Shown here piece after piece: positions 1 through 64,000 of a stretch of DNA of 64,000 nt. A program made the translations under genes and the position numbers. The notes under the pieces were generated by a model. That model made no database searches. It was not told the origin of the DNA and saw only the letters and a program-made list of their open reading frames with translations. The stretch is from the NCBI GenBank assembly GCA_003024175.1, contig MDYQ01000102.1, forward strand, positions 1-64,000, read 5' to 3'. This DNA is from Planoprotostelium fungivorum (taxonomy: Eukaryota; Evosea; Variosea; Cavosteliida; Cavosteliaceae). Numbering within the stretch: the first letter of the stretch is position 1; each line of letters opens with the position of its first letter.

Positions 1-1680
1 GATGAAAAGGAGGTGTGAAACAGATCGGATGAGTGGATCGTCTACACACCAAAGTCTGCTCTTGGATGGGATTGAAGGATAGATCTAAATGAATCATGCT
101 GTCGCTCAGAGGTGGCAGGTGCCCAATTTGATTGTTGGAAATGTTGAATTCCTTCAATTTAAGTTTGATGATGTCCTGAGGTATCTCTGGTATGTTATTC
201 CACGATAGATCGAGGACCTATGGATGTCATCCGATGCATGAGAGGGATTTTACCTTCAAGGCGTTCATCTTCAGGATGATCAAGGGGAACAACTGCATTC
301 AGTTATCATCGTGAATGGATGAGGTGATATAAGGTAGACGAATAGAATGTGATAGCATACCTGGATACGATTGTGGGATAGGTTCAGAGTGGTCAGTGAA
401 TCGAAGACAAAGTTTTCGGGTAGCTGATCGAGTTAGATACATCGATGAAACGGGCGCACCTGTGTGATGTCGTTGTATGATAAATCCAGAACTCTCAATT
501 TGGGGAAGATGTCCTTGAAATCGATCCCATTGCCCATCAGATGATTCCCCGACTGAATTCGGATCAGTCGTGGACATCATGTTGGCAGTTATCCTACCGC
601 TCTCAATTCCTCCAATGCGTTGCTTTTGAACTTTCCAAGGTTGAATAAATTAGGGTTATCGTTGTAGCTGATGTCCAACACCCTCAGGGACTCTAGATGA
701 CTGATTTGACTCCATACATCAGATGGCAGCTCGATCTTAATGCTCTCAGTTTTCTCCTTTTCATCTTTCGGTCACCTTCCCTTGGAGTACATATAAAGAG
801 TGAAGATGAGGGACTGCCGTGGACATCATGCTAATTGTCTTCGAAACATCTTTTTTTGTTATCTTCTCATCGTTGAGCACTATCAATCGAGGTGAGCGAT
901 ACGATTTCGTCTCTGATATCTGGTTGGAGAGATTTGCTATATAGGGTTAGAAATCAGCATCCGATACCGAGGTGCATTTACCTCCCATGACTCGTTTACT
1001 CTTTGTGCGTTATTGTCTGGGATGTTTTAATACAAAAGCAAAGGACATGACCAGCGTTTGGTTGAAATGAGTGAGTCAAACTCGCGGCAGGGACGGTTGG
1101 CGGTTGTAGATTTTCTCGTTTCTTTATAAGGCAAATTCCCGCTTCCTTTGTGCCGGTGGAAAGGCCGCCCTTTGGGGCAAACACTAGAGCCCGGGTGTAT
1201 TTAGGCCTCAATACGAATTGCCGGTATGATTGATCTGCAAGGGCGACATTATTAGTGAGAGATCGGATAAATACGTGACGGGCTTGAGATGCTGCATATC
1301 GATCAGATGAGAAAGATCCTGACTGAATGTGATCATGTTGGAGATTCCAGTCTGAATTTCCCTTCAATGCTCTTGGGCTAACCGAATCCACCAGGAACAC
1401 ATGGAGTGATGGGAGGATGGAGCTGGCGGAGGGGATGTAAGAGGTAGTTGTGGGGAGGAGCTGAAGTTGAAGTGATGTGCTTCGTGCTGGTAGGTACGGT
1501 GGGGCAGGAGAGGGGACGTACAAGTACAAGCGGCGCAGGTGACGCTGTCGATGTTGCTGGCGTTCAAATTGGAGCCACCGGTAGTAGATACTTTCGCCAT
1601 GTGCCATTTTGGAGAGCTCTTCGTGATAAAATCGACCGGATGACTGACATAACTAAGCCAGACAGCTACGATCATACCTG
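1..1680 (-). CDS. Leucine-rich-repeat protein, cut by the left edge, gene model uncertain
   Basis: Reading leftward on the minus strand, LRR units are plain: LESLRVLDISYNDNP near 690, KLRVLDLSYNDITQ near 505, VLDLSWNNIPEIP near 205 and MIHLDLSFNPIQEQ near 90. They are linked by short introns, for example one beginning GTAAATGC near 985. LRR proteins are binding scaffolds; the partner cannot be inferred. Further upstream (about 1130-1300) two reading frames each hold half of an LRR-like unit: LSDLSL in one frame, and NNVALADQSYRQFVLRPKY in the next. That suggests either a one-base frame break or an unrecognised splice. No signal peptide or membrane segment is seen in the visible part. The 3' end lies outside the window. 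The LRR identity is firm; the exon boundaries and the 5' end are not. Confidence 0.6.
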
Positions 1681-1689
1681 ATTGTCCAT

Positions 1690-2290
1690 CCCGAACTCGT
1701 AAGGTAAGCGATTATGGCGATGTCAATACTGTGATGCGAGACCGCATCATCGTGTCGTAGCTTTTCGTTCGCAAGACACATTGCCGCAACTTCACTGAAC
1801 AGCCTAAACGAACGATGCGCTGCGGTTCAGACTCCACGAGGTGGAGCGTGATCATCCGCACTTGATCAGGCTTGGGTTGAGAAGGATGATTAACCTTAGG
1901 GAAACTATAGTGCAGACATTGTGTGTTCAGTTAGCAGCTTGTCTGGGGGTTCCACTGGATGCGCAACTGTTGTTGCCATCTGATATGCCCAAGCCGTCAT
2001 GAATTATCGTTGAAGAAGTACCCACTTCTTCGTCCTCGCACTAGCCGTTCTTGACGCAGCGAAGGGCCGCACAATATGCAGCTGCTGTCGTATATGTGCG
2101 AGATTTCCACCTGCATAAAGCGTGTACTGAGCGCTCGAACGCTTACAAATGTTTTGCAGAGGGTCTCCAAACAGAACACGAGAGGGAAGCAGGTGTGTGG
2201 TGAGTTGTAGAGAAATCCGCTATTATAGGGAATATAATACGATGACATCCCATGATTTCGAAAAGATCTCACATCGCAACCGTGATTAAC
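1690..2290. other. Intergenic region with no recognisable gene
   Basis: Neither strand carries a frame with convincing protein character. The distal part contains a copy of a dispersed sequence (2101-2221) that recurs upstream of the F-box/SPRY gene; otherwise nothing is seen. Confidence 0.6.
2101..2221 (+). repeat. Dispersed upstream repeat, copy A
   Basis: About 120 bp resembling 38889-38993. Shared blocks include AGATTTCCACC, CATAAAGCG, TGTTTTGCAGAGG, CCAAACAGAACAC and GTGAGTTGTAGAGAAATCC. Each copy ends about 60-70 bp before the start codon of a plus-strand gene (TFIIB here). It may be a duplicated promoter or 5' UTR segment; the GTGAGT could be a 5' UTR splice donor. Confidence 0.55.
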
Positions 2291-2291
2291 A

Positions 2292-3594
2292 ATGCAAGAC
2301 GAGGTTGGAGAGCGGGAAAGGTTTTGTGAACGCTGTGAGGTGGAGTATGTATTGACTAAAGAGGAAACATACGTTTGCCCGGTCTGTGCAACCTGTCGCG
2401 ATAATGCGCAAGTAAGAAAACTTCGTGTTGTTGCTATGATGACTTACCAAAAGTGCAGAGCATCGATTGTGGCAAAGATTGGAGGGATTTTGATGTTGAT
2501 GAGCATAACACAGAAGGAAATTCACGTCAACATGTGGAGATTAACGATGAATTCAACTCATTGAACACTAATATATCCTCTCATTCATTTGGTACAAAGA
2601 GTAAATCTAATCTGAGCACAACAGCAATGAGGTATTAGTCTGAGACGAACGTAGATTCCCTGACTATTTCAGACATCTGAAAGAGGCCAACGGACCACAA
2701 GGAAGAAGACAGATGAAGTTGTTGGCAGCATTTAAACGACTTCGCTTTCTGGGAGATCTAAATAACATGACTATGCCAGTCATCAATGCTGGAAAAGAAA
2801 TTCTTGAGGTGAAGACCTGACTACACCATCTTCATGACGATGAGACAGAGATTTGAAGAGCTGTCTACGGGGAACTATACGTTCAGAGGATATAAGTCTG
2901 ATGCTTTCTCCTTGGCTGTAATTCTTCTTGCATGCAAGAACATGCAGACAGGTCATACGCTGAAAGAGTTGGCTAGGACTTCTGCGGTCGATATCAAGGA
3001 GATCAAAGTAAAGAGGCAGTTGTACTCCGTTTATACTGACATCACACAGAAATTTTACAAGGTCCTAGTCAAGAATCCTCGACTCACTGAAGTGTGTGTT
3101 CCTACTGGCGACCCCTCTACCTTTCCGCAAAGCACTCGAGTATGCATCCCATCCAAACATTCATACAGGATATCTATCTACGTTCACGAGCATAATGTCT
3201 CAAAGGCGTTCTTATAAGAGAGACTAGATATCCACACAAGCGTCTGATCTAGTGGAGTCGATCATCAATCGAATGACCTTGGTACCTCGTCCTCCGTACC
3301 GAACCATTAGTCGCGCCAGAGAGGTGAGATCATATATCGAATGAAGAATGACATGATGTATAGGTGGCACAAGAAGCAGTGGAATTGTTAGTCGGAAAGC
3401 AACCACCCACCGTGGCAGCCGCAGCGGTGCAGTTTGTTCTGCAAGTAGAGAATAGAGCATTTCAAGTGAACGATCTGTGTAAGGTGGCAGAGATATCAAC
3501 CAACACACTGAGAGCAGCGTGGAAAGTGATCATAGAAAATGTGGACTCTATGAATCTCCCCCAACTCTTCTCGCCAGGGAATGAGATTTTCTAG
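2292..3594 (+). CDS. GTF2B: Divergent transcription initiation factor TFIIB
   Basis: TFIIB bridges TBP-bound promoter DNA and RNA polymerase II in the nucleus. The N-terminus carries a zinc ribbon, CERC then CPVC spaced as in TFIIB, followed after a 42-nt intron by a reader-like stretch (DCGKDWRDFDVDEHN). Two cyclin-fold repeats follow. The first contains FRGYKSDAFSLAVILLACKN and LKELARTSAVDIKEIK, matching the usual 'DAI..ACLYIACR..KEI...S..SKKEI' pattern. The second contains AQEAVELLVGKQPPTVAAAA and NDLCKVAEISTNTLRAAWK, matching 'PxSIAAAAIY...AGVADVTIR'. At least four introns are visible. The second exon begins in frame after CCAAAAG. Similarity to animal or fungal TFIIB is low for such a conserved factor. 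A Brf paralogue is less likely because no C-terminal extension is present. The family is well supported; the middle exon boundaries are approximate. Confidence 0.8.
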
Positions 3595-3689
3595 TAGTGG
3601 AGTACGAAGATGAGATAGACCCAATGAACGACGGCGCAAGAGTTACTATCCTTCCAGCGGACGAAAATAGATAACAGAAAAGGATGTAT

Positions 3690-6600
3690 TTATTCTGCTG
3701 CCAGCAGAAGGCTGTGCCTGGTTGGTTCCCTCCACTCCACTGATTCAGAGAAATAAGAATACTTCCTCTTAGTTATCCAGTAGTAGATGATGAACCCCAA
3801 AATCAAGATGAGTCCAACGCCCCCTGGAGATCTCAGTACACACAGAAAGAAAATCTCCTCATTCTCACCAGAAGCACCACAGATGATGGGCCAGAGATAA
3901 ACGATGTAGGTGGGTGAGGTGTCTACAGGATCGCTCCACATCGACCAATCCGATGTTGTGTTGACTCTTTCCCACATGCACACGTACCGACTTCGTGCAA
4001 TGTACCTCATTCCCTCTCCCTCTCTCTCGAGTTCCATCTGCTCTCTTCAGTTCTCACAGGTCTAAATCACTCACCACTGGGTTGCTCGATTCTTGTGATG
4101 TGTTCCATTGATCACCCGATATCTCAAACTGATAGATGGTCCTCACTCCATTGCCACAGGGACATGTGAAGCTTTTCGCTTCGATCTAATCAAGTCAGAT
4201 AAGGTTCACGATGAAAGAAGACAAGCATAGATAGATGACGAACAAGGACCTTGAGAGCTGAACGGGATGATGAATGTACAATGGAAGAGAAAGCGGGGAC
4301 GGGAGTGTCTGAGGAAATGGAACCAAGAGTGGTGATGTTGGAGGAACCTCCATATTCAGAAAAAAAGGAGCCATTGGTGTGATCACCCTCCATCTGAAAT
4401 CTCATGTCCAGCTGGTATTGTTCGCAAGACCTTCAGGGCTCAGTCGTGTGGTTCACAAATCTCACTTACTCCAATGAATCAATGAAGATCTGTGTGGACT
4501 GAGAGGAGACCAAGATGCTCTTCTGTGCCTTCTTAGAGGTCAATCTGAGTTCGATGGCATTGACGCTCCAGTTGCAGGGTGTGTAGAGGGATTTGCTCTT
4601 TCCTTCCACTGTGGGTGCCTTCAGTGTCTGCTGTCGAACGTTTCATACCCAAAGATACCAGAACGGATGAATTCTTGACCGAGAGAACAGAGGGAGGCTT
4701 TGGCCCAAATCCAATGGGGTTTACAGAGATTGGATGCCACACAGACGGTGAAGATACGGCCGTCACGCTTGAGTTTCCCGCCCACTCGGCTACGGATGAC
4801 ACTCTCACCCTGCTCAACGTCATCCACCACTACTCTCCCAATGATTCATTCCACTGCATCCATCTCACCGGAAGAAGCTGCACACCGGGACATCGGAGGG
4901 AACATTCCACTGTCCCTCCTTCAATGCCACACTCTTGTAATCCTCTAGTGTCGTCTGCACTACGAACGACTGAATCGTTGCATTGCAAGGTGCTTGAGCT
5001 GTAGGTGTCAATCTTGACCAATCAAACTGTTCTACCTCTCCATCTCAGCGTGATCTTGGGTACATGTTCGTAATCCATCTGCTCTTGTTCATCTCCATTG
5101 AAATCACCCTTTCGTCTCACCTTGGAGGTATCGTTCACAACTTCAAGATGATCCGGTGGAGTAGGATTGGGAATACCATAGAAGGTGACAGACCACGAAG
5201 GATAAGTATAGTTCTGTCGACTCAGCAGACATTCTCCAGGCCACGCTCCTTCCACACGATAAGGTAGATCAATTTCCTATGAGACTGAGTTTGATCCTCC
5301 TCTGCATAGGAACTCACGCGGTCTGAGCCTGCCAGATGTCCCTCTAAAATAGAGTAGGGATAGTTGATGAGGGGAGGGGATCTTCTGTTGGTCGTCAACG
5401 TCATCTGCCCATCGAATCGCCACACGGTGCTCTTCACTGCTCCGTATCTGTCCCCCGATATAGAACTCATCAGTTTACTCCCTGGTGCAAAGTACAATTT
5501 CATCGATCCAAAGTCGTCCGTCTCTTCACTCAGTGACATCTCACTGTGTTCTCCTATTTGGATCTGTCATGGTTCAGTCCCTGTACACGCAATTCATGCA
5601 CCTGTCCCGTGCTATTGTTGGGAGGATTGTTAGGATCAATGTCGATGGTTGTGTTCTTGGAGATCAATTCCACGGTGTCTTCGATGCGAAGACCCTCTGA
5701 GATCTTCAGTACAGCCGGTTGTACCTCCATCCGCAGTGAACCTGTTTGTGTCATTCTCTCGTAGAGAAAGAGGAGTACCTGATATGGAACCGGACAGGAT
5801 CATGCTCTGTGATGAGATGAATGTCACATTGTTCATCGTCGATGCGAAGATGTATGCAGACCCTCTCGCGTTGGAGGGTGTGGTGTATCCAGATATTTTA
5901 CCCTCGATGTGGATGGAAGGATAATCCCTTCCCCTGTGATTCCCCAAGATGTCCACCCTCCTCGTCTCAATCTCGATGCATGACGAACAATGGTTTCACC
6001 TCAGGGACACAGATCCATTCAGATCGATGCGGGAGGTGGGGTCGAGGGAGAAAGAGTTGAGTCTCCACAAGCTGACAATGTGTGAGGGAGAGACGGGAGA
6101 TCACACTCACTGAGAACCAGAGTCGAAGAGGAGGTGAGCACTACTGCTGGTCTCAAGCATGATGTATGTGTTGTTCCCCTTGGAGCAGAAGAAGGACTGA
6201 CGTTGGAAGCGATGCTTCGGCTTCAAATGCCCGCTTCCCTCCGAGGAGGCGAGTATGATGTGGCACAGTTCCTACCTCGATTCAATTCACATCTACACAA
6301 ATCATGCGAACGACGGATATCGATAGTGGTGATTCATGATGACGACGGTTGTTCGAGAGAGGCGATGAAGAAGGGACGTAGATGTGGAACATACCTCCTG
6401 GCGATCACACAGGACATAGCTGCCCGTGTAGTGTGTAGTGGATTGTACCCAGATCAAAGTGGTGTTGGAGAGGATGTATAACTTGGCATCGTCCCTTCCC
6501 TCGTATGTACTCTGTATCTTCCATTCTTCTTCTTTCATCTGTACATTGATCGTCTTTCCATTGATGATCTGACATCCTCTCGCTGTTTCGAATGTGGTCT

Positions 6601-7599
6601 GTACATTCGTCACCTGTCATCACTCTGTCCACACTCACACTGATATTCCATACTCCTTCGTTATGAACCACTCCGTTTATCTGCACCTGTCAGTGGGACT
6701 GAAGATCCGTACGCACCTCAGCCGGTTGGCTCGTGTGAAGGGGCATCCAGTCCATGGTTCCATTGTTATGGATCTCTACCTGGTCGGTCGTCCATCTCCC
6801 AGTCCAGGTGGTGACTGTCAGGTTTGACAGATATATCTTCACCTTCTCTAATCTTCCCCCTTCGTTCACTTCCACCCGACTCTTCGCTTCCAAGTTCATC
6901 TGTTGAAATGAGTCACCTGCCTTCACTCCATCTGTGAATCCCTGTGCTGTGATATCGATTCGATTGCACTCGTGATGTAGATATCAATTCGATTGTAGTC
7001 GAGAATTATCAGTGCAGACTCAATGATAGACTGACCTGAAATTCTGGGTTTACTCCGGCAAGAGTGCCAGAGATTTTCATGATTGAGCTATTGGCCTTGA
7101 GCGATTTGCGAACCTGAAAGAGAACGTTCGGCCCAGTGATGGCCAATATTGCTCCTCTCCTAACTACGTCACAATCGAACTGACCTTCTACTGACCTCAT
7201 CTCTACAGCTTCGACGGTTTGATTTGTGCTGACTACGAGCAGTTTCTTCGGTGGGATGAAGATGGTATCATTTGCGGTAGGCACTCGATTACAATCCCAG
7301 CAAGTAGATTCATTGAAAAAATGGTTGTCACAGATCCATCTGCAATTCTGGAAACATAAGAAGGGGAAGAAAGAAGGAATGAAAACCTGTATGTATGGCC
7401 CTTTAGTGATCGTTGGTGAAACTGAATGAGTTGTGTTCGCCACAATTGTTTGACTTGACGTCGTCTTCGTATCTTGAAAATGAGTGGACGTGGTTTCAGT
7501 TTCTGTAGGAAGGGCAACACAGACAAAGTGACACAGCAGGAAGAGTAGCACCAGTATCACCTGTCTCTGTAACAAAGGGGTCCCCCTCTCTCCGTTCAT
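3690..7599 (-). CDS. Large single-pass type I membrane protein, unrecognised family
   Basis: The ATG at 7599 starts a signal peptide (hydrophobic core ILVLLFLLCHFVCVAL, residues about 15-30), followed by a Thr/Ser-rich, N-glycosylation-prone stretch and a Cys-rich segment (CRWICDNHFFNESTCWDC). The rest, spread over many exons, shows repeated short beta-rich motifs such as LAITGPNVLFQV, SSIMKISGTLAG and VKIYLSNLTVTTW, with many Asn-glycosylation sequons. The last exon holds a transmembrane helix (GVGLILILGFIIYYW), a basic stop-transfer TKRK and a short cytoplasmic tail ending at 3690. It is therefore probably a large glycosylated cell-surface or wall-associated protein. It diverges from casein kinase 2 alpha with 229 bp between starts. 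The beta-rich repeats could be a beta-helix or stacked beta-sandwiches; I do not recognise a family. The exon map is incomplete. Confidence 0.65.
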
Positions 7600-7828
7600 G
7601 ATGCCGTCTGCCCTATGGCAAATCTTCTCGGAGTTTTGCGAATAATAGAACTTTTATTCTTTTATCACACCACGCCCAACGTGAGCTCGAACTCCTATAT
7701 TACAAGAAGGCTTTGCTTCCTTCCTTGACGAGAGCTGATATTCGAAGCAAACGGACAATCACAAAACAAAGACAGAAGGCACCACTTCTTTTCTGAACTA
7801 GTTTACCGACGAGATCACATCATCCAAG

Positions 7829-9053
7829 ATGAACTCGGGGCCAGGAGGGAAGGTACCCGTAGTGAAGAATATATCTCGATGCCATGCAAACGTGAATACC
7901 TTACGGCCGTCAGAATATTGGAACTATGAGGAATTGGCCATTGCTTGGGGGTGATGATCGAAGAATGGCTGCAAGACAATCAATAACGCTTAATGACAGA
8001 AACCAAGAAGAGTATGAAGTAACAAAAAAGGTTGGAAGAGGAAAATACAGCGAGGTGTTCGAGGCATTCCAAAACAACACTGGGGAGAAGTGCATCGTCA
8101 AAGTTTTGAAACCAGTGAAGAAGAAGAAGATCAGAAGAGAGATATCCATCTTACAAAATCTGTGTGGCGGCATCAACATAATCAAGCTTTACGATATAGT
8201 AAGAGACCCAGCCACCAAAATCCACAGCCTAGTCTTCGAGCATGTCAATTCACAAGATTTCAAAACACTGTACCCTACACTCACCGACTTCGATGTACGC
8301 TTTTACATCTTCGAGCTTTTGAAGGTAAATCTCTCACATCATCGGGTCATCTGATCCATCCTTAGGCATTAGATTTCGCGCATGCTAACGGTGAATACCA
8401 TCTGTGAACAAAGAAATGAAGGTCAACAGGGATCATGCACAGGGACGTCAAGCCACACAACGTCATGATCGACCCTGTGAAGAGACAGCTGAGACTCATC
8501 GACTGGGGACTGGCCGAGTACTATCATCCCGGCATGGAATACAACGTCAGGGTGGCCTCTCGGTACTTCAAGGGCCCCGAGCTGTTGGTCGATCTGAAGG
8601 ATTATGACTACTCCCTCGACATGTGGAGCCTCGGTTGTATGTTTGCGGGAATGGTGAGTGCCTTCTATTCTATCTAGTGTTGTGTTCCTCACCCTTGCAG
8701 ATCTTCCGAAAAGAGCCATTCTTCCACGGTCAAGACAACCAAGACCAACTGGTCAAGATTGCCAAGGTCCTGGGCACGGAAGAGCTGAACGCCTATCTGG
8801 ACAAGTACGCCATTGTGCTGGAGACATCATTTATGAACAGCATCGGAAAGTGAGTGGAACGGGAGAGACAAATTCTGAGGAACACAGACACCCACGGAAA
8901 GCTTGGGCGAAGTTCCTGAACAACGACAACCGACACCTGGCACTGCCGGACGCCATCGATTTTCTTGATCGACTGCTGCAGTATGATCAAGCGGCTAGAT
9001 TGACCACCACTGAAGCTATGGCCCACCCTTATTTCAGAGTACTACAGAAATAA
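7829..9053 (+). CDS. CSNK2A: Casein kinase 2 catalytic subunit alpha
   Basis: Constitutive Ser/Thr kinase acting on acidic sites in nucleus and cytosol, normally with a beta-subunit dimer. The first exon gives [14 protein letters not shown] then [15 protein letters not shown], the family N-terminal segment that packs on the activation loop. The rest follows in order: glycine loop [11 protein letters not shown], basic patch [15 protein letters not shown]-binding Lys in VKVLKP, catalytic [13 protein letters not shown] in place of DFG (typical of CK2), activation segment [15 protein letters not shown], and C-lobe [12 protein letters not shown] through [12 protein letters not shown]. Five short introns are visible, and a complete protein of roughly 335 residues results, the usual CK2 alpha length. 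All key residues are present. This is one of the most certain genes in the window. Confidence 0.95.
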
Positions 9054-10285
9054 ACCTGTCACAAGATTTGAATACCCTCACTCTAACAAATCGAATGGAA
9101 AGGAAATTGCCTCATTACAGCTCCATTAGAGATCTCAACCTCCTGTTTGACTTTTGATACAATCAATAATTGGTGTTCCAGTGACAGAGGTCCCGTACCC
9201 AATAGTGCCCTCTACCAGGTCACGTAACACTGCAAAATCGGCTTAAAACGAAAAACCGATTTGGCCTGCGAAACGTGTTTTCTTCCAATTCTATGACAGT
9301 TCGCCACAGTGTAACGCTGATGAGGAGAGAGGAGGAACCAACTAGAATGATAGAACACTGCCATCTGGGATGGTGATATGCTGTATAACGAGACAATAAA
9401 TAAAGAAGAGAGATGACAATAAATAGAAGACTGGACCGGAGCGGTCGCAAATTGTTGCACATTGTAGAAGGAATCATCTGTGCTATAACGCACTACAACC
9501 ATAAGACACAGATGATTCCCGACGGAATTCTTTGTGCCGACTCTGTGTATGTGGATATCATCCGCTTCTTCTGGTGTTTCGTCCATATCGTGCCTGTTAC
9601 AATCTTTTGCCACAGATCAGCGTACGGTATGTTGCGTTCAGGGTGAGATAAGGAATCCCTTCTCTGTGTAAGAAACTGGACCAATCTGTGTATAGACGCT
9701 CGTATAGCATCATTTCAATGCTCTTTCTCGTGTGGCCAATGATATCTTTGTAATCAGACGATCAAAGATAGTATTGTCCAACGATATGTTCGAGTTTTAT
9801 TTTGGTCCATCTCACTGTGCCTGCTTCTTAGTCTGCTCGATTGTCAAGTTGCTCCATCAATGTCGTTTGACCGCCAAAATTTGCGGTGTTTTCTTCTCCT
9901 ACGCAAAGAGATTGACCGAATTACCACGGCAGGAGGCACAATTACAGTACAAGACGTGCCTCTTTGTTTGGTGATGAAGAGTTGTTGAACGCCATCAGGA
10001 GGAAATCAGTCAACTCTGTTCGTTTCATTGTCAGTCTGCCCGTGGAATTGACGATTCCCTCTGTCACCTGCACAACGATACCAAGATCTCCACGTCTCAA
10101 CCAATCGTCGATCGCACGACGGGACCCCTTGGGGGATTCTTACTGACATATTCGTCGGGGAAACTCAAGCTCCCCAAGCAGGGAGTCTCGGTGGGGCCAG
10201 TACACGCGTGAGACCATCCGGTTGCGTTGTGCTCCTGAGCGTACCCACCTTTCATAGTTTGAATCCACGTAACGGGCCCGATCAG
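9054..10285. other. Long stretch without a supported gene
   Basis: Several frames of 60-130 codons exist on both strands, but most lack an ATG or show no family resemblance. One plus-strand stretch near 9850-9975 (reading KEIDRITTAGGTITVQDV) has protein-like character but no clear start, splice partners or family. I see no RNA gene here. Confidence 0.5.
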
Positions 10286-10523
10286 TCGGTCGAGTTCGCC
10301 AACGGGAACCTCGACCCCACGGCTGGATCATGGCGATACTCTCCCCAGCTGTTAGTCGATCCATCGGCGAGGAATAACGACTGGAAACAAGGAGGCCATT
10401 CAAATGGCATCACTCAACGGACACACTGCTGTGGTACAATTGATATTGGGTGATCCCAGAGTCGATCCTTCAGTTTCGAACAATGGAGGCCTGATGCACA
10501 CAAGAATAAATAAAGATGAGTGA
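10286..10523 (+). pseudogene. Ankyrin-repeat relict
   Basis: A plus-strand stretch reads LLVDPSARNND in one frame and, one base over, AIQMASLNGHTAVVQLIL then GDPRVDPSVSNNGG before a TGA at 10521. This is the same repeat consensus (LLxHPxVDPSAxDNxAIxxA) as the ankyrin gene at 30.2-31.4 kb, so the two derive from one family. The single recognisable repeat, the frame change within it and the missing start indicate a degraded fragment rather than a working gene. A spliced 3' exon of an unseen gene is possible but less likely. Confidence 0.5.
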
Positions 10524-10617
10524 CCACCTAATAGCACAAAGATGAAGAAAATGAGGAGTGATATGAAATGTGAGACAGATCGACAAACGAGTGAATACTA
10601 TTACAGTGTATTACTTC

Positions 10618-10954
10618 TTAAGTGTGCATCATAGCACCTCCACCAGCGAAACCGAATCCCTTCGGTCCGAACTTCTTACCGTGACAGGACTTGCAATAGG
10701 CTTGTCCATCTAATAGTCCCATCATTACAAAATCTCAACGCATCTGAAACTTACCATGCTCAGCGAGGGTGGTACTGTCCAACATCTTCTTGCAATCGAT
10801 GCTGTGGATTTCTTTTAGTCAATAATCATTTAGACTTAACCCACCAGGAGAGGCATAGCTTGTGCCAATCTCCACCAGGTCCAGAAGCGCGTTCAGCGAA
10901 ATAGACAGACTTGCCACATCGTGGGCACTTGGGTGCCGCTGTTCCGAAAGGCAT
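10618..10954 (-). CDS. Small CRP/CRIP-type LIM-domain protein
   Basis: Three exons separated by two introns of about 43-50 nt splice to a complete protein of about 77 residues: [20 protein letters not shown], then a [13 protein letters not shown] core, [36 protein letters not shown], ending GGGAMMHT. All eight zinc ligands of one LIM domain are present (CPRC, H/C in WHKLC, CxxC, CKSC). The GPKGFGF segment just after the domain is the hallmark of cysteine-rich (CRP/CRIP) proteins, which act as actin-cytoskeletal or nuclear adaptors. The gene is easy to miss because each exon is under 110 nt. It lies about 100 bp upstream of the TGL4-like lipase stop in head-to-tail order on the same strand. 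Confidence 0.9.
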
Positions 10955-11055
10955 GTTGATATCTAACCGCGATGATGATGTAGTCGGGTGACTGGTATCC
11001 GCGAGCGCATTTTGTCATTCTACACTGAATCCACGACATAAAGCGAATGGTGAGG

Positions 11056-13859
11056 TCAAGATTTATTTTCTGCCGTCTTGCACAATTTGACCCACTTATC
11101 CAGCTGATCGTGGATCTCTCTCTCGATCGTCATTCGATTGTAAATCATATACAGCTTGGGCCACGTCATCCTCTCTCCATCTGCTCTTCCATCAGCCCAC
11201 ATCATCACAGTCAACACGATCGCACTCACCGATCAGCTTCTGTTGGATCTCTTTCTCGTCTGGATTCTTGACGATCTTGAGATAGTCTGATAGAACGGGC
11301 GTGGGGTACATCGTGCAAGTGCCGTGGAATTTTTGCAGAAACAGAAGACTCGAATCCTGACCGATGAAGCTGGGAACGAGGTCCATATTCCTTAGAACGT
11401 CAATACTGTCCGTTTTGTACGTGTGGATCACTCACCTTAGAAATCTCAACCATCTCATCATGTCCAACTTTAAGAACTGTTCCAACGCACTGACGACAAA
11501 TCCGCCTCTCCTGACGAACGATCAAAAAACATAGAAACGTGTCGTAGTATAAGAAAAACGTATCTTCTATTTCAAACGAGAGAGAAATAAAATGTTGACA
11601 AGAAGATGAGATGTAAAGGTGACCCACCAGCCACTCCCAGATCTGTGTTGACTCGGTTTGCCTCCGGAGCCCTTCACTTCGAAGATGAAAGGAATGATGT
11701 GTGGATTCGTCTGAGATACGATGGTGTAGTTGACGTTGAACAGTTGATGGAGGGCACGTGTGGGGATGTCTGTCTTGAAGGAGCCGTCTCTCCATCTCTT
11801 GCCGATGGCCAGGTAAGGAACGATCTCTCCAGTGTCCGTCTTCTGCAACAGTTCCGCCGCTGTCGCCCGTTCAGTTTAAACCCTAAATCCGTCGTACAAT
11901 TCGAATTTTCGGTAAAAGACGGGGGAGAATCGATCTCTCACCTGTGACGAGTATGGGAATGGCTGCAGAAGCCAAGATGGATGAATGGATGACGATATTG
12001 GGAGCCGTGCGATAGTTGAGGAGAATGGGAGGAGCGTGCTTGTCTGTAGGTATGACCGTGATGTTCAAGATCCTCCCCGTCCTCCTGTATGCCTCCAAGA
12101 AGGTCATATCGCCCCTGGTTGCCCACTTTAATTTCGACCTCCAGTTGTGATGGTCCCAGAGTGCTCCGGTCTTCCACAGGCGATTGAGGACTACGGAGAT
12201 GGGCTCGTCGTTGAGTGACATGTGAGAGGCAACTTGTAATGGATCAGTTTGGTTTTGTTATGGTGATCGTGATGATGATGGATCATGTCATCGACCATCG
12301 TCCTGATCGTGATGATGGATCCATGGAGGACATCAACCGTCGGGTCGTGATGATGACGTTGATGAGGTGGATGATTGAGGTGACGGTGGTGAAGACGATG
12401 GGAATGTCACCTGGCGGTTTCAACACTTCGTCTAATTCTTCGTCGGTTCTGCAACAGATCATGGCTGCGATGAGTGATCCTGCAGATGTCCCAGATATCA
12501 CCTTTAGATGTCATCATCTCGCGATGCTCATGATTATGATGTTGCATCACTCGACTCACCTTAGGTAACAATCCGTGTTTCTTGAGTGAAGCGACGACAC
12601 CAAAGTGATAGAAGGCAAATGTAGATCCACCAGACAGACACAGAGCAGTCCTACCGTATGACTTCGAAACGTTACGAAAGAAATCCTTCTTCACTGTGGG
12701 CTTCTCCCTGGATGATCCAACGAACCGTAAAGACTTGACGACTATGTGGTTTCAGCTTCTGTTCGTCTCTCTGTTTCGATTTTGTCGTTTGATGCGTCGA
12801 CTTCTCACCTTGTCTGACGTACTGTCTGACTAACAATTTCGTGCCGTAGTAAGTTCGAGCGTACAGTACGTCGTTCTGTATACCACCCAGATTGTTCTTG
12901 CAAGCCACCTTGTGATGATCAGCTTGATGATGTAGTGATCATCTCACGTTCAGATATTTCATGAGCATGGAAACGTCGTTGCTCTGTTGTAACTGTGCCA
13001 ATTGTTGACCCAAATTGAAGATGAGAGATTCATCGAACAATTCATCGTCAGATTGAGTCTTCCATTCCTAATGGAGTCAATCTAGATGTCTCGCCGACAC
13101 ACTACACACCTCTTTGTTTTGCAATTGGTCGAGCTCTTGGGCCACCTTCTTCCATTCGTCATAGCTGGTGGCTCTACTCTGCTGTTTGAACAGTTCTGTT
13201 CTCTTTCTCTTCTGTGGGCTGTACAGAGATACGAATAGACCGACGATGACTTTCTCCCAGAAAAGGACCCAGATGCGAATGAGGAGGTAGAACCACAACT
13301 CGCCCAATACAAACAGACCGACGCCAATTAATAGAGGATATCTATTGTCATGTCAATAGATGGTTGAATCTGTTGGAGGATGGTGGGATGTGATCAAATA
13401 CAAACTTGAGGAGGGTGTGTAGGGAGAAATGTCTGAAAAAGGAAGAACCCTTTCTTCTCGACAGCTCAGAACGAAAGAACATGTCGAATGAGCCCCCAGT
13501 ATCGATACTATTCGCTCGTGACGCTCTTTCTCCTGGCGCCGGTGAAGGTGACCGAGATCTGGAAGGTGATCGAGCTCTGTGATGATTAGTCACAAGATTG
13601 CCTCGTCTATATGCCAGATGATTCGTTACCTGAGATCATCTTCGATTTTTTGTAACTCTCTCGCTTGCTCGAGCTCATCTTTTGAAGCGCCAGATACGTG
13701 GCCTACGTCGACTTCATCGAGGACACCTGATTGGTCCATCGCTCGGTTTTTTGTGTCACCGCATGTTGCAACCGGATGAATATTTTTCCGGAGGGGAACT
13801 TCCTCTTTCTTTCGCTCGGTTTCTCCCGGCAGCTCAAGGTGGTACATGAGACCCATCAT
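11056..13859 (-). CDS. TGL4/SDP1-type patatin triacylglycerol lipase (arm 1 copy)
   Basis: Members of this family (yeast Tgl3/4/5, plant SDP1) hydrolyse triacylglycerol at lipid droplets. The N-terminal exons give a short Arg/Ser-rich segment (ARSPSRSRSPSPAPGERAS) and a membrane-associated hydrophobic stretch (IGVGLFVLGELWFYLLIRIW), then the DUF3336-like region (TSYDEWKKVAQELDQL; NDVLYARTYYGTKLLV). The patatin domain follows with glycine-rich oxyanion loop CLSGGSTFAFYHFGV, nucleophile elbow GTSAGS and catalytic Asp in RWRDGSFKTDIP, the Ser-Asp dyad of the family. The last exon ends LDKWVKLCKTAENKS. Many introns of about 40-60 nt interrupt it. The start is ATG at 13859, giving MMGLMYHLELPGETERKK; the inverted copy differs here by an in-frame 12-nt deletion. 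The gene follows the membrane patatin on the same strand, so two patatin-type lipases lie in tandem. Confidence 0.88.
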
Positions 13860-13952
13860 ACAATGAATGAACGTCAAGAAAGACAAGACAAGGCATCTTG
13901 ACTATGCATCGGGATGAAATGAGAGGAGAAGATGAACGTCTGTACAAATCTA

Positions 13953-16950
13953 TCATACTTCCATGGCTTTCCCTCTCGGCTGGTCTTCGTAGCGGACGTG
14001 ATCCTTTCCGTAATACTGCTGAAAGATGTGCTCCATAGTCTTATAACCCAATTCACTGTAACAACCGAACATCTCTTTCGAGATGAATTGATTGTTCGTC
14101 TTGTGATGAGGAAACTCGTTGCAAAAGTTTTTCGTGAAAGAGAAGGCGGGGGTGTGGCAACATTTGAAGCAGAAACCGTGCAAGTTTTCAATCTTTTCCT
14201 TTCCCATTACCTGTGATGAGTCAGTCCCACGCGATCATGATTCTACATCGATCCACCTTCTCTGCAAAGCGTCTTCGTGGCTTCAAATAGAGGATGAGAC
14301 CTTCTTTCGAATCTTCTCCTGAGTGTCGTCAGTTCATTTTCCTCCGTCGTTGTCTCACCCTTCTCTGGCTCATAGATAACTCTCACGAGCAAGAGTGGAT
14401 TGTTCTTCTCCTTGGCGAACGATCGAATGGCAGATTCTGATCTCAATCAGCTCACTCCATCTACAACGAGGCCACTCACCCACGTCACGATCGTCCGTGC
14501 TGCCGTCCGCTCTCACGGGAGCAAAAGACACACCGTCGTGTTTTCTGGCCAGATTGAGACTGATCAACAGGTCTTCACTCTTCTCTTCGTAATCTTCACT
14601 TCCATCCACCATGATGATGTACTGACGGCATTCCTGTATCCATGTCATCCATCGTGTAGCGAGGCTCCATACCTTGATAGCTGGAAAGAGGGCCAAGTTA
14701 TCGGCGAAGTTTCCATCTGACAAGTACATGCGTGGTGGCTCTGGTTTTTGACCGACGATGAATAGATCGAGGAATTGGTAGAACGTGAAGACGAGAGGAA
14801 TCCAGTACGTCCAACGTACGATCCTATCGTTCTATCAATGCTGATGATTTCATACATCTTATTCGTAGGATGTGAGATGAGAAGATGAGAAGATGAGAAG
14901 ATGAGCTCACCTGTAGCGAGGGGAGAAGGCCATACCGATGAAGATGGTGATGATGAAGATGCCGAAAGGAATGGCCAAGTAGAGCGGATCGATCTTTCGG
15001 AAGGCAACGAAGGCGGCGATGATGGGGAAGATGAGTTGGTAGACTGTGATGAGGGTGGGTCGCATGAATTGGTTGCTATGATCTGGTGACAACCAGTTTC
15101 CCATGCCTAAACCGCATTGACTCTGCCAGAATCTGGATGGATCGATCAATCGAATGTGTGTGAGATGTGAGAGATTGTTACTTCATGGGAGCGTTATTAA
15201 ATTCGCCCATTTGTATGGCAATGGCTGCACCCGACGTTGTCATGGCCGAACTCAATCGATAACTCTGAAGAGGTATCTACAAAAGTCAGATCTATCCGTC
15301 TCTTCTTCATCTATTTCTTCTTTTCCTCTTACCTCGATATCACACTCGTGGATCTTCCCCACACCACCCGAATTGATGGTCATAATGTAACTCTTATGAT
15401 CGTATGTGGCCTTGTGCTTCCATCCGTTGACAGAGACCACTCCACTGTACATCGGTATCTTACCTTCTTCCACCTGATGATGTCACACGTCCACTCTGTC
15501 TCTCGTATCGCACCTTCAATTCTCCCAATGTAGTGCTGGAGCCACAACACTTGATAAATCGTGCAAATATGCCGGTGAGACCGAAGAAACCTGAATCCTT
15601 GTACCACTGCCTCTGTAACCTCCATCGATAATAAGTGTGTAACCTGCCAAGTTGTGAACATCTCAAGTCGCCAGAAGCTTGAACTCACCAAGTTTGACTG
15701 AGTAGATTGAAGGGTACGAGCCAGATGATGGCCATGATACCTAGAACGACGTCGAACGCTCTGCTGTCCGGGTTTTCGATCCTCCACCAAGTAGGAAGGG
15801 AGCAGAAGAAAGCGAAGACGATGGCAGACAAGATGCCGAAGCTCTTCCCGGGGACGAAGGCATCTGAGAACGAGTGAGGGATGAACGGAGGATGAGATGT
15901 CACCGAAAATTCGTCCCAATACGATCCAGAGGAGAAGAGAGGCCCACGTGAGAGAATTACCCGCTCGAGCTGAAAGAAGATGAGAAGGTGATCATCATCA
16001 TGATCGAGAAGAGTTTTGTATGGATGTGTACGATGACTCACAGAAATCATCGTTGGGTATCTCCAAGATGAGAAAGACGAGTTGAAATGCAAAGATGAGA
16101 GAGATGGAAGACATGGCCGTCGCTGCATTTCTTATTCGCATCCACGAATTCGTCTTCGGTCTATTTCTCTCAGTTTCCATCACATCCATTTCTTCTCACT
16201 TTGTAAAGTTGACAAAAGTCCACAGCAATAAGGTGACGGAAAATAAACCCAGAGCAGGGTACCACCCGTAATACGCGTCCGTTCGATACATGTCGCCAAA
16301 TATGGCGGCGATTAAGACTCCGTTGAAGAAGAACAACGGCACGTGAGCAAAGACAGCCAGAACAAACGTGAGTATGACTGCGAGAGGTGAGATGACATCG
16401 TGAAAACGTAACTCACGAGCAGAGAGGAAGAGAAAGGTGTCTCTGAATCCAGTGATAGGCGAATCGCAGTCGCAGGCGACGTTTGGATGTTGTTCCATTC
16501 GTCTCTCCTGTTCTCTTCAGTTTCGGATTTTTCGCATGAGGGAAGATGAACGGTCACTTTCAACCAGGATTGTACGGCTTCTGTGAGAAAACGATCAGCG
16601 AAGACGAAATAGATGTTTCAGTTCACCTCGATAGGATAGACCGTCCTTCATGTACATGTGGAGATTCTGTACAAAGGATGATCCAGTATAGCCTCCTCCG
16701 GAGACACAATATAGTTGCTGAAGTTCCACTTCAGCTTGCGTGTGACGAGTGAGATCACCTTCAGATTGAATTCCTTCTGCATCAAGTATTCTAAAACACC
16801 CCAACTCAGGGCTGCACTTCTGACTCCACCTGTTCAGTCTTAACTTGAATCGTAACGAGGTTAGCACTCACCGCCAGATAAACACAAATAGATCTCTTTA
16901 TTTGGAAGATCTCCAAAGACTCCCTTGTCGATCTGAATATCATCAGCCAT
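13953..16950 (-). CDS. Multi-pass membrane patatin-like phospholipase (arm 1 copy)
   Basis: A patatin-fold acyl hydrolase embedded in a polytopic membrane protein, the architecture of large patatin proteins of bacteria and some protists. The ATG at 16950 begins MADDIQIDKGVFGD. Then come the oxyanion loop LCLSGGGVRSAALSWGVLEY and the nucleophile region YCVSGGGYTGSSF, separated by a 41-nt intron. Several transmembrane helices follow (ILTFVLAVFAHVPLFFF; LFSVTLLLWTFVNF; FAFQLVFLILEI; ILSAIVFAFFCSLP; VYQLIFPIIAAFVAF; LAIPFGIFIITIFIGM), then the cytosolic part with the acidic YIIMVDGSEDYEEKSED and the family-typical FPHHKTNNQFIS near the C-terminus. At least ten short introns are present; the one at 14437-14479 carries the shared intron core. 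Substrate is unknown; the membrane setting suggests phospholipid or lipoprotein acyl chains. A 5' UTR intron may precede the ATG. Confidence 0.82.
14437..14479 (-). repeat. Intron carrying the shared intron core (membrane patatin, arm 1)
   Basis: 43-nt phase-1 intron reading GTGAGTGGCCTCGTTGTAGA then TGGAGTGAG; it joins DDRDV to ESAIRSF. Arm 2 counterpart is 63203-63245. Confidence 0.75.
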
Positions 16951-17620
16951 CTATCTCGTGTAGACGATCTCACCTTTGTGATTTGTTCACTGCTATGTTT
17001 GCCTCTTCCCTCTCGATTGAGACCACTCCCTTTGTCGCTCTACGATGGTCAACGCTCATCCCCCCTCTCATCTCACCATCGCGCTCTCTGGAACACGTGC
17101 TGGTGCCTTTTGAATGGGATTCCAGTCTTTCCAGCAACCGCATCAGAAGCCACAAATTGTAACCGTGTAACAACCGAAATTTCCCAAACTCCGCAGAAGA
17201 TTTCATTTACTTCCGATAAATGAACTCAACGACACCATGTGGTCAGATAATGGTTTCATTTTCACGGCATCATCTCGAGTTGATGTTACAAAGTCTTCTT
17301 GGATCTCAGCACACAAAGAGGAGACAGTTTGTACGACTACTCTTGTCCTCGCCACCAGACAAGCAGCCAGTGGATCTATCACCGCAAATAAATGCGGTCA
17401 AGAAGAGCGACAGAAGGAGGACTCACAAAGGTAGAGCAGCTGCTCATCATCACAAGCGGCAGAAGTCAGATATATAAAAGTACGAGAATCAATCATGTCA
17501 GCACACCTTTTCTTAATCACTCACGATATCAGAAGTGGATCGCAATCATCTAGGAAATGCACTAACCATGAGACGAGAGGATGTATGTCTTTATCTATCT
17601 ACAGCATCAAATCCATCGGT
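16951..17620. other. Divergent intergenic region between membrane patatin and Nma111-like genes (arm 1)
   Basis: No gene is supported here. About 16994-17564 is one of the few parts of the inverted repeat that differs between arms: roughly 571 bp here against 899 bp in arm 2, with substitutions and indels. It is the upstream region of the membrane patatin. Nominal frames shift between arms, so they are not conserved coding. Confidence 0.6.
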
Positions 17621-20600
17621 TCACTCCGCGTGATGTTGCTGTGGAGCATGAGCGGACTCTGAGTTGTTCACCCTCAACAGTTCGCTCGCGGCGGCGTATT
17701 TCTGTCTCGTCAACTCCATCTGCTCTCTTCAGTTACAACATCTCCGACGCTCTCACCTGTTTTCGCAGTAGATCACTGGTGGGTGAATCTGAAGGTAGTC
17801 CCAACACGGGCGTATTGAACGTGCTGCGAATGGCTGTGATCCTCTCTGAGCTCCACTGTCCGCTCGATTTGTCCAGACTGATGAGAACGGTGGGCCAGTA
17901 GTGCAAGTCCGTCTTGATGGTGAGGACGGATACCTATGTCGCCATCATTCTCTCGTCGATCTGCCACGTTTTACCTTGTCTTGCATTCCCATCAGCTTCA
18001 AACGGAGGAAGGCTTCGTCTCCGGCGTTGCGCACGACCTTGATGAAGCTTTCCAGATCTGGAGTCCTCTTACCATTCACTTCCACGATCCAATGGACTGC
18101 CCTCAGTCCAAATTGGTGTGCTGTTTCTCTTCAGATGCGGTGGATGCGTTCTCTTACCTGGCGAGCCGTAGAACCATCTCGAACAGAAGACACCCTCGTA
18201 GGTGAAGCCCAACTGAGATACGGCCCTGTGTGTGTTCTGCAGGATGGCGCCAGACCAAGACAAGATCTGTGAGGCGTAAGTGAAAGAGGAAGAAACGTAG
18301 ACGCTCTCTACCTTATCGGTTCCGATACCCTCTAGGAGGGTCGTCTTCACGTCCATGACGATCTCCTGCTGGTTTCTACTCCTCGTCAATCTACAACCCG
18401 CCACAGTTCTCTCACCTCAAGAGAGTCAGACTCACAGACTCCCTCTCTCGAGTCAGATTCTCTACCTAATGACATCGATTCAGCATCTACATCCAGCCAC
18501 TCCCTCTCACCTCTCTGAAATTGGTTACAACGTCACCGTTCACAGCGATGAGAACGTCTCCTGTCTTCAACTTCGTCGACGCGTCCGTCTTAGCTGCGAT
18601 CCTCCTGATGCAGAGGATGTGTCGCCTGACGTACTTGTCTTCTATGTCTTGTATCCACTTCTCCCCCAGTCCTAGATCTCTCGCTTTCGACAGGGCGATG
18701 GGCCACAACTCGACCTCGAGCGATCGAATGCGTGGGATCTGTATGACGTCATCACACGTCATCAGTCACGTGACCTCCACCTCGTCTCTCTTCAGTGGTT
18801 CGATGATCTCCTGGATGAGATAGAGGGGGAGGCCTCTGAATATCTCGAACGACTCGGACGGGTTCTTCTTCTCGGAGGAAGAGTAAGAGGCCCACAAGGC
18901 GCGGATCTTTCTATTCTCGTCCACTAGAACACCTCCCACGCAGGACGTCGCCTTCTCTAAATGGATGACATCCTCGTTGATCGCACGGAATCTATCGACA
19001 TCAGTTGATGGCGTGGACCTCGCGATAGATGTCACACCTGGGTGGTCTGGCTTCGCCGATAAAGAGCTCTTCTATCTTTGATACGGTCGTCTTCTGGCAG
19101 AACGGCTGATCGGTGCGAGTTAAACCGACGAGAAAGACGTCGGCGCCAGCTTCTAAAGGCTCCATCGAGATGTTGGCTGATTGAAACCCAGAATTGACGA
19201 GGAGCTTAGGGTCGTACTGCAATATGCCGAAATTGTGGATGGGGTGGATGTAACGAATTCTCGCTGGAATTTCCTGTGGAGGTCACGTGACTGATAGTGC
19301 AGGTTATGACTCACGACAGTGGATGCGAAAGAGACGAGGAGGTCACCCAGAACAAGCGGCACAGTGTTCTGATCGACGAGAATCAATCCTCTCTCGGCGT
19401 CTAATATGAGACCGGAGCCGAGATAGTTGTCGCTGAGCTTGTCAATCTACAACTACAGCCACTCTCTTCACCTGCTGCCACCATCGATGACGTAGGGAAT
19501 GTGGAAGGACACCATTACCATAGACTTGACGATCTCGTTCGCGAGCTCCATCGGGCTCTTCAATGTCTTAACGGGTGTTGGTTTTGGAACAAAGGCCGGC
19601 TCAGGAGCGGGAAGACAGTCTGACGCCGTCCAAAGTCCCAGAGCGTCGTCCTTCGTCCACATCTGCAAAGGTTGAGTCCCAAATGGATTTTTATTTCGTT
19701 TTATTCTTCTCACCTGCATGCCGTGCCAACAGCGATCGATGTAGATGACGCTGAGACGCGACTGATGTCTGTCTGAAACGGTGAAGTACTGTATGGGCAC
19801 TCTTGAATCATTGCTGTACGAGCAGATGGCCTGCCTACGTCAGTGGTCACGTGACCTACACCGTCTCTACCTTTGCGAACGACTCCAAGTTTGGAGTCTC
19901 CGTCTGGCCTACGGCACGAATGATTGTGCCCTTGTGGAGCCCTCCTCTTCCAAGCATGTAGCCATCGGATGCCACATAGACTCCACCAACGGGGAGTCTG
20001 TGATTGCGCGCCTGCTGATAAGACAACTCGTGCAGCACACCACCACCAACCTATCGAACGTTCGACATTTCGTCATCTACAACGAGCCACGACTTACCTC
20101 GAGAAAAGTGCTGGGCTCCAATTGATGTAGATCGACAATGGGCAATTTGTGGGTCATGGGAACACCTCCCCTCTCGATCTGCTGGTGTCAGATGGTTCCG
20201 TAGAACGATGACGTCATCACCTCTATGGTTACGGTCTGTCCGACGTGTGAGTCCATGATGTCCTCCAGCCGGATAAATTGCGTCAGCAGTTCACCCTGCA
20301 GGCTGAAACTTCTCAGAAATTTCTCAGAAATCTCGATGAGATCACCTGACGATGACGTCTCCCGGCTCTAAGACGTTGTACGATGGGCTCTCTGGGATGA
20401 CTGAATCTACAACGAGCATTCCCGTCTCGTTCGCATTTTCTTTTCTGAAAGTCGATTCCGTCACGCCGCGAAGTCCCAATCGGTGTACCTATCCCAAATG
20501 AGACCCATGCGGCCTGATCACGTGGCTCACCTCGTCGTAGGGTGTGTGGCGGAATACGGTTTGAAGGTCACCCCTGGGTGGCTTCAAATTGTCGTTCTGC

Positions 20601-21665
20601 AGGTATTGCAGAACCCTCTTGACTCGATGTAGAGGGAGGTAGAAGGAAGAGGCAGCCTTTCTTCTGCCGCCGGCGTTCAGTGCGATGGCCTTTCCGGTTA
20701 GATTGAGCACGGGACTACCTGGGAAGAATTGAGAGAGGAATAGGAGAAGATGAGAACTTGATGAGATGAGAACATTAGAACATGAGACGGGAAATTGAGG
20801 TGGATGAGAAGATAGAAGAGATGGATGAGATGGATGTGTAGATATACCCGAAGAGCCACCACTCGTAGATGATGCAGCTTGGTAGTAGAATGTGTTGAAG
20901 TCGTTGTACTCGTCATCTCCGTAGAAGGGAGCGGGTCGATCCATTCTGGCGATGGTGCCAGACAAGATGCTGAGTTTTTCTCCGGCGTCATTTCTGGGAA
21001 TGAAGCATCAGACATCGATATGGACAATGGATGACATGAAAATGAATGACTGATGAAAGGAGAAGAGAGGCTGAGATGTATGAATGAAATGGCATACCCG
21101 ACGACACGAATTTCTATGCCAACTTTTGCGCCTTCGGGATCGAGTTCGATCTCTTTGAGGTCCATGAACTTGACGTCAGCTGTTCAGAATGAGTGGAGAT
21201 ACAAGATGGAAGGAGTATGCGTCGGACCATCGTCTGACGTCACACATGATAATGAACACACCTGGATTGAACCTGAAGAATCCAAAGTCATGTATAGGGT
21301 CTCTGTACACGGGATACAATTTAATCTCTTCGTGGTCTAAGAAAATGGCCTCGGCCGTCACTGGTCCCGGTCGAACAACGTGACGATTGGTCAGAATGAG
21401 ACCTTTGGCTTTGTCTACTATGAAACCAGTGGCTACAGAGAAGGAGGCACGCTCTGTATCAAAATGTCTGACTGTACAGAAGCGAATGGCAACCACTGCT
21501 GAGACAACTCTGTCCAGAGTTCTCTGCCACGTTTCACTCTCTACGTTGAGACCCATGGGTGGTGCCTGTTCGAGTTAAGAGATTATGTTTCACGTGTTAC
21601 AACATTACCTCGTCTAGCTGAATGCTACTTATGCTCGGTGAATTTGGATAGTCTTGATAATCCAT
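17621..21665 (-). CDS. Nma111-type HtrA/DegP serine protease with PDZ domains (arm 1 copy)
   Basis: Nma111 (Ynm3) is a nuclear HtrA-like protease with pro-apoptotic and lipid-related roles in yeast; relatives occur in fungi, plants and protists. The product starts [19 protein letters not shown], then the protease domain: [20 protein letters not shown] with catalytic His, [11 protein letters not shown] with catalytic Asp, and [20 protein letters not shown] with catalytic Ser. PDZ segments follow ([27 protein letters not shown]), then the degenerate second protease-like half ([18 protein letters not shown]) with further PDZ segments ([35 protein letters not shown]) and a C-terminal tail ending HAPQQHHAE. 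The length of over 900 residues fits the duplicated HtrA-PDZ architecture. More than fifteen introns of about 39-90 nt are seen, and four carry the shared intron core. The catalytic triad looks intact. Confidence 0.9.
18376..18415 (-). repeat. Intron carrying the shared intron core (Nma111-like, arm 1)
   Basis: 40-nt intron in phase 2, read as GTGAGAGAACTGTGG then GGGTTGTAGATTGACGAG and ending GAGTAG. Removing it joins SVSLTLL to RNQQEIVMD. Its counterpart in arm 2 is 58939-58978. Confidence 0.75.
18466..18510 (-). repeat. Intron carrying the shared intron core (Nma111-like, arm 1)
   Basis: 45-nt intron containing GAGTGGCTGGATGTAGATG; it joins VVTNFRE to VENLTRE. Arm 2 counterpart is 58844-58888. 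Confidence 0.7.
19433..19471 (-). repeat. Intron carrying the shared intron core (Nma111-like, arm 1)
   Basis: 39-nt intron reading GTGAAGAGAGTGGCTGTA then GTTGTAGATTGACAAG; it joins VIDGGS to SDNYLGSG. Arm 2 counterpart is 57883-57921. Confidence 0.75.
20051..20097 (-). repeat. Intron carrying the shared intron core (Nma111-like, arm 1)
   Basis: 47-nt intron containing GTGGCTCGTTGTAGATGACG; it joins LEPSTFLE to VGGGVLHEL. Arm 2 counterpart is 57257-57303. Confidence 0.75.
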
Positions 21666-22318
21666 CTTGATAACGCCACTGAGGGTGCTGAAGATGGTTT
21701 TGTGATTTTGCGCTCTCTCACAGAAAAATGTTCTGCAGGTCCGTTTTGACTGCCTGTCACAAACAAAGCACAGTACGTCGAGTATTTATTTATTAATGAA
21801 TACAAGACAGAGAAGCAAAACAAGATCACGTTAGAGTTATTTAGCGCTATACTATATAGTATAAACTAGAGGTCGGTGTGTGCACGATCTCTCATCCTCT
21901 CATGAATGCGTGCGTTTGTAGATAGATCCATGACGTCACCCCTAGCCACACTCTTGCCTCTATCTATGTCTCCTCTTAACGAACATCTCCTCTATCACCA
22001 TATAAAATTAAAGGAAGGCAGAAGGGAGACAATCGATGAGGTGCATAGAAAGATGTCCGATGGACAGATGAAAGAAAGAGAGAGGCAAATGGATAGAAGG
22101 GATCAAGTCGAAAAGATCAAGTCGAATAGATCACGATATCTGATGTCTATGGCAGTGCACCCGATGGTGGCTTGCTTGATGATCTCAAATGAACACATGT
22201 GAGGCTTCTCAGCCTCAGCCACGTCTCTCAAGCAAAGAACAATAAACAATAGACAACACGATCCATGATTCACATCATCGTCACATCTCGCCAAAAACAA
22301 TGATTTATATCATCCACT
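21666..22318. promoter_or_regulatory. Intergenic and putative promoter region upstream of the Nma111-like gene (arm 1)
   Basis: This separates the 3' end of UAP1 from the start of the Nma111-like gene. It holds a perfect 14-bp palindrome, ATACTATATAGTAT, near 21851-21864 (AT-rich, TATA-like, about 190 bp before the start). A 98-codon plus-strand frame at 21906-22202 is open but resembles nothing. No other feature is seen. Confidence 0.45.
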
Positions 22319-24390
22319 TCATTGTATGTAAAGAGGTAACGATTCCTTCTTTCCCTGCACTCGTCCCTTCAGATCTTCCAAGTCTTCCAATCCGACAGCA
22401 ACCAACGGCGACACCTCCAGTAATTCCCCAGATTCTAAAGACACCGTCATCATCTTCATCGTCCGCATCATCTCCCACCTCGGTCGAAATCGCCACCCGC
22501 ATGAACGACCATGGCCTTGTGCAAGTTGCTGAGGTGAGCCTTACAGCTGGTCGGGTTATCTGAAGAGCTGCCGGCTCCGTTCTTTAGAGGTGAAAACTCC
22601 TCCATCCTCTCCACTTCGTAGACGTAAAACCTCTTGGCATGCTCGAACACGTCAAAGATAAAGAGCTCTAGCTTCCAGCCGTTCACGTTTGCCGCCTGGC
22701 CTTCTACATCTACAGATGGGATAGACTTTTTCGCGATGTGAAAGCTGACGGAGAATTAAACCTTAAAACCCAGAACGTACGTGAAAACTCACGGCAAGTT
22801 ACGCAGGTCTTCGATCTTCTCGCCCAACACGAGGGAGTTTAGAAATTCGACTGAAAGGGGTCAGGTGATTTAATTCATTTTAAAGTTGAAAGTACCTGAG
22901 AAGGCGTTCATGCAGATGTGACTCTCGTTGTAGTAGAGAGAGCCATCATCATTCATACGAGTTGCAGTGGACTCGTCTAATTCGCTGTATTCTAAGACTC
23001 CGGGGCGTCCATTTTTGAGGCACAAGACACCGACTGTTCATCACCATCAGCCGATGGACATCATGATGGAGACAAATCGTTGACGTCGGAGAAGATGATG
23101 GTGATGGACCGATGATGGAACGATGACGATGGTGATGCTGATGGTGATGCTGATGGACTGACCTGGTTCTTTTGCATGGAGTTTGGTGACGTACTTGGCG
23201 GCACAGTCGATGTTCTTATCAAAGCAGTAACCTGCAAAGACGGGATCGACCATCTTGACCAATATGTTGTCCACACAGTACTGGTACACCAACTCGATTC
23301 CCCTCTTCTTCATGTCCTCTAGAATGCCTTCCTTGCCGAGAGCTGTTTAGACGTAAGTCGCTGATGGATGATGAGTCGCTGGCTCACCTTCGAATACACC
23401 TCCGTTACCGTTGGGAGCACGAGCGATCTGAACGTTTTAATCTATTTTAAAGTTCTCTCCACTCGTGACATCATCGTGTGGGAAGTGATGTTCACCTTGT
23501 GTTTTGATTCTAAGATGATTTTACCATCCGGGAGGAGGCAGGGCAACATGGTCTGTTCGAAGATGATGACATCGTTCTGGTTCAGACCGAACCAATCATG
23601 CTTGGCGAAAAATTGGTGGGTGCTTCCTTTCGTCGCTTCACTTGTCATGATGTACCACGGAATCTGGATCTTCTCTGCGAGGATGTAAGAAGGTCTCGTG
23701 GTATGAATAGGTGACTCACTTCCAGTCATCTTCTCTATGATGTTCTGTAGTCTGACGATCCTTTCCGCTTGGAGTTGGAAGAGAGATTTACCAGAGAGCA
23801 GACCGACGTTATACATCCCCTTTGGGTCTTTCGTTCCTAATCTTGTTCCCTGGATGCTCATCAGACACCGGGCACATCGGAGAATGAATCCGAGGTGATG
23901 GATACCTGTCCGCCGGCGAGGAGAAGAGTGGCAACTTTTCCTTGACTGATCTTCTCCAGTCCAAGTTGATACCATCGCTTTCTATCTTCGGCCGTACCTT
24001 TGATCTGATTGTAATGATTGGGAGGGAGGCGACTCATAGTCGTAGATTGTCTCAGAACACGACGCGCTTGCTCTGTCGCCGCGTTCAGAGTCGTGCGATT
24101 TAATCGTGAATCATTTCACCTGCGGTTCTCTTGTGTATGAATTGAACATACTCCAAATCAATGGACTGTAATTCCTGTCAGCCACCTTCCACGCATTATG
24201 CACGACCGACCTCTATATCTTGTCGAAGTGCGGTCCTCTCTTCCGCAGACAGTTCCGCTTCGAACTGCAACAGGTGTCCTTGACCTGCATCTTCTAATCG
24301 TTTCTTGAGGTCGACTGAGTCAGCTCCTGCCATCTCTTGTTTTAAAAATGGTCCAAAGCGTTGAGAGATCGCGGGGCGGAATCGCATCAT
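22319..24390 (-). CDS. UAP1: UDP-N-acetylglucosamine pyrophosphorylase (arm 1 copy)
   Basis: Cytosolic enzyme making UDP-GlcNAc from UTP and GlcNAc-1-phosphate, the donor for chitin, N-glycans and GPI anchors. The sequence runs from [12 protein letters not shown] through [20 protein letters not shown] and the nucleotide loop [23 protein letters not shown], split by an intron. Then come [34 protein letters not shown] and [17 protein letters not shown] with the uridine-binding GNGG, followed by [17 protein letters not shown] and [12 protein letters not shown]. After an intron starting GTGGGAGATG come the terminal [18 protein letters not shown] and PLYIQ, so the protein is complete at about 480 residues. 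Its 5' end diverges from the LIM/coiled-coil gene with 81 bp between start codons. The arms differ only around the intron at 23034-23162 and its flanking exon, where the five coding changes I compared are synonymous. Confidence 0.93.
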
Positions 24391-24471
24391 TCAGATCCAT
24401 TTTCACAGCACGAACAGTTCTCCTGAACACATCAGCAGTCCACCGACGCGTCAGACACAGCTGACGTCGTC
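24391..24471. promoter_or_regulatory. Short divergent promoter UAP1 / LIM-coiled-coil (arm 1)
   Basis: 81 bp separate the two divergent start codons. It includes TGACGCG and CTGACGTCGTC, the latter containing a CRE-like TGACGTC core. The mirror copy is 52777-52857 and looks identical. Confidence 0.4.
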
Positions 24472-26976
24472 ATGCAAGGTCGATTGAAGGAATTATGCGA
24501 AGTATGTCTGAAGAGTGCCTATGTGAACGAGAGGCTACAAGCTGAAGGGAAGTTTTATCACAAAGCATGTTTCAAGTGTGAGATGGCCGCTACGTATGAC
24601 AAGCAGAGGACTGAAATCATACAGGCGATGAGTGTGGCAGTACGATGAAGATTGGAGGATATGTACCCGAAGATGGAAAGAACATTTGTAAAGTTTGTTT
24701 CAATAAGAGACCAGAAGAAGCGAAATCAAAGACGAAAAAGGACAGGTGATATCATATCCTTCAAAGTCGAATGACATTACAAATCGCATTTCGATCGTCA
24801 CGACACGACAGTAAAAAGAAGATCGAATCTAATCCAGTGTAGAAACAAGAACGAAGAATACACGACAGAAGAAGAGGTGAGTCGTCTAATGCATCTGTCC
24901 ACGTGGTGATGGACGACAGGACACTGGCTCACGGCACCATTCGCTGTCTGATCTGTACCCTGAAGTTCCTAAACCGACATTCGTGAAGGTGATCGAGAAC
25001 AATGCCAAACCCAAAGAACAGAAGGTGATTACATAATCTCCCATCGTCCCGTTGCTCCATTTGACTTCGTTCAGTCTGGAGTCAATGCCATGAAGGATGA
25101 CATGAAGGCCAAGGTGAAATTCATCATCACGAAACCATGATTCTCGTGAAATTAAATTCCTCTCAGTTATCTCAAGCGCTAATGGCTCAGGCCGGTGGAT
25201 CGATCAAACCACCACCAAAGACAAAGACGGAGGAAGAAGAGAGAGAAGAGACCAAGGTGAGACGATGAGTGAAAAGCGAGAAATTGAACGGGAGAAGGAG
25301 AGAAGGGCGAGCATCATCAGGAGACCTCAGGGAGCTGCGAGACGCAGGCTGCCGTCGCGAGCCACGGGTACATATAAGCCAATAGAGAAGACAGAATACG
25401 ATGATCATGATGATCGCGATCATGATCATTCTGAGGATCACCGTGATGCGATGGAAGAGGAGAATGGAGAGGAGAAGGGAGATGAAAAACAAGATCAACT
25501 GAGAGACGAACAAGAGGATAGATTACAGAGAGATGTCGACTGGATGAAAGAAGATCTGAGGCGAACCAGAGAGGAACAACAAGAGGACATCAAGAGAAAA
25601 AAGACAGAGGAAGAAGAAGAAGAAAAGAAGAGGAGGGATAGAGAAACAGAAGAAGAGAAGAGGAGAAGAGAAAGAGAAGTAGAAGAAGAGAAGAAGAGAA
25701 GAGATAGAGAAGCAGAAGAAGAGAAGAGAAAGAGGGAGAGGGATTTAGAAGAGGAAAAAAAAAGAAGCGACAGAGAACTAGAAGAAGAGAAGAAGAGGAG
25801 ACAAGAGAGAGAAGAAGAAGAGAGGGAGAGAGACAAGATAGAAGAAAAGAAGAAGAGACAAGAAGAGGAAACGAAGAAGAAAAAACGAGAAGAAGAAGAG
25901 AGACGAAAGAGAGAAGAAGAGATCGAAAAGAAGGAAGAAGAGAACAGAAGGTGGAGGAGAGAAGAAGAGAAGAAGAGAGAAGAAGAGAGAAAGAGGAAGG
26001 AAGAAGAAGAGAAGAGAGAAGAAGAGATCAACAACATCCGAAGGATGACGAGCGAGAGAGCTCTCAGAGAAGCACAGAGGAGGGAGCAGGAGAAGAAGAA
26101 CAGAGACACGGCTTCACCTCAACCAAAGACGCCAAATTTCTCTACCGCAGTGCAATTGGCCCAAGAGAGAGAAGACACAGAGAAGAGAAGAAGAGCAGAT
26201 TCGAAACACTTGGTCTTATCCCCGGAATCACAGGTGAGAGGAAGTCGTCGTACGAAGAGATGACCTGGTGACAGAGGAGGGAGAGTCAATCGACCACGTC
26301 GAGGGATGATAGGGGAGGGAGATCTGACGTGAAAGTCGAATCATCAAAGAGTGACAGTATCATCAATCGAATCTTCTACAGGAGAGAAGAGGTGAAGTAG
26401 TCGATTTTCTCGTCTCTTATTGTACCATATTAAATGTCGAAATAGAATACGGAAGCTGGACCTCAGATTCGGATCATCAGTGACACGAAGACGAACGATG
26501 ATGAGAACACGATCAAAATCATCAGCGACGTCCAAGTCAGACGGGAAGACATCATGACGAAGGAAGAGGTGAGAAGAGAGGATGAGATGATGACTGACGG
26601 ATAACAGAGAGAGAGACAAGAGAGGCAGAAGAAGAGACAAGAAGAGAGAGAAGATCGAATTGTCCAATTGAAGAGTGAAAAACACACCGACATAGGTAAG
26701 AAAGACAAGGAAGAGAGAAGTTGATTCGTCGCAGAAGTCGAAGCCGAGAGATTACAATTGGAGATCATTTACGAGATGAGAAAGAAATATCTGAAGATGA
26801 AGCAAGAGTTAGAAGACATGAGAGAAGAGAATGCGACGAGCGAATTGACCATCCAGATCGAGAGCAAGACGTTCGAGCAGAAGATGAGAGTTTTAAGAGA
26901 AGACAACACGAGATTGTACGGAGAGAACGAAGAATTGAGGAGGCAGATCAGGAAGCTTAGATTGGAAGCCTTGTGA
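24472..26976 (+). CDS. LIM-domain protein with a very long charged coiled coil (arm 1 copy)
   Basis: The first exons encode one LIM zinc-binding domain: MQGRLKELCEVCLKSAYVNE, FYHKACFKCDECGSTMKIGG and NICKVCFNKRP, with all eight ligands in place after removal of a 49-nt intron. A short linker with SDLYPEVPKPTFVKVIENN follows, then about 300 residues of almost pure Glu/Arg/Lys heptad-like sequence (repeated EEEKKRRDREAEEEKRKRER-type units, about 25500-26080). A C-terminal coiled coil ends the protein (YEMRKKYLKMKQELEDM; TRLYGENEELRRQIRKLRLE). LIM domains bind partner proteins, often at actin structures, and the charged helix resembles caldesmon-type single alpha-helices. It is probably a cytoskeletal scaffold. 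The purine-rich tract could expand by slippage, yet the two arms look identical over it. Exon joins around 25257-25300 are ambiguous. Confidence 0.78.
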
Positions 26977-27101
26977 TGTGTCCATCTCCACTCGGTCTCC
27001 TGTGTACATTATCAATGGAATCGGCCGAGTCATCTCCATCATGGTAGAGAAGAGAGAAGGATAAATCAATCGATGTTCTGAATCGATACAAGACGACGAC
27101 A

Positions 27102-27989
27102 TCAGCATTTTAATTCTATTTTCCGCCTCTGTTTCAGCTTCTTTTCGTTGTCTAGAGAGTCTCTGTATATGCGTGCGAATCTTCTCAAGTCTGCAATTTC
27201 AAAGACAAATTCTGTGATCTTTCCTTTGGTGATGACGGGGCTGAGTACCAGAAATCGTATCGAGTAGTCCGCTGTGCGAGTGTCAGTCATCGAAGACAGA
27301 GGAAGTTCTCACCCTGAAAGGCAGGACTGATGCAGAAGGAGAGGAAACAAGATTCCCTTAGACCTTTCTCTAGGTGTCCACTGGCTCGGGCGAAGACCAA
27401 TCCGCCCTCGTGTTCGTGATGAAAGATGGTGATCTCTGCCTTCATTTGTTGGCCTAAAACGCCATTCCATGCTTTGTACAGATTCAGCGGTTTTCCCTTC
27501 GCTTTGGCACGATATTTTGACCGATCGACGGCTGTGGGATCTATCGTGATATCGTATTTACTTCTGCTCTTGAAAGGTCCGCCTCGTTTCACCTCCATAT
27601 GGATCGTCACCTGCACCAACGTGTCAATCTCGTGGAACTTCATGTCGACCTCGTAGTGCACGTCCACCTCTTAGAATATCCGCATTTCTCACCGTCTCTT
27701 TCGATACTCTTAAGATATCGATCTCTGAGCGTGACTCTGTGTATTCGGCGATAGTTCCGGGCATCTGTTCACCAGAAGGCACTGGGCGGGGACGAAAGGT
27801 AGTTGAGAAGAACAGCTTGGTATAGTAATGAGGTGATAGTGGATCGAGAGTCTCTTTCCAAGAAGGACGCACACACTGTGGCCTCTCTTTGTGGTTGGCA
27901 TGTATGACATTTGCGATGTGGATGAGAGACGCAACGCAATCGTGCCGAGCAGATGCGAAGAGAATAACTGTACGGGGCGGATGACGCAT
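27102..27989 (-). CDS. Unrecognised protein, 5' end unresolved (arm 1 copy)
   Basis: The minus strand encodes WKETLDPLSPHYYTKLFFST, IAEYTESRSEIDIL, then after a very short intron VDVHYEVDMKFHEIDTLVQV, FKSRSKYDITIDPTAVDRS, LNLYKAWNGVLGQQMKAEIT and EGGLVFARASGHLEKG. After a 41-nt intron come DYSIRFLVLSPVITKGKITE and a basic C-terminus (DNEKKLKQRRKIELKC). The body looks like a soluble beta-rich domain; I do not recognise it. The splice near 27685 needs an intron of either 25 nt (donor GTGAGA) or 40 nt (donor GTATCG). The first exon lies near the point where the two arms begin to diverge (about 28004), so the copies may differ in their 5' ends. It is transcribed convergently with the LIM/coiled-coil gene, stops about 125 bp apart. 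Confidence 0.55.
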
Positions 27990-28029
27990 TTAAAGAGGTA
28001 GACATCTAAGTTTGAGTTCAATGTCACCT

Positions 28030-29000
28030 ATGCCTGCGAATCGTAAAACAACTCCATGGAAATCGTCCACCATAGTTTCTCCACACTAAGCTCTGACGAG
28101 CTCACCTGTAAGCCTAAGTAGAAGGACATTGCCACCACAGTGGTTCAATGCGGTGTGTGATCTCAATCTCGCTGCACGAGTTGTGGATACGGAATGTGGA
28201 GCATGGGAGACTCGTATTGGGTCGACCTCCTTTCATCAGGAGACACAGCAGCCATCGAAATTCGATCCGTTCGGATCCACCGGGCTGATGCCTGGAAAGG
28301 GGTCATGATCTCCCTGTGTCCATGCCGTCAGAAGACGATATGATTGAATCGAGTTAACCGCGCATGCTCTGTCTCCAGACCTTCTGTAGATCCTGAACAC
28401 GATATGAATGTTACGATAGGGGAAGCAGCGAATGATGGAGAGGCTGAGGTGGATTTCTCCAGGAAGATGCCGCCGTTGGTTCTCTCCACATGTTTCTCTC
28501 GGATGTGGCGGATGAGTTTCTCGACCAATGGAGTCACACCTGCACCGACATCGTCAGATCATCATGACACACGATCGCACCGATGATGACACCCGCTTTC
28601 AACGTCACTCCATCCATAGGGTCATTCTGCGCTGGGTTGCGCTCATATTAATACGAACGTTTGGCAAGTACGAGCAAAGGATGGTTTTCTGCAGTATGAC
28701 ACCAAAGGAGACAAGGTTCTGGGTCACATCGCGGCCGAGCGTGGATGCCCTACTAACTCAATAATATCCCAGCGGGCTTCTGCATCAGAGTTGTGCTCTA
28801 TTAATCACGTAACTGCCGAGGCGCTCGAAGGGAACTGATCTTTTTAGTGCAGAACCCGATGACCGAACCGCAGAAAGAGTGATCAGACCTGACTATCTTG
28901 CGATGATTGTATCAAACAAGAGGGTTGAGAACACAAGTGAATTTGTAAGGGTTTCGCTTGATGACAGGGACGGTCTATTGACAGCACAGAAGAACGATTG
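28030..29000. other. Spacer edge with no supported gene
   Basis: 28004-28240 still matches arm 2 but with substitutions and indels; beyond that the sequence is unique. A minus-strand frame at 28328-28537 (reading TPLVEKLIRHIREKHVERTN) and plus-strand frames to 28764 look partly protein-like, but none has a clear start or splice partners. Confidence 0.45.
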
Positions 29001-29011
29001 GCTTTGTCACT

Positions 29012-30117
29012 ATGGATAACGTCGTGAACGCATGGGTCAGACATCTTGTGCTGCAAGACTACCGGGAGGGAGGCGAAAGAGGAGAGTGGCCCGTTGTAGT
29101 CTGACGTCGACAGTCGTGACGAGCGGAGGTAACAGCAAGTTTGTCACAGTGCACAATCTGACGGTAGTGAACACGATATCAACCAGTTACTACGCACCTC
29201 CCTTGGTCTTGGAGCTGCAAGGTGATCCAAATATGATTCGTCAGATCTGAAGACATCAACAGGCAATCAGATCTTACACCTCAACACCACTTTCATCGGT
29301 GAGTCCTCTGTGGCGGGAAAAAAAGTGTAGGCGTGTAACATGTACAGGTGGAGGAGACTACTGGCCTCTATCGACTGGCAGTCCCATCTCTCGTGGTCCC
29401 ATCGTGCATCACAACATCGACATTTTGGCTGGACCCGGTGCGAGAGTGTCACCCCACATGAGGTACTTATTCTACGAGTGAACGATCGATTGATTATATG
29501 ACGACAGGTGGTCTACCGCTCACCTCTACGACAACGTTCGCAATCGTGGAAGCACGATCTGTCTGAACTACCGGAGCAACTACGGTACCGGTCACGGCTG
29601 GACTATGGTACGTACGATACAGACATGAGATGGCAAGTTGACCACACGACAGGCTTGGGGAATCATCTGGAACAGCCAAGCTGCCACACTGTGCGCTCAG
29701 AATCCGTACAACTACTACCTGAACGATCCTTCTGCATCTCAGCGTTCTTACTATCACAACTGGCTGGTGGGCGGAAACGGAACGAATATTCCGGGAGACT
29801 TCATGACCACCCTGACCGGTACGTACGATTCCGTGGGAGTTACGGTGGAGCCGCAGAGTCTATATCTAGCTCAGATGGCACAAAAGACTGGGACAGTCAG
29901 TTCCTCTGGTAGCACCGTGGTGCCCTCTTCCACGATAATATCATCCGAATCGACTTCGTCTACAACGGCAACTCCTCCCCAGACCAGCACTTTGGAAACG
30001 AAGAACACGGACGTTCCGATCACCATTTCGCACGTCAGTGGGGGAAGTAGAAGGGGCACAGAATGGCTCAGCACTGCCTGCCTGGTTGTTTTAGTCGCAG
30101 TGATCGTGATGATGTGA
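29012..30117 (+). CDS. Secreted beta-helix (pectin-lyase-fold) protein, probably GPI-anchored, 5' end missing
   Basis: The visible exons resemble fungal-type pectin-lyase-fold cell-surface proteins. They contain NVVNAWVRHLVLQDY; SGGNSKFVTVHNLTVVNTIS; DNVRNRGSTICLNYRSNYGT then GHGWTMV, the family's GHGWT signature; RQAWGIIWNSQAATLCAQNP; and EPQSLYLAQMAQKTG. A Ser/Thr-rich stalk follows (SSTIISSESTSSTTATPPQT), then a small-residue site and a hydrophobic end (WLSTACLVVLVAVIVMM), as expected for a GPI-attachment signal. In fungi such proteins are polysaccharide-active or wall-associated. The first intron (29073-29113) needs a GC donor and carries the shared intron core. The frame runs upstream of 29012 (RTIGFVTMDN), so a signal peptide exon probably lies in 28.6-29.0 kb, but I could not place it. 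Confidence 0.62.
29073..29113 (+). repeat. GC-AG intron carrying the shared intron core (beta-helix gene)
   Basis: 41 nt reading GCGAAAGAGGAGAGTGG then CCCGTTGTAGTCTGACG and ending CGACAG. Splicing in phase 1 keeps the frame from DYREG to VVTSGGNSKF. The first dinucleotide is GC instead of GT. Confidence 0.6.
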
Positions 30118-30212
30118 CGATGGAGAGATCAACTCTTTGATGCTTCCTCTCATTCATTAGAGACGGAAGAAAAGTATAAAACGAATGAACAGATCGTCTT
30201 TATCTACAAGAT

Positions 30213-31368
30213 TCATCTGATGCATGACTTCTCGTGTGACGAGAGCAGCTCTACCAACTCAGCATTGCCCGTGCGAGTTCCTCTGCTGATGGATCCACGA
30301 TGGGATAATAGGAGCTGTACGACCTCCAATCGATCCGCTCTAGCTGCACTTCTGATGGCATAATTGTCTCCTGCTGATGGATCCACGAGTGGATGGGATA
30401 AGAGTAGCCGTACGATATCTAGGTCACCGTTCGAAACTGCGTATCTGATGGCTTCGTTGTCCGCTGCTGATGGATCTACGAGAGGATGGAATAAAAGTAG
30501 CCGTGCGACCTTAGTATGACCATGCCAGGCTGCTATCGGAATCGAATTGTTATTATCTGCCGATGGGTCGACACCGGGCTGTTGCAAGAGAAATTGAACC
30601 GTTCGAGTGTGTCCACTGGTCGATGCCGTGATGATGGCCTTGTTATCGTCTGTCGACCAATCGATCGTTGGATAGTTGGTCGTCAGTATCTGTAGCACAC
30701 CAGCGCGTCCCCCAAATACGGCCTCATAAATGGTGCAGTCTTCTATCGTTGTACTCGCAGTGGGATGAGCTGTAAGCATCCTGACGATATCGCTCTTTGC
30801 AAGGATAGAGGCTTCGCGGATGGCCTCTGCGTATCCTACGGACAGATCCATGCGAGGATGGGCCAACAACAGCTTCACGGTCTTGTGATAGCCTCTCTTG
30901 GTTGCCTCTATGATGCCCGTTGTCTCTTGCCGATGGGTTGACTCTGGAATGCGCCAGCAGCAGTTCCACTACCTCCACATCACCGTTTGATGATGCCTCA
31001 CAGATGGCTTCGTTGTCCTCTGCAGATGATTCCACGAGAGGATGAGCCAACAGCAGCTTCACGTAAGACGCTCTTCCGTTTTTCGATGCCTCTCGGATGG
31101 CTTTGTTGTCGTCAAACGATGGATCGACTCTGGGATCAGCCAAGAGTTGTCTGACTGCGGCAGTGTAGCCTTCCATACTGCAAATTTCTCCGAGGATGCT
31201 CCATTCACCGACTGTGACTTCCAAGTGTGGATGCTTCAGGAGGGCTAAGATGACTGTTTCGCTTGACATCCAGCTCCTGTGGTCATAGATCGGATTGCCT
31301 CTCAGCTCCACCCGTCGCTTGACGAGAAAGCGAATATACTCGATGAATTCTCCTCTCGTGGCTCGCAT
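30213..31368 (-). CDS. Ankyrin-repeat protein with an internal frame break
   Basis: The minus strand encodes about ten ankyrin-like repeats with consensus LLLxHPLVDPSAxDNxAIRxA, for example YVKLLLAHPLVESSAEDNEA, VELLLAHSRVNPSARDN, VRLLLSHPLVDPSAGDN and VQFLLQQPGVDPSADNN. The start is ATG at 31368 (MRATRGEFIEYIRFLVKRR). Near 30915 the frame changes: NPSARDN is followed in the next frame by GIIEATKRGYHKTVKLLLAH, with continuous repeats on both sides and no plausible intron at the junction. So either the gene carries a one-base indel, or the assembly has an error there. Ankyrin repeats mediate protein binding; the partner is unknown. The family also left a relict at 10.3-10.5 kb, which suggests a small, turning-over gene family. 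Confidence 0.7.
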
Positions 31369-31955
31369 CACTCGCCCAGCTCCTTCCAGACTCTACAGAC
31401 CCTTCGGAGGATACCGTATTGAATGATTGGCTCTTTCTCTTGCATTTTTGGGCACCCTCCCTAAATGAGATATGACCCCCGTGTAACATGCAGAGCATTC
31501 CTTAAGATCAACCTCGTGACATCTTGGCTCGTGATGATTCCGTTCTCATTCATCAGCTGCTGTTCGTGTGGACGTTAGGTCTGTTGTCTTCCTCACTCGC
31601 CAAATGTATTTTGACTTCATCGCACACACAAGCGGAACTGGATGACTTACTGCCATAACAACGAGACCTTTAGGTGAATCACCTTGGCGGTATGGATCCA
31701 TTCTGCCTCTGGTGATCTGCACCTCTGGAATTTACATTTAATAAACATGTGATGTTCGATCGACTGAACAAGTGAATATCATAACGAGAAGGGTAAGGCT
31801 GACTTCCCGAATCGATCATCTTGTGCACAATTTCTTCTTCTTCTTTTTACCCCTCATCAACATCTGCTACTAACGTGCGACCTCTACTATCCAAGAGCAG
31901 TTGTTCTGGCACTGTAAATGGAATCAATGTGACTCCTACTTTTTATTTCATCTCT
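31369..31955. other. Intergenic region without a supported gene
   Basis: Only short unconvincing frames are present. A minus-strand frame at 31283-31498 overlaps the ankyrin start, and plus-strand frames mirror the neighbouring gene. Confidence 0.5.
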
Positions 31956-33768
<1,813 letters not shown>

Positions 33769-35250
33769 TTATACGAGAGGTTCGGAGTCTTCTCCATTTC
33801 CAGACGAGTGATCGTAATGAGTCTGTGTGTGGTCGATGTGATGATGGTGATGATGGTGGTCCTGCGGATTGACAGGAAGATCGTTGTATGGCACGGGCAC
33901 AATGTGCGTCTCGTAGGCTTGCACGTGTCCACCACCACCTGATCTCATCCAATGTGCCTTCTCTTTACGCAAGCTGGCCACCTGTTGCCTGTCAATCTGA
34001 CGCTCTACAACGGATAATACCTCAGCCAGAAGCATTTCCACAGTGGAGAAGATGGACTTTAGGTCATCGTACTCTGCGATGGAGTTGGCTACGTGATCGG
34101 GAGACAGCATCTGAACGGAATCGCCGACGTTTCCCGTGTATTCTTCAGATTCAGAGATATCTTCTCTCCTCTGATCCGGTGGTGGCTTACTTTTCATCGT
34201 CAGTTTTCAATCAGATGATGATGATTGTGACTCACGCCCTGGATAAAGTCAGAAGATGAAAGAGAGTGAAGGAGGGCTCACATTTTGTTGTGTTTCTTTG
34301 ATAATTCTCCCAGTTGTGATGCGATCTTGCGGCCATACTGAGTCAGGCGGATCTTTGTAGGGAGGCCACCTTGCACGTGCTCTTCCATCTGTTGTCTCTT
34401 CCTCTTCTTCATGCTGTAATCATCTTCGTAGACCCACTCCACTAATCGATATCCTTCACAATCTTCGTCGCATTCGATCATGGCTCGTACGGCCACCCAA
34501 ATCCATTCTGATGAGATGATGAGCGAACAGAGAAGGTGGTCGTTTGTCTCACTCATTCCAAAGTTAACGGTCAGATTTTTCCTTCGGAGATTGGCGTGAA
34601 GGCATTGGTTCAGATCAGATTTGAGGATGTATTTGTATTGATAGAACCGATAGTACATGATCCTGAGCAGCCTGTTTGGCATGATATCAGATATCACATC
34701 GAATGCGAGAGGGTCAGACCCTCTCTGAGACTCTCTTACCATTCTTGTGTGAATGCAGGGACCTTATCGAAGATCGGCTCTTTGTATCTCTTGCTATCCG
34801 GTCCGAAGTAAATGTTAGGGACTGGGATATGATCCCGATCACCGAGGTCACTGTGCTTGTATTCTACGATCCCAGCTCCCTCCACCACCTTTTCATCATC
34901 ACATGAGACCGAAATGTTTCGTTCGGCTTTCAATCACCTCATTGATCTCCGCATGTTGTGAGTCTATTCCTCCATCGTGTGTGACCTCGCCGGTATCCTC
35001 AGCTAAAACATGCTTCAGTTGCTGTATGAGATATCTTTAAAGACAAGCTCACCCCTCTCCTGTGTCGATATCATAGCCGTTTGTCACAGCCGAAATAAAT
35101 TTTTGGCTCGCTTTCTCTTCTTTTTCTCCTCCCTCTACAATTACACAGCTTGCACCTTCTTTCACGATGATGGCCTCTTGGAGGTAGAACAGGCTAGAGT
35201 ATATCTTTGTCGAGAAAATTACGCTCGAAAATTTACAAGTCAATCTCTCT
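33769..35250 (-). CDS. Unrecognised protein, about 390 residues, start uncertain
   Basis: Exons joined by 40-60-nt introns encode AIIVKEGASCVIVEGGEKEE, TGEVTHDGGIDSQHAEINE, GIVEYKHSDLGDRDHIPVPN then IYFGPDSKRYKEPIFDK, FDVISDIMPNRLLRIMYYRF, YKYILKSDLNQCLHANLRR, EWIWVAVRAMIECDEDCEGY, YSMKKRKRQQMEEHVQGGLP then TKIRLTQYGRKIASQLGEL, and a tail with SPDHVANSIAEYDDLKSIFS, a predicted helical segment (AEVLSVVERQIDRQQVASLR) and a seven-His run. The order looks like a soluble, mostly helical protein. No domain is recognised. It follows IFT54 on the same strand within about 20-60 bp, so it may be a nested or very close neighbour. The first exon has no clear ATG in the visible frame. Confidence 0.5.
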
Positions 35251-35268
35251 ATTCTTTGCAAGCTCTTC

Positions 35269-36956
35269 TCAGTGGTTCACCACCATGGATAGCATCTTGA
35301 TGATGCCCTCGTCATTCTTCGATGTGGCTGCTTTGGCGGCTGATATCTGCTGATGGAGGTCGCGAACGTTCTGCTCCAATTCTTGCAGTTTCAAGAAGAG
35401 AGGCTGAATCGTCTGGTCTGCACCGGGTGGTCAGCCTCACACGACAGACAATCTGAATTCACCCGTGATCCTCTGTTCATCTTCCAGCTTGGCCTGCTGC
35501 TCACTGCTCTCTTTCTTCCACTTCTCCAGCTCTTTCGACATGTTTTCGAAATCCTCTTGGACGTAATCCATCGTTTTACCCAGCGGGTTCGCTCCTTTAC
35601 AAATCGATTGAATCTTGTCTCTCAATTGTGCCACCTCCTCTGGTCAGACATCAACCGAGTGCATCCACGTGCTCACCTCTTTCTGCAGCGTCTCTCTCTG
35701 ATGGTTCGAGGCCATCGTATCGATCCTTTCTTTCTTTGCTCTCTTTCCCTCGTCTTCACCGGTTTTGTTGACTGACAAGATTTCGCGAACGAGTCTGCCC
35801 TGACCTTCGATGTTGTCTAAATCGGCCGCATCAACGGCGTCAGGCTTGTCGTCTTCGTCTCCGCTCTCCAGGGAGTCCAGCAGATCATCTCCCAAATCAT
35901 CATCCTTGTCATTCTGTTCTCGTCAATTTACGCACGAATGTTGTGATCATCTGATCGTGATCGCGTCTCACCTCTTCGATGACGTTCAATTTCCTCTCTG
36001 CCACCACGGCTTCCGTCGCCGGCTTGTCCACCGTTCTCACGTTCGAATTCAATCGAGGCGGTGCAGGTCTCGCTGAAGAAGGTCTGGCTGAACCTGAGGA
36101 AGGGCCAGCCGGTGTTGTCAGAGCTCCAGACATGATGGAATCCGGCGTCGGTGCTTCTACTGGGGTTGGTCTCTCGGGTGGTGGGCCTCTGGCCGAAGCT
36201 GGCGCTAATCTTTCCGGTGCTCTCTCAGGGGCTTCAGATTCAGTCTGAGTGGTGTCGAGTTCAGGTACAGCCTTCTTCTTTTTCTTCTTTGTCGATGTAT
36301 CGTCTTCATCTGCTGCTGGTGTGTCTTCCTTCTTGGAAGATTTTTTCTTCCTTGGTGCAGCGGCGGGCTCTTCTTCTGCGGCGGCTGAGGATTTCTTCTT
36401 CGTTTTCTTTGGGGCAGTTGCGGCGTCTTCGGCGGCCGGTGCATCGGCTTTTTTTGTAGATTTCTTTTTCTTTGGAGCTTCGTCTACCGATGGTGTTGGA
36501 GCTTCCTCTTCGGTCTTCTTGGATGATTTCTTCTTCCTACTGGAACCAGAAGATGAAGATGAAGATGTGACAGAAGCGGCGGCAAGTGCCTGCAGAAATG
36601 CATTCGTGGCTTCCGGTTCTGCACCGGCTACGATCTTAGCAGGCTTGCAGGCGATGGCTGATCCAGTACTCTGACTAACGAAATCGATGATCTTTTGAAG
36701 GAATGCGATCTTGTCTTCTTTGCTCTGATATGTTGTCACATTAACGGAAGCAGAAAACACTCACAGCTACGTTCTCCGAGTTCTGTTCTGCTTCTGAATA
36801 TAATGTCTGAGCAAAACCGGTCTGTTTGATGATGGCCATGATTAGATCGTGGAGAAATCGAAAGGGAGGTTTAGATAACAATTTCTCAGTGCATTTTGGT
36901 TTGGAGACAACGGCTTCAACTGCGACCCTGGTGGCCTCTATGATAGCTGGGTCCAT
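35269..36956 (-). CDS. IFT54: Intraflagellar transport protein IFT54 (TRAF3IP1/MIP-T3)
   Basis: A peripheral IFT-B subunit linking the train to microtubules and kinesin-II. The ATG at 36956 gives [20 protein letters not shown] and [19 protein letters not shown], the calponin-homology-like N-terminal domain, ending [18 protein letters not shown] long Lys/Ala/Glu/Pro linker with [17 protein letters not shown] repeats covers residues about 140-260. The C-terminal coiled coil follows ([40 protein letters not shown]), ending [20 protein letters not shown] and [20 protein letters not shown], matching the IFT54 C-terminus. The family order CH - basic linker - coiled coil is complete. It implies that the organism builds a cilium. 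It diverges from the acidic gene at 37216 with 259 bp between. Confidence 0.92.
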
Positions 36957-37215
36957 CGCCGCTTGACGATGTGCCAGTGACAATCGGCAAACTATTATTA
37001 GCTCACAAAAAAGAGCACAATGTGACACGATTCTGAGGATGACCGTGGATAGACCACAAGAGTCCTGAACTGAGAGGAATATATGCCATAGAAGAGGTAT
37101 TACGTGGTGATCATGCAAGTAGAGATTAAAATATATGAAAGAGATTTTATTGCTGATTCTTGGAATTGACGCTCCCGCGCGAATTTGAAGATCAGATCGG
37201 AACACAACATTCATC
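36957..37215. promoter_or_regulatory. Divergent promoter region IFT54 / acidic protein
   Basis: 259 bp between divergent start codons, with an AT-rich stretch (AGATTAAAATATATGAAAG near 37122). No RFX X-box was recognised by eye. Confidence 0.35.
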
Positions 37216-38148
37216 ATGCCACCCAAAAGGAAACCACAAGAGCCGAAAGAGGAACGAGGAGAGAAGAGACCTAATATAGAGGAAGAAGTGGTGAGTCCTC
37301 AGATTACTCCCCAGCTGATTGAATCAGGTGAAACCAGAACCAAAGCCCAGAGAGCATGCGAAGGAAGAGGAAAAGGAAGAAGACAACGCTGAAAGAGAAG
37401 CGCGCATCATTGAAGAAGAGAGGGAGGAAGTCAATCCACGAGAGAAGAGACAAGATGTGAATCCTAGAGAGAAGAGAGCTGAAAGAGGTAATGGAAGACA
37501 ACCAAATGAGAGAGCAGAGGTGACGTTCGTCCTCGATCCAAAATGTAAATCAACTTACAGAGAAGAGGCGGCAGAGCGCCACAAAATCGGCGACGAAGGG
37601 CACATCAGGATGTATCCTCTGAATCAAGTGAAGATGACGAAGAAGATGAAGAAGACGAAGATGACCACTATGGATTCGATGATGATGATGATTCCGAAGA
37701 AGAGAGGGAAGAAGAGCCGAATTTCAACACGTGGACCCCCCAGAGGGTCGTACAATATTGGATCCAACATCCTCCATTCACATCCGAGGCCTTTCCGATG
37801 GCTCCCAAACAAGACAAAGCGTTCAGCGCCCCTCATTATGGATCGGGCATCTGGAAGTGGAGACTGCCTGGAACACAAAACTGGCACATTCACGATACGG
37901 AGACGATCGCCATATACGAGTACAACTACAGGAGGGGTGTGAGAGCGTTTAAAGTCGAGAGAGGTGAGACGAGAGAGAGAAGCAACGGAGGTTGACGAGA
38001 AATAGATGGCATCAAATGGGAGGTCAGTCTCGATCATCGATCGGAAAGACACGATGATGATCATGCGAAACGTCACGTCCTTCAGAGAGATTGATTCACA
38101 GATAAAATCTATGTACAATTTGACCCTCATTACATCTACATGAGATAG
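37216..38148 (+). CDS. Charged protein with acidic tract and possible WWE-like C-terminus
   Basis: It starts MPPKRKPQEPKEERGEKRPN, followed by Glu/Arg-rich sequence with a NPREKR duplication. A 91-nt intron (donor GTGACG near 37519) leads into an acidic run (DVSSESSEDDEEDEEDEDDH). After FNTWTPQRVVQYWIQHPP comes SGIWKWRLPGTQNWHIHDTE, then TIAIYEYNYRRGVRAFKVE. The spacing W-x-W ... NW ... IYEYNYRRG ... resembles a WWE domain, which binds poly- or iso-ADP-ribose, but I rate that as a suggestion. The 3' splicing is unclear; one solution skips to DKIYVQFDPHYIYMR with a stop at 38148. No nuclear-localisation signal can be assigned beyond the N-terminal PPKRK. Confidence 0.5.
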
Positions 38149-39055
38149 CATCAAACTCCCTTGCGATCATCACGAGAGGGGAACAAACGTGTAGCATGTG
38201 TATTCCCATCTGTTTCTCACGATAGACAATGAAGAGTCATTCAGCACGAGCTGTGATAGCAGAAGAATCGGCAGCATCTCCATTTCATAAGAGAAAGTCT
38301 TCGAAGAAATCTCCCTTTACCAATGTACGATACACCAGATCAGGGTGGGGTCGCTCGCTCCAAAGAAGATAAAAGATAGAGATAGGTACTGGAACTGTCG
38401 CCCATTTGCTGAAACTCGTAGCAACGGCCCCTGCCGAGTTGAAAGTATACACCATGTCGTGGCCTCCTCTTCACGTTCTTTGTCTAACTCCTTCTCCTTC
38501 CAGCATCGTCTCCCGCAATTTGAATTTTTTCATATATATTTCCTTTCCAGTCGAAGCCATCGTTGCCCCCAGAGGTTGCGCTCATTTGTACCTGTATCCA
38601 TGTAGGGACTTAACAAGTTGAACCGCAGGGCTTCCACCTATGAAGTAAGAAATGGAACGTTGGACTCCTGCTCGAATGCACCTTCCTCTCTCAGATGGGA
38701 CGCCGTCTCATCGCACGTGCGATGACTACTGTCATGAGTATTTGAGTTCCCATCCTCAGGATACTCAAATATTCACTTATCAGGGGGTCACTCACTCAAA
38801 TACCCATTCCTGATTTCAACTCAGCCTATTTATATGCAACTGCCTTTCGCCTCCTTGTGTCTTTTCATTCAATGATTTGAGTGTATAGATTTCCACCCAG
38901 ACTTCATAAAGCGAGTACAGACGTACAGATGTTTTGCAGAGGATCACCAAACAGAACACCTTCAGTGCGAGGTGAGTTGTAGAGAAATCCGCTGTAATAT
39001 TCTTGCGTTCAAGAAATTCGCTTTTAAATTCGTGTCATCATCGCAAACATCAACA
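38149..39055. other. Intergenic region with the second copy of the upstream repeat
   Basis: No convincing coding frame. It contains a weak inverted repeat around 38740-38775 (GAGTATTTGAG ... TACTCAAATATTC) and the dispersed repeat at 38889-38993. Confidence 0.5.
38889..38993 (+). repeat. Dispersed upstream repeat, copy B
   Basis: Partner of 2101-2221; it ends 63 bp before the F-box/SPRY start codon. The most conserved blocks are TGTTTTGCAGAGG, CCAAACAGAACAC and GTGAGTTGTAGAGAAATCC. Confidence 0.55.
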
Positions 39056-40180
39056 TGGCAGGGGTCGGGAGAGCTTTGGATGAAAGAGTTAATAGACTGG
39101 CGAATCAATTGACGTGCAATCGTGAAGAAGACAAACCATATCTGGAGGTGAGCCGAGATGATTCCACCATCTTACTCAGTAGGAGCTGTCGTATGATCTT
39201 TTCTTCTATATCTTCCGGTTCTTAAGTCCTTGTGATTGGACTGTGTTGAGTAGGTGCTGTTTGACGTTATGATGTTTAGCTGCAAATGACAATGGATTTA
39301 CAGAGTGAACCGATCTTTTTACGAATTCATTCAAACCGAGGATTTTTGGAAGCAGATGTACAGCATGTGAGAGCCTAATTGGTAGGTCGTTCACTGTCTT
39401 AGTTACTACGGTGGATTGGAGACGAAATTAGAAACGTACGATTGCAGTGAGATCGAAGTTCTCACGAGAGGCCCTCGCTGGAAATCCATGTTCTGCGTAA
39501 GATATGCATGTGGTTGGAGTGAAATCCACAAATCAAGGTATGAAATATGTCGTTCTGAGTTGATGAGCACAGGAACATCATCATCAACAAAAACTCGATA
39601 GGAAAGACTGGGCAGAATAACAACCATGATATTGCATTATCAAACCACGGGTTTCTGTCAGGCATCCACTATTGGTGAGAGTAGATGAGACGAAAACTAA
39701 AAGAGGAAGGGAGGTGAAGATAGAACGATTCCGGATATATTTTCCGTATATCTGTGTTGGGGTGGGTTACCCAGGAATGATTTTGGATCGTTGTTTGGGC
39801 TCCATGCATCACAATAACACAAATGGATGTTGGTAGAGCTCTCCTTCACTCCTTCTCTCACACGGTTCAGTTATGCTTCCAATGGGAGTTTGATCTATGA
39901 CAATCAGAATAGACCATACGCTCAACCATTCATCGAGGGCGACGTCATAGGTATCCTTTGTCTTTTGCATCGAATAATAACTTGAGTAGGGGTATACATA
40001 GACATGGAAAGGTGCAATGGCTCACTGAGATTCTATAAGAATGGCGAGGCTCTACCGTGGGCAATGGATAACATCAAAAATTGGCCTTTCCCCGTCCGAC
40101 CTGCTGCTGCCATTCCTTCTATGGGCACAGTTGTCTCTGTTAATTTCCACCGCCAGATACCACTATTGAATGATATATAA
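39056..40180 (+). CDS. F-box and SPRY-domain protein (FBXO45-like architecture)
   Basis: It starts MAGVGRALDERVNRLANQLT. Two short introns later it reads ELSYDLFFYIFRFLSPCDWT and VLSRVNRSFYEFIQTEDFWK, an F-box, which docks SKP1 of SCF ubiquitin ligases. A SPRY domain follows: CVRYACGWSEIHKSR, NHGFLSGIHYCYASNG, GDVIGVYIDMERCNGSLRFY then KNGEALPWAM, and AAAIPSMGTVVSVNF. F-box then SPRY in one short protein is the arrangement of FBXO45/Fsn, which joins atypical ligases at synapses in animals; the target here is unknown. One intron of about 190 nt is unusually long for this window. A SPRY protein without F-box function cannot be excluded, since F-box sequences are degenerate. Confidence 0.72.
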
Positions 40181-40869
40181 CAACTGTCTTTCATTTGTGA
40201 TGATTGAGAATGATTTATATCCATGCATTGAAGAAGATCAAGATATGTGAAGAGCAATATTCTCCTCTTAGCAGGAAATGATACAACACACTATTCATAA
40301 GAGCTACACCAGGAATCCAGAACCTCCTAGCACACCAGCACCTGATTATGGAGATGGAACCTGCCTCTGACCTCGATACAGATCGATAATCAATCAACGA
40401 GATTCGAACGCCATATCACCGGGACAAGACAAAGGGGAGAGGTGAGTCCATGGTTATGAGGTGGAGATGACCTCTGATCTCAATACAGGCCCGCAATCAA
40501 CCAACAAGATTGGAACGCTGCATAGCGTAAGAAACATTGGGCGGTTTATCTGTTGTGAGTTCCTTCCCGATCGGCCACTGGACTGCAACAACACTGACAA
40601 GAATGACCAACGACACAAGTGACCACCTCACTCTCATATTCGTCTGACGCACGAAGAAGAGAACCAACAAGCGTGTGGTTCAATAACTTCCACAGCAGTG
40701 ATGCGACTGACACGGTGATCGGCCAACAAGACTCTCATCAATTTGCCAGCTTAACGTCATGGATCATGACATGATGATCTCATACACAAACTGTCGAGTG
40801 TTATTCGTCTGAGAAGGGGTGGAATGAAAGAGCAGAACGAGACTTTTATCGTGTTGTGCCCATGTATCG
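40181..40869. other. Intergenic region with an imperfect tandem repeat
   Basis: No coding frame is convincing. Two diverged units of about 65 bp are recognisable at about 40353-40418 and 40461-40526, sharing CCTCTGA-CTC-ATACAG, AATCAA-CAA-GAGATT/AGATT and GAACGC. Confidence 0.45.
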
Positions 40870-43538
40870 TCAATCTTTCTCTTCTCTCTCGTCCGCTGCT
40901 TCTCTTGGCCTACTCGGAGTCCTCTCCTTCTTCACTGTCTTCCATGCTGTGATAATCTCTCGAGCTGTTGTAGTGTTCCGCTCTCGCTGCGACGCGAGGT
41001 GATTTGTGTTGATCGACTGATCGGATGCATCAGCCATCATCATGCGATGCGAAACATTGAAAATCTCACCCGCTCGTGCAGGTGCATCGTGAAATACGTT
41101 CATCCAGATGAATATAAAGAAGACGATGAGGAAGATGGAGATGACGATGCCGTAGAAGGCAAAGACGAGGAAAGTGCCGGCAGACTGTCACGAGTCAATC
41201 GACGATGTGAATCGTGATGAGATGCATCACCACTTGTGCCATGATTTCGCATTCTTGCCATGATATGGGAGTGAAATCAGGGGGGATGGGTTCATCAACA
41301 CGGATACGCGGCGGAGTTGGATTTTTCTCCCATTCGATGACCTGAAATCGTCAATCGATATTTGTCACATCGAATCGATTGATAGAGAGATCGTCCTATC
41401 ATTCGTGTGGAAGGATCACAATAGAATTCTTCCTATCGTCTGTTTCATGATATGGTTCGTATCACATCATTGTATTTGTTGCGTTAGAATGACATATATG
41501 TATTCTTACACCATGATCGCATCGGCGATCACATCATCATCGATCACATCAGCGTCAGAAATATTCACCTTCTCTTTCGTGGAGTGGACACCAACGTGTG
41601 TGATGATCGGTTTGTGTTGATACATTCCTCTCTTCGTGTTCTTCATGAATGTCCTACCCCTTGTCAGAATTTTTCCCGCCAAATCTCCCGCCATTTTCTC
41701 ACCCGATCAGCATCTCCAGCGGCAACTCATCGAAATTTCGATAGATGTACTTGGTTAACTCCCTCGCAGTATCCACATTCATCAGCAACCCAAACGTATC
41801 CTTCATCGTCGCATTTCTTATTTCCGCGCCCGCGATAACGTTCTCTCCGGTATACCTGTCCCCCGTCAATCTACAACGAGCCACTCCCGACCTCCCACCG
41901 TATGAATCCCCACTTCTGCCTCTCACCGTCGGGCAGTGTGTTCAAAAACTCGTCTGCAGTGTTGATCATCGCCTTCAGCCACTCTGAGCTGGCAGGTGTA
42001 TCGTCTTCTAAATGGAGATACAAGTCTCCTCTTCGTATGGCGTAANTCATCGTCGCATTTCTTATTTCCGCGCCCGCGATAACGTTCTCTCCGGTATACC
42101 TGTCCCCCGTCAATCTACTACGAGCCACTCCCGACCTCCCACCGTATGAATCCCCACTTCTGCCTCTCACCGTCGGGCAGTGTATTCAAGAATTCGTCTG
42201 CAGTATTGAGCATCGCCTTCAGCCACTCTGAGCTGGCAGGTGTATCGTCTTCTAAATGGAGATACAGATCTCCTCTTCGTATGGCGTAATCGAGTAAGAA
42301 GGCCGTGTCTACGCAGCGATGACTGCGCCACTTGACTCGCATGAGTGTGTGACCGAGAGTCTGCGGTAGTTGAGTGGTGACATGTGATGAGAGATGTGAT
42401 GGAAGATGTGATGGAAGATGTGATGTGATGGTGTGGTGGAGGATGTGATGGATGTGCGGAGATGATGTGATGTTATGATGTGATGTATGGAGGGTACGTG
42501 TGAAGATGTGCTGTGCTGATGAGATGAGATACGGTGGTGAGTGAAACGATGGAAATGATGAAAGAGAACGGTATTGATCACGAGACGATGAGCTGACCAC
42601 TCACCGGTCTCAGTTTGCAAACGTTCGTGGAGTTATACAATTCTCTGATCCAAGAGTGGACTGACGCGTGAGAATGCGGTCCACGTGAGGGAAATCTGAT
42701 ACGAATCAGCGTCTGGATCATCTGATCATGTAGATGCAGTAGACATCATGTGATGTCGTATCACAAATTAACACGAGGTATTTTTCGTGTGTGACGTAGA
42801 TCCACGTATAGAACGTCTCATGTGATGACGTGTGATCGCATCAAGATGGATGATGAAAGTACCTGTCGTGGTCGATAGAACTGAAAGGTGTGAGTCGGTC
42901 GAACACTTCAACCGTTCCCGCCGATATCTCTCTACCGTACGTTGCGTTCATCTGTTTGTCATTTCTTTAGACGATGGTACATGATAGGTGAACTCCACCT
43001 TAGCCCGCAACCTCTCGATATTTCGTTCTTCCGTCTCCGCATTGAAGATGACGATCCTGTGATATGATTTGTCTTCTTCTGTCATGTGATGTAACAACGA
43101 TTGGAGGGTTTTGGACAGGTACTCGATGTCGCCATCTCGTAGCATGGTCGGTATCCCCACGACAATTCTGAAGGAGTCAGAAGTTTCAGACGGTGATGGC
43201 TGTGTTGATTGATACGATGCATTACCTTTTTCCCTTTGTGATGGGTTCCCGCGGGGCATCGGGCTTTTAGATATCAGACAGACGATATCCGAAAGAAGCT
43301 CACCGGTAATGAGGTTGCAAAAGGAAGATTCTGTTGTTGTATCAAAATGCATTCTCAAATGACACACTCACCACCACCGTCACTTCTTCTAATGGCGGCG
43401 GCGCTTGTTCTCTCGTCCTATTTGTAATTCTCAATCTATTGGGACCTCACTCATATCTCACCCTGTAAGCCAGACAGTTTGCAGAAAGAATATAAAGACA
43501 ACGACGGCCAGCACCCGCATCAGTCTAGAGGGTGCCAT
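40870..43538 (-). CDS. GT54 (MGAT4-like) N-acetylglucosaminyltransferase with two membrane segments
   Basis: The MGAT4 family adds beta-1,4-GlcNAc to N-glycan mannose in the Golgi. The ATG at 43538 gives a signal anchor, MRVLAVVVFIFFLQTVWLTG. Later exons read VVGIPTMLRDGDIEYLSKTL, HRIVIFNAETEERNIERL, DYAIRRGDLYLHLEDDTPAS with the metal-binding EDD, DEFLNTLPDGERQKWGFIR, YTGENVIAGAEIRNATMKD and GMYQHKPIITHVGVHSTKEK. These match the family catalytic core. The last exons add an unexpected second hydrophobic helix (TFLVFAFYGIVISIFLIVFF) and a basic tail ending ADEREEKD. So the protein may span the membrane twice, or the last exons may belong to another transcript. A 243-bp exon/intron block is tandemly duplicated with an N between (41803-42289), which breaks the model as written. 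Confidence 0.78.
41803..42289 (-). repeat. 243-bp tandem duplication joined by an N
   Basis: 41803-42045 and 42047-42289 are the same 243 bp, with N at 42046, and differ at roughly 3% of sites (for example CTACAACGAG against CTACTACGAG). Both encode DLYLHLEDDTPASSEWLKAM, the following intron and NVIAGAEIRNATM. The unknown base at the join and the allele-like divergence point to two haplotype sequences placed in series. Confidence 0.85.
41856..41898 (-). repeat. Intron carrying the shared intron core (GT54)
   Basis: 43-nt intron reading GTGGGAGGTCGGGA then GTGGCTCGTTGTAGATTGAC and GGGGGACAG; it joins KWGFI(R) to YTGENVIAG. A second copy lies in the tandem duplicate at 42100-42142. Confidence 0.75.
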
Positions 43539-43795
43539 CTCCGATCGAGATCGTTTTGTGGTGTGATCTCGGGTTCGGAGAAATTCTCAAGCTTTCTTTG
43601 GCATGACACGGCACACACTTTGCTCGTCGATCATCTTCAGACACTGACTGTCCTGGTCTAGGATTGTGCAGGACAATCCTAGACTCAAACTGTCTACAAA
43701 ATAACCCACATTCGTCATCGTATATAGTCATCTTCCAACTCAATCATCTAACTCGATCATCGACGACAACGCAGAACAGACGACACGTAACCCCT

Positions 43796-44707
43796 TCACT
43801 TCTTCTTCTTCAACTTGTTCTTCGCCTTGGACTCCATCTTGTCTCTGAATGACTTCTTGGCAAACCTCTCTGATCTGGGCTTCTTCCAACTCGGATCTCT
43901 CTCTTCCTTCTCCTCTCTCTTCTGTTTCTTCTTCTTCTTCTCTTCTGCCATCTCATGCGAGCGGAGGGCCTTCTTCACTTCTTCTTGACGCTCTGCAAAG
44001 AGGCCGTTCTCATCGAAGAGGAACTCTGAAACGACGGCAGTGACCTGTTTAGAAGATGAGAATGAGATGGGATGGGATGGATGACCTGTGTGCCATCTTC
44101 AGCTCCTTCGTATGTCTTTGTCTCTACGGTTTCGCCGAGTATGGCGTGTCGACTGCCTGCGGTGGGTGCTGTCTTACGTTCAGTATCGAATCAGATGATG
44201 ACACCACAGCATACCAATTTCCTCGGGTTCCTCTTCTTCTTCCATCTGTCGAGCGTCATCCTTGTTCGATCTCACAAGTATCATGTCTAAATCACCTTCA
44301 ATGGCGCAACTTCTTCATCGTCAGAATCGACCTTTCGTTTCCTCTTGCTTCCTTGTTCATTCCTCTTTTCAGCTCTCGATATCAATTCGTTCCTGTATTC
44401 ATCTCTCTCCGCTCGGATCTGTGTCACATGTCAGGGGTGACGATACATGTCTCTCACCTTCTTCCTCTCTTCGATCTTTTCCAATCTCTGTTTCTCTTTG
44501 ATGTTTTTCATGGCCTCCTGGCGCCTTTCTAATTTCCTCTTGTGAAAACCGGTGAGAAACTCTCTAAGAACATCATATCAGAGACGAAGTGTGACATCAC
44601 CCACACTTTCTCGCATCAGGATCGAATTTGACTTCCGGAACATTAGACTGAGCCCTTTCTGCCTTCCTCTTCTTATTGATGGCCTTTCGGCTCAGCATCT
44701 TCTCCAT
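43796..44707 (-). CDS. NOL12: Nucleolar RNA-binding protein NOL12/RRP17-like
   Basis: The ATG at 44707 gives MEKMLSRKAINKKRKAERAQ then VPEVKFDPDARKEFLTGFHK, and continues HKRKLERRQEAMKNIKEKQR. The FDPxxRxEFLTGFHKRK signature defines the NOL12/Nop25/Rrp17 family of nucleolar proteins (5'-3' exonuclease in yeast, rRNA processing in animals). The C-terminus is strongly basic: RSHEMAEEKKKKKQKREEKE, ERFAKKSFRDKMESKAKNKL then KKKK, typical of nucleolar targeting. At least four introns are present. It diverges from the linker-histone/WWE gene with 142 bp between starts. Confidence 0.82.
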
Positions 44708-44849
44708 CGCTGTCTATCTGATGAAAAAGTTGAGAAATTTAGGAAAATATCTCATCTACAACCCTTCAAGATGCAATACCAGGAATTTCAACTTGAAGAA
44801 TTCCTCAAAACATTTTCTCCTCCATTCGAAGACAACAGACACGAGCGAC

Positions 44850-45521
44850 ATGGTCGAGCTGATGAAGACGGCATCGGGGAGGATCGTATCACAGAAGGAG
44901 ATCAGATCGAGGAGACCCGCTTACAGAAAGCTCTTGGTGCGAGCATTGAAGGAGCTGAACAAAGATGGGGATCCTGAACATGCGACGTCCATACCTGCCG
45001 TGATCAAGTGGATATCCATGCAATATGAAGTCAAGAACATCAAGATGGCTGGACAATGCATCTGGAGGGCCGCTCAGAAGGCAGTGGAGGAGAACAAGTT
45101 GAAGCAGGTCAGACGATCGTTCATTCTGTGCAATAAGAAGAGAAATCAACGAGAGACGAAGAGAAGAACTGCGAGGAGATCGAAGAGACGAGAAGATCAT
45201 CCACGATCGATAGAATCGCCCGTGGTCGAGAAGTCACTGGAACCAGAGAAGCTCCCCCGAGTGAAAGGACTGAAACACGATCACATGTGGCAGTTTGAAA
45301 CGCGCAACTACGGCTGGGTCGATTATCAACCTGATGCGTCCGATACCGTGGAAGATGTTTATCAAGACTATCTGAGCAATAGAGGACACACCGACGTACG
45401 AGCTGTGAGGTCCGGACGATGGGAGTACTTGGTGGACTTTCTGGCCATGAAACAGACCAACATCCATCACGATTCACACACCATCAGAAACATCAGAAGA
45501 ATCCCTGTACATAAAGATTGA
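44850..45521 (+). CDS. Linker-histone-like (H15) domain fused to a WWE domain
   Basis: A frame of 223 codons starts at the ATG at 44850 (MVELMKTASGRIVSQKEIRS). Residues about 22-90 resemble a linker-histone globular (H15 winged-helix) domain: RKLLVRALKELNKDGDPEHA, TSIPAVIKWISMQY, QCIWRAAQKAVEENKLKQV. A basic segment follows (KRNQRETKRRTARRSKRRED), and residues about 145-217 are a WWE domain: HMWQFETRNYGWVDYQPDAS, TVEDVYQDYLS, GRWEYLVDFLAMKQTN, TIRNIRRIPV, with the two Trp and the terminal RxIRR. WWE domains bind iso-ADP-ribose within poly(ADP-ribose). The combination suggests a chromatin protein that recognises ADP-ribosylated sites. In-frame codons also extend upstream into the NOL12 first exon, but the ATG at 44850 fits better. 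An optional short intron (GTCAGACG ... ATAAG) may remove part of residues 90-100. Confidence 0.75.
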   Translation: MVELMKTASGRIVSQKEIRSRRPAYRKLLVRALKELNKDGDPEHATSIPAVIKWISMQYEVKNIKMAGQCIWRAAQKAVEENKLKQVRRSFILCNKKRNQRETKRRTARRSKRREDHPRSIESPVVEKSLEPEKLPRVKGLKHDHMWQFETRNYGWVDYQPDASDTVEDVYQDYLSNRGHTDVRAVRSGRWEYLVDFLAMKQTNIHHDSHTIRNIRRIPVHKD

Positions 45522-45747
45522 AGACATCCGAGCTATATCCTGTTCGTGTCTTTTTTCAAATTTGAAACGAGAGGACCATTTAATCAGCGAGGTCCTTCGC
45601 ATTGTGAATCACGCCCGGAGGCGCTCTTGTACACAGATCTTGAACGTGGATAACCGCACAACGAGCTGATCATGATACAGTAGTACTGACGTGGACCACT
45701 GAGACGTATCGGACAGTCCCACCTCTCACCTGTAGAAAAGACCTACA

Positions 45748-46098
45748 ATGGTGACGCTGGAGTCTACGGCCTCTTCATCGGTAGTGACGTCGGGTGATGA
45801 GACAACAGTTTTGGAGGAGGAACAGTCAAGATCTGTGTTACCTTTGGAACAATCATCGTTGGAGGCTGCCATCAGCCAGAACGCGTTGCGCAGAAAAAAG
45901 GAAAGGTGAGGTGGAGCGAGGGTCCTGGAGACAGTCTCCGGCAGTATGACACCAAAGTCCATCAATCAATGTCACACGAACTCCATCAGAGAACATAGCT
46001 TTGGGGAGACATCGCCCAGCAGAGACTGTGGTCAACCAACGATGAATACAGTGAAAGAGGGATTTTCTATATTGTGGTGCAGAGATCCTCATTTCTAA
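45748..46098 (+). CDS. Small unrecognised protein, two exons
   Basis: The first exon reads MVTLESTASSSVVTSGDET then LPLEQSSLEAAISQNALRRK. A 39-nt intron (GTGAGGTGGAGCG ... CTCCGGCAG) joins in frame to SMTPKSINQCHTNSIREHSF, ending WCRDPHF at 46098. Canonical splice sites and an open second exon support it; no family is recognised and the composition is unremarkable. Without the intron it would be a 53-residue peptide. Confidence 0.35.
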
Positions 46099-46119
46099 GG
46101 CTCTCGCATATCAATCGCG

Positions 46120-46728
46120 ATGGATTTGGCAGCGGTGCAATCTTTTCAGGAGCTTGTGCAGAAGCTGATTCCTGATGCTACTGGAGCTGAGCTAGACATT
46201 CAAATTGCAGTGGTCAGATGCTACGAAGTCATCTGCAAGTACATCTACATCTGGGAGAGACGAAAGCCTGGAAAGACCCTCGAGAGTCTTAAAACTCTGA
46301 GAATTTGGTTCAGACAGGTCAGTCAGCAAGGTAGTGGACAGGACTGAAGAGAGACAGATCACAACGGAGGAAAAGAAGCACACCATCTTCATGGCCGCAC
46401 GGACAACCTCGGTCGTGATCGCAAACAATTTGACAGCCGAAAACTCGGTGATGGTCATCAGGAGGCCAAAGGGTAATAAGCCATCTGCCAGAGACGAGGT
46501 CGTTGAAGACAGATGGGTTTTCAAGAATAAGTGATTGTCACTCACGATTCGCCAACTAACATGTTCAGTTTCAACACAATCCTTGAATCAGCAGCAATCT
46601 CTCTCAATGAGAATGCAGCCATGGAGAGCATGAAGATGATGTTTAACGCACTGAATGTCAAGAGGGATAATCTTGGAAACGTCATGACTGATCTCAACAA
46701 TATCAAGAGGGAGCTTGGTACTGCGTAG
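46120..46728 (+). CDS. Unrecognised protein of about 175 residues
   Basis: The first exon gives MDLAAVQSFQELVQKLIPDA then LDIQIAVVRCYEVICKYIYI. A 34-nt intron (GTCAGTCAG ... CTGAAGAG) leads to RQITTEEKKHTIFMAARTTS, VVIANNLTAENSVMVIRRPK and DEVVEDRWVFKNK. After a 38-nt intron come FNTILESAAISLNENAAMES and LGNVMTDLNNIKRELGTA. The predicted structure is largely helical. Three exons keep one frame across canonical splice sites, so it is probably real, but I recognise no domain. It starts 22 bp after the previous small gene ends, so the two might be one transcription unit. Confidence 0.5.
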
Positions 46729-46898
46729 AGGAAAATGTCGAGTCTGATTCTTGCTTCTTTGAGTCTTATTTCGTTGTGCCACTGAGCGATCTTCCATCTT
46801 TTGGCGTCTTGCATTCGGTGCGTCTTCTTTAAGACGAGCCCCCGTGACATCGCATCCACACGTGGAAACACAAAAGAACCAAGAGGATTCATCGCCCA

Positions 46899-47350
46899 TC
46901 ATGTATATGAATAGATCTCTCGTGTACTCTGAAGGAGGCTCATGCGTCCGAGTTGTTCTTCTTGATCGAGCAACCGATCGATGGTTCTCGTCAAGTCTAA
47001 CACTTGGAATCTGGGAGGCTGTAGATACGCCCGCAGTGTCTCGACCTCTGAGGATCTCTGTTGACAGAAGACGCTGCGCATTCTCGTCTGTCGAGATAAG
47101 ATGTTGGAAGATACCTCTTTGACCAAACAAGACGACGCTGTCGACGGGGATGGCATGAGCGATGATACCTTGACGTGGGACACTATTGAGAGTCTGCTGA
47201 TGACGTGTGAGAAGGAGATGAATCCTTGTGAATGTTCTGGGGATGTACCGTACGCTGAGTATCAGTCATGGAGTTGATCGAAAAGCGTTACCATTGACCA
47301 AACACCTTTCCGTTCAACTGCTCCATTGTGGCTTCCTTCTTCTTCTCCAT
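46899..47350 (-). CDS. Small unrecognised protein
   Basis: The ATG at 47350 gives MEKKKEATMEQLNGKVFGQ, then a 37-nt intron (GTAACGC ... CTCAG). Two downstream frames remain plausible: one ends SSEVETLRAYLQPPRFQVLD then LLDQEEQLGRMSLLQSTREI (stop 46899), with coiled-coil character; the other reads QGIIAHAIPVDSVVLFGQRG. A further intron probably selects between them. No family is recognised. It diverges from the dehydrogenase with about 260 bp between starts. Confidence 0.35.
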
Positions 47351-47608
47351 TTATCTCCAACCCTTCTTCTCTGCTAATCGTCTGGTTCAGCGATTCAGTT
47401 TCTCCTCAGCCTTCTCCACCTACCTGTCAGGATCCTCTTGAAGGAATTGAATGATGTATTTGAGACAGTCAAAATCGAGAGTGCAACCTGAATGCAGGGG
47501 TTGCGAGGTGAAGGAGTAGCGAACTCGCTTAGAACTCGTGTTACGTCAATCGGCGATGTTCCTGACGTCAGCCGATCACAAACAAAGAACATCAAAGAAC
47601 TCAACCCG

Positions 47609-48687
47609 ATGTCGAAACAATTAGTGTGGTTCATCACCGGTGCGTCTCGAGGATTGGGAAAGAACTTGGCTGAGGAGGCTGTGGCCCGAGGAGACATCGT
47701 CTTAGGAACTGCACGTAACACTTCTGTAGAGGTCAAAGGAGTAACTCTATTCAAACTGGACGTCAGCGCCAGTCAGGAGGAGGTATGACTTGGAAGTCGA
47801 AAATGGAGCATCTGATTGCCGCAGATTGACAGAGTAGCCAAGGAGGCGCTCGCTTTGCACGGAAGAGTCGATGTCCTCGTCAATAATGCAGGTTATGGAC
47901 AATTGGGCCCCGTCGAACATGTGACCGAATCTGCTGCTCGCGATCAATTTGAAACCAACTTTTTCGGTGCCTGGAAGGTGAACACAATCACACTTCACAT
48001 TGATCGCGGATGTAAGACCAATCAAACGACAGGTGATCAAAGCTTTCCTTCCTTCCTTCAGAGAAAAGAAATCTGGACACGTCATCAACATCAGTTCCGT
48101 CGCTGGTATCGCACCAGGAGCAGGTACCTCATTCCCATCTTTTCATCTCACTCCAATCAGGAAGTGGAATCTATGCTGCTTCAAAATTCGCCCTGGAAGG
48201 ACTCTCCGAAGCATTGGTTCAAGAGATGGCACCATTCAACGTGAAGGTAATGTTCATCCATCTCAATCACATCCATCCGTGTGATCTGACTGTGACAGGT
48301 TACCATCGTCGAACCCGGAGGCTTTAGAACCGAATTTCTTAGCGCATCATCCATCAGAAAGGACGAGAAGCGTGATCCCGCTTACGATGAGACGGCCAAC
48401 AAGGTAGATCCAACAGACATCCTCCATCGACACATGCATCATCCACGTCCATCACCCGAGAGAGTGACATGACACAGGTGATCTCCACGTTAGAGAGCAT
48501 GGAAGGTAAGCAGAGGGGAGATCCAGCCAAGGCCAGCAAGGCCATCGTTGACGTAGCCAAAGAGTCGAACCCACCCCTCCGACTCATCTTGGGCCCCGAT
48601 GCCTTCTCTCGCACTCAGGCCAAATTGAACCGACTGAACGAAGAGATGGCTCGTTACGAGAAGGTCACCAACGGCACAGACTTTTAA
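47609..48687 (+). CDS. Classical short-chain dehydrogenase/reductase
   Basis: An NAD(P)-dependent oxidoreductase with Rossmann fold. Spliced exons give [20 protein letters not shown] (cofactor TGxxxGLG), [36 protein letters not shown] (NNAG), [40 protein letters not shown] (catalytic Ser), [19 protein letters not shown] (catalytic Tyr and Lys), [13 protein letters not shown] and a C-terminus reading [18 protein letters not shown]. The length of about 280 residues and the PGGFRTEF motif fit the retinol dehydrogenase/YdfG-like oxidoreductases with broad substrates; the actual substrate is unknown. Five introns of about 40-75 nt are seen and every catalytic residue is intact. Confidence 0.9.
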
Positions 48688-49240
48688 AATAAAGATGGAG
48701 ATGATGGATCTTTGTTCACATCGTCATATTATACAAGCATTACTTGCGACGAACTAGTTGAGATATTCATAGACAGACAACTGTATTTCGGTGACAAATT
48801 CATTCAATTCGAACCTCATTACAAGGAGCGAATTTGGCAACAGTTGTTCATCTAACGATAGTATTGGTGAAGTGGAAATGAATGAGAGGATGCAATCACC
48901 TCTTCTTCGGAATCTCCAATGAAGCACCTAAGATAGTTCATAACTCGAAGACAGCCGTTTCGATATACATATATGAATAACTTATTCATGATGAAAGAAG
49001 GTCGACCCTACACGAGCCTCCCATGCTCCACATTCCGAAAAATGCGGTATCCACAACTCGTGCCGCGAGACGAGATCACTCACCGCATTGAACCACTGTG
49101 GTGGCAAAGTCCTTCTACTTAGGCTTACAGGTGAGCTCGTCAGAGCTTAGTCAATAATATTGAGACAACTATGGTGGACAATTTCCGTGGAGTTGTTTTA
49201 CGATTCGTAGACATAGATGGGTGACATTGAACTCAAACTT
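48688..49240. other. Intergenic region grading into arm 2
   Basis: Unique sequence to about 49005, then the divergent inner edge of arm 2. No gene is supported. Confidence 0.5.
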
Positions 49241-49258
49241 AGGTGTCTACCTCTTTAA

Positions 49259-50146
49259 ATGCGTCATCCGCCCCGTACAGTTATTCTCTTCGCATCTGCT
49301 CGGCACGATTGCGTTGCGTCTCTCATCCACATCGCAAATGTCATACATGCCAACCACAAAGAGAGGCCACAGTGTGTGCGTCCTTCTTGGAAAGAGACTC
49401 TCGATCCACTATCACCTCATTACTATACCAAGCTGTTCTTCTCAACTACCTTTCGTCCCCGCCCAGTGCCTTCTGGTGAACAGATGCCCGGAACTATCGC
49501 CGAATACACAGAGTCACGCTCAGAGATCGATATCTTAAGAGTATCGAAAGAGACGGTGAGAAATGCGGATATTCTAAGAGGTGGACGTGCACTACGAGGT
49601 CGACATGAAGTTCCACGAGATTGACACGTTGGTGCAGGTGACGATCCATATGGAGGTGAAACGAGGCGGACCTTTCAAGAGCAGAAGTAAATACGATATC
49701 ACGATAGATCCCACAGCCGTCGATCGGTCAAAATATCGTGCCAAAGCGAAGGGAAAACCGCTGAATCTGTACAAAGCATGGAATGGCGTTTTAGGCCAAC
49801 AAATGAAGGCAGAGATCACCATCTTTCATCACGAACACGAGGGCGGATTGGTCTTCGCCCGAGCCAGTGGACACCTAGAGAAAGGTCTAAGGGAATCTTG
49901 TTTCCTCTCCTTCTGCATCAGTCCTGCCTTTCAGGGTGAGAACTTCCTCTGTCTTCGATGACTGACACTCGCACAGCGGACTACTCGATACGATTTCTGG
50001 TACTCAGCCCCGTCATCACCAAAGGAAAGATCACAGAATTTGTCTTTGAAATTGCAGACTTGAGAAGATTCGCACGCATATACAGAGACTCTCTAGACAA
50101 CGAAAAGAAGCTGAAACAGAGGCGGAAAATAGAATTAAAATGCTGA
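49259..50146 (+). CDS. Unrecognised protein, 5' end unresolved (arm 2 copy)
   Basis: Same product as 27102-27989, identical over the visible exons. The two arms diverge just upstream (from about 49244 outward toward the spacer), where arm 2 has an extra TCAATAATATTGAGAC-type insertion and an ATG at about 49217 (reading MGDIELKL). First exons or promoters may therefore differ between the two copies. An Asp/Gly difference occurs in an alternative frame only. Confidence 0.5.
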
Positions 50147-50271
50147 TGTCGTCGTCTTGTATCGATTCAGAACATCGATTGATTTATCCTTCTCTCTTCT
50201 CTACCATGATGGAGATGACTCGGCCGATTCCATTGATAATGTACACAGGAGACCGAGTGGAGATGGACACA

Positions 50272-52776
50272 TCACAAGGCTTCCAATCTAAGCTTCCTGA
50301 TCTGCCTCCTCAATTCTTCGTTCTCTCCGTACAATCTCGTGTTGTCTTCTCTTAAAACTCTCATCTTCTGCTCGAACGTCTTGCTCTCGATCTGGATGGT
50401 CAATTCGCTCGTCGCATTCTCTTCTCTCATGTCTTCTAACTCTTGCTTCATCTTCAGATATTTCTTTCTCATCTCGTAAATGATCTCCAATTGTAATCTC
50501 TCGGCTTCGACTTCTGCGACGAATCAACTTCTCTCTTCCTTGTCTTTCTTACCTATGTCGGTGTGTTTTTCACTCTTCAATTGGACAATTCGATCTTCTC
50601 TCTCTTCTTGTCTCTTCTTCTGCCTCTCTTGTCTCTCTCTCTGTTATCCGTCAGTCATCATCTCATCCTCTCTTCTCACCTCTTCCTTCGTCATGATGTC
50701 TTCCCGTCTGACTTGGACGTCGCTGATGATTTTGATCGTGTTCTCATCATCGTTCGTCTTCGTGTCACTGATGATCCGAATCTGAGGTCCAGCTTCCGTA
50801 TTCTATTTCGACATTTAATATGGTACAATAAGAGACGAGAAAATCGACTACTTCACCTCTTCTCTCCTGTAGAAGATTCGATTGATGATACTGTCACTCT
50901 TTGATGATTCGACTTTCACGTCAGATCTCCCTCCCCTATCATCCCTCGACGTGGTCGATTGACTCTCCCTCCTCTGTCACCAGGTCATCTCTTCGTACGA
51001 CGACTTCCTCTCACCTGTGATTCCGGGGATAAGACCAAGTGTTTCGAATCTGCTCTTCTTCTCTTCTCTGTGTCTTCTCTCTCTTGGGCCAATTGCACTG
51101 CGGTAGAGAAATTTGGCGTCTTTGGTTGAGGTGAAGCCGTGTCTCTGTTCTTCTTCTCCTGCTCCCTCCTCTGTGCTTCTCTGAGAGCTCTCTCGCTCGT
51201 CATCCTTCGGATGTTGTTGATCTCTTCTTCTCTCTTCTCTTCTTCTTCCTTCCTCTTTCTCTCTTCTTCTCTCTTCTTCTCTTCTTCTCTCCTCCACCTT
51301 CTGTTCTCTTCTTCCTTCTTTTCGATCTCTTCTTCTCTCTTTCGTCTCTCTTCTTCTTCTCGTTTTTTCTTCTTCGTTTCCTCTTCTTGTCTCTTCTTCT
51401 TTTCTTCTATCTTGTCTCTCTCCCTCTCTTCTTCTTCTCTCTCTTGTCTCCTCTTCTTCTCTTCTTCTAGTTCTCTGTCGCTTCTTTTTTTTTCCTCTTC
51501 TAAATCCCTCTCCCTCTTTCTCTTCTCTTCTTCTGCTTCTCTATCTCTTCTCTTCTTCTCTTCTTCTACTTCTCTTTCTCTTCTCCTCTTCTCTTCTTCT
51601 GTTTCTCTATCCCTCCTCTTCTTTTCTTCTTCTTCTTCCTCTGTCTTTTTTCTCTTGATGTCCTCTTGTTGTTCCTCTCTGGTTCGCCTCAGATCTTCTT
51701 TCATCCAGTCGACATCTCTCTGTAATCTATCCTCTTGTTCGTCTCTCAGTTGATCTTGTTTTTCATCTCCCTTCTCCTCTCCATTCTCCTCTTCCATCGC
51801 ATCACGGTGATCCTCAGAATGATCATGATCGCGATCATCATGATCATCGTATTCTGTCTTCTCTATTGGCTTATATGTACCCGTGGCTCGCGACGGCAGC
51901 CTGCGTCTCGCAGCTCCCTGAGGTCTCCTGATGATGCTCGCCCTTCTCTCCTTCTCCCGTTCAATTTCTCGCTTTTCACTCATCGTCTCACCTTGGTCTC
52001 TTCTCTCTCTTCTTCCTCCGTCTTTGTCTTTGGTGGTGGTTTGATCGATCCACCGGCCTGAGCCATTAGCGCTTGAGATAACTGAGAGGAATTTAATTTC
52101 ACGAGAATCATGGTTTCGTGATGATGAATTTCACCTTGGCCTTCATGTCATCCTTCATGGCATTGACTCCAGACTGAACGAAGTCAAATGGAGCAACGGG
52201 ACGATGGGAGATTATGTAATCACCTTCTGTTCTTTGGGTTTGGCATTGTTCTCGATCACCTTCACGAATGTCGGTTTAGGAACTTCAGGGTACAGATCAG
52301 ACAGCGAATGGTGCCGTGAGCCAGTGTCCTGTCGTCCATCACCACGTGGACAGATGCATTAGACGACTCACCTCTTCTTCTGTCGTGTATTCTTCGTTCT
52401 TGTTTCTACACTGGATTAGATTCGATCTTCTTTTTACTGTCGTGTCGTGACGATCGAAATGCGATTTGTAATGTCATTCGACTTTGAAGGATATGATATC
52501 ACCTGTCCTTTTTCGTCTTTGATTTCGCTTCTTCTGGTCTCTTATTGAAACAAACTTTACAAATGTTCTTTCCATCTTCGGGTACATATCCTCCAATCTT
52601 CATCGTACTGCCACACTCATCGCCTGTATGATTTCAGTCCTCTGCTTGTCATACGTAGCGGCCATCTCACACTTGAAACATGCTTTGTGATAAAACTTCC
52701 CTTCAGCTTGTAGCCTCTCGTTCACATAGGCACTCTTCAGACATACTTCGCATAATTCCTTCAATCGACCTTGCAT
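50272..52776 (-). CDS. LIM-domain / long coiled-coil protein (arm 2 copy)
   Basis: Mirror of 24472-26976. The 332-codon charged coiled-coil exon, LIM exons and C-terminal coiled coil read identically in both arms, including the slippage-prone GAAGAAGAG tracts. Identity over such a tract argues for very recent copying or conversion, or for assembly duplication, because purine repeats normally change length quickly. Domain content is as in arm 1. It diverges from UAP1 with 81 bp between starts. Confidence 0.78.
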
Positions 52777-52857
52777 GACGACGTCAGCTGTGTCTGACGC
52801 GTCGGTGGACTGCTGATGTGTTCAGGAGAACTGTTCGTGCTGTGAAAATGGATCTGA

Positions 52858-55035
52858 ATGATGCGATTCCGCCCCGCGATCTCTCAACGCTTTGGACCAT
52901 TTTTAAAACAAGAGATGGCAGGAGCTGACTCAGTCGACCTCAAGAAACGATTAGAAGATGCAGGTCAAGGACACCTGTTGCAGTTCGAAGCGGAACTGTC
53001 TGCGGAAGAGAGGACCGCACTTCGACAAGATATAGAGGTCGGTCGTGCATAATGCGTGGAAGGTGGCTGACAGGAATTACAGTCCATTGATTTGGAGTAT
53101 GTTCAATTCATACACAAGAGAACCGCAGGTGAAATGATTCACGATTAAATCGCACGACTCTGAACGCGGCGACAGAGCAAGCGCGTCGTGTTCTGAGACA
53201 ATCTACGACTATGAGTCGCCTCCCTCCCAATCATTACAATCAGATCAAAGGTACGGCCGAAGATAGAAAGCGATGGTATCAACTTGGACTGGAGAAGATC
53301 AGTCAAGGAAAAGTTGCCACTCTTCTCCTCGCCGGCGGACAGGTATCCATCACCTCGGATTCATTCTCCGATGTGCCCGGTGTCTGATGAGCATCCAGGG
53401 AACAAGATTAGGAACGAAAGACCCAAAGGGGATGTATAACGTCGGTCTGCTCTCTGGTAAATCTCTCTTCCAACTCCAAGCGGAAAGGATCGTCAGACTA
53501 CAGAACATCATAGAGAAGATGACTGGAAGTGAGTCACCTATTCATACCACGAGACCTTCTTACATCCTCGCAGAGAAGATCCAGATTCCGTGGTACATCA
53601 TGACAAGTGAAGCGACGAAAGGAAGCACCCACCAATTTTTCGCCAAGCATGATTGGTTCGGTCTGAACCAGAACGATGTCATCATCTTCGAACAGACCAT
53701 GTTGCCCTGCCTCCTCCCGGATGGTAAAATCATCTTAGAATCAAAACACAAGGTGAACATCACTTCCCACACGATGATGTCACGAGTGGAGAGAACTTTA
53801 AAATAGATTAAAACGTTCAGATCGCTCGTGCTCCCAACGGTAACGGAGGTGTATTCGAAGGTGAGCCAGCGACTCATCATCCATCAGCGACTTACGTCTA
53901 AACAGCTCTCGGCAAGGAAGGCATTCTAGAGGACATGAAGAAGAGGGGAATCGAGTTGGTGTACCAGTACTGTGTGGACAACATATTGGTCAAGATGGTC
54001 GATCCCGTCTTTGCAGGTTACTGCTTTGACAAGAACATCGACTGTGCTGCCAAGTACGTCACCAAACTCCACGCGAAAGAGCCAGGTCAGTCGATCAGCA
54101 TCACGATCAGCATCACCATCATCATCACCATCATCATCACCATCATCATCACCATCATCATCACCATCATCATCACCATCATCATCACCATCATCATCAC
54201 CATCATCATCACCATCATCATCACCATCATCATCACCATCATCGTTCCATCACCATCATCTTCTCCGACGTCAACGACTTGTCTCCATCATGATGTCCAT
54301 CATCTGATGGCGATGAACAGTCGGTGTCTTGTGCCTCAAAAATGGACGCCCCGGAGTCTTAGAATACAGCGAATTAGACGAGTCCACTGCAACTCGTATG
54401 AATGATGATGGCTCTCTCTACTACAACGAGAGTCACATCTGCATGAACGCCTTCTCAGGTACTTTCAACTTTAAAATGAATTAAATCACCTGACCCCTTT
54501 CAGTCGAATTTCTAAACTCCCTCGTGTTGGGCGAGAAGATCGAAGACCTGCGTAACTTGCCGTGAGTTTTCACGTACGTTCTGGGTTTTAAGGTTTAATT
54601 CTCCGTCAGCTTTCACATCGCGAAAAAGTCTATCCCATCTGTAGATGTAGAAGGCCAGGCGGCAAACGTGAACGGCTGGAAGCTAGAGCTCTTTATCTTT
54701 GACGTGTTCGAGCATGCCAAGAGGTTTTACGTCTACGAAGTGGAGAGGATGGAGGAGTTTTCACCTCTAAAGAACGGAGCCGGCAGCTCTTCAGATAACC
54801 CGACCAGCTGTAAGGCTCACCTCAGCAACTTGCACAAGGCCATGGTCGTTCATGCGGGTGGCGATTTCGACCGAGGTGGGAGATGATGCGGACGATGAAG
54901 ATGATGACGGTGTCTTTAGAATCTGGGGAATTACTGGAGGTGTCGCCGTTGGTTGCTGTCGGATTGGAAGACTTGGAAGATCTGAAGGGACGAGTGCAGG
55001 GAAAGAAGGAATCGTTACCTCTTTACATACAATGA
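52858..55035 (+). CDS. UAP1: UDP-N-acetylglucosamine pyrophosphorylase (arm 2 copy)
   Basis: Same protein as the arm 1 copy as far as read. The distinguishing feature is the intron at 54086-54320, 235 nt here against 129 nt in arm 1, which contains a 9-bp microsatellite. In the exon just upstream five codons differ, all silently (for example CAC-GCG-AAA-GAG against CAT-GCA-AAA-GAA, both HAKE), so selection has acted on both versions. Both copies keep the catalytic loop, uridine site and C-terminus, giving two intact genes for one step of UDP-GlcNAc synthesis if both loci are real. Confidence 0.92.
54111..54243 (+). repeat. 9-bp microsatellite in a UAP1 intron
   Basis: About fifteen tandem copies of CATCATCAC. 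Arm 1 has only a few irregular relatives of this unit at 23111-23157. The block is inside the intron, so the protein is unaffected. Confidence 0.9.
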
Positions 55036-55688
55036 AGTGGATGATATAAATCATTGTTTTTGGCGAGATGTGACGATGATGTGAATCATGGATCGTGTTG
55101 TCTATTGTTTATTGTTCTTTGCTTGAGAGACGTGGCTGAGGCTGAGAAGCCTCACATGTGTTCATTTGAGATCATCAAGCAAGCCACCATCGGGTGCACT
55201 GCCATAGACATCAGATATCGTGATCTATTCGACTTGATCTTTTCGACTTGATCCCTTCTATCCATTTGCCTCTCTCTTTCTTTCATCTGTCCATCGGACA
55301 TCTTTCTATGCACCTCATCGATTGTCTCCCTTCTGCCTTCCTTTAATTTTATATGGTGATAGAGGAGATGTTCGTTAAGAGGAGACATAGATAGAGGCAA
55401 GAGTGTGGCTAGGGGTGACGTCATGGATCTATCTACAAACGCACGCATTCATGAGAGGATGAGAGATCGTGCACACACCGACCTCTAGTTTATACTATAT
55501 AGTATAGCGCTAAATAACTCTAACGTGATCTTGTTTTGCTTCTCTGTCTTGTATTCATTAATAAATAAATACTCGACGTACTGTGCTTTGTTTGTGACAG
55601 GCAGTCAAAACGGACCTGCAGAACATTTTTCTGTGAGAGAGCGCAAAATCACAAAACCATCTTCAGCACCCTCAGTGGCGTTATCAAG
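55036..55688. promoter_or_regulatory. Intergenic and putative promoter region upstream of the Nma111-like gene (arm 2)
   Basis: Mirror of 21666-22318, with the ATACTATATAGTAT palindrome near 55490-55503. No gene is supported. Confidence 0.45.
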
Positions 55689-58600
55689 ATGGATTATCAA
55701 GACTATCCAAATTCACCGAGCATAAGTAGCATTCAGCTAGACGAGGTAATGTTGTAACACGTGAAACATAATCTCTTAACTCGAACAGGCACCACCCATG
55801 GGTCTCAACGTAGAGAGTGAAACGTGGCAGAGAACTCTGGACAGAGTTGTCTCAGCAGTGGTTGCCATTCGCTTCTGTACAGTCAGACATTTTGATACAG
55901 AGCGTGCCTCCTTCTCTGTAGCCACTGGTTTCATAGTAGACAAAGCCAAAGGTCTCATTCTGACCAATCGTCACGTTGTTCGACCGGGACCAGTGACGGC
56001 CGAGGCCATTTTCTTAGACCACGAAGAGATTAAATTGTATCCCGTGTACAGAGACCCTATACATGACTTTGGATTCTTCAGGTTCAATCCAGGTGTGTTC
56101 ATTATCATGTGTGACGTCAGACGATGGTCCGACGCATACTCCTTCCATCTTGTATCTCCACTCATTCTGAACAGCTGACGTCAAGTTCATGGACCTCAAA
56201 GAGATCGAACTCGATCCCGAAGGCGCAAAAGTTGGCATAGAAATTCGTGTCGTCGGGTATGCCATTTCATTCATACATCTCAGCCTCTCTTCTCCTTTCA
56301 TCAGTCATTCATTTTCATGTCATCCATTGTCCATATCGATGTCTGATGCTTCATTCCCAGAAATGACGCCGGAGAAAAACTCAGCATCTTGTCTGGCACC
56401 ATCGCCAGAATGGATCGACCCGCTCCCTTCTACGGAGATGACGAGTACAACGACTTCAACACATTCTACTACCAAGCTGCATCATCTACGAGTGGTGGCT
56501 CTTCGGGTATATCTACACATCCATCTCATCCATCTCTTCTATCTTCTCATCCACCTCAATTTCCCGTCTCATGTTCTAATGTTCTCATCTCATCAAGTTC
56601 TCATCTTCTCCTATTCCTCTCTCAATTCTTCCCAGGTAGTCCCGTGCTCAATCTAACCGGAAAGGCCATCGCACTGAACGCCGGCGGCAGAAGAAAGGCT
56701 GCCTCTTCCTTCTACCTCCCTCTACATCGAGTCAAGAGGGTTCTGCAATACCTGCAGAACGACAATTTGAAGCCACCCAGGGGTGACCTTCAAACCGTAT
56801 TCCGCCACACACCCTACGACGAGGTGAGCCACGTGATCAGGCCGCATGGGTCTCATTTGGGATAGGTACACCGATTGGGACTTCGCGGCGTGACGGAATC
56901 GACTTTCAGAAAAGAAAATGCGAACGAGACGGGAATGCTCGTTGTAGATTCAGTCATCCCAGAGAGCCCATCGTACAACGTCTTAGAGCCGGGAGACGTC
57001 ATCGTCAGGTGATCTCATCGAGATTTCTGAGAAATTTCTGAGAAGTTTCAGCCTGCAGGGTGAACTGCTGACGCAATTTATCCGGCTGGAGGACATCATG
57101 GACTCACACGTCGGACAGACCGTAACCATAGAGGTGATGACGTCATCGTTCTACGGAACCATCTGACACCAGCAGATCGAGAGGGGAGGTGTTCCCATGA
57201 CCCACAAATTGCCCATTGTCGATCTACATCAATTGGAGCCCAGCACTTTTCTCGAGGTAAGTCGTGGCTCGTTGTAGATGACGAAATGTCGAACGTTCGA
57301 TAGGTTGGTGGTGGTGTGCTGCACGAGTTGTCTTATCAGCAGGCGCGCAATCACAGACTCCCCGTTGGTGGAGTCTATGTGGCATCCGATGGCTACATGC
57401 TTGGAAGAGGAGGGCTCCACAAGGGCACAATCATTCGTGCCGTAGGCCAGACGGAGACTCCAAACTTGGAGTCGTTCGCAAAGGTAGAGACGGTGTAGGT
57501 CACGTGACCACTGACGTAGGCAGGCCATCTGCTCGTACAGCAATGATTCAAGAGTGCCCATACAGTACTTCACCGTTTCAGACAGACATCAGTCGCGTCT
57601 CAGCGTCATCTACATCGATCGCTGTTGGCACGGCATGCAGGTGAGAAGAATAAAACGAAATAAAAATCCATTTGGGACTCAACCTTTGCAGATGTGGACG
57701 AAGGACGACGCTCTGGGACTTTGGACGGCGTCAGACTGTCTTCCCGCTCCTGAGCCGGCCTTTGTTCCAAAACCAACACCCGTTAAGACATTGAAGAGCC
57801 CGATGGAGCTCGCGAACGAGATCGTCAAGTCTATGGTAATGGTGTCCTTCCACATTCCCTACGTCATCGATGGTGGCAGCAGGTGAAGAGAGTGGCTGTA
57901 GTTGTAGATTGACAAGCTCAGCGACAACTATCTCGGCTCCGGTCTCATATTAGACGCCGAGAGAGGATTGATTCTCGTCGATCAGAACACTGTGCCGCTT
58001 GTTCTGGGTGACCTCCTCGTCTCTTTCGCATCCACTGTCGTGAGTCATAACCTGCACTATCAGTCACGTGACCTCCACAGGAAATTCCAGCGAGAATTCG
58101 TTACATCCACCCCATCCACAATTTCGGCATATTGCAGTACGACCCTAAGCTCCTCGTCAATTCTGGGTTTCAATCAGCCAACATCTCGATGGAGCCTTTA
58201 GAAGCTGGCGCCGACGTCTTTCTCGTCGGTTTAACTCGCACCGATCAGCCGTTCTGCCAGAAGACGACCGTATCAAAGATAGAAGAGCTCTTTATCGGCG
58301 AAGCCAGACCACCCAGGTGTGACATCTATCGCGAGGTCCACGCCATCAACTGATGTCGATAGATTCCGTGCGATCAACGAGGATGTCATCCATTTAGAGA
58401 AGGCGACGTCCTGCGTGGGAGGTGTTCTAGTGGACGAGAATAGAAAGATCCGCGCCTTGTGGGCCTCTTACTCTTCCTCCGAGAAGAAGAACCCGTCCGA
58501 GTCGTTCGAGATATTCAGAGGCCTCCCCCTCTATCTCATCCAGGAGATCATCGAACCACTGAAGAGAGACGAGGTGGAGGTCACGTGACTGATGACGTGT

Positions 58601-59733
58601 GATGACGTCATACAGATCCCACGCATTCGATCGCTCGAGGTCGAGTTGTGGCCCATCGCCCTGTCGAAAGCGAGAGATCTAGGACTGGGGGAGAAGTGGA
58701 TACAAGACATAGAAGACAAGTACGTCAGGCGACACATCCTCTGCATCAGGAGGATCGCAGCTAAGACGGACGCGTCGACGAAGTTGAAGACAGGAGACGT
58801 TCTCATCGCTGTGAACGGTGACGTTGTAACCAATTTCAGAGAGGTGAGAGGGAGTGGCTGGATGTAGATGCTGAATCGATGTCATTAGGTAGAGAATCTG
58901 ACTCGAGAGAGGGAGTCTGTGAGTCTGACTCTCTTGAGGTGAGAGAACTGTGGCGGGTTGTAGATTGACGAGGAGTAGAAACCAGCAGGAGATCGTCATG
59001 GACGTGAAGACGACCCTCCTAGAGGGTATCGGAACCGATAAGGTAGAGAGCGTCTACGTTTCTTCCTCTTTCACTTACGCCTCACAGATCTTGTCTTGGT
59101 CTGGCGCCATCCTGCAGAACACACACAGGGCCGTATCTCAGTTGGGCTTCACCTACGAGGGTGTCTTCTGTTCGAGATGGTTCTACGGCTCGCCAGGTAA
59201 GAGAACGCATCCACCGCATCTGAAGAGAAACAGCACACCAATTTGGACTGAGGGCAGTCCATTGGATCGTGGAAGTGAATGGTAAGAGGACTCCAGATCT
59301 GGAAAGCTTCATCAAGGTCGTGCGCAACGCCGGAGACGAAGCCTTCCTCCGTTTGAAGCTGATGGGAATGCAAGACAAGGTAAAACGTGGCAGATCGACG
59401 AGAGAATGATGGCGACATAGGTATCCGTCCTCACCATCAAGACGGACTTGCACTACTGGCCCACCGTTCTCATCAGTCTGGACAAATCGAGCGGACAGTG
59501 GAGCTCAGAGAGGATCACAGCCATTCGCAGCACGTTCAATACGCCCGTGTTGGGACTACCTTCAGATTCACCCACCAGTGATCTACTGCGAAAACAGGTG
59601 AGAGCGTCGGAGATGTTGTAACTGAAGAGAGCAGATGGAGTTGACGAGACAGAAATACGCCGCCGCGAGCGAACTGTTGAGGGTGAACAACTCAGAGTCC
59701 GCTCATGCTCCACAGCAACATCACGCGGAGTGA
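55689..59733 (+). CDS. Nma111-type HtrA/DegP serine protease with PDZ domains (arm 2 copy)
   Basis: Mirror of 17621-21665; no coding difference was seen. The catalytic His, Asp and Ser segments ([23 protein letters not shown]) are intact, so both copies should encode active protease. Introns at 57257-57303, 57883-57921, 58844-58888 and 58939-58978 carry the shared core. Its 3' end lies 57 bp from the next divergent patch. Confidence 0.9.
57257..57303 (+). repeat. Intron carrying the shared intron core (Nma111-like, arm 2)
   Basis: Mirror of 20051-20097; contains GTGGCTCGTTGTAGATGACG. Confidence 0.75.
57883..57921 (+). repeat. Intron carrying the shared intron core (Nma111-like, arm 2)
   Basis: Mirror of 19433-19471; 39 nt. 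Confidence 0.75.
58844..58888 (+). repeat. Intron carrying the shared intron core (Nma111-like, arm 2)
   Basis: Mirror of 18466-18510; 45 nt. Confidence 0.7.
58939..58978 (+). repeat. Intron carrying the shared intron core (Nma111-like, arm 2)
   Basis: Mirror of 18376-18415; 40 nt. Confidence 0.75.
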
Positions 59734-60731
59734 ACCGATGGATTTGATGCTGTAGATAGATAAAGACATACATCCTCTCGTCTCATGGTTTGGCTCAGAG
59801 GGTTGGTGCATTTCCTAAATGACTGCGATCCACTTCTGGTAGCTGAATGATATCGTGAATGACTAAGAAACAGTGCATTTATTTGCGGTGATAGATCCAC
59901 TCAAGAGCAGCCTTACAATCTCAGTATAACCATTGAAGGCGAGAGTAGTCGACTTACAATCTCACTGCGACCCAACAACAGGAAGCGTCAAGATTCAACA
60001 TTGCCTCCTTCCACTGCCAAAAGCAGATGATTGGTCAGCCAACCAGAGAAGCTGTCCACTGGGAACATCAGAAGAGTTGATTTGCTACTGAGAGTCTCAC
60101 CGATGTCTTTCCACAACTAGTATGTGAAGCAAAGAACGGCAAACTGTCACCTCTTTGTGTCCTGAGATCCGTTTCTTGTATCCATTGCCCCCTCTGAAGA
60201 TCACTTTTGTAACATCGGCTCGAGATGATGCTGTGAAAATGAAACCAGTATCTGACCACATGATGCCGTTGGGTTGAACCGTTTCAGAGCAGAGATGCAG
60301 CTAATGATGAATGGAATCATCTACAGTCGCGACATCACGAAGGTCTTGAGATCAAGATCGAAGAAAGTAGTGAGGCACCTATAGACGAAATACGCTGAAG
60401 CTGTTACCCGCACATCCTCCCTTCGGACAGGACCTTCAGTGCACTGTCCACCTTGAGGCCGTAATTTATCGGAAGTAGATGAAATCTTCTGCGGAGTTTG
60501 GGAAATTTCGGTTGTTACACGGTTACAATCTGTGGCTTCTGATGCGGTTGCTGGAAAGACTGGAATCCCATTCAAGGCACAAGCACGTGTTCCAGAAAGC
60601 GCGATGGTGAGATGAGAGGGGGACGAGCGTTGACTATCGTAGAGCGACAAAGGGAGTGGTCTCAATCGAGAGGGAAGATGCAAACACAGCAGTGAACAAA
60701 TCACAAAGGTGAGATCGTCTACACGAGACAG
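59734..60731. other. Divergent intergenic region upstream of the membrane patatin (arm 2)
   Basis: About 899 bp (59790-60688) aligned only in blocks with the 571 bp of arm 1. Shared blocks include TTTGCGGTGATAGATCCACT and GACCACATG. There is extra sequence in arm 2, for example the repeated CTTACAATCTCA at about 59914 and 59955. No gene is supported. Confidence 0.6.
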
Positions 60732-63729
60732 ATGGCTGATGATATTCAGATCGACAAGGGAGTCTTTGGAGATCTTCCAAATAAAGAGATCTATTTGTGT
60801 TTATCTGGCGGTGAGTGCTAACCTCGTTACGATTCAAGTTAAGACTGAACAGGTGGAGTCAGAAGTGCAGCCCTGAGTTGGGGTGTTTTAGAATACTTGA
60901 TGCAGAAGGAATTCAATCTGAAGGTGATCTCACTCGTCACACGCAAGCTGAAGTGGAACTTCAGCAACTATATTGTGTCTCCGGAGGAGGCTATACTGGA
61001 TCATCCTTTGTACAGAATCTCCACATGTACATGAAGGACGGTCTATCCTATCGAGGTGAACTGAAACATCTATTTCGTCTTCGCTGATCGTTTTCTCACA
61101 GAAGCCGTACAATCCTGGTTGAAAGTGACCGTTCATCTTCCCTCATGCGAAAAATCCGAAACTGAAGAGAACAGGAGAGACGAATGGAACAACATCCAAA
61201 CGTCGCCTGCGACTGCGATTCGCCTATCACTGGATTCAGAGACACCTTTCTCTTCCTCTCTGCTCGTGAGTTACGTTTTCACGATGTCATCTCACCTCTC
61301 GCAGTCATACTCACGTTTGTTCTGGCTGTCTTTGCTCACGTGCCGTTGTTCTTCTTCAACGGAGTCTTAATCGCCGCCATATTTGGCGACATGTATCGAA
61401 CGGACGCGTATTACGGGTGGTACCCTGCTCTGGGTTTATTTTCCGTCACCTTATTGCTGTGGACTTTTGTCAACTTTACAAAGTGAGAAGAAATGGATGT
61501 GATGGAAACTGAGAGAAATAGACCGAAGACGAATTCGTGGATGCGAATAAGAAATGCAGCGACGGCCATGTCTTCCATCTCTCTCATCTTTGCATTTCAA
61601 CTCGTCTTTCTCATCTTGGAGATACCCAACGATGATTTCTGTGAGTCATCGTACACATCCATACAAAACTCTTCTCGATCATGATGATGATCACCTTCTC
61701 ATCTTCTTTCAGCTCGAGCGGGTAATTCTCTCACGTGGGCCTCTCTTCTCCTCTGGATCGTATTGGGACGAATTTTCGGTGACATCTCATCCTCCGTTCA
61801 TCCCTCACTCGTTCTCAGATGCCTTCGTCCCCGGGAAGAGCTTCGGCATCTTGTCTGCCATCGTCTTCGCTTTCTTCTGCTCCCTTCCTACTTGGTGGAG
61901 GATCGAAAACCCGGACAGCAGAGCGTTCGACGTCGTTCTAGGTATCATGGCCATCATCTGGCTCGTACCCTTCAATCTACTCAGTCAAACTTGGTGAGTT
62001 CAAGCTTCTGGCGACTTGAGATGTTCACAACTTGGCAGGTTACACACTTATTATCGATGGAGGTTACAGAGGCAGTGGTACAAGGATTCAGGTTTCTTCG
62101 GTCTCACCGGCATATTTGCACGATTTATCAAGTGTTGTGGCTCCAGCACTACATTGGGAGAATTGAAGGTGCGATACGAGAGACAGAGTGGACGTGTGAC
62201 ATCATCAGGTGGAAGAAGGTAAGATACCGATGTACAGTGGAGTGGTCTCTGTCAACGGATGGAAGCACAAGGCCACATACGATCATAAGAGTTACATTAT
62301 GACCATCAATTCGGGTGGTGTGGGGAAGATCCACGAGTGTGATATCGAGGTAAGAGGAAAAGAAGAAATAGATGAAGAAGAGACGGATAGATCTGACTTT
62401 TGTAGATACCTCTTCAGAGTTATCGATTGAGTTCGGCCATGACAACGTCGGGTGCAGCCATTGCCATACAAATGGGCGAATTTAATAACGCTCCCATGAA
62501 GTAACAATCTCTCACATCTCACACACATTCGATTGATCGATCCATCCAGATTCTGGCAGAGTCAATGCGGTTTAGGCATGGGAAACTGGTTGTCACCAGA
62601 TCATAGCAACCAATTCATGCGACCCACCCTCATCACAGTCTACCAACTCATCTTCCCCATCATCGCCGCCTTCGTTGCCTTCCGAAAGATCGATCCGCTC
62701 TACTTGGCCATTCCTTTCGGCATCTTCATCATCACCATCTTCATCGGTATGGCCTTCTCCCCTCGCTACAGGTGAGCTCATCTTCTCATCTTCTCATCTT
62801 CTCATCTCACATCCTACGAATAAGATGTATGAAATCATCAGCATTGATAGAACGATAGGATCGTACGTTGGACGTACTGGATTCCTCTCGTCTTCACGTT
62901 CTACCAATTCCTCGATCTATTCATCGTCGGTCAAAAACCAGAGCCACCACGCATGTACTTGTCAGATGGAAACTTCGCCGATAACTTGGCCCTCTTTCCA
63001 GCTATCAAGGTATGGAGCCTCGCTACACGATGGATGACATGGATACAGGAATGCCGTCAGTACATCATCATGGTGGATGGAAGTGAAGATTACGAAGAGA
63101 AGAGTGAAGACCTGTTGATCAGTCTCAATCTGGCCAGAAAACACGACGGTGTGTCTTTTGCTCCCGTGAGAGCGGACGGCAGCACGGACGATCGTGACGT
63201 GGGTGAGTGGCCTCGTTGTAGATGGAGTGAGCTGATTGAGATCAGAATCTGCCATTCGATCGTTCGCCAAGGAGAAGAACAATCCACTCTTGCTCGTGAG
63301 AGTTATCTATGAGCCAGAGAAGGGTGAGACAACGACGGAGGAAAATGAACTGACGACACTCAGGAGAAGATTCGAAAGAAGGTCTCATCCTCTATTTGAA
63401 GCCACGAAGACGCTTTGCAGAGAAGGTGGATCGATGTAGAATCATGATCGCGTGGGACTGACTCATCACAGGTAATGGGAAAGGAAAAGATTGAAAACTT
63501 GCACGGTTTCTGCTTCAAATGTTGCCACACCCCCGCCTTCTCTTTCACGAAAAACTTTTGCAACGAGTTTCCTCATCACAAGACGAACAATCAATTCATC
63601 TCGAAAGAGATGTTCGGTTGTTACAGTGAATTGGGTTATAAGACTATGGAGCACATCTTTCAGCAGTATTACGGAAAGGATCACGTCCGCTACGAAGACC
63701 AGCCGAGAGGGAAAGCCATGGAAGTATGA
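60732..63729 (+). CDS. Multi-pass membrane patatin-like phospholipase (arm 2 copy)
   Basis: Mirror of 13953-16950 with the same exons and catalytic segments. The coding part and the 41-nt intron between oxyanion loop and nucleophile are unchanged, whereas the upstream region is rearranged (59790-60688). The two copies may thus be expressed differently. The intron at 63203-63245 carries the shared core. Confidence 0.82.
63203..63245 (+). repeat. Intron carrying the shared intron core (membrane patatin, arm 2)
   Basis: Mirror of 14437-14479. Confidence 0.75.
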
Positions 63730-63832
63730 TAGATTTGTACAGAACCGTTCAGCTTCTCCCTCATTCATCCCGATGCATAGTCAACATTGGATTGGATGCC
63801 TTGTGTTGTCCTTCTTGACGTTCATTCATCGT

Positions 63833-64000
63833 ATGATGGGTCTCATGCACCGGGAAGAATCAGAGCGAAAGAAAGAGGAAGTTCCCCTCCGGAAAAATAT
63901 TCATCCGGTTGCAACATGCAGTGACACAAAAAACCGAGCGATGGACCAATCAGGTGTCCTCGATGAAGTCGACGTAGGCCACGTATCTGGCGCTTCAAAA
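63833..64000 (+). CDS. TGL4/SDP1-type lipase, 5' exon only, cut by the right edge (arm 2 copy)
   Basis: Starts MMGLMHREESERKKEEVPLR and continues NIHPVATCSDTKNRAMDQSG to the end of the window. Compared with arm 1 (MMGLMYHLELPGETERKKEE) the N-terminus is four residues shorter with several substitutions, and Gly/Ser differs in ATCGDTK/ATCSDTK; from MDQSGVLDEVDVGH on the two agree. The in-frame indel supports genuine allelic or paralogous divergence of coding sequence rather than sequencing error. Confidence 0.8.
   Translation, partial: MMGLMHREESERKKEEVPLRKNIHPVATCSDTKNRAMDQSGVLDEVDVGHVSGASK

Follow-up and report, generated by a model that had tools for sequence, protein, structure and literature searches.

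An inverted gene block with a version-switching join in its spacer on a Planoprotostelium fungivorum contig: probable assembly product

The inverted repeat and its genes

The window, that is, the whole stretch of 64,000 nucleotides analysed here, comprises the first 64,000 bases of the 97,365-bp contig C37 of the Planoprotostelium fungivorum assembly (36.86 Mb in 471 contigs). It carries a block of genes followed by a long spacer and an inverted copy of the same block. The left arm holds a TGL4-like patatin gene, hydrophobic ORFs without a Pfam match, an Nma111-like protease, UAP1, a LIM-like ORF, a charged ORF and an ORF of unknown nature. The features referred to below are as follows.

1-9,085, plus strand: left outer flank, with a second copy on C99:47,619-56,734
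10,679-28,241, plus strand: left arm (self-BLAST, difference list, ORFs, Pfam)
12,189-12,974, minus strand: divergent island within the TGL4-like gene (difference list, codon comparison)
28,242-48,985, no strand: spacer, 20,744 bp (searches of other contigs)
29,510-29,905, plus strand: piece near the left arm, found inverted on C48:1-396
39,041, no strand: site of a repeat insertion in the second spacer copy; C37 has the empty site
42,046, no strand: single N, an assembly join in the spacer between abutting 243-bp copies
48,986-64,000 in the window, to 66,817 on C37, minus strand: right arm, inverted copy (self-BLAST)

The arms were delimited by a BLASTN self-comparison of all 97,365 bp of the contig, which placed them at 10,679-28,241 and 48,986-66,817, with lengths of 17,563 and 17,832 bp, respectively; the right arm thus extends 2.8 kb beyond the end of the window. 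The alignment consists of four inverted blocks, 10,679-10,830/66,666-66,817 (96.7% identity), 11,014-17,221/60,464-66,671 (97.0%), 17,509-23,156/54,200-59,870 (99.3%) and 23,053-28,241/48,986-54,192 (98.6%), the three long ones each with E=0. Judged by these alignments, chance is ruled out as the origin of the repeat, and the inverted gene block announced in a preliminary description of this DNA is indeed present on C37. The same description gave arms of at least 14.5 kb starting at 13,680; the repeat itself stands, but the arms are larger, and 13,680 is merely the mirror point of the window end. Neither arm contains an N. The DNA differs at all four arm ends, and no homology was found between the inner or the outer neighbours of the two arms on C37.

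Gene content was read by comparing typed translations of exon composites with Pfam. The composites matched Patatin and DUF3336 (TGL4-like), Trypsin_2 (Nma111-like) and UDPGP (UAP1), consistent with three of the genes named previously; the LIM match, at 21.9 bits, lies just below the cut-off of 22.9 bits. TGL4-like and Nma111-like are putative names taken from the earlier description. A separate membrane patatin had also been listed; a composite of the ORF pieces at 14.4-16.5 kb gave no Pfam match, and the sole patatin domain seen is that of the TGL4-like gene, at about 11.6-12.7 kb, which may itself be the gene that was meant. The closest relative of UAP1 among the matches listed is a EukProt transcript with 52% identity, with Balamuthia further down (40%) among mixed eukaryotes. 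Rfam, at gathering thresholds, and ARAGORN gave no match anywhere in the window. In the spacer, the ORF at 44,652-45,521 matches both a linker histone and a WWE domain in Pfam, and we know of no other pairing of the two.

Islands and identical runs

Differences between the arms are clustered rather than scattered. Difference-free runs of 5,479, 4,786, 3,014 and 1,134 bp were found, in agreement with the long unchanged stretches noticed before, and the main islands lie at about 12.2-13.0, 13.8-13.9, 16.95-17.56, 23.04-23.22 and 28.0-28.24 kb, in addition to the outer end below 11.06 kb. Runs of at least 300 bp without a difference cover 80% of the arm block 11,031-17,220 and 96% of the block 17,509-28,241, with substitutions of 6.8% and 8.5% outside the runs and 1.37% and 0.37% overall, respectively, figures that omit 10,679-11,030 and 17,221-17,508 with their insertions and strong divergence. 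A further side observation is an insertion of about 183 bases present only in the left arm (10,831-11,013, against contig position 66,665), the ends of which share about 6 bases, like the target-site duplication of a small mobile element.

Codon comparison of the ORF stretch 12,545-12,751 in the patatin gene revealed that 4 of the 5 changed codons are synonymous. Six other translated stretches, some of them partly intronic or gapped, gave synonymous/other codon counts of 1/8, 3/5, 0/0, 1/1, 2/5 and 0/0. These counts therefore give no general support for selection on the islands.

A similar pattern was found outside the arms. Seven other blocks present in two copies differ by 0, 0.75, 1.39, 1.48, 1.95, 2.26 and 7.80% substitutions. 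Difference-free runs of at least 300 bp cover 79% of a block shared with contig C222 (longest run 4,334 bp, 7.1% substitutions outside the runs) and 55-79% of four blocks shared with contig C48 (longest run 2,733 bp, 3.4-5.0% outside), whereas uniform scatter of an equal number of changes gives much shorter runs. The C222 block 28,999-30,178 is atypical, with 7.8% difference and no long run. In the copy of the left flank on C99, 1,141 bp were compared letter by letter and showed zero differences. The mosaic of islands and runs is thus shared by most of the second-copy pairs checked letter by letter and is not peculiar to the arms. Gene conversion between alleles, loss of heterozygosity or a single assembler consensus used for both copies may have produced it. 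The identical runs were not accepted as evidence that the arms convert each other, since C37 also shares long runs with C222, C48 and the short C99 stretch.

The join in the spacer and the second copies

The single N at 42,046 lies between the copies 41,803-42,045 and 42,047-42,289, which differ at 8 positions in 243 bp with zero gaps. C48, whose bases 1 to 8,400 contain no N, runs through the same sequence uninterrupted; of the 8 sites, 7 match the left copy and the remaining one matches the right copy. The two sides of the N are therefore different versions, and, as C48 passes the spot without an N, the spacer DNA is continuous across the join while contig C37 switches version there. Thus the path linking the two arms on C37 includes a version switch. 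The exceptional site is 41,875, where the left copy has A and both the right copy and C48 have T: either the 243-bp overlap comes in three versions or one of the letters is an error. Joins of this type recur in the assembly. The other single Ns on C37 (89,772, 95,448 and 96,421) all have near-duplicate sides, one pair abutting, making 4 of 4 for the contig with 2 abutting; in 200 kb taken from the starts of 20 contigs, six single Ns on four contigs all have near-duplicate sides (6/6), four of them exactly abutting.

For most of the spacer and most of the left flank, at least one further copy was found among the matches listed. The left part of the spacer recurs on C222, within 28,999-39,041, where 30,179-31,914 and 38,217-38,658 are unmatched. 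The right part recurs on C48, within 39,041-48,750; C48 is collinear with C37 over this range, with 45,529-47,511 missing and unrelated DNA in place of 40,269-40,676, so that neither interval is matched there. At 39,041 the second copy is interrupted by a repeat, one end of which lies on C222 and the other on C48, both matching C60:3404-4245. C48 continues for 80 kb beyond part of this C60-type repeat and, given that continuation, may itself be misjoined there. The left flank matches C99 with 94% identity over 1-1,406, 84% over 1,597-2,020 and 99% over 2,090-9,085, and on C99 the stretch 1,597-9,085 is inverted relative to 1-1,406. For the DNA beside the spacer end on C222 (C222:8,244-9,500), no second copy was found; two short relatives of 68-71% identity lie on C48 (8,777-9,013 and 14,091-14,257), perhaps a small gene family around the locus.

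For the arms, a charged repeat at 25.6-26.0 kb swamped the whole-arm query and shorter pieces were used instead. The three queries covered 10,680-16,950, 17,564-23,042 and 26,100-28,241, and the high-identity matches of each are confined to its two positions on C37. The searches listed no near-identical further copy for 28,242-28,998, 30,179-31,914 or 9,086-10,678. Eight open-frame control probes, seven 420 bases long and one 147 bases long, each from a different other contig, all lacked a second copy; their searches gave only two other matches, at 67% identity and, over 66 bases, at 86%. The idea that the assembly is split into haplotypes throughout is therefore unsupported; a local real duplication would look alike.

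The order of the pieces differs between the contigs. On C37, the stretch 28.24-30.2 kb comes directly after the left arm, with the remaining spacer behind it. The copy on C222 lies on the same side as in C37, with 94% identity over 29,510-29,905 and 92% over 28,999-30,178. On C48, however, 29,510-29,905 is found past the right spacer end and is inverted, with 7 differences in 396 bp (98.2%), separated from 48,750 by 156 unmatched bases; C48 ends within this piece and reaches no arm. Such a position, inverted and at the opposite end of the spacer, would follow from two versions of one locus that differ in the orientation of the spacer relative to arm and neighbour.

Compared with the left half of the spacer, C48 differs at 39.1-41.06 kb and agrees over 41.07-42.05 kb except at one site; compared with the right half, it differs in islands at 42.2, 45.0-45.5 and 47.5-48.7 kb. 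Phase is not traceable through the identical runs. The pattern would be equally compatible with a C37 that represents one version apart from a switched tail of about 1 kb at most. By our own count, a chimeric C37 with C48 as its mirror and a C37 with a short switched tail take equal numbers of switches. Copy number favours the former, because the short-tail scheme leaves the other version without an arm.

Origin of the palindrome

Based on these comparisons, we propose that the palindrome on C37 is an assembly product, in which two versions of one locus were joined through a switch within an inversion; we put the probability of this reading at about 0.6. The two versions, which would be alleles if the organism is diploid, would differ by the inversion of a spacer of about 20 kb relative to the arm, together with nearby rearrangements. 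C37 would begin in one version with flank, arm and spacer and, at the N join, continue in the other version, in which the arm would lie on the opposite side of the spacer. As the spacer is nearly alike in both versions, the assembly or its scaffolding could have crossed over there, and the outcome would be arm, spacer and inverted arm, although each version would have one arm. The repeat, the join, the version change, the second copies and the position of the 29.5-29.9 kb piece at the other spacer end on C48 are observed; the allelic nature of the versions, the existence of the inversion and the presence of a single arm in each version are what we infer. This reading is favoured because the N join coincides with a version change, because extra copies of most of the spacer and flank lie on other contigs, whereas the tested arm stretches have only the two on C37, and because the mosaic of the arms resembles that of most of the other pairs. 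The inverted 29.5-29.9 kb piece on C48 and the recurrence of single-N joins with near-duplicate sides favour it too. Several results speak against it, namely the eight single-copy control probes, the stretches 28,242-28,998, 30,179-31,914 and 9,086-10,678 without a listed second copy, the lack of a second copy of C222:8,244-9,500, the atypical C222 block 28,999-30,178, the loss of phase in the identical runs and the continuity of the spacer across the N; the one site in eight at the join that departs from a two-version pattern counts against it as well. The preliminary description had left the choice between a real palindrome and a head-to-head misjoin of haplotypes. The join, the extra copies and the mosaic lean towards a misjoin, but not towards a plain head-to-head join of collinear haplotypes, which we rejected as the arm flanks share no homology.

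The main alternative is a real inverted segmental duplication whose arms are kept alike by arm-to-arm conversion, the other contigs then holding a second, rearranged copy of spacer and flank, from either the other haplotype or another locus. We regard it as unlikely, though it accounts for a good deal: neither arm holds an N and all four arm ends are different, the eight single-copy control probes would make the duplication local, C48 backs the continuity of the spacer across the N, and the long identical tracts with sharp islands resemble conversion. However, the similar mosaic between non-arm copies needs no palindrome, and the path from arm to arm crosses a join with a version change. In addition, no third copy was found for the tested arm stretches; a duplication confined to one haplotype would thus require that its counterpart has no arm, and hence neither UAP1 nor the protease, or that this counterpart is hidden. 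The fuller picture of a true palindrome, with 17.6-kb gene-bearing arms in a largely single-copy genome, undergoing patchwise conversion, at a locus that also exists in a second, inverted and repeat-bearing arrangement, is likewise doubtful. A chimera formed before assembly, such as the inverted chimeras of whole-genome amplification, would suit the several inversion-type junctions at the 7-20 kb scale (C99, C48 and C37), and palindromic (inverted chimeric) reads have been reported from amplification (PMC13265396), but we consider it very improbable, as the arms differ in islands and a copied strand would show none.

The palindromes of Y chromosomes have large inverted arms, near-identical over long tracts, with genes in both arms and conversion between them (summarised in PMC7953838). 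In the assembly sequence, C37 resembles them in its large gene-bearing inverted arms and long near-identical tracts, whereas its spacer is longer than its arms and a similar mosaic also occurs between non-arm copies. Botryllus schlosseri palindromes were accepted as real from depth, duplicated marker genes and an error check (PMC12448946). The 2013 assembly of Adineta vaga contained 23 palindromes and A. ricciae none, and errors of scaffolding may account for part of the collinearity breaks seen at scaffold gaps (Nowell et al. 2018, PMC5916493); another A. vaga assembly had a single palindrome (PMC7749112). Artificial palindromes can arise from erroneous scaffolding, and lists of palindromes include false ones due to misassembly (Jaron et al. 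2020, PMC7953838). C37 is similar to the 2013 A. vaga assembly in having homologous blocks inverted on one scaffold, and differs in being a single case, in an assembly of about 37 Mb, and in that the version change at the join is visible letter by letter. False heterotype duplications, in which both alleles are placed as paralogs, show a gap between copies on one scaffold and arise where haplotypes diverge more than elsewhere (PMC9516828). The first of these marks is present on C37 as the single N at 42,046. In contrast to the cases in that paper, the copies on C37 are inverted and enclose a 20.7-kb spacer with a second copy of its own; the word 'inverted' is absent from the paper's main text. 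This arrangement on C37 points to the two versions differing by an inversion. A limited literature search found no paper on false palindromes produced by a switch within a heterozygous inversion.

A version switch in an inverted segment could thus produce a giant gene-bearing palindrome in an assembly. We suggest a test that needs no reads, in which abutting near-duplicate joins are sought in the spacer and the other contigs are searched for its second copy. Should the misjoin be true, counts of UAP1, the Nma111-like protease and the TGL4-like patatin taken from C37 would be wrongly doubled; a real palindrome, on the other hand, would offer a useful case of arm-to-arm conversion outside the Y chromosome.

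The right outer flank (66,818-97,365) has a lower G+C content, 0.36-0.46 in 3-kb steps, with many internal repeats and three single-N joins. A dispersed short repeat occurs in the window at 38,814-39,002 and 2,101-2,227 and on the contig at 66,833-67,039, 74,468-74,664 and 79,381-79,557, with copies on many contigs, and one of its copies directly adjoins the right arm on the outer side. Another repeat, of about 400 bases, is found at C250:1-430, and part of it stands at base 1 of at least nine other contigs (C192, C91, C149, C297, C293, C118, C386, C216 and C305), so that the assembly seems often to have broken at this element.
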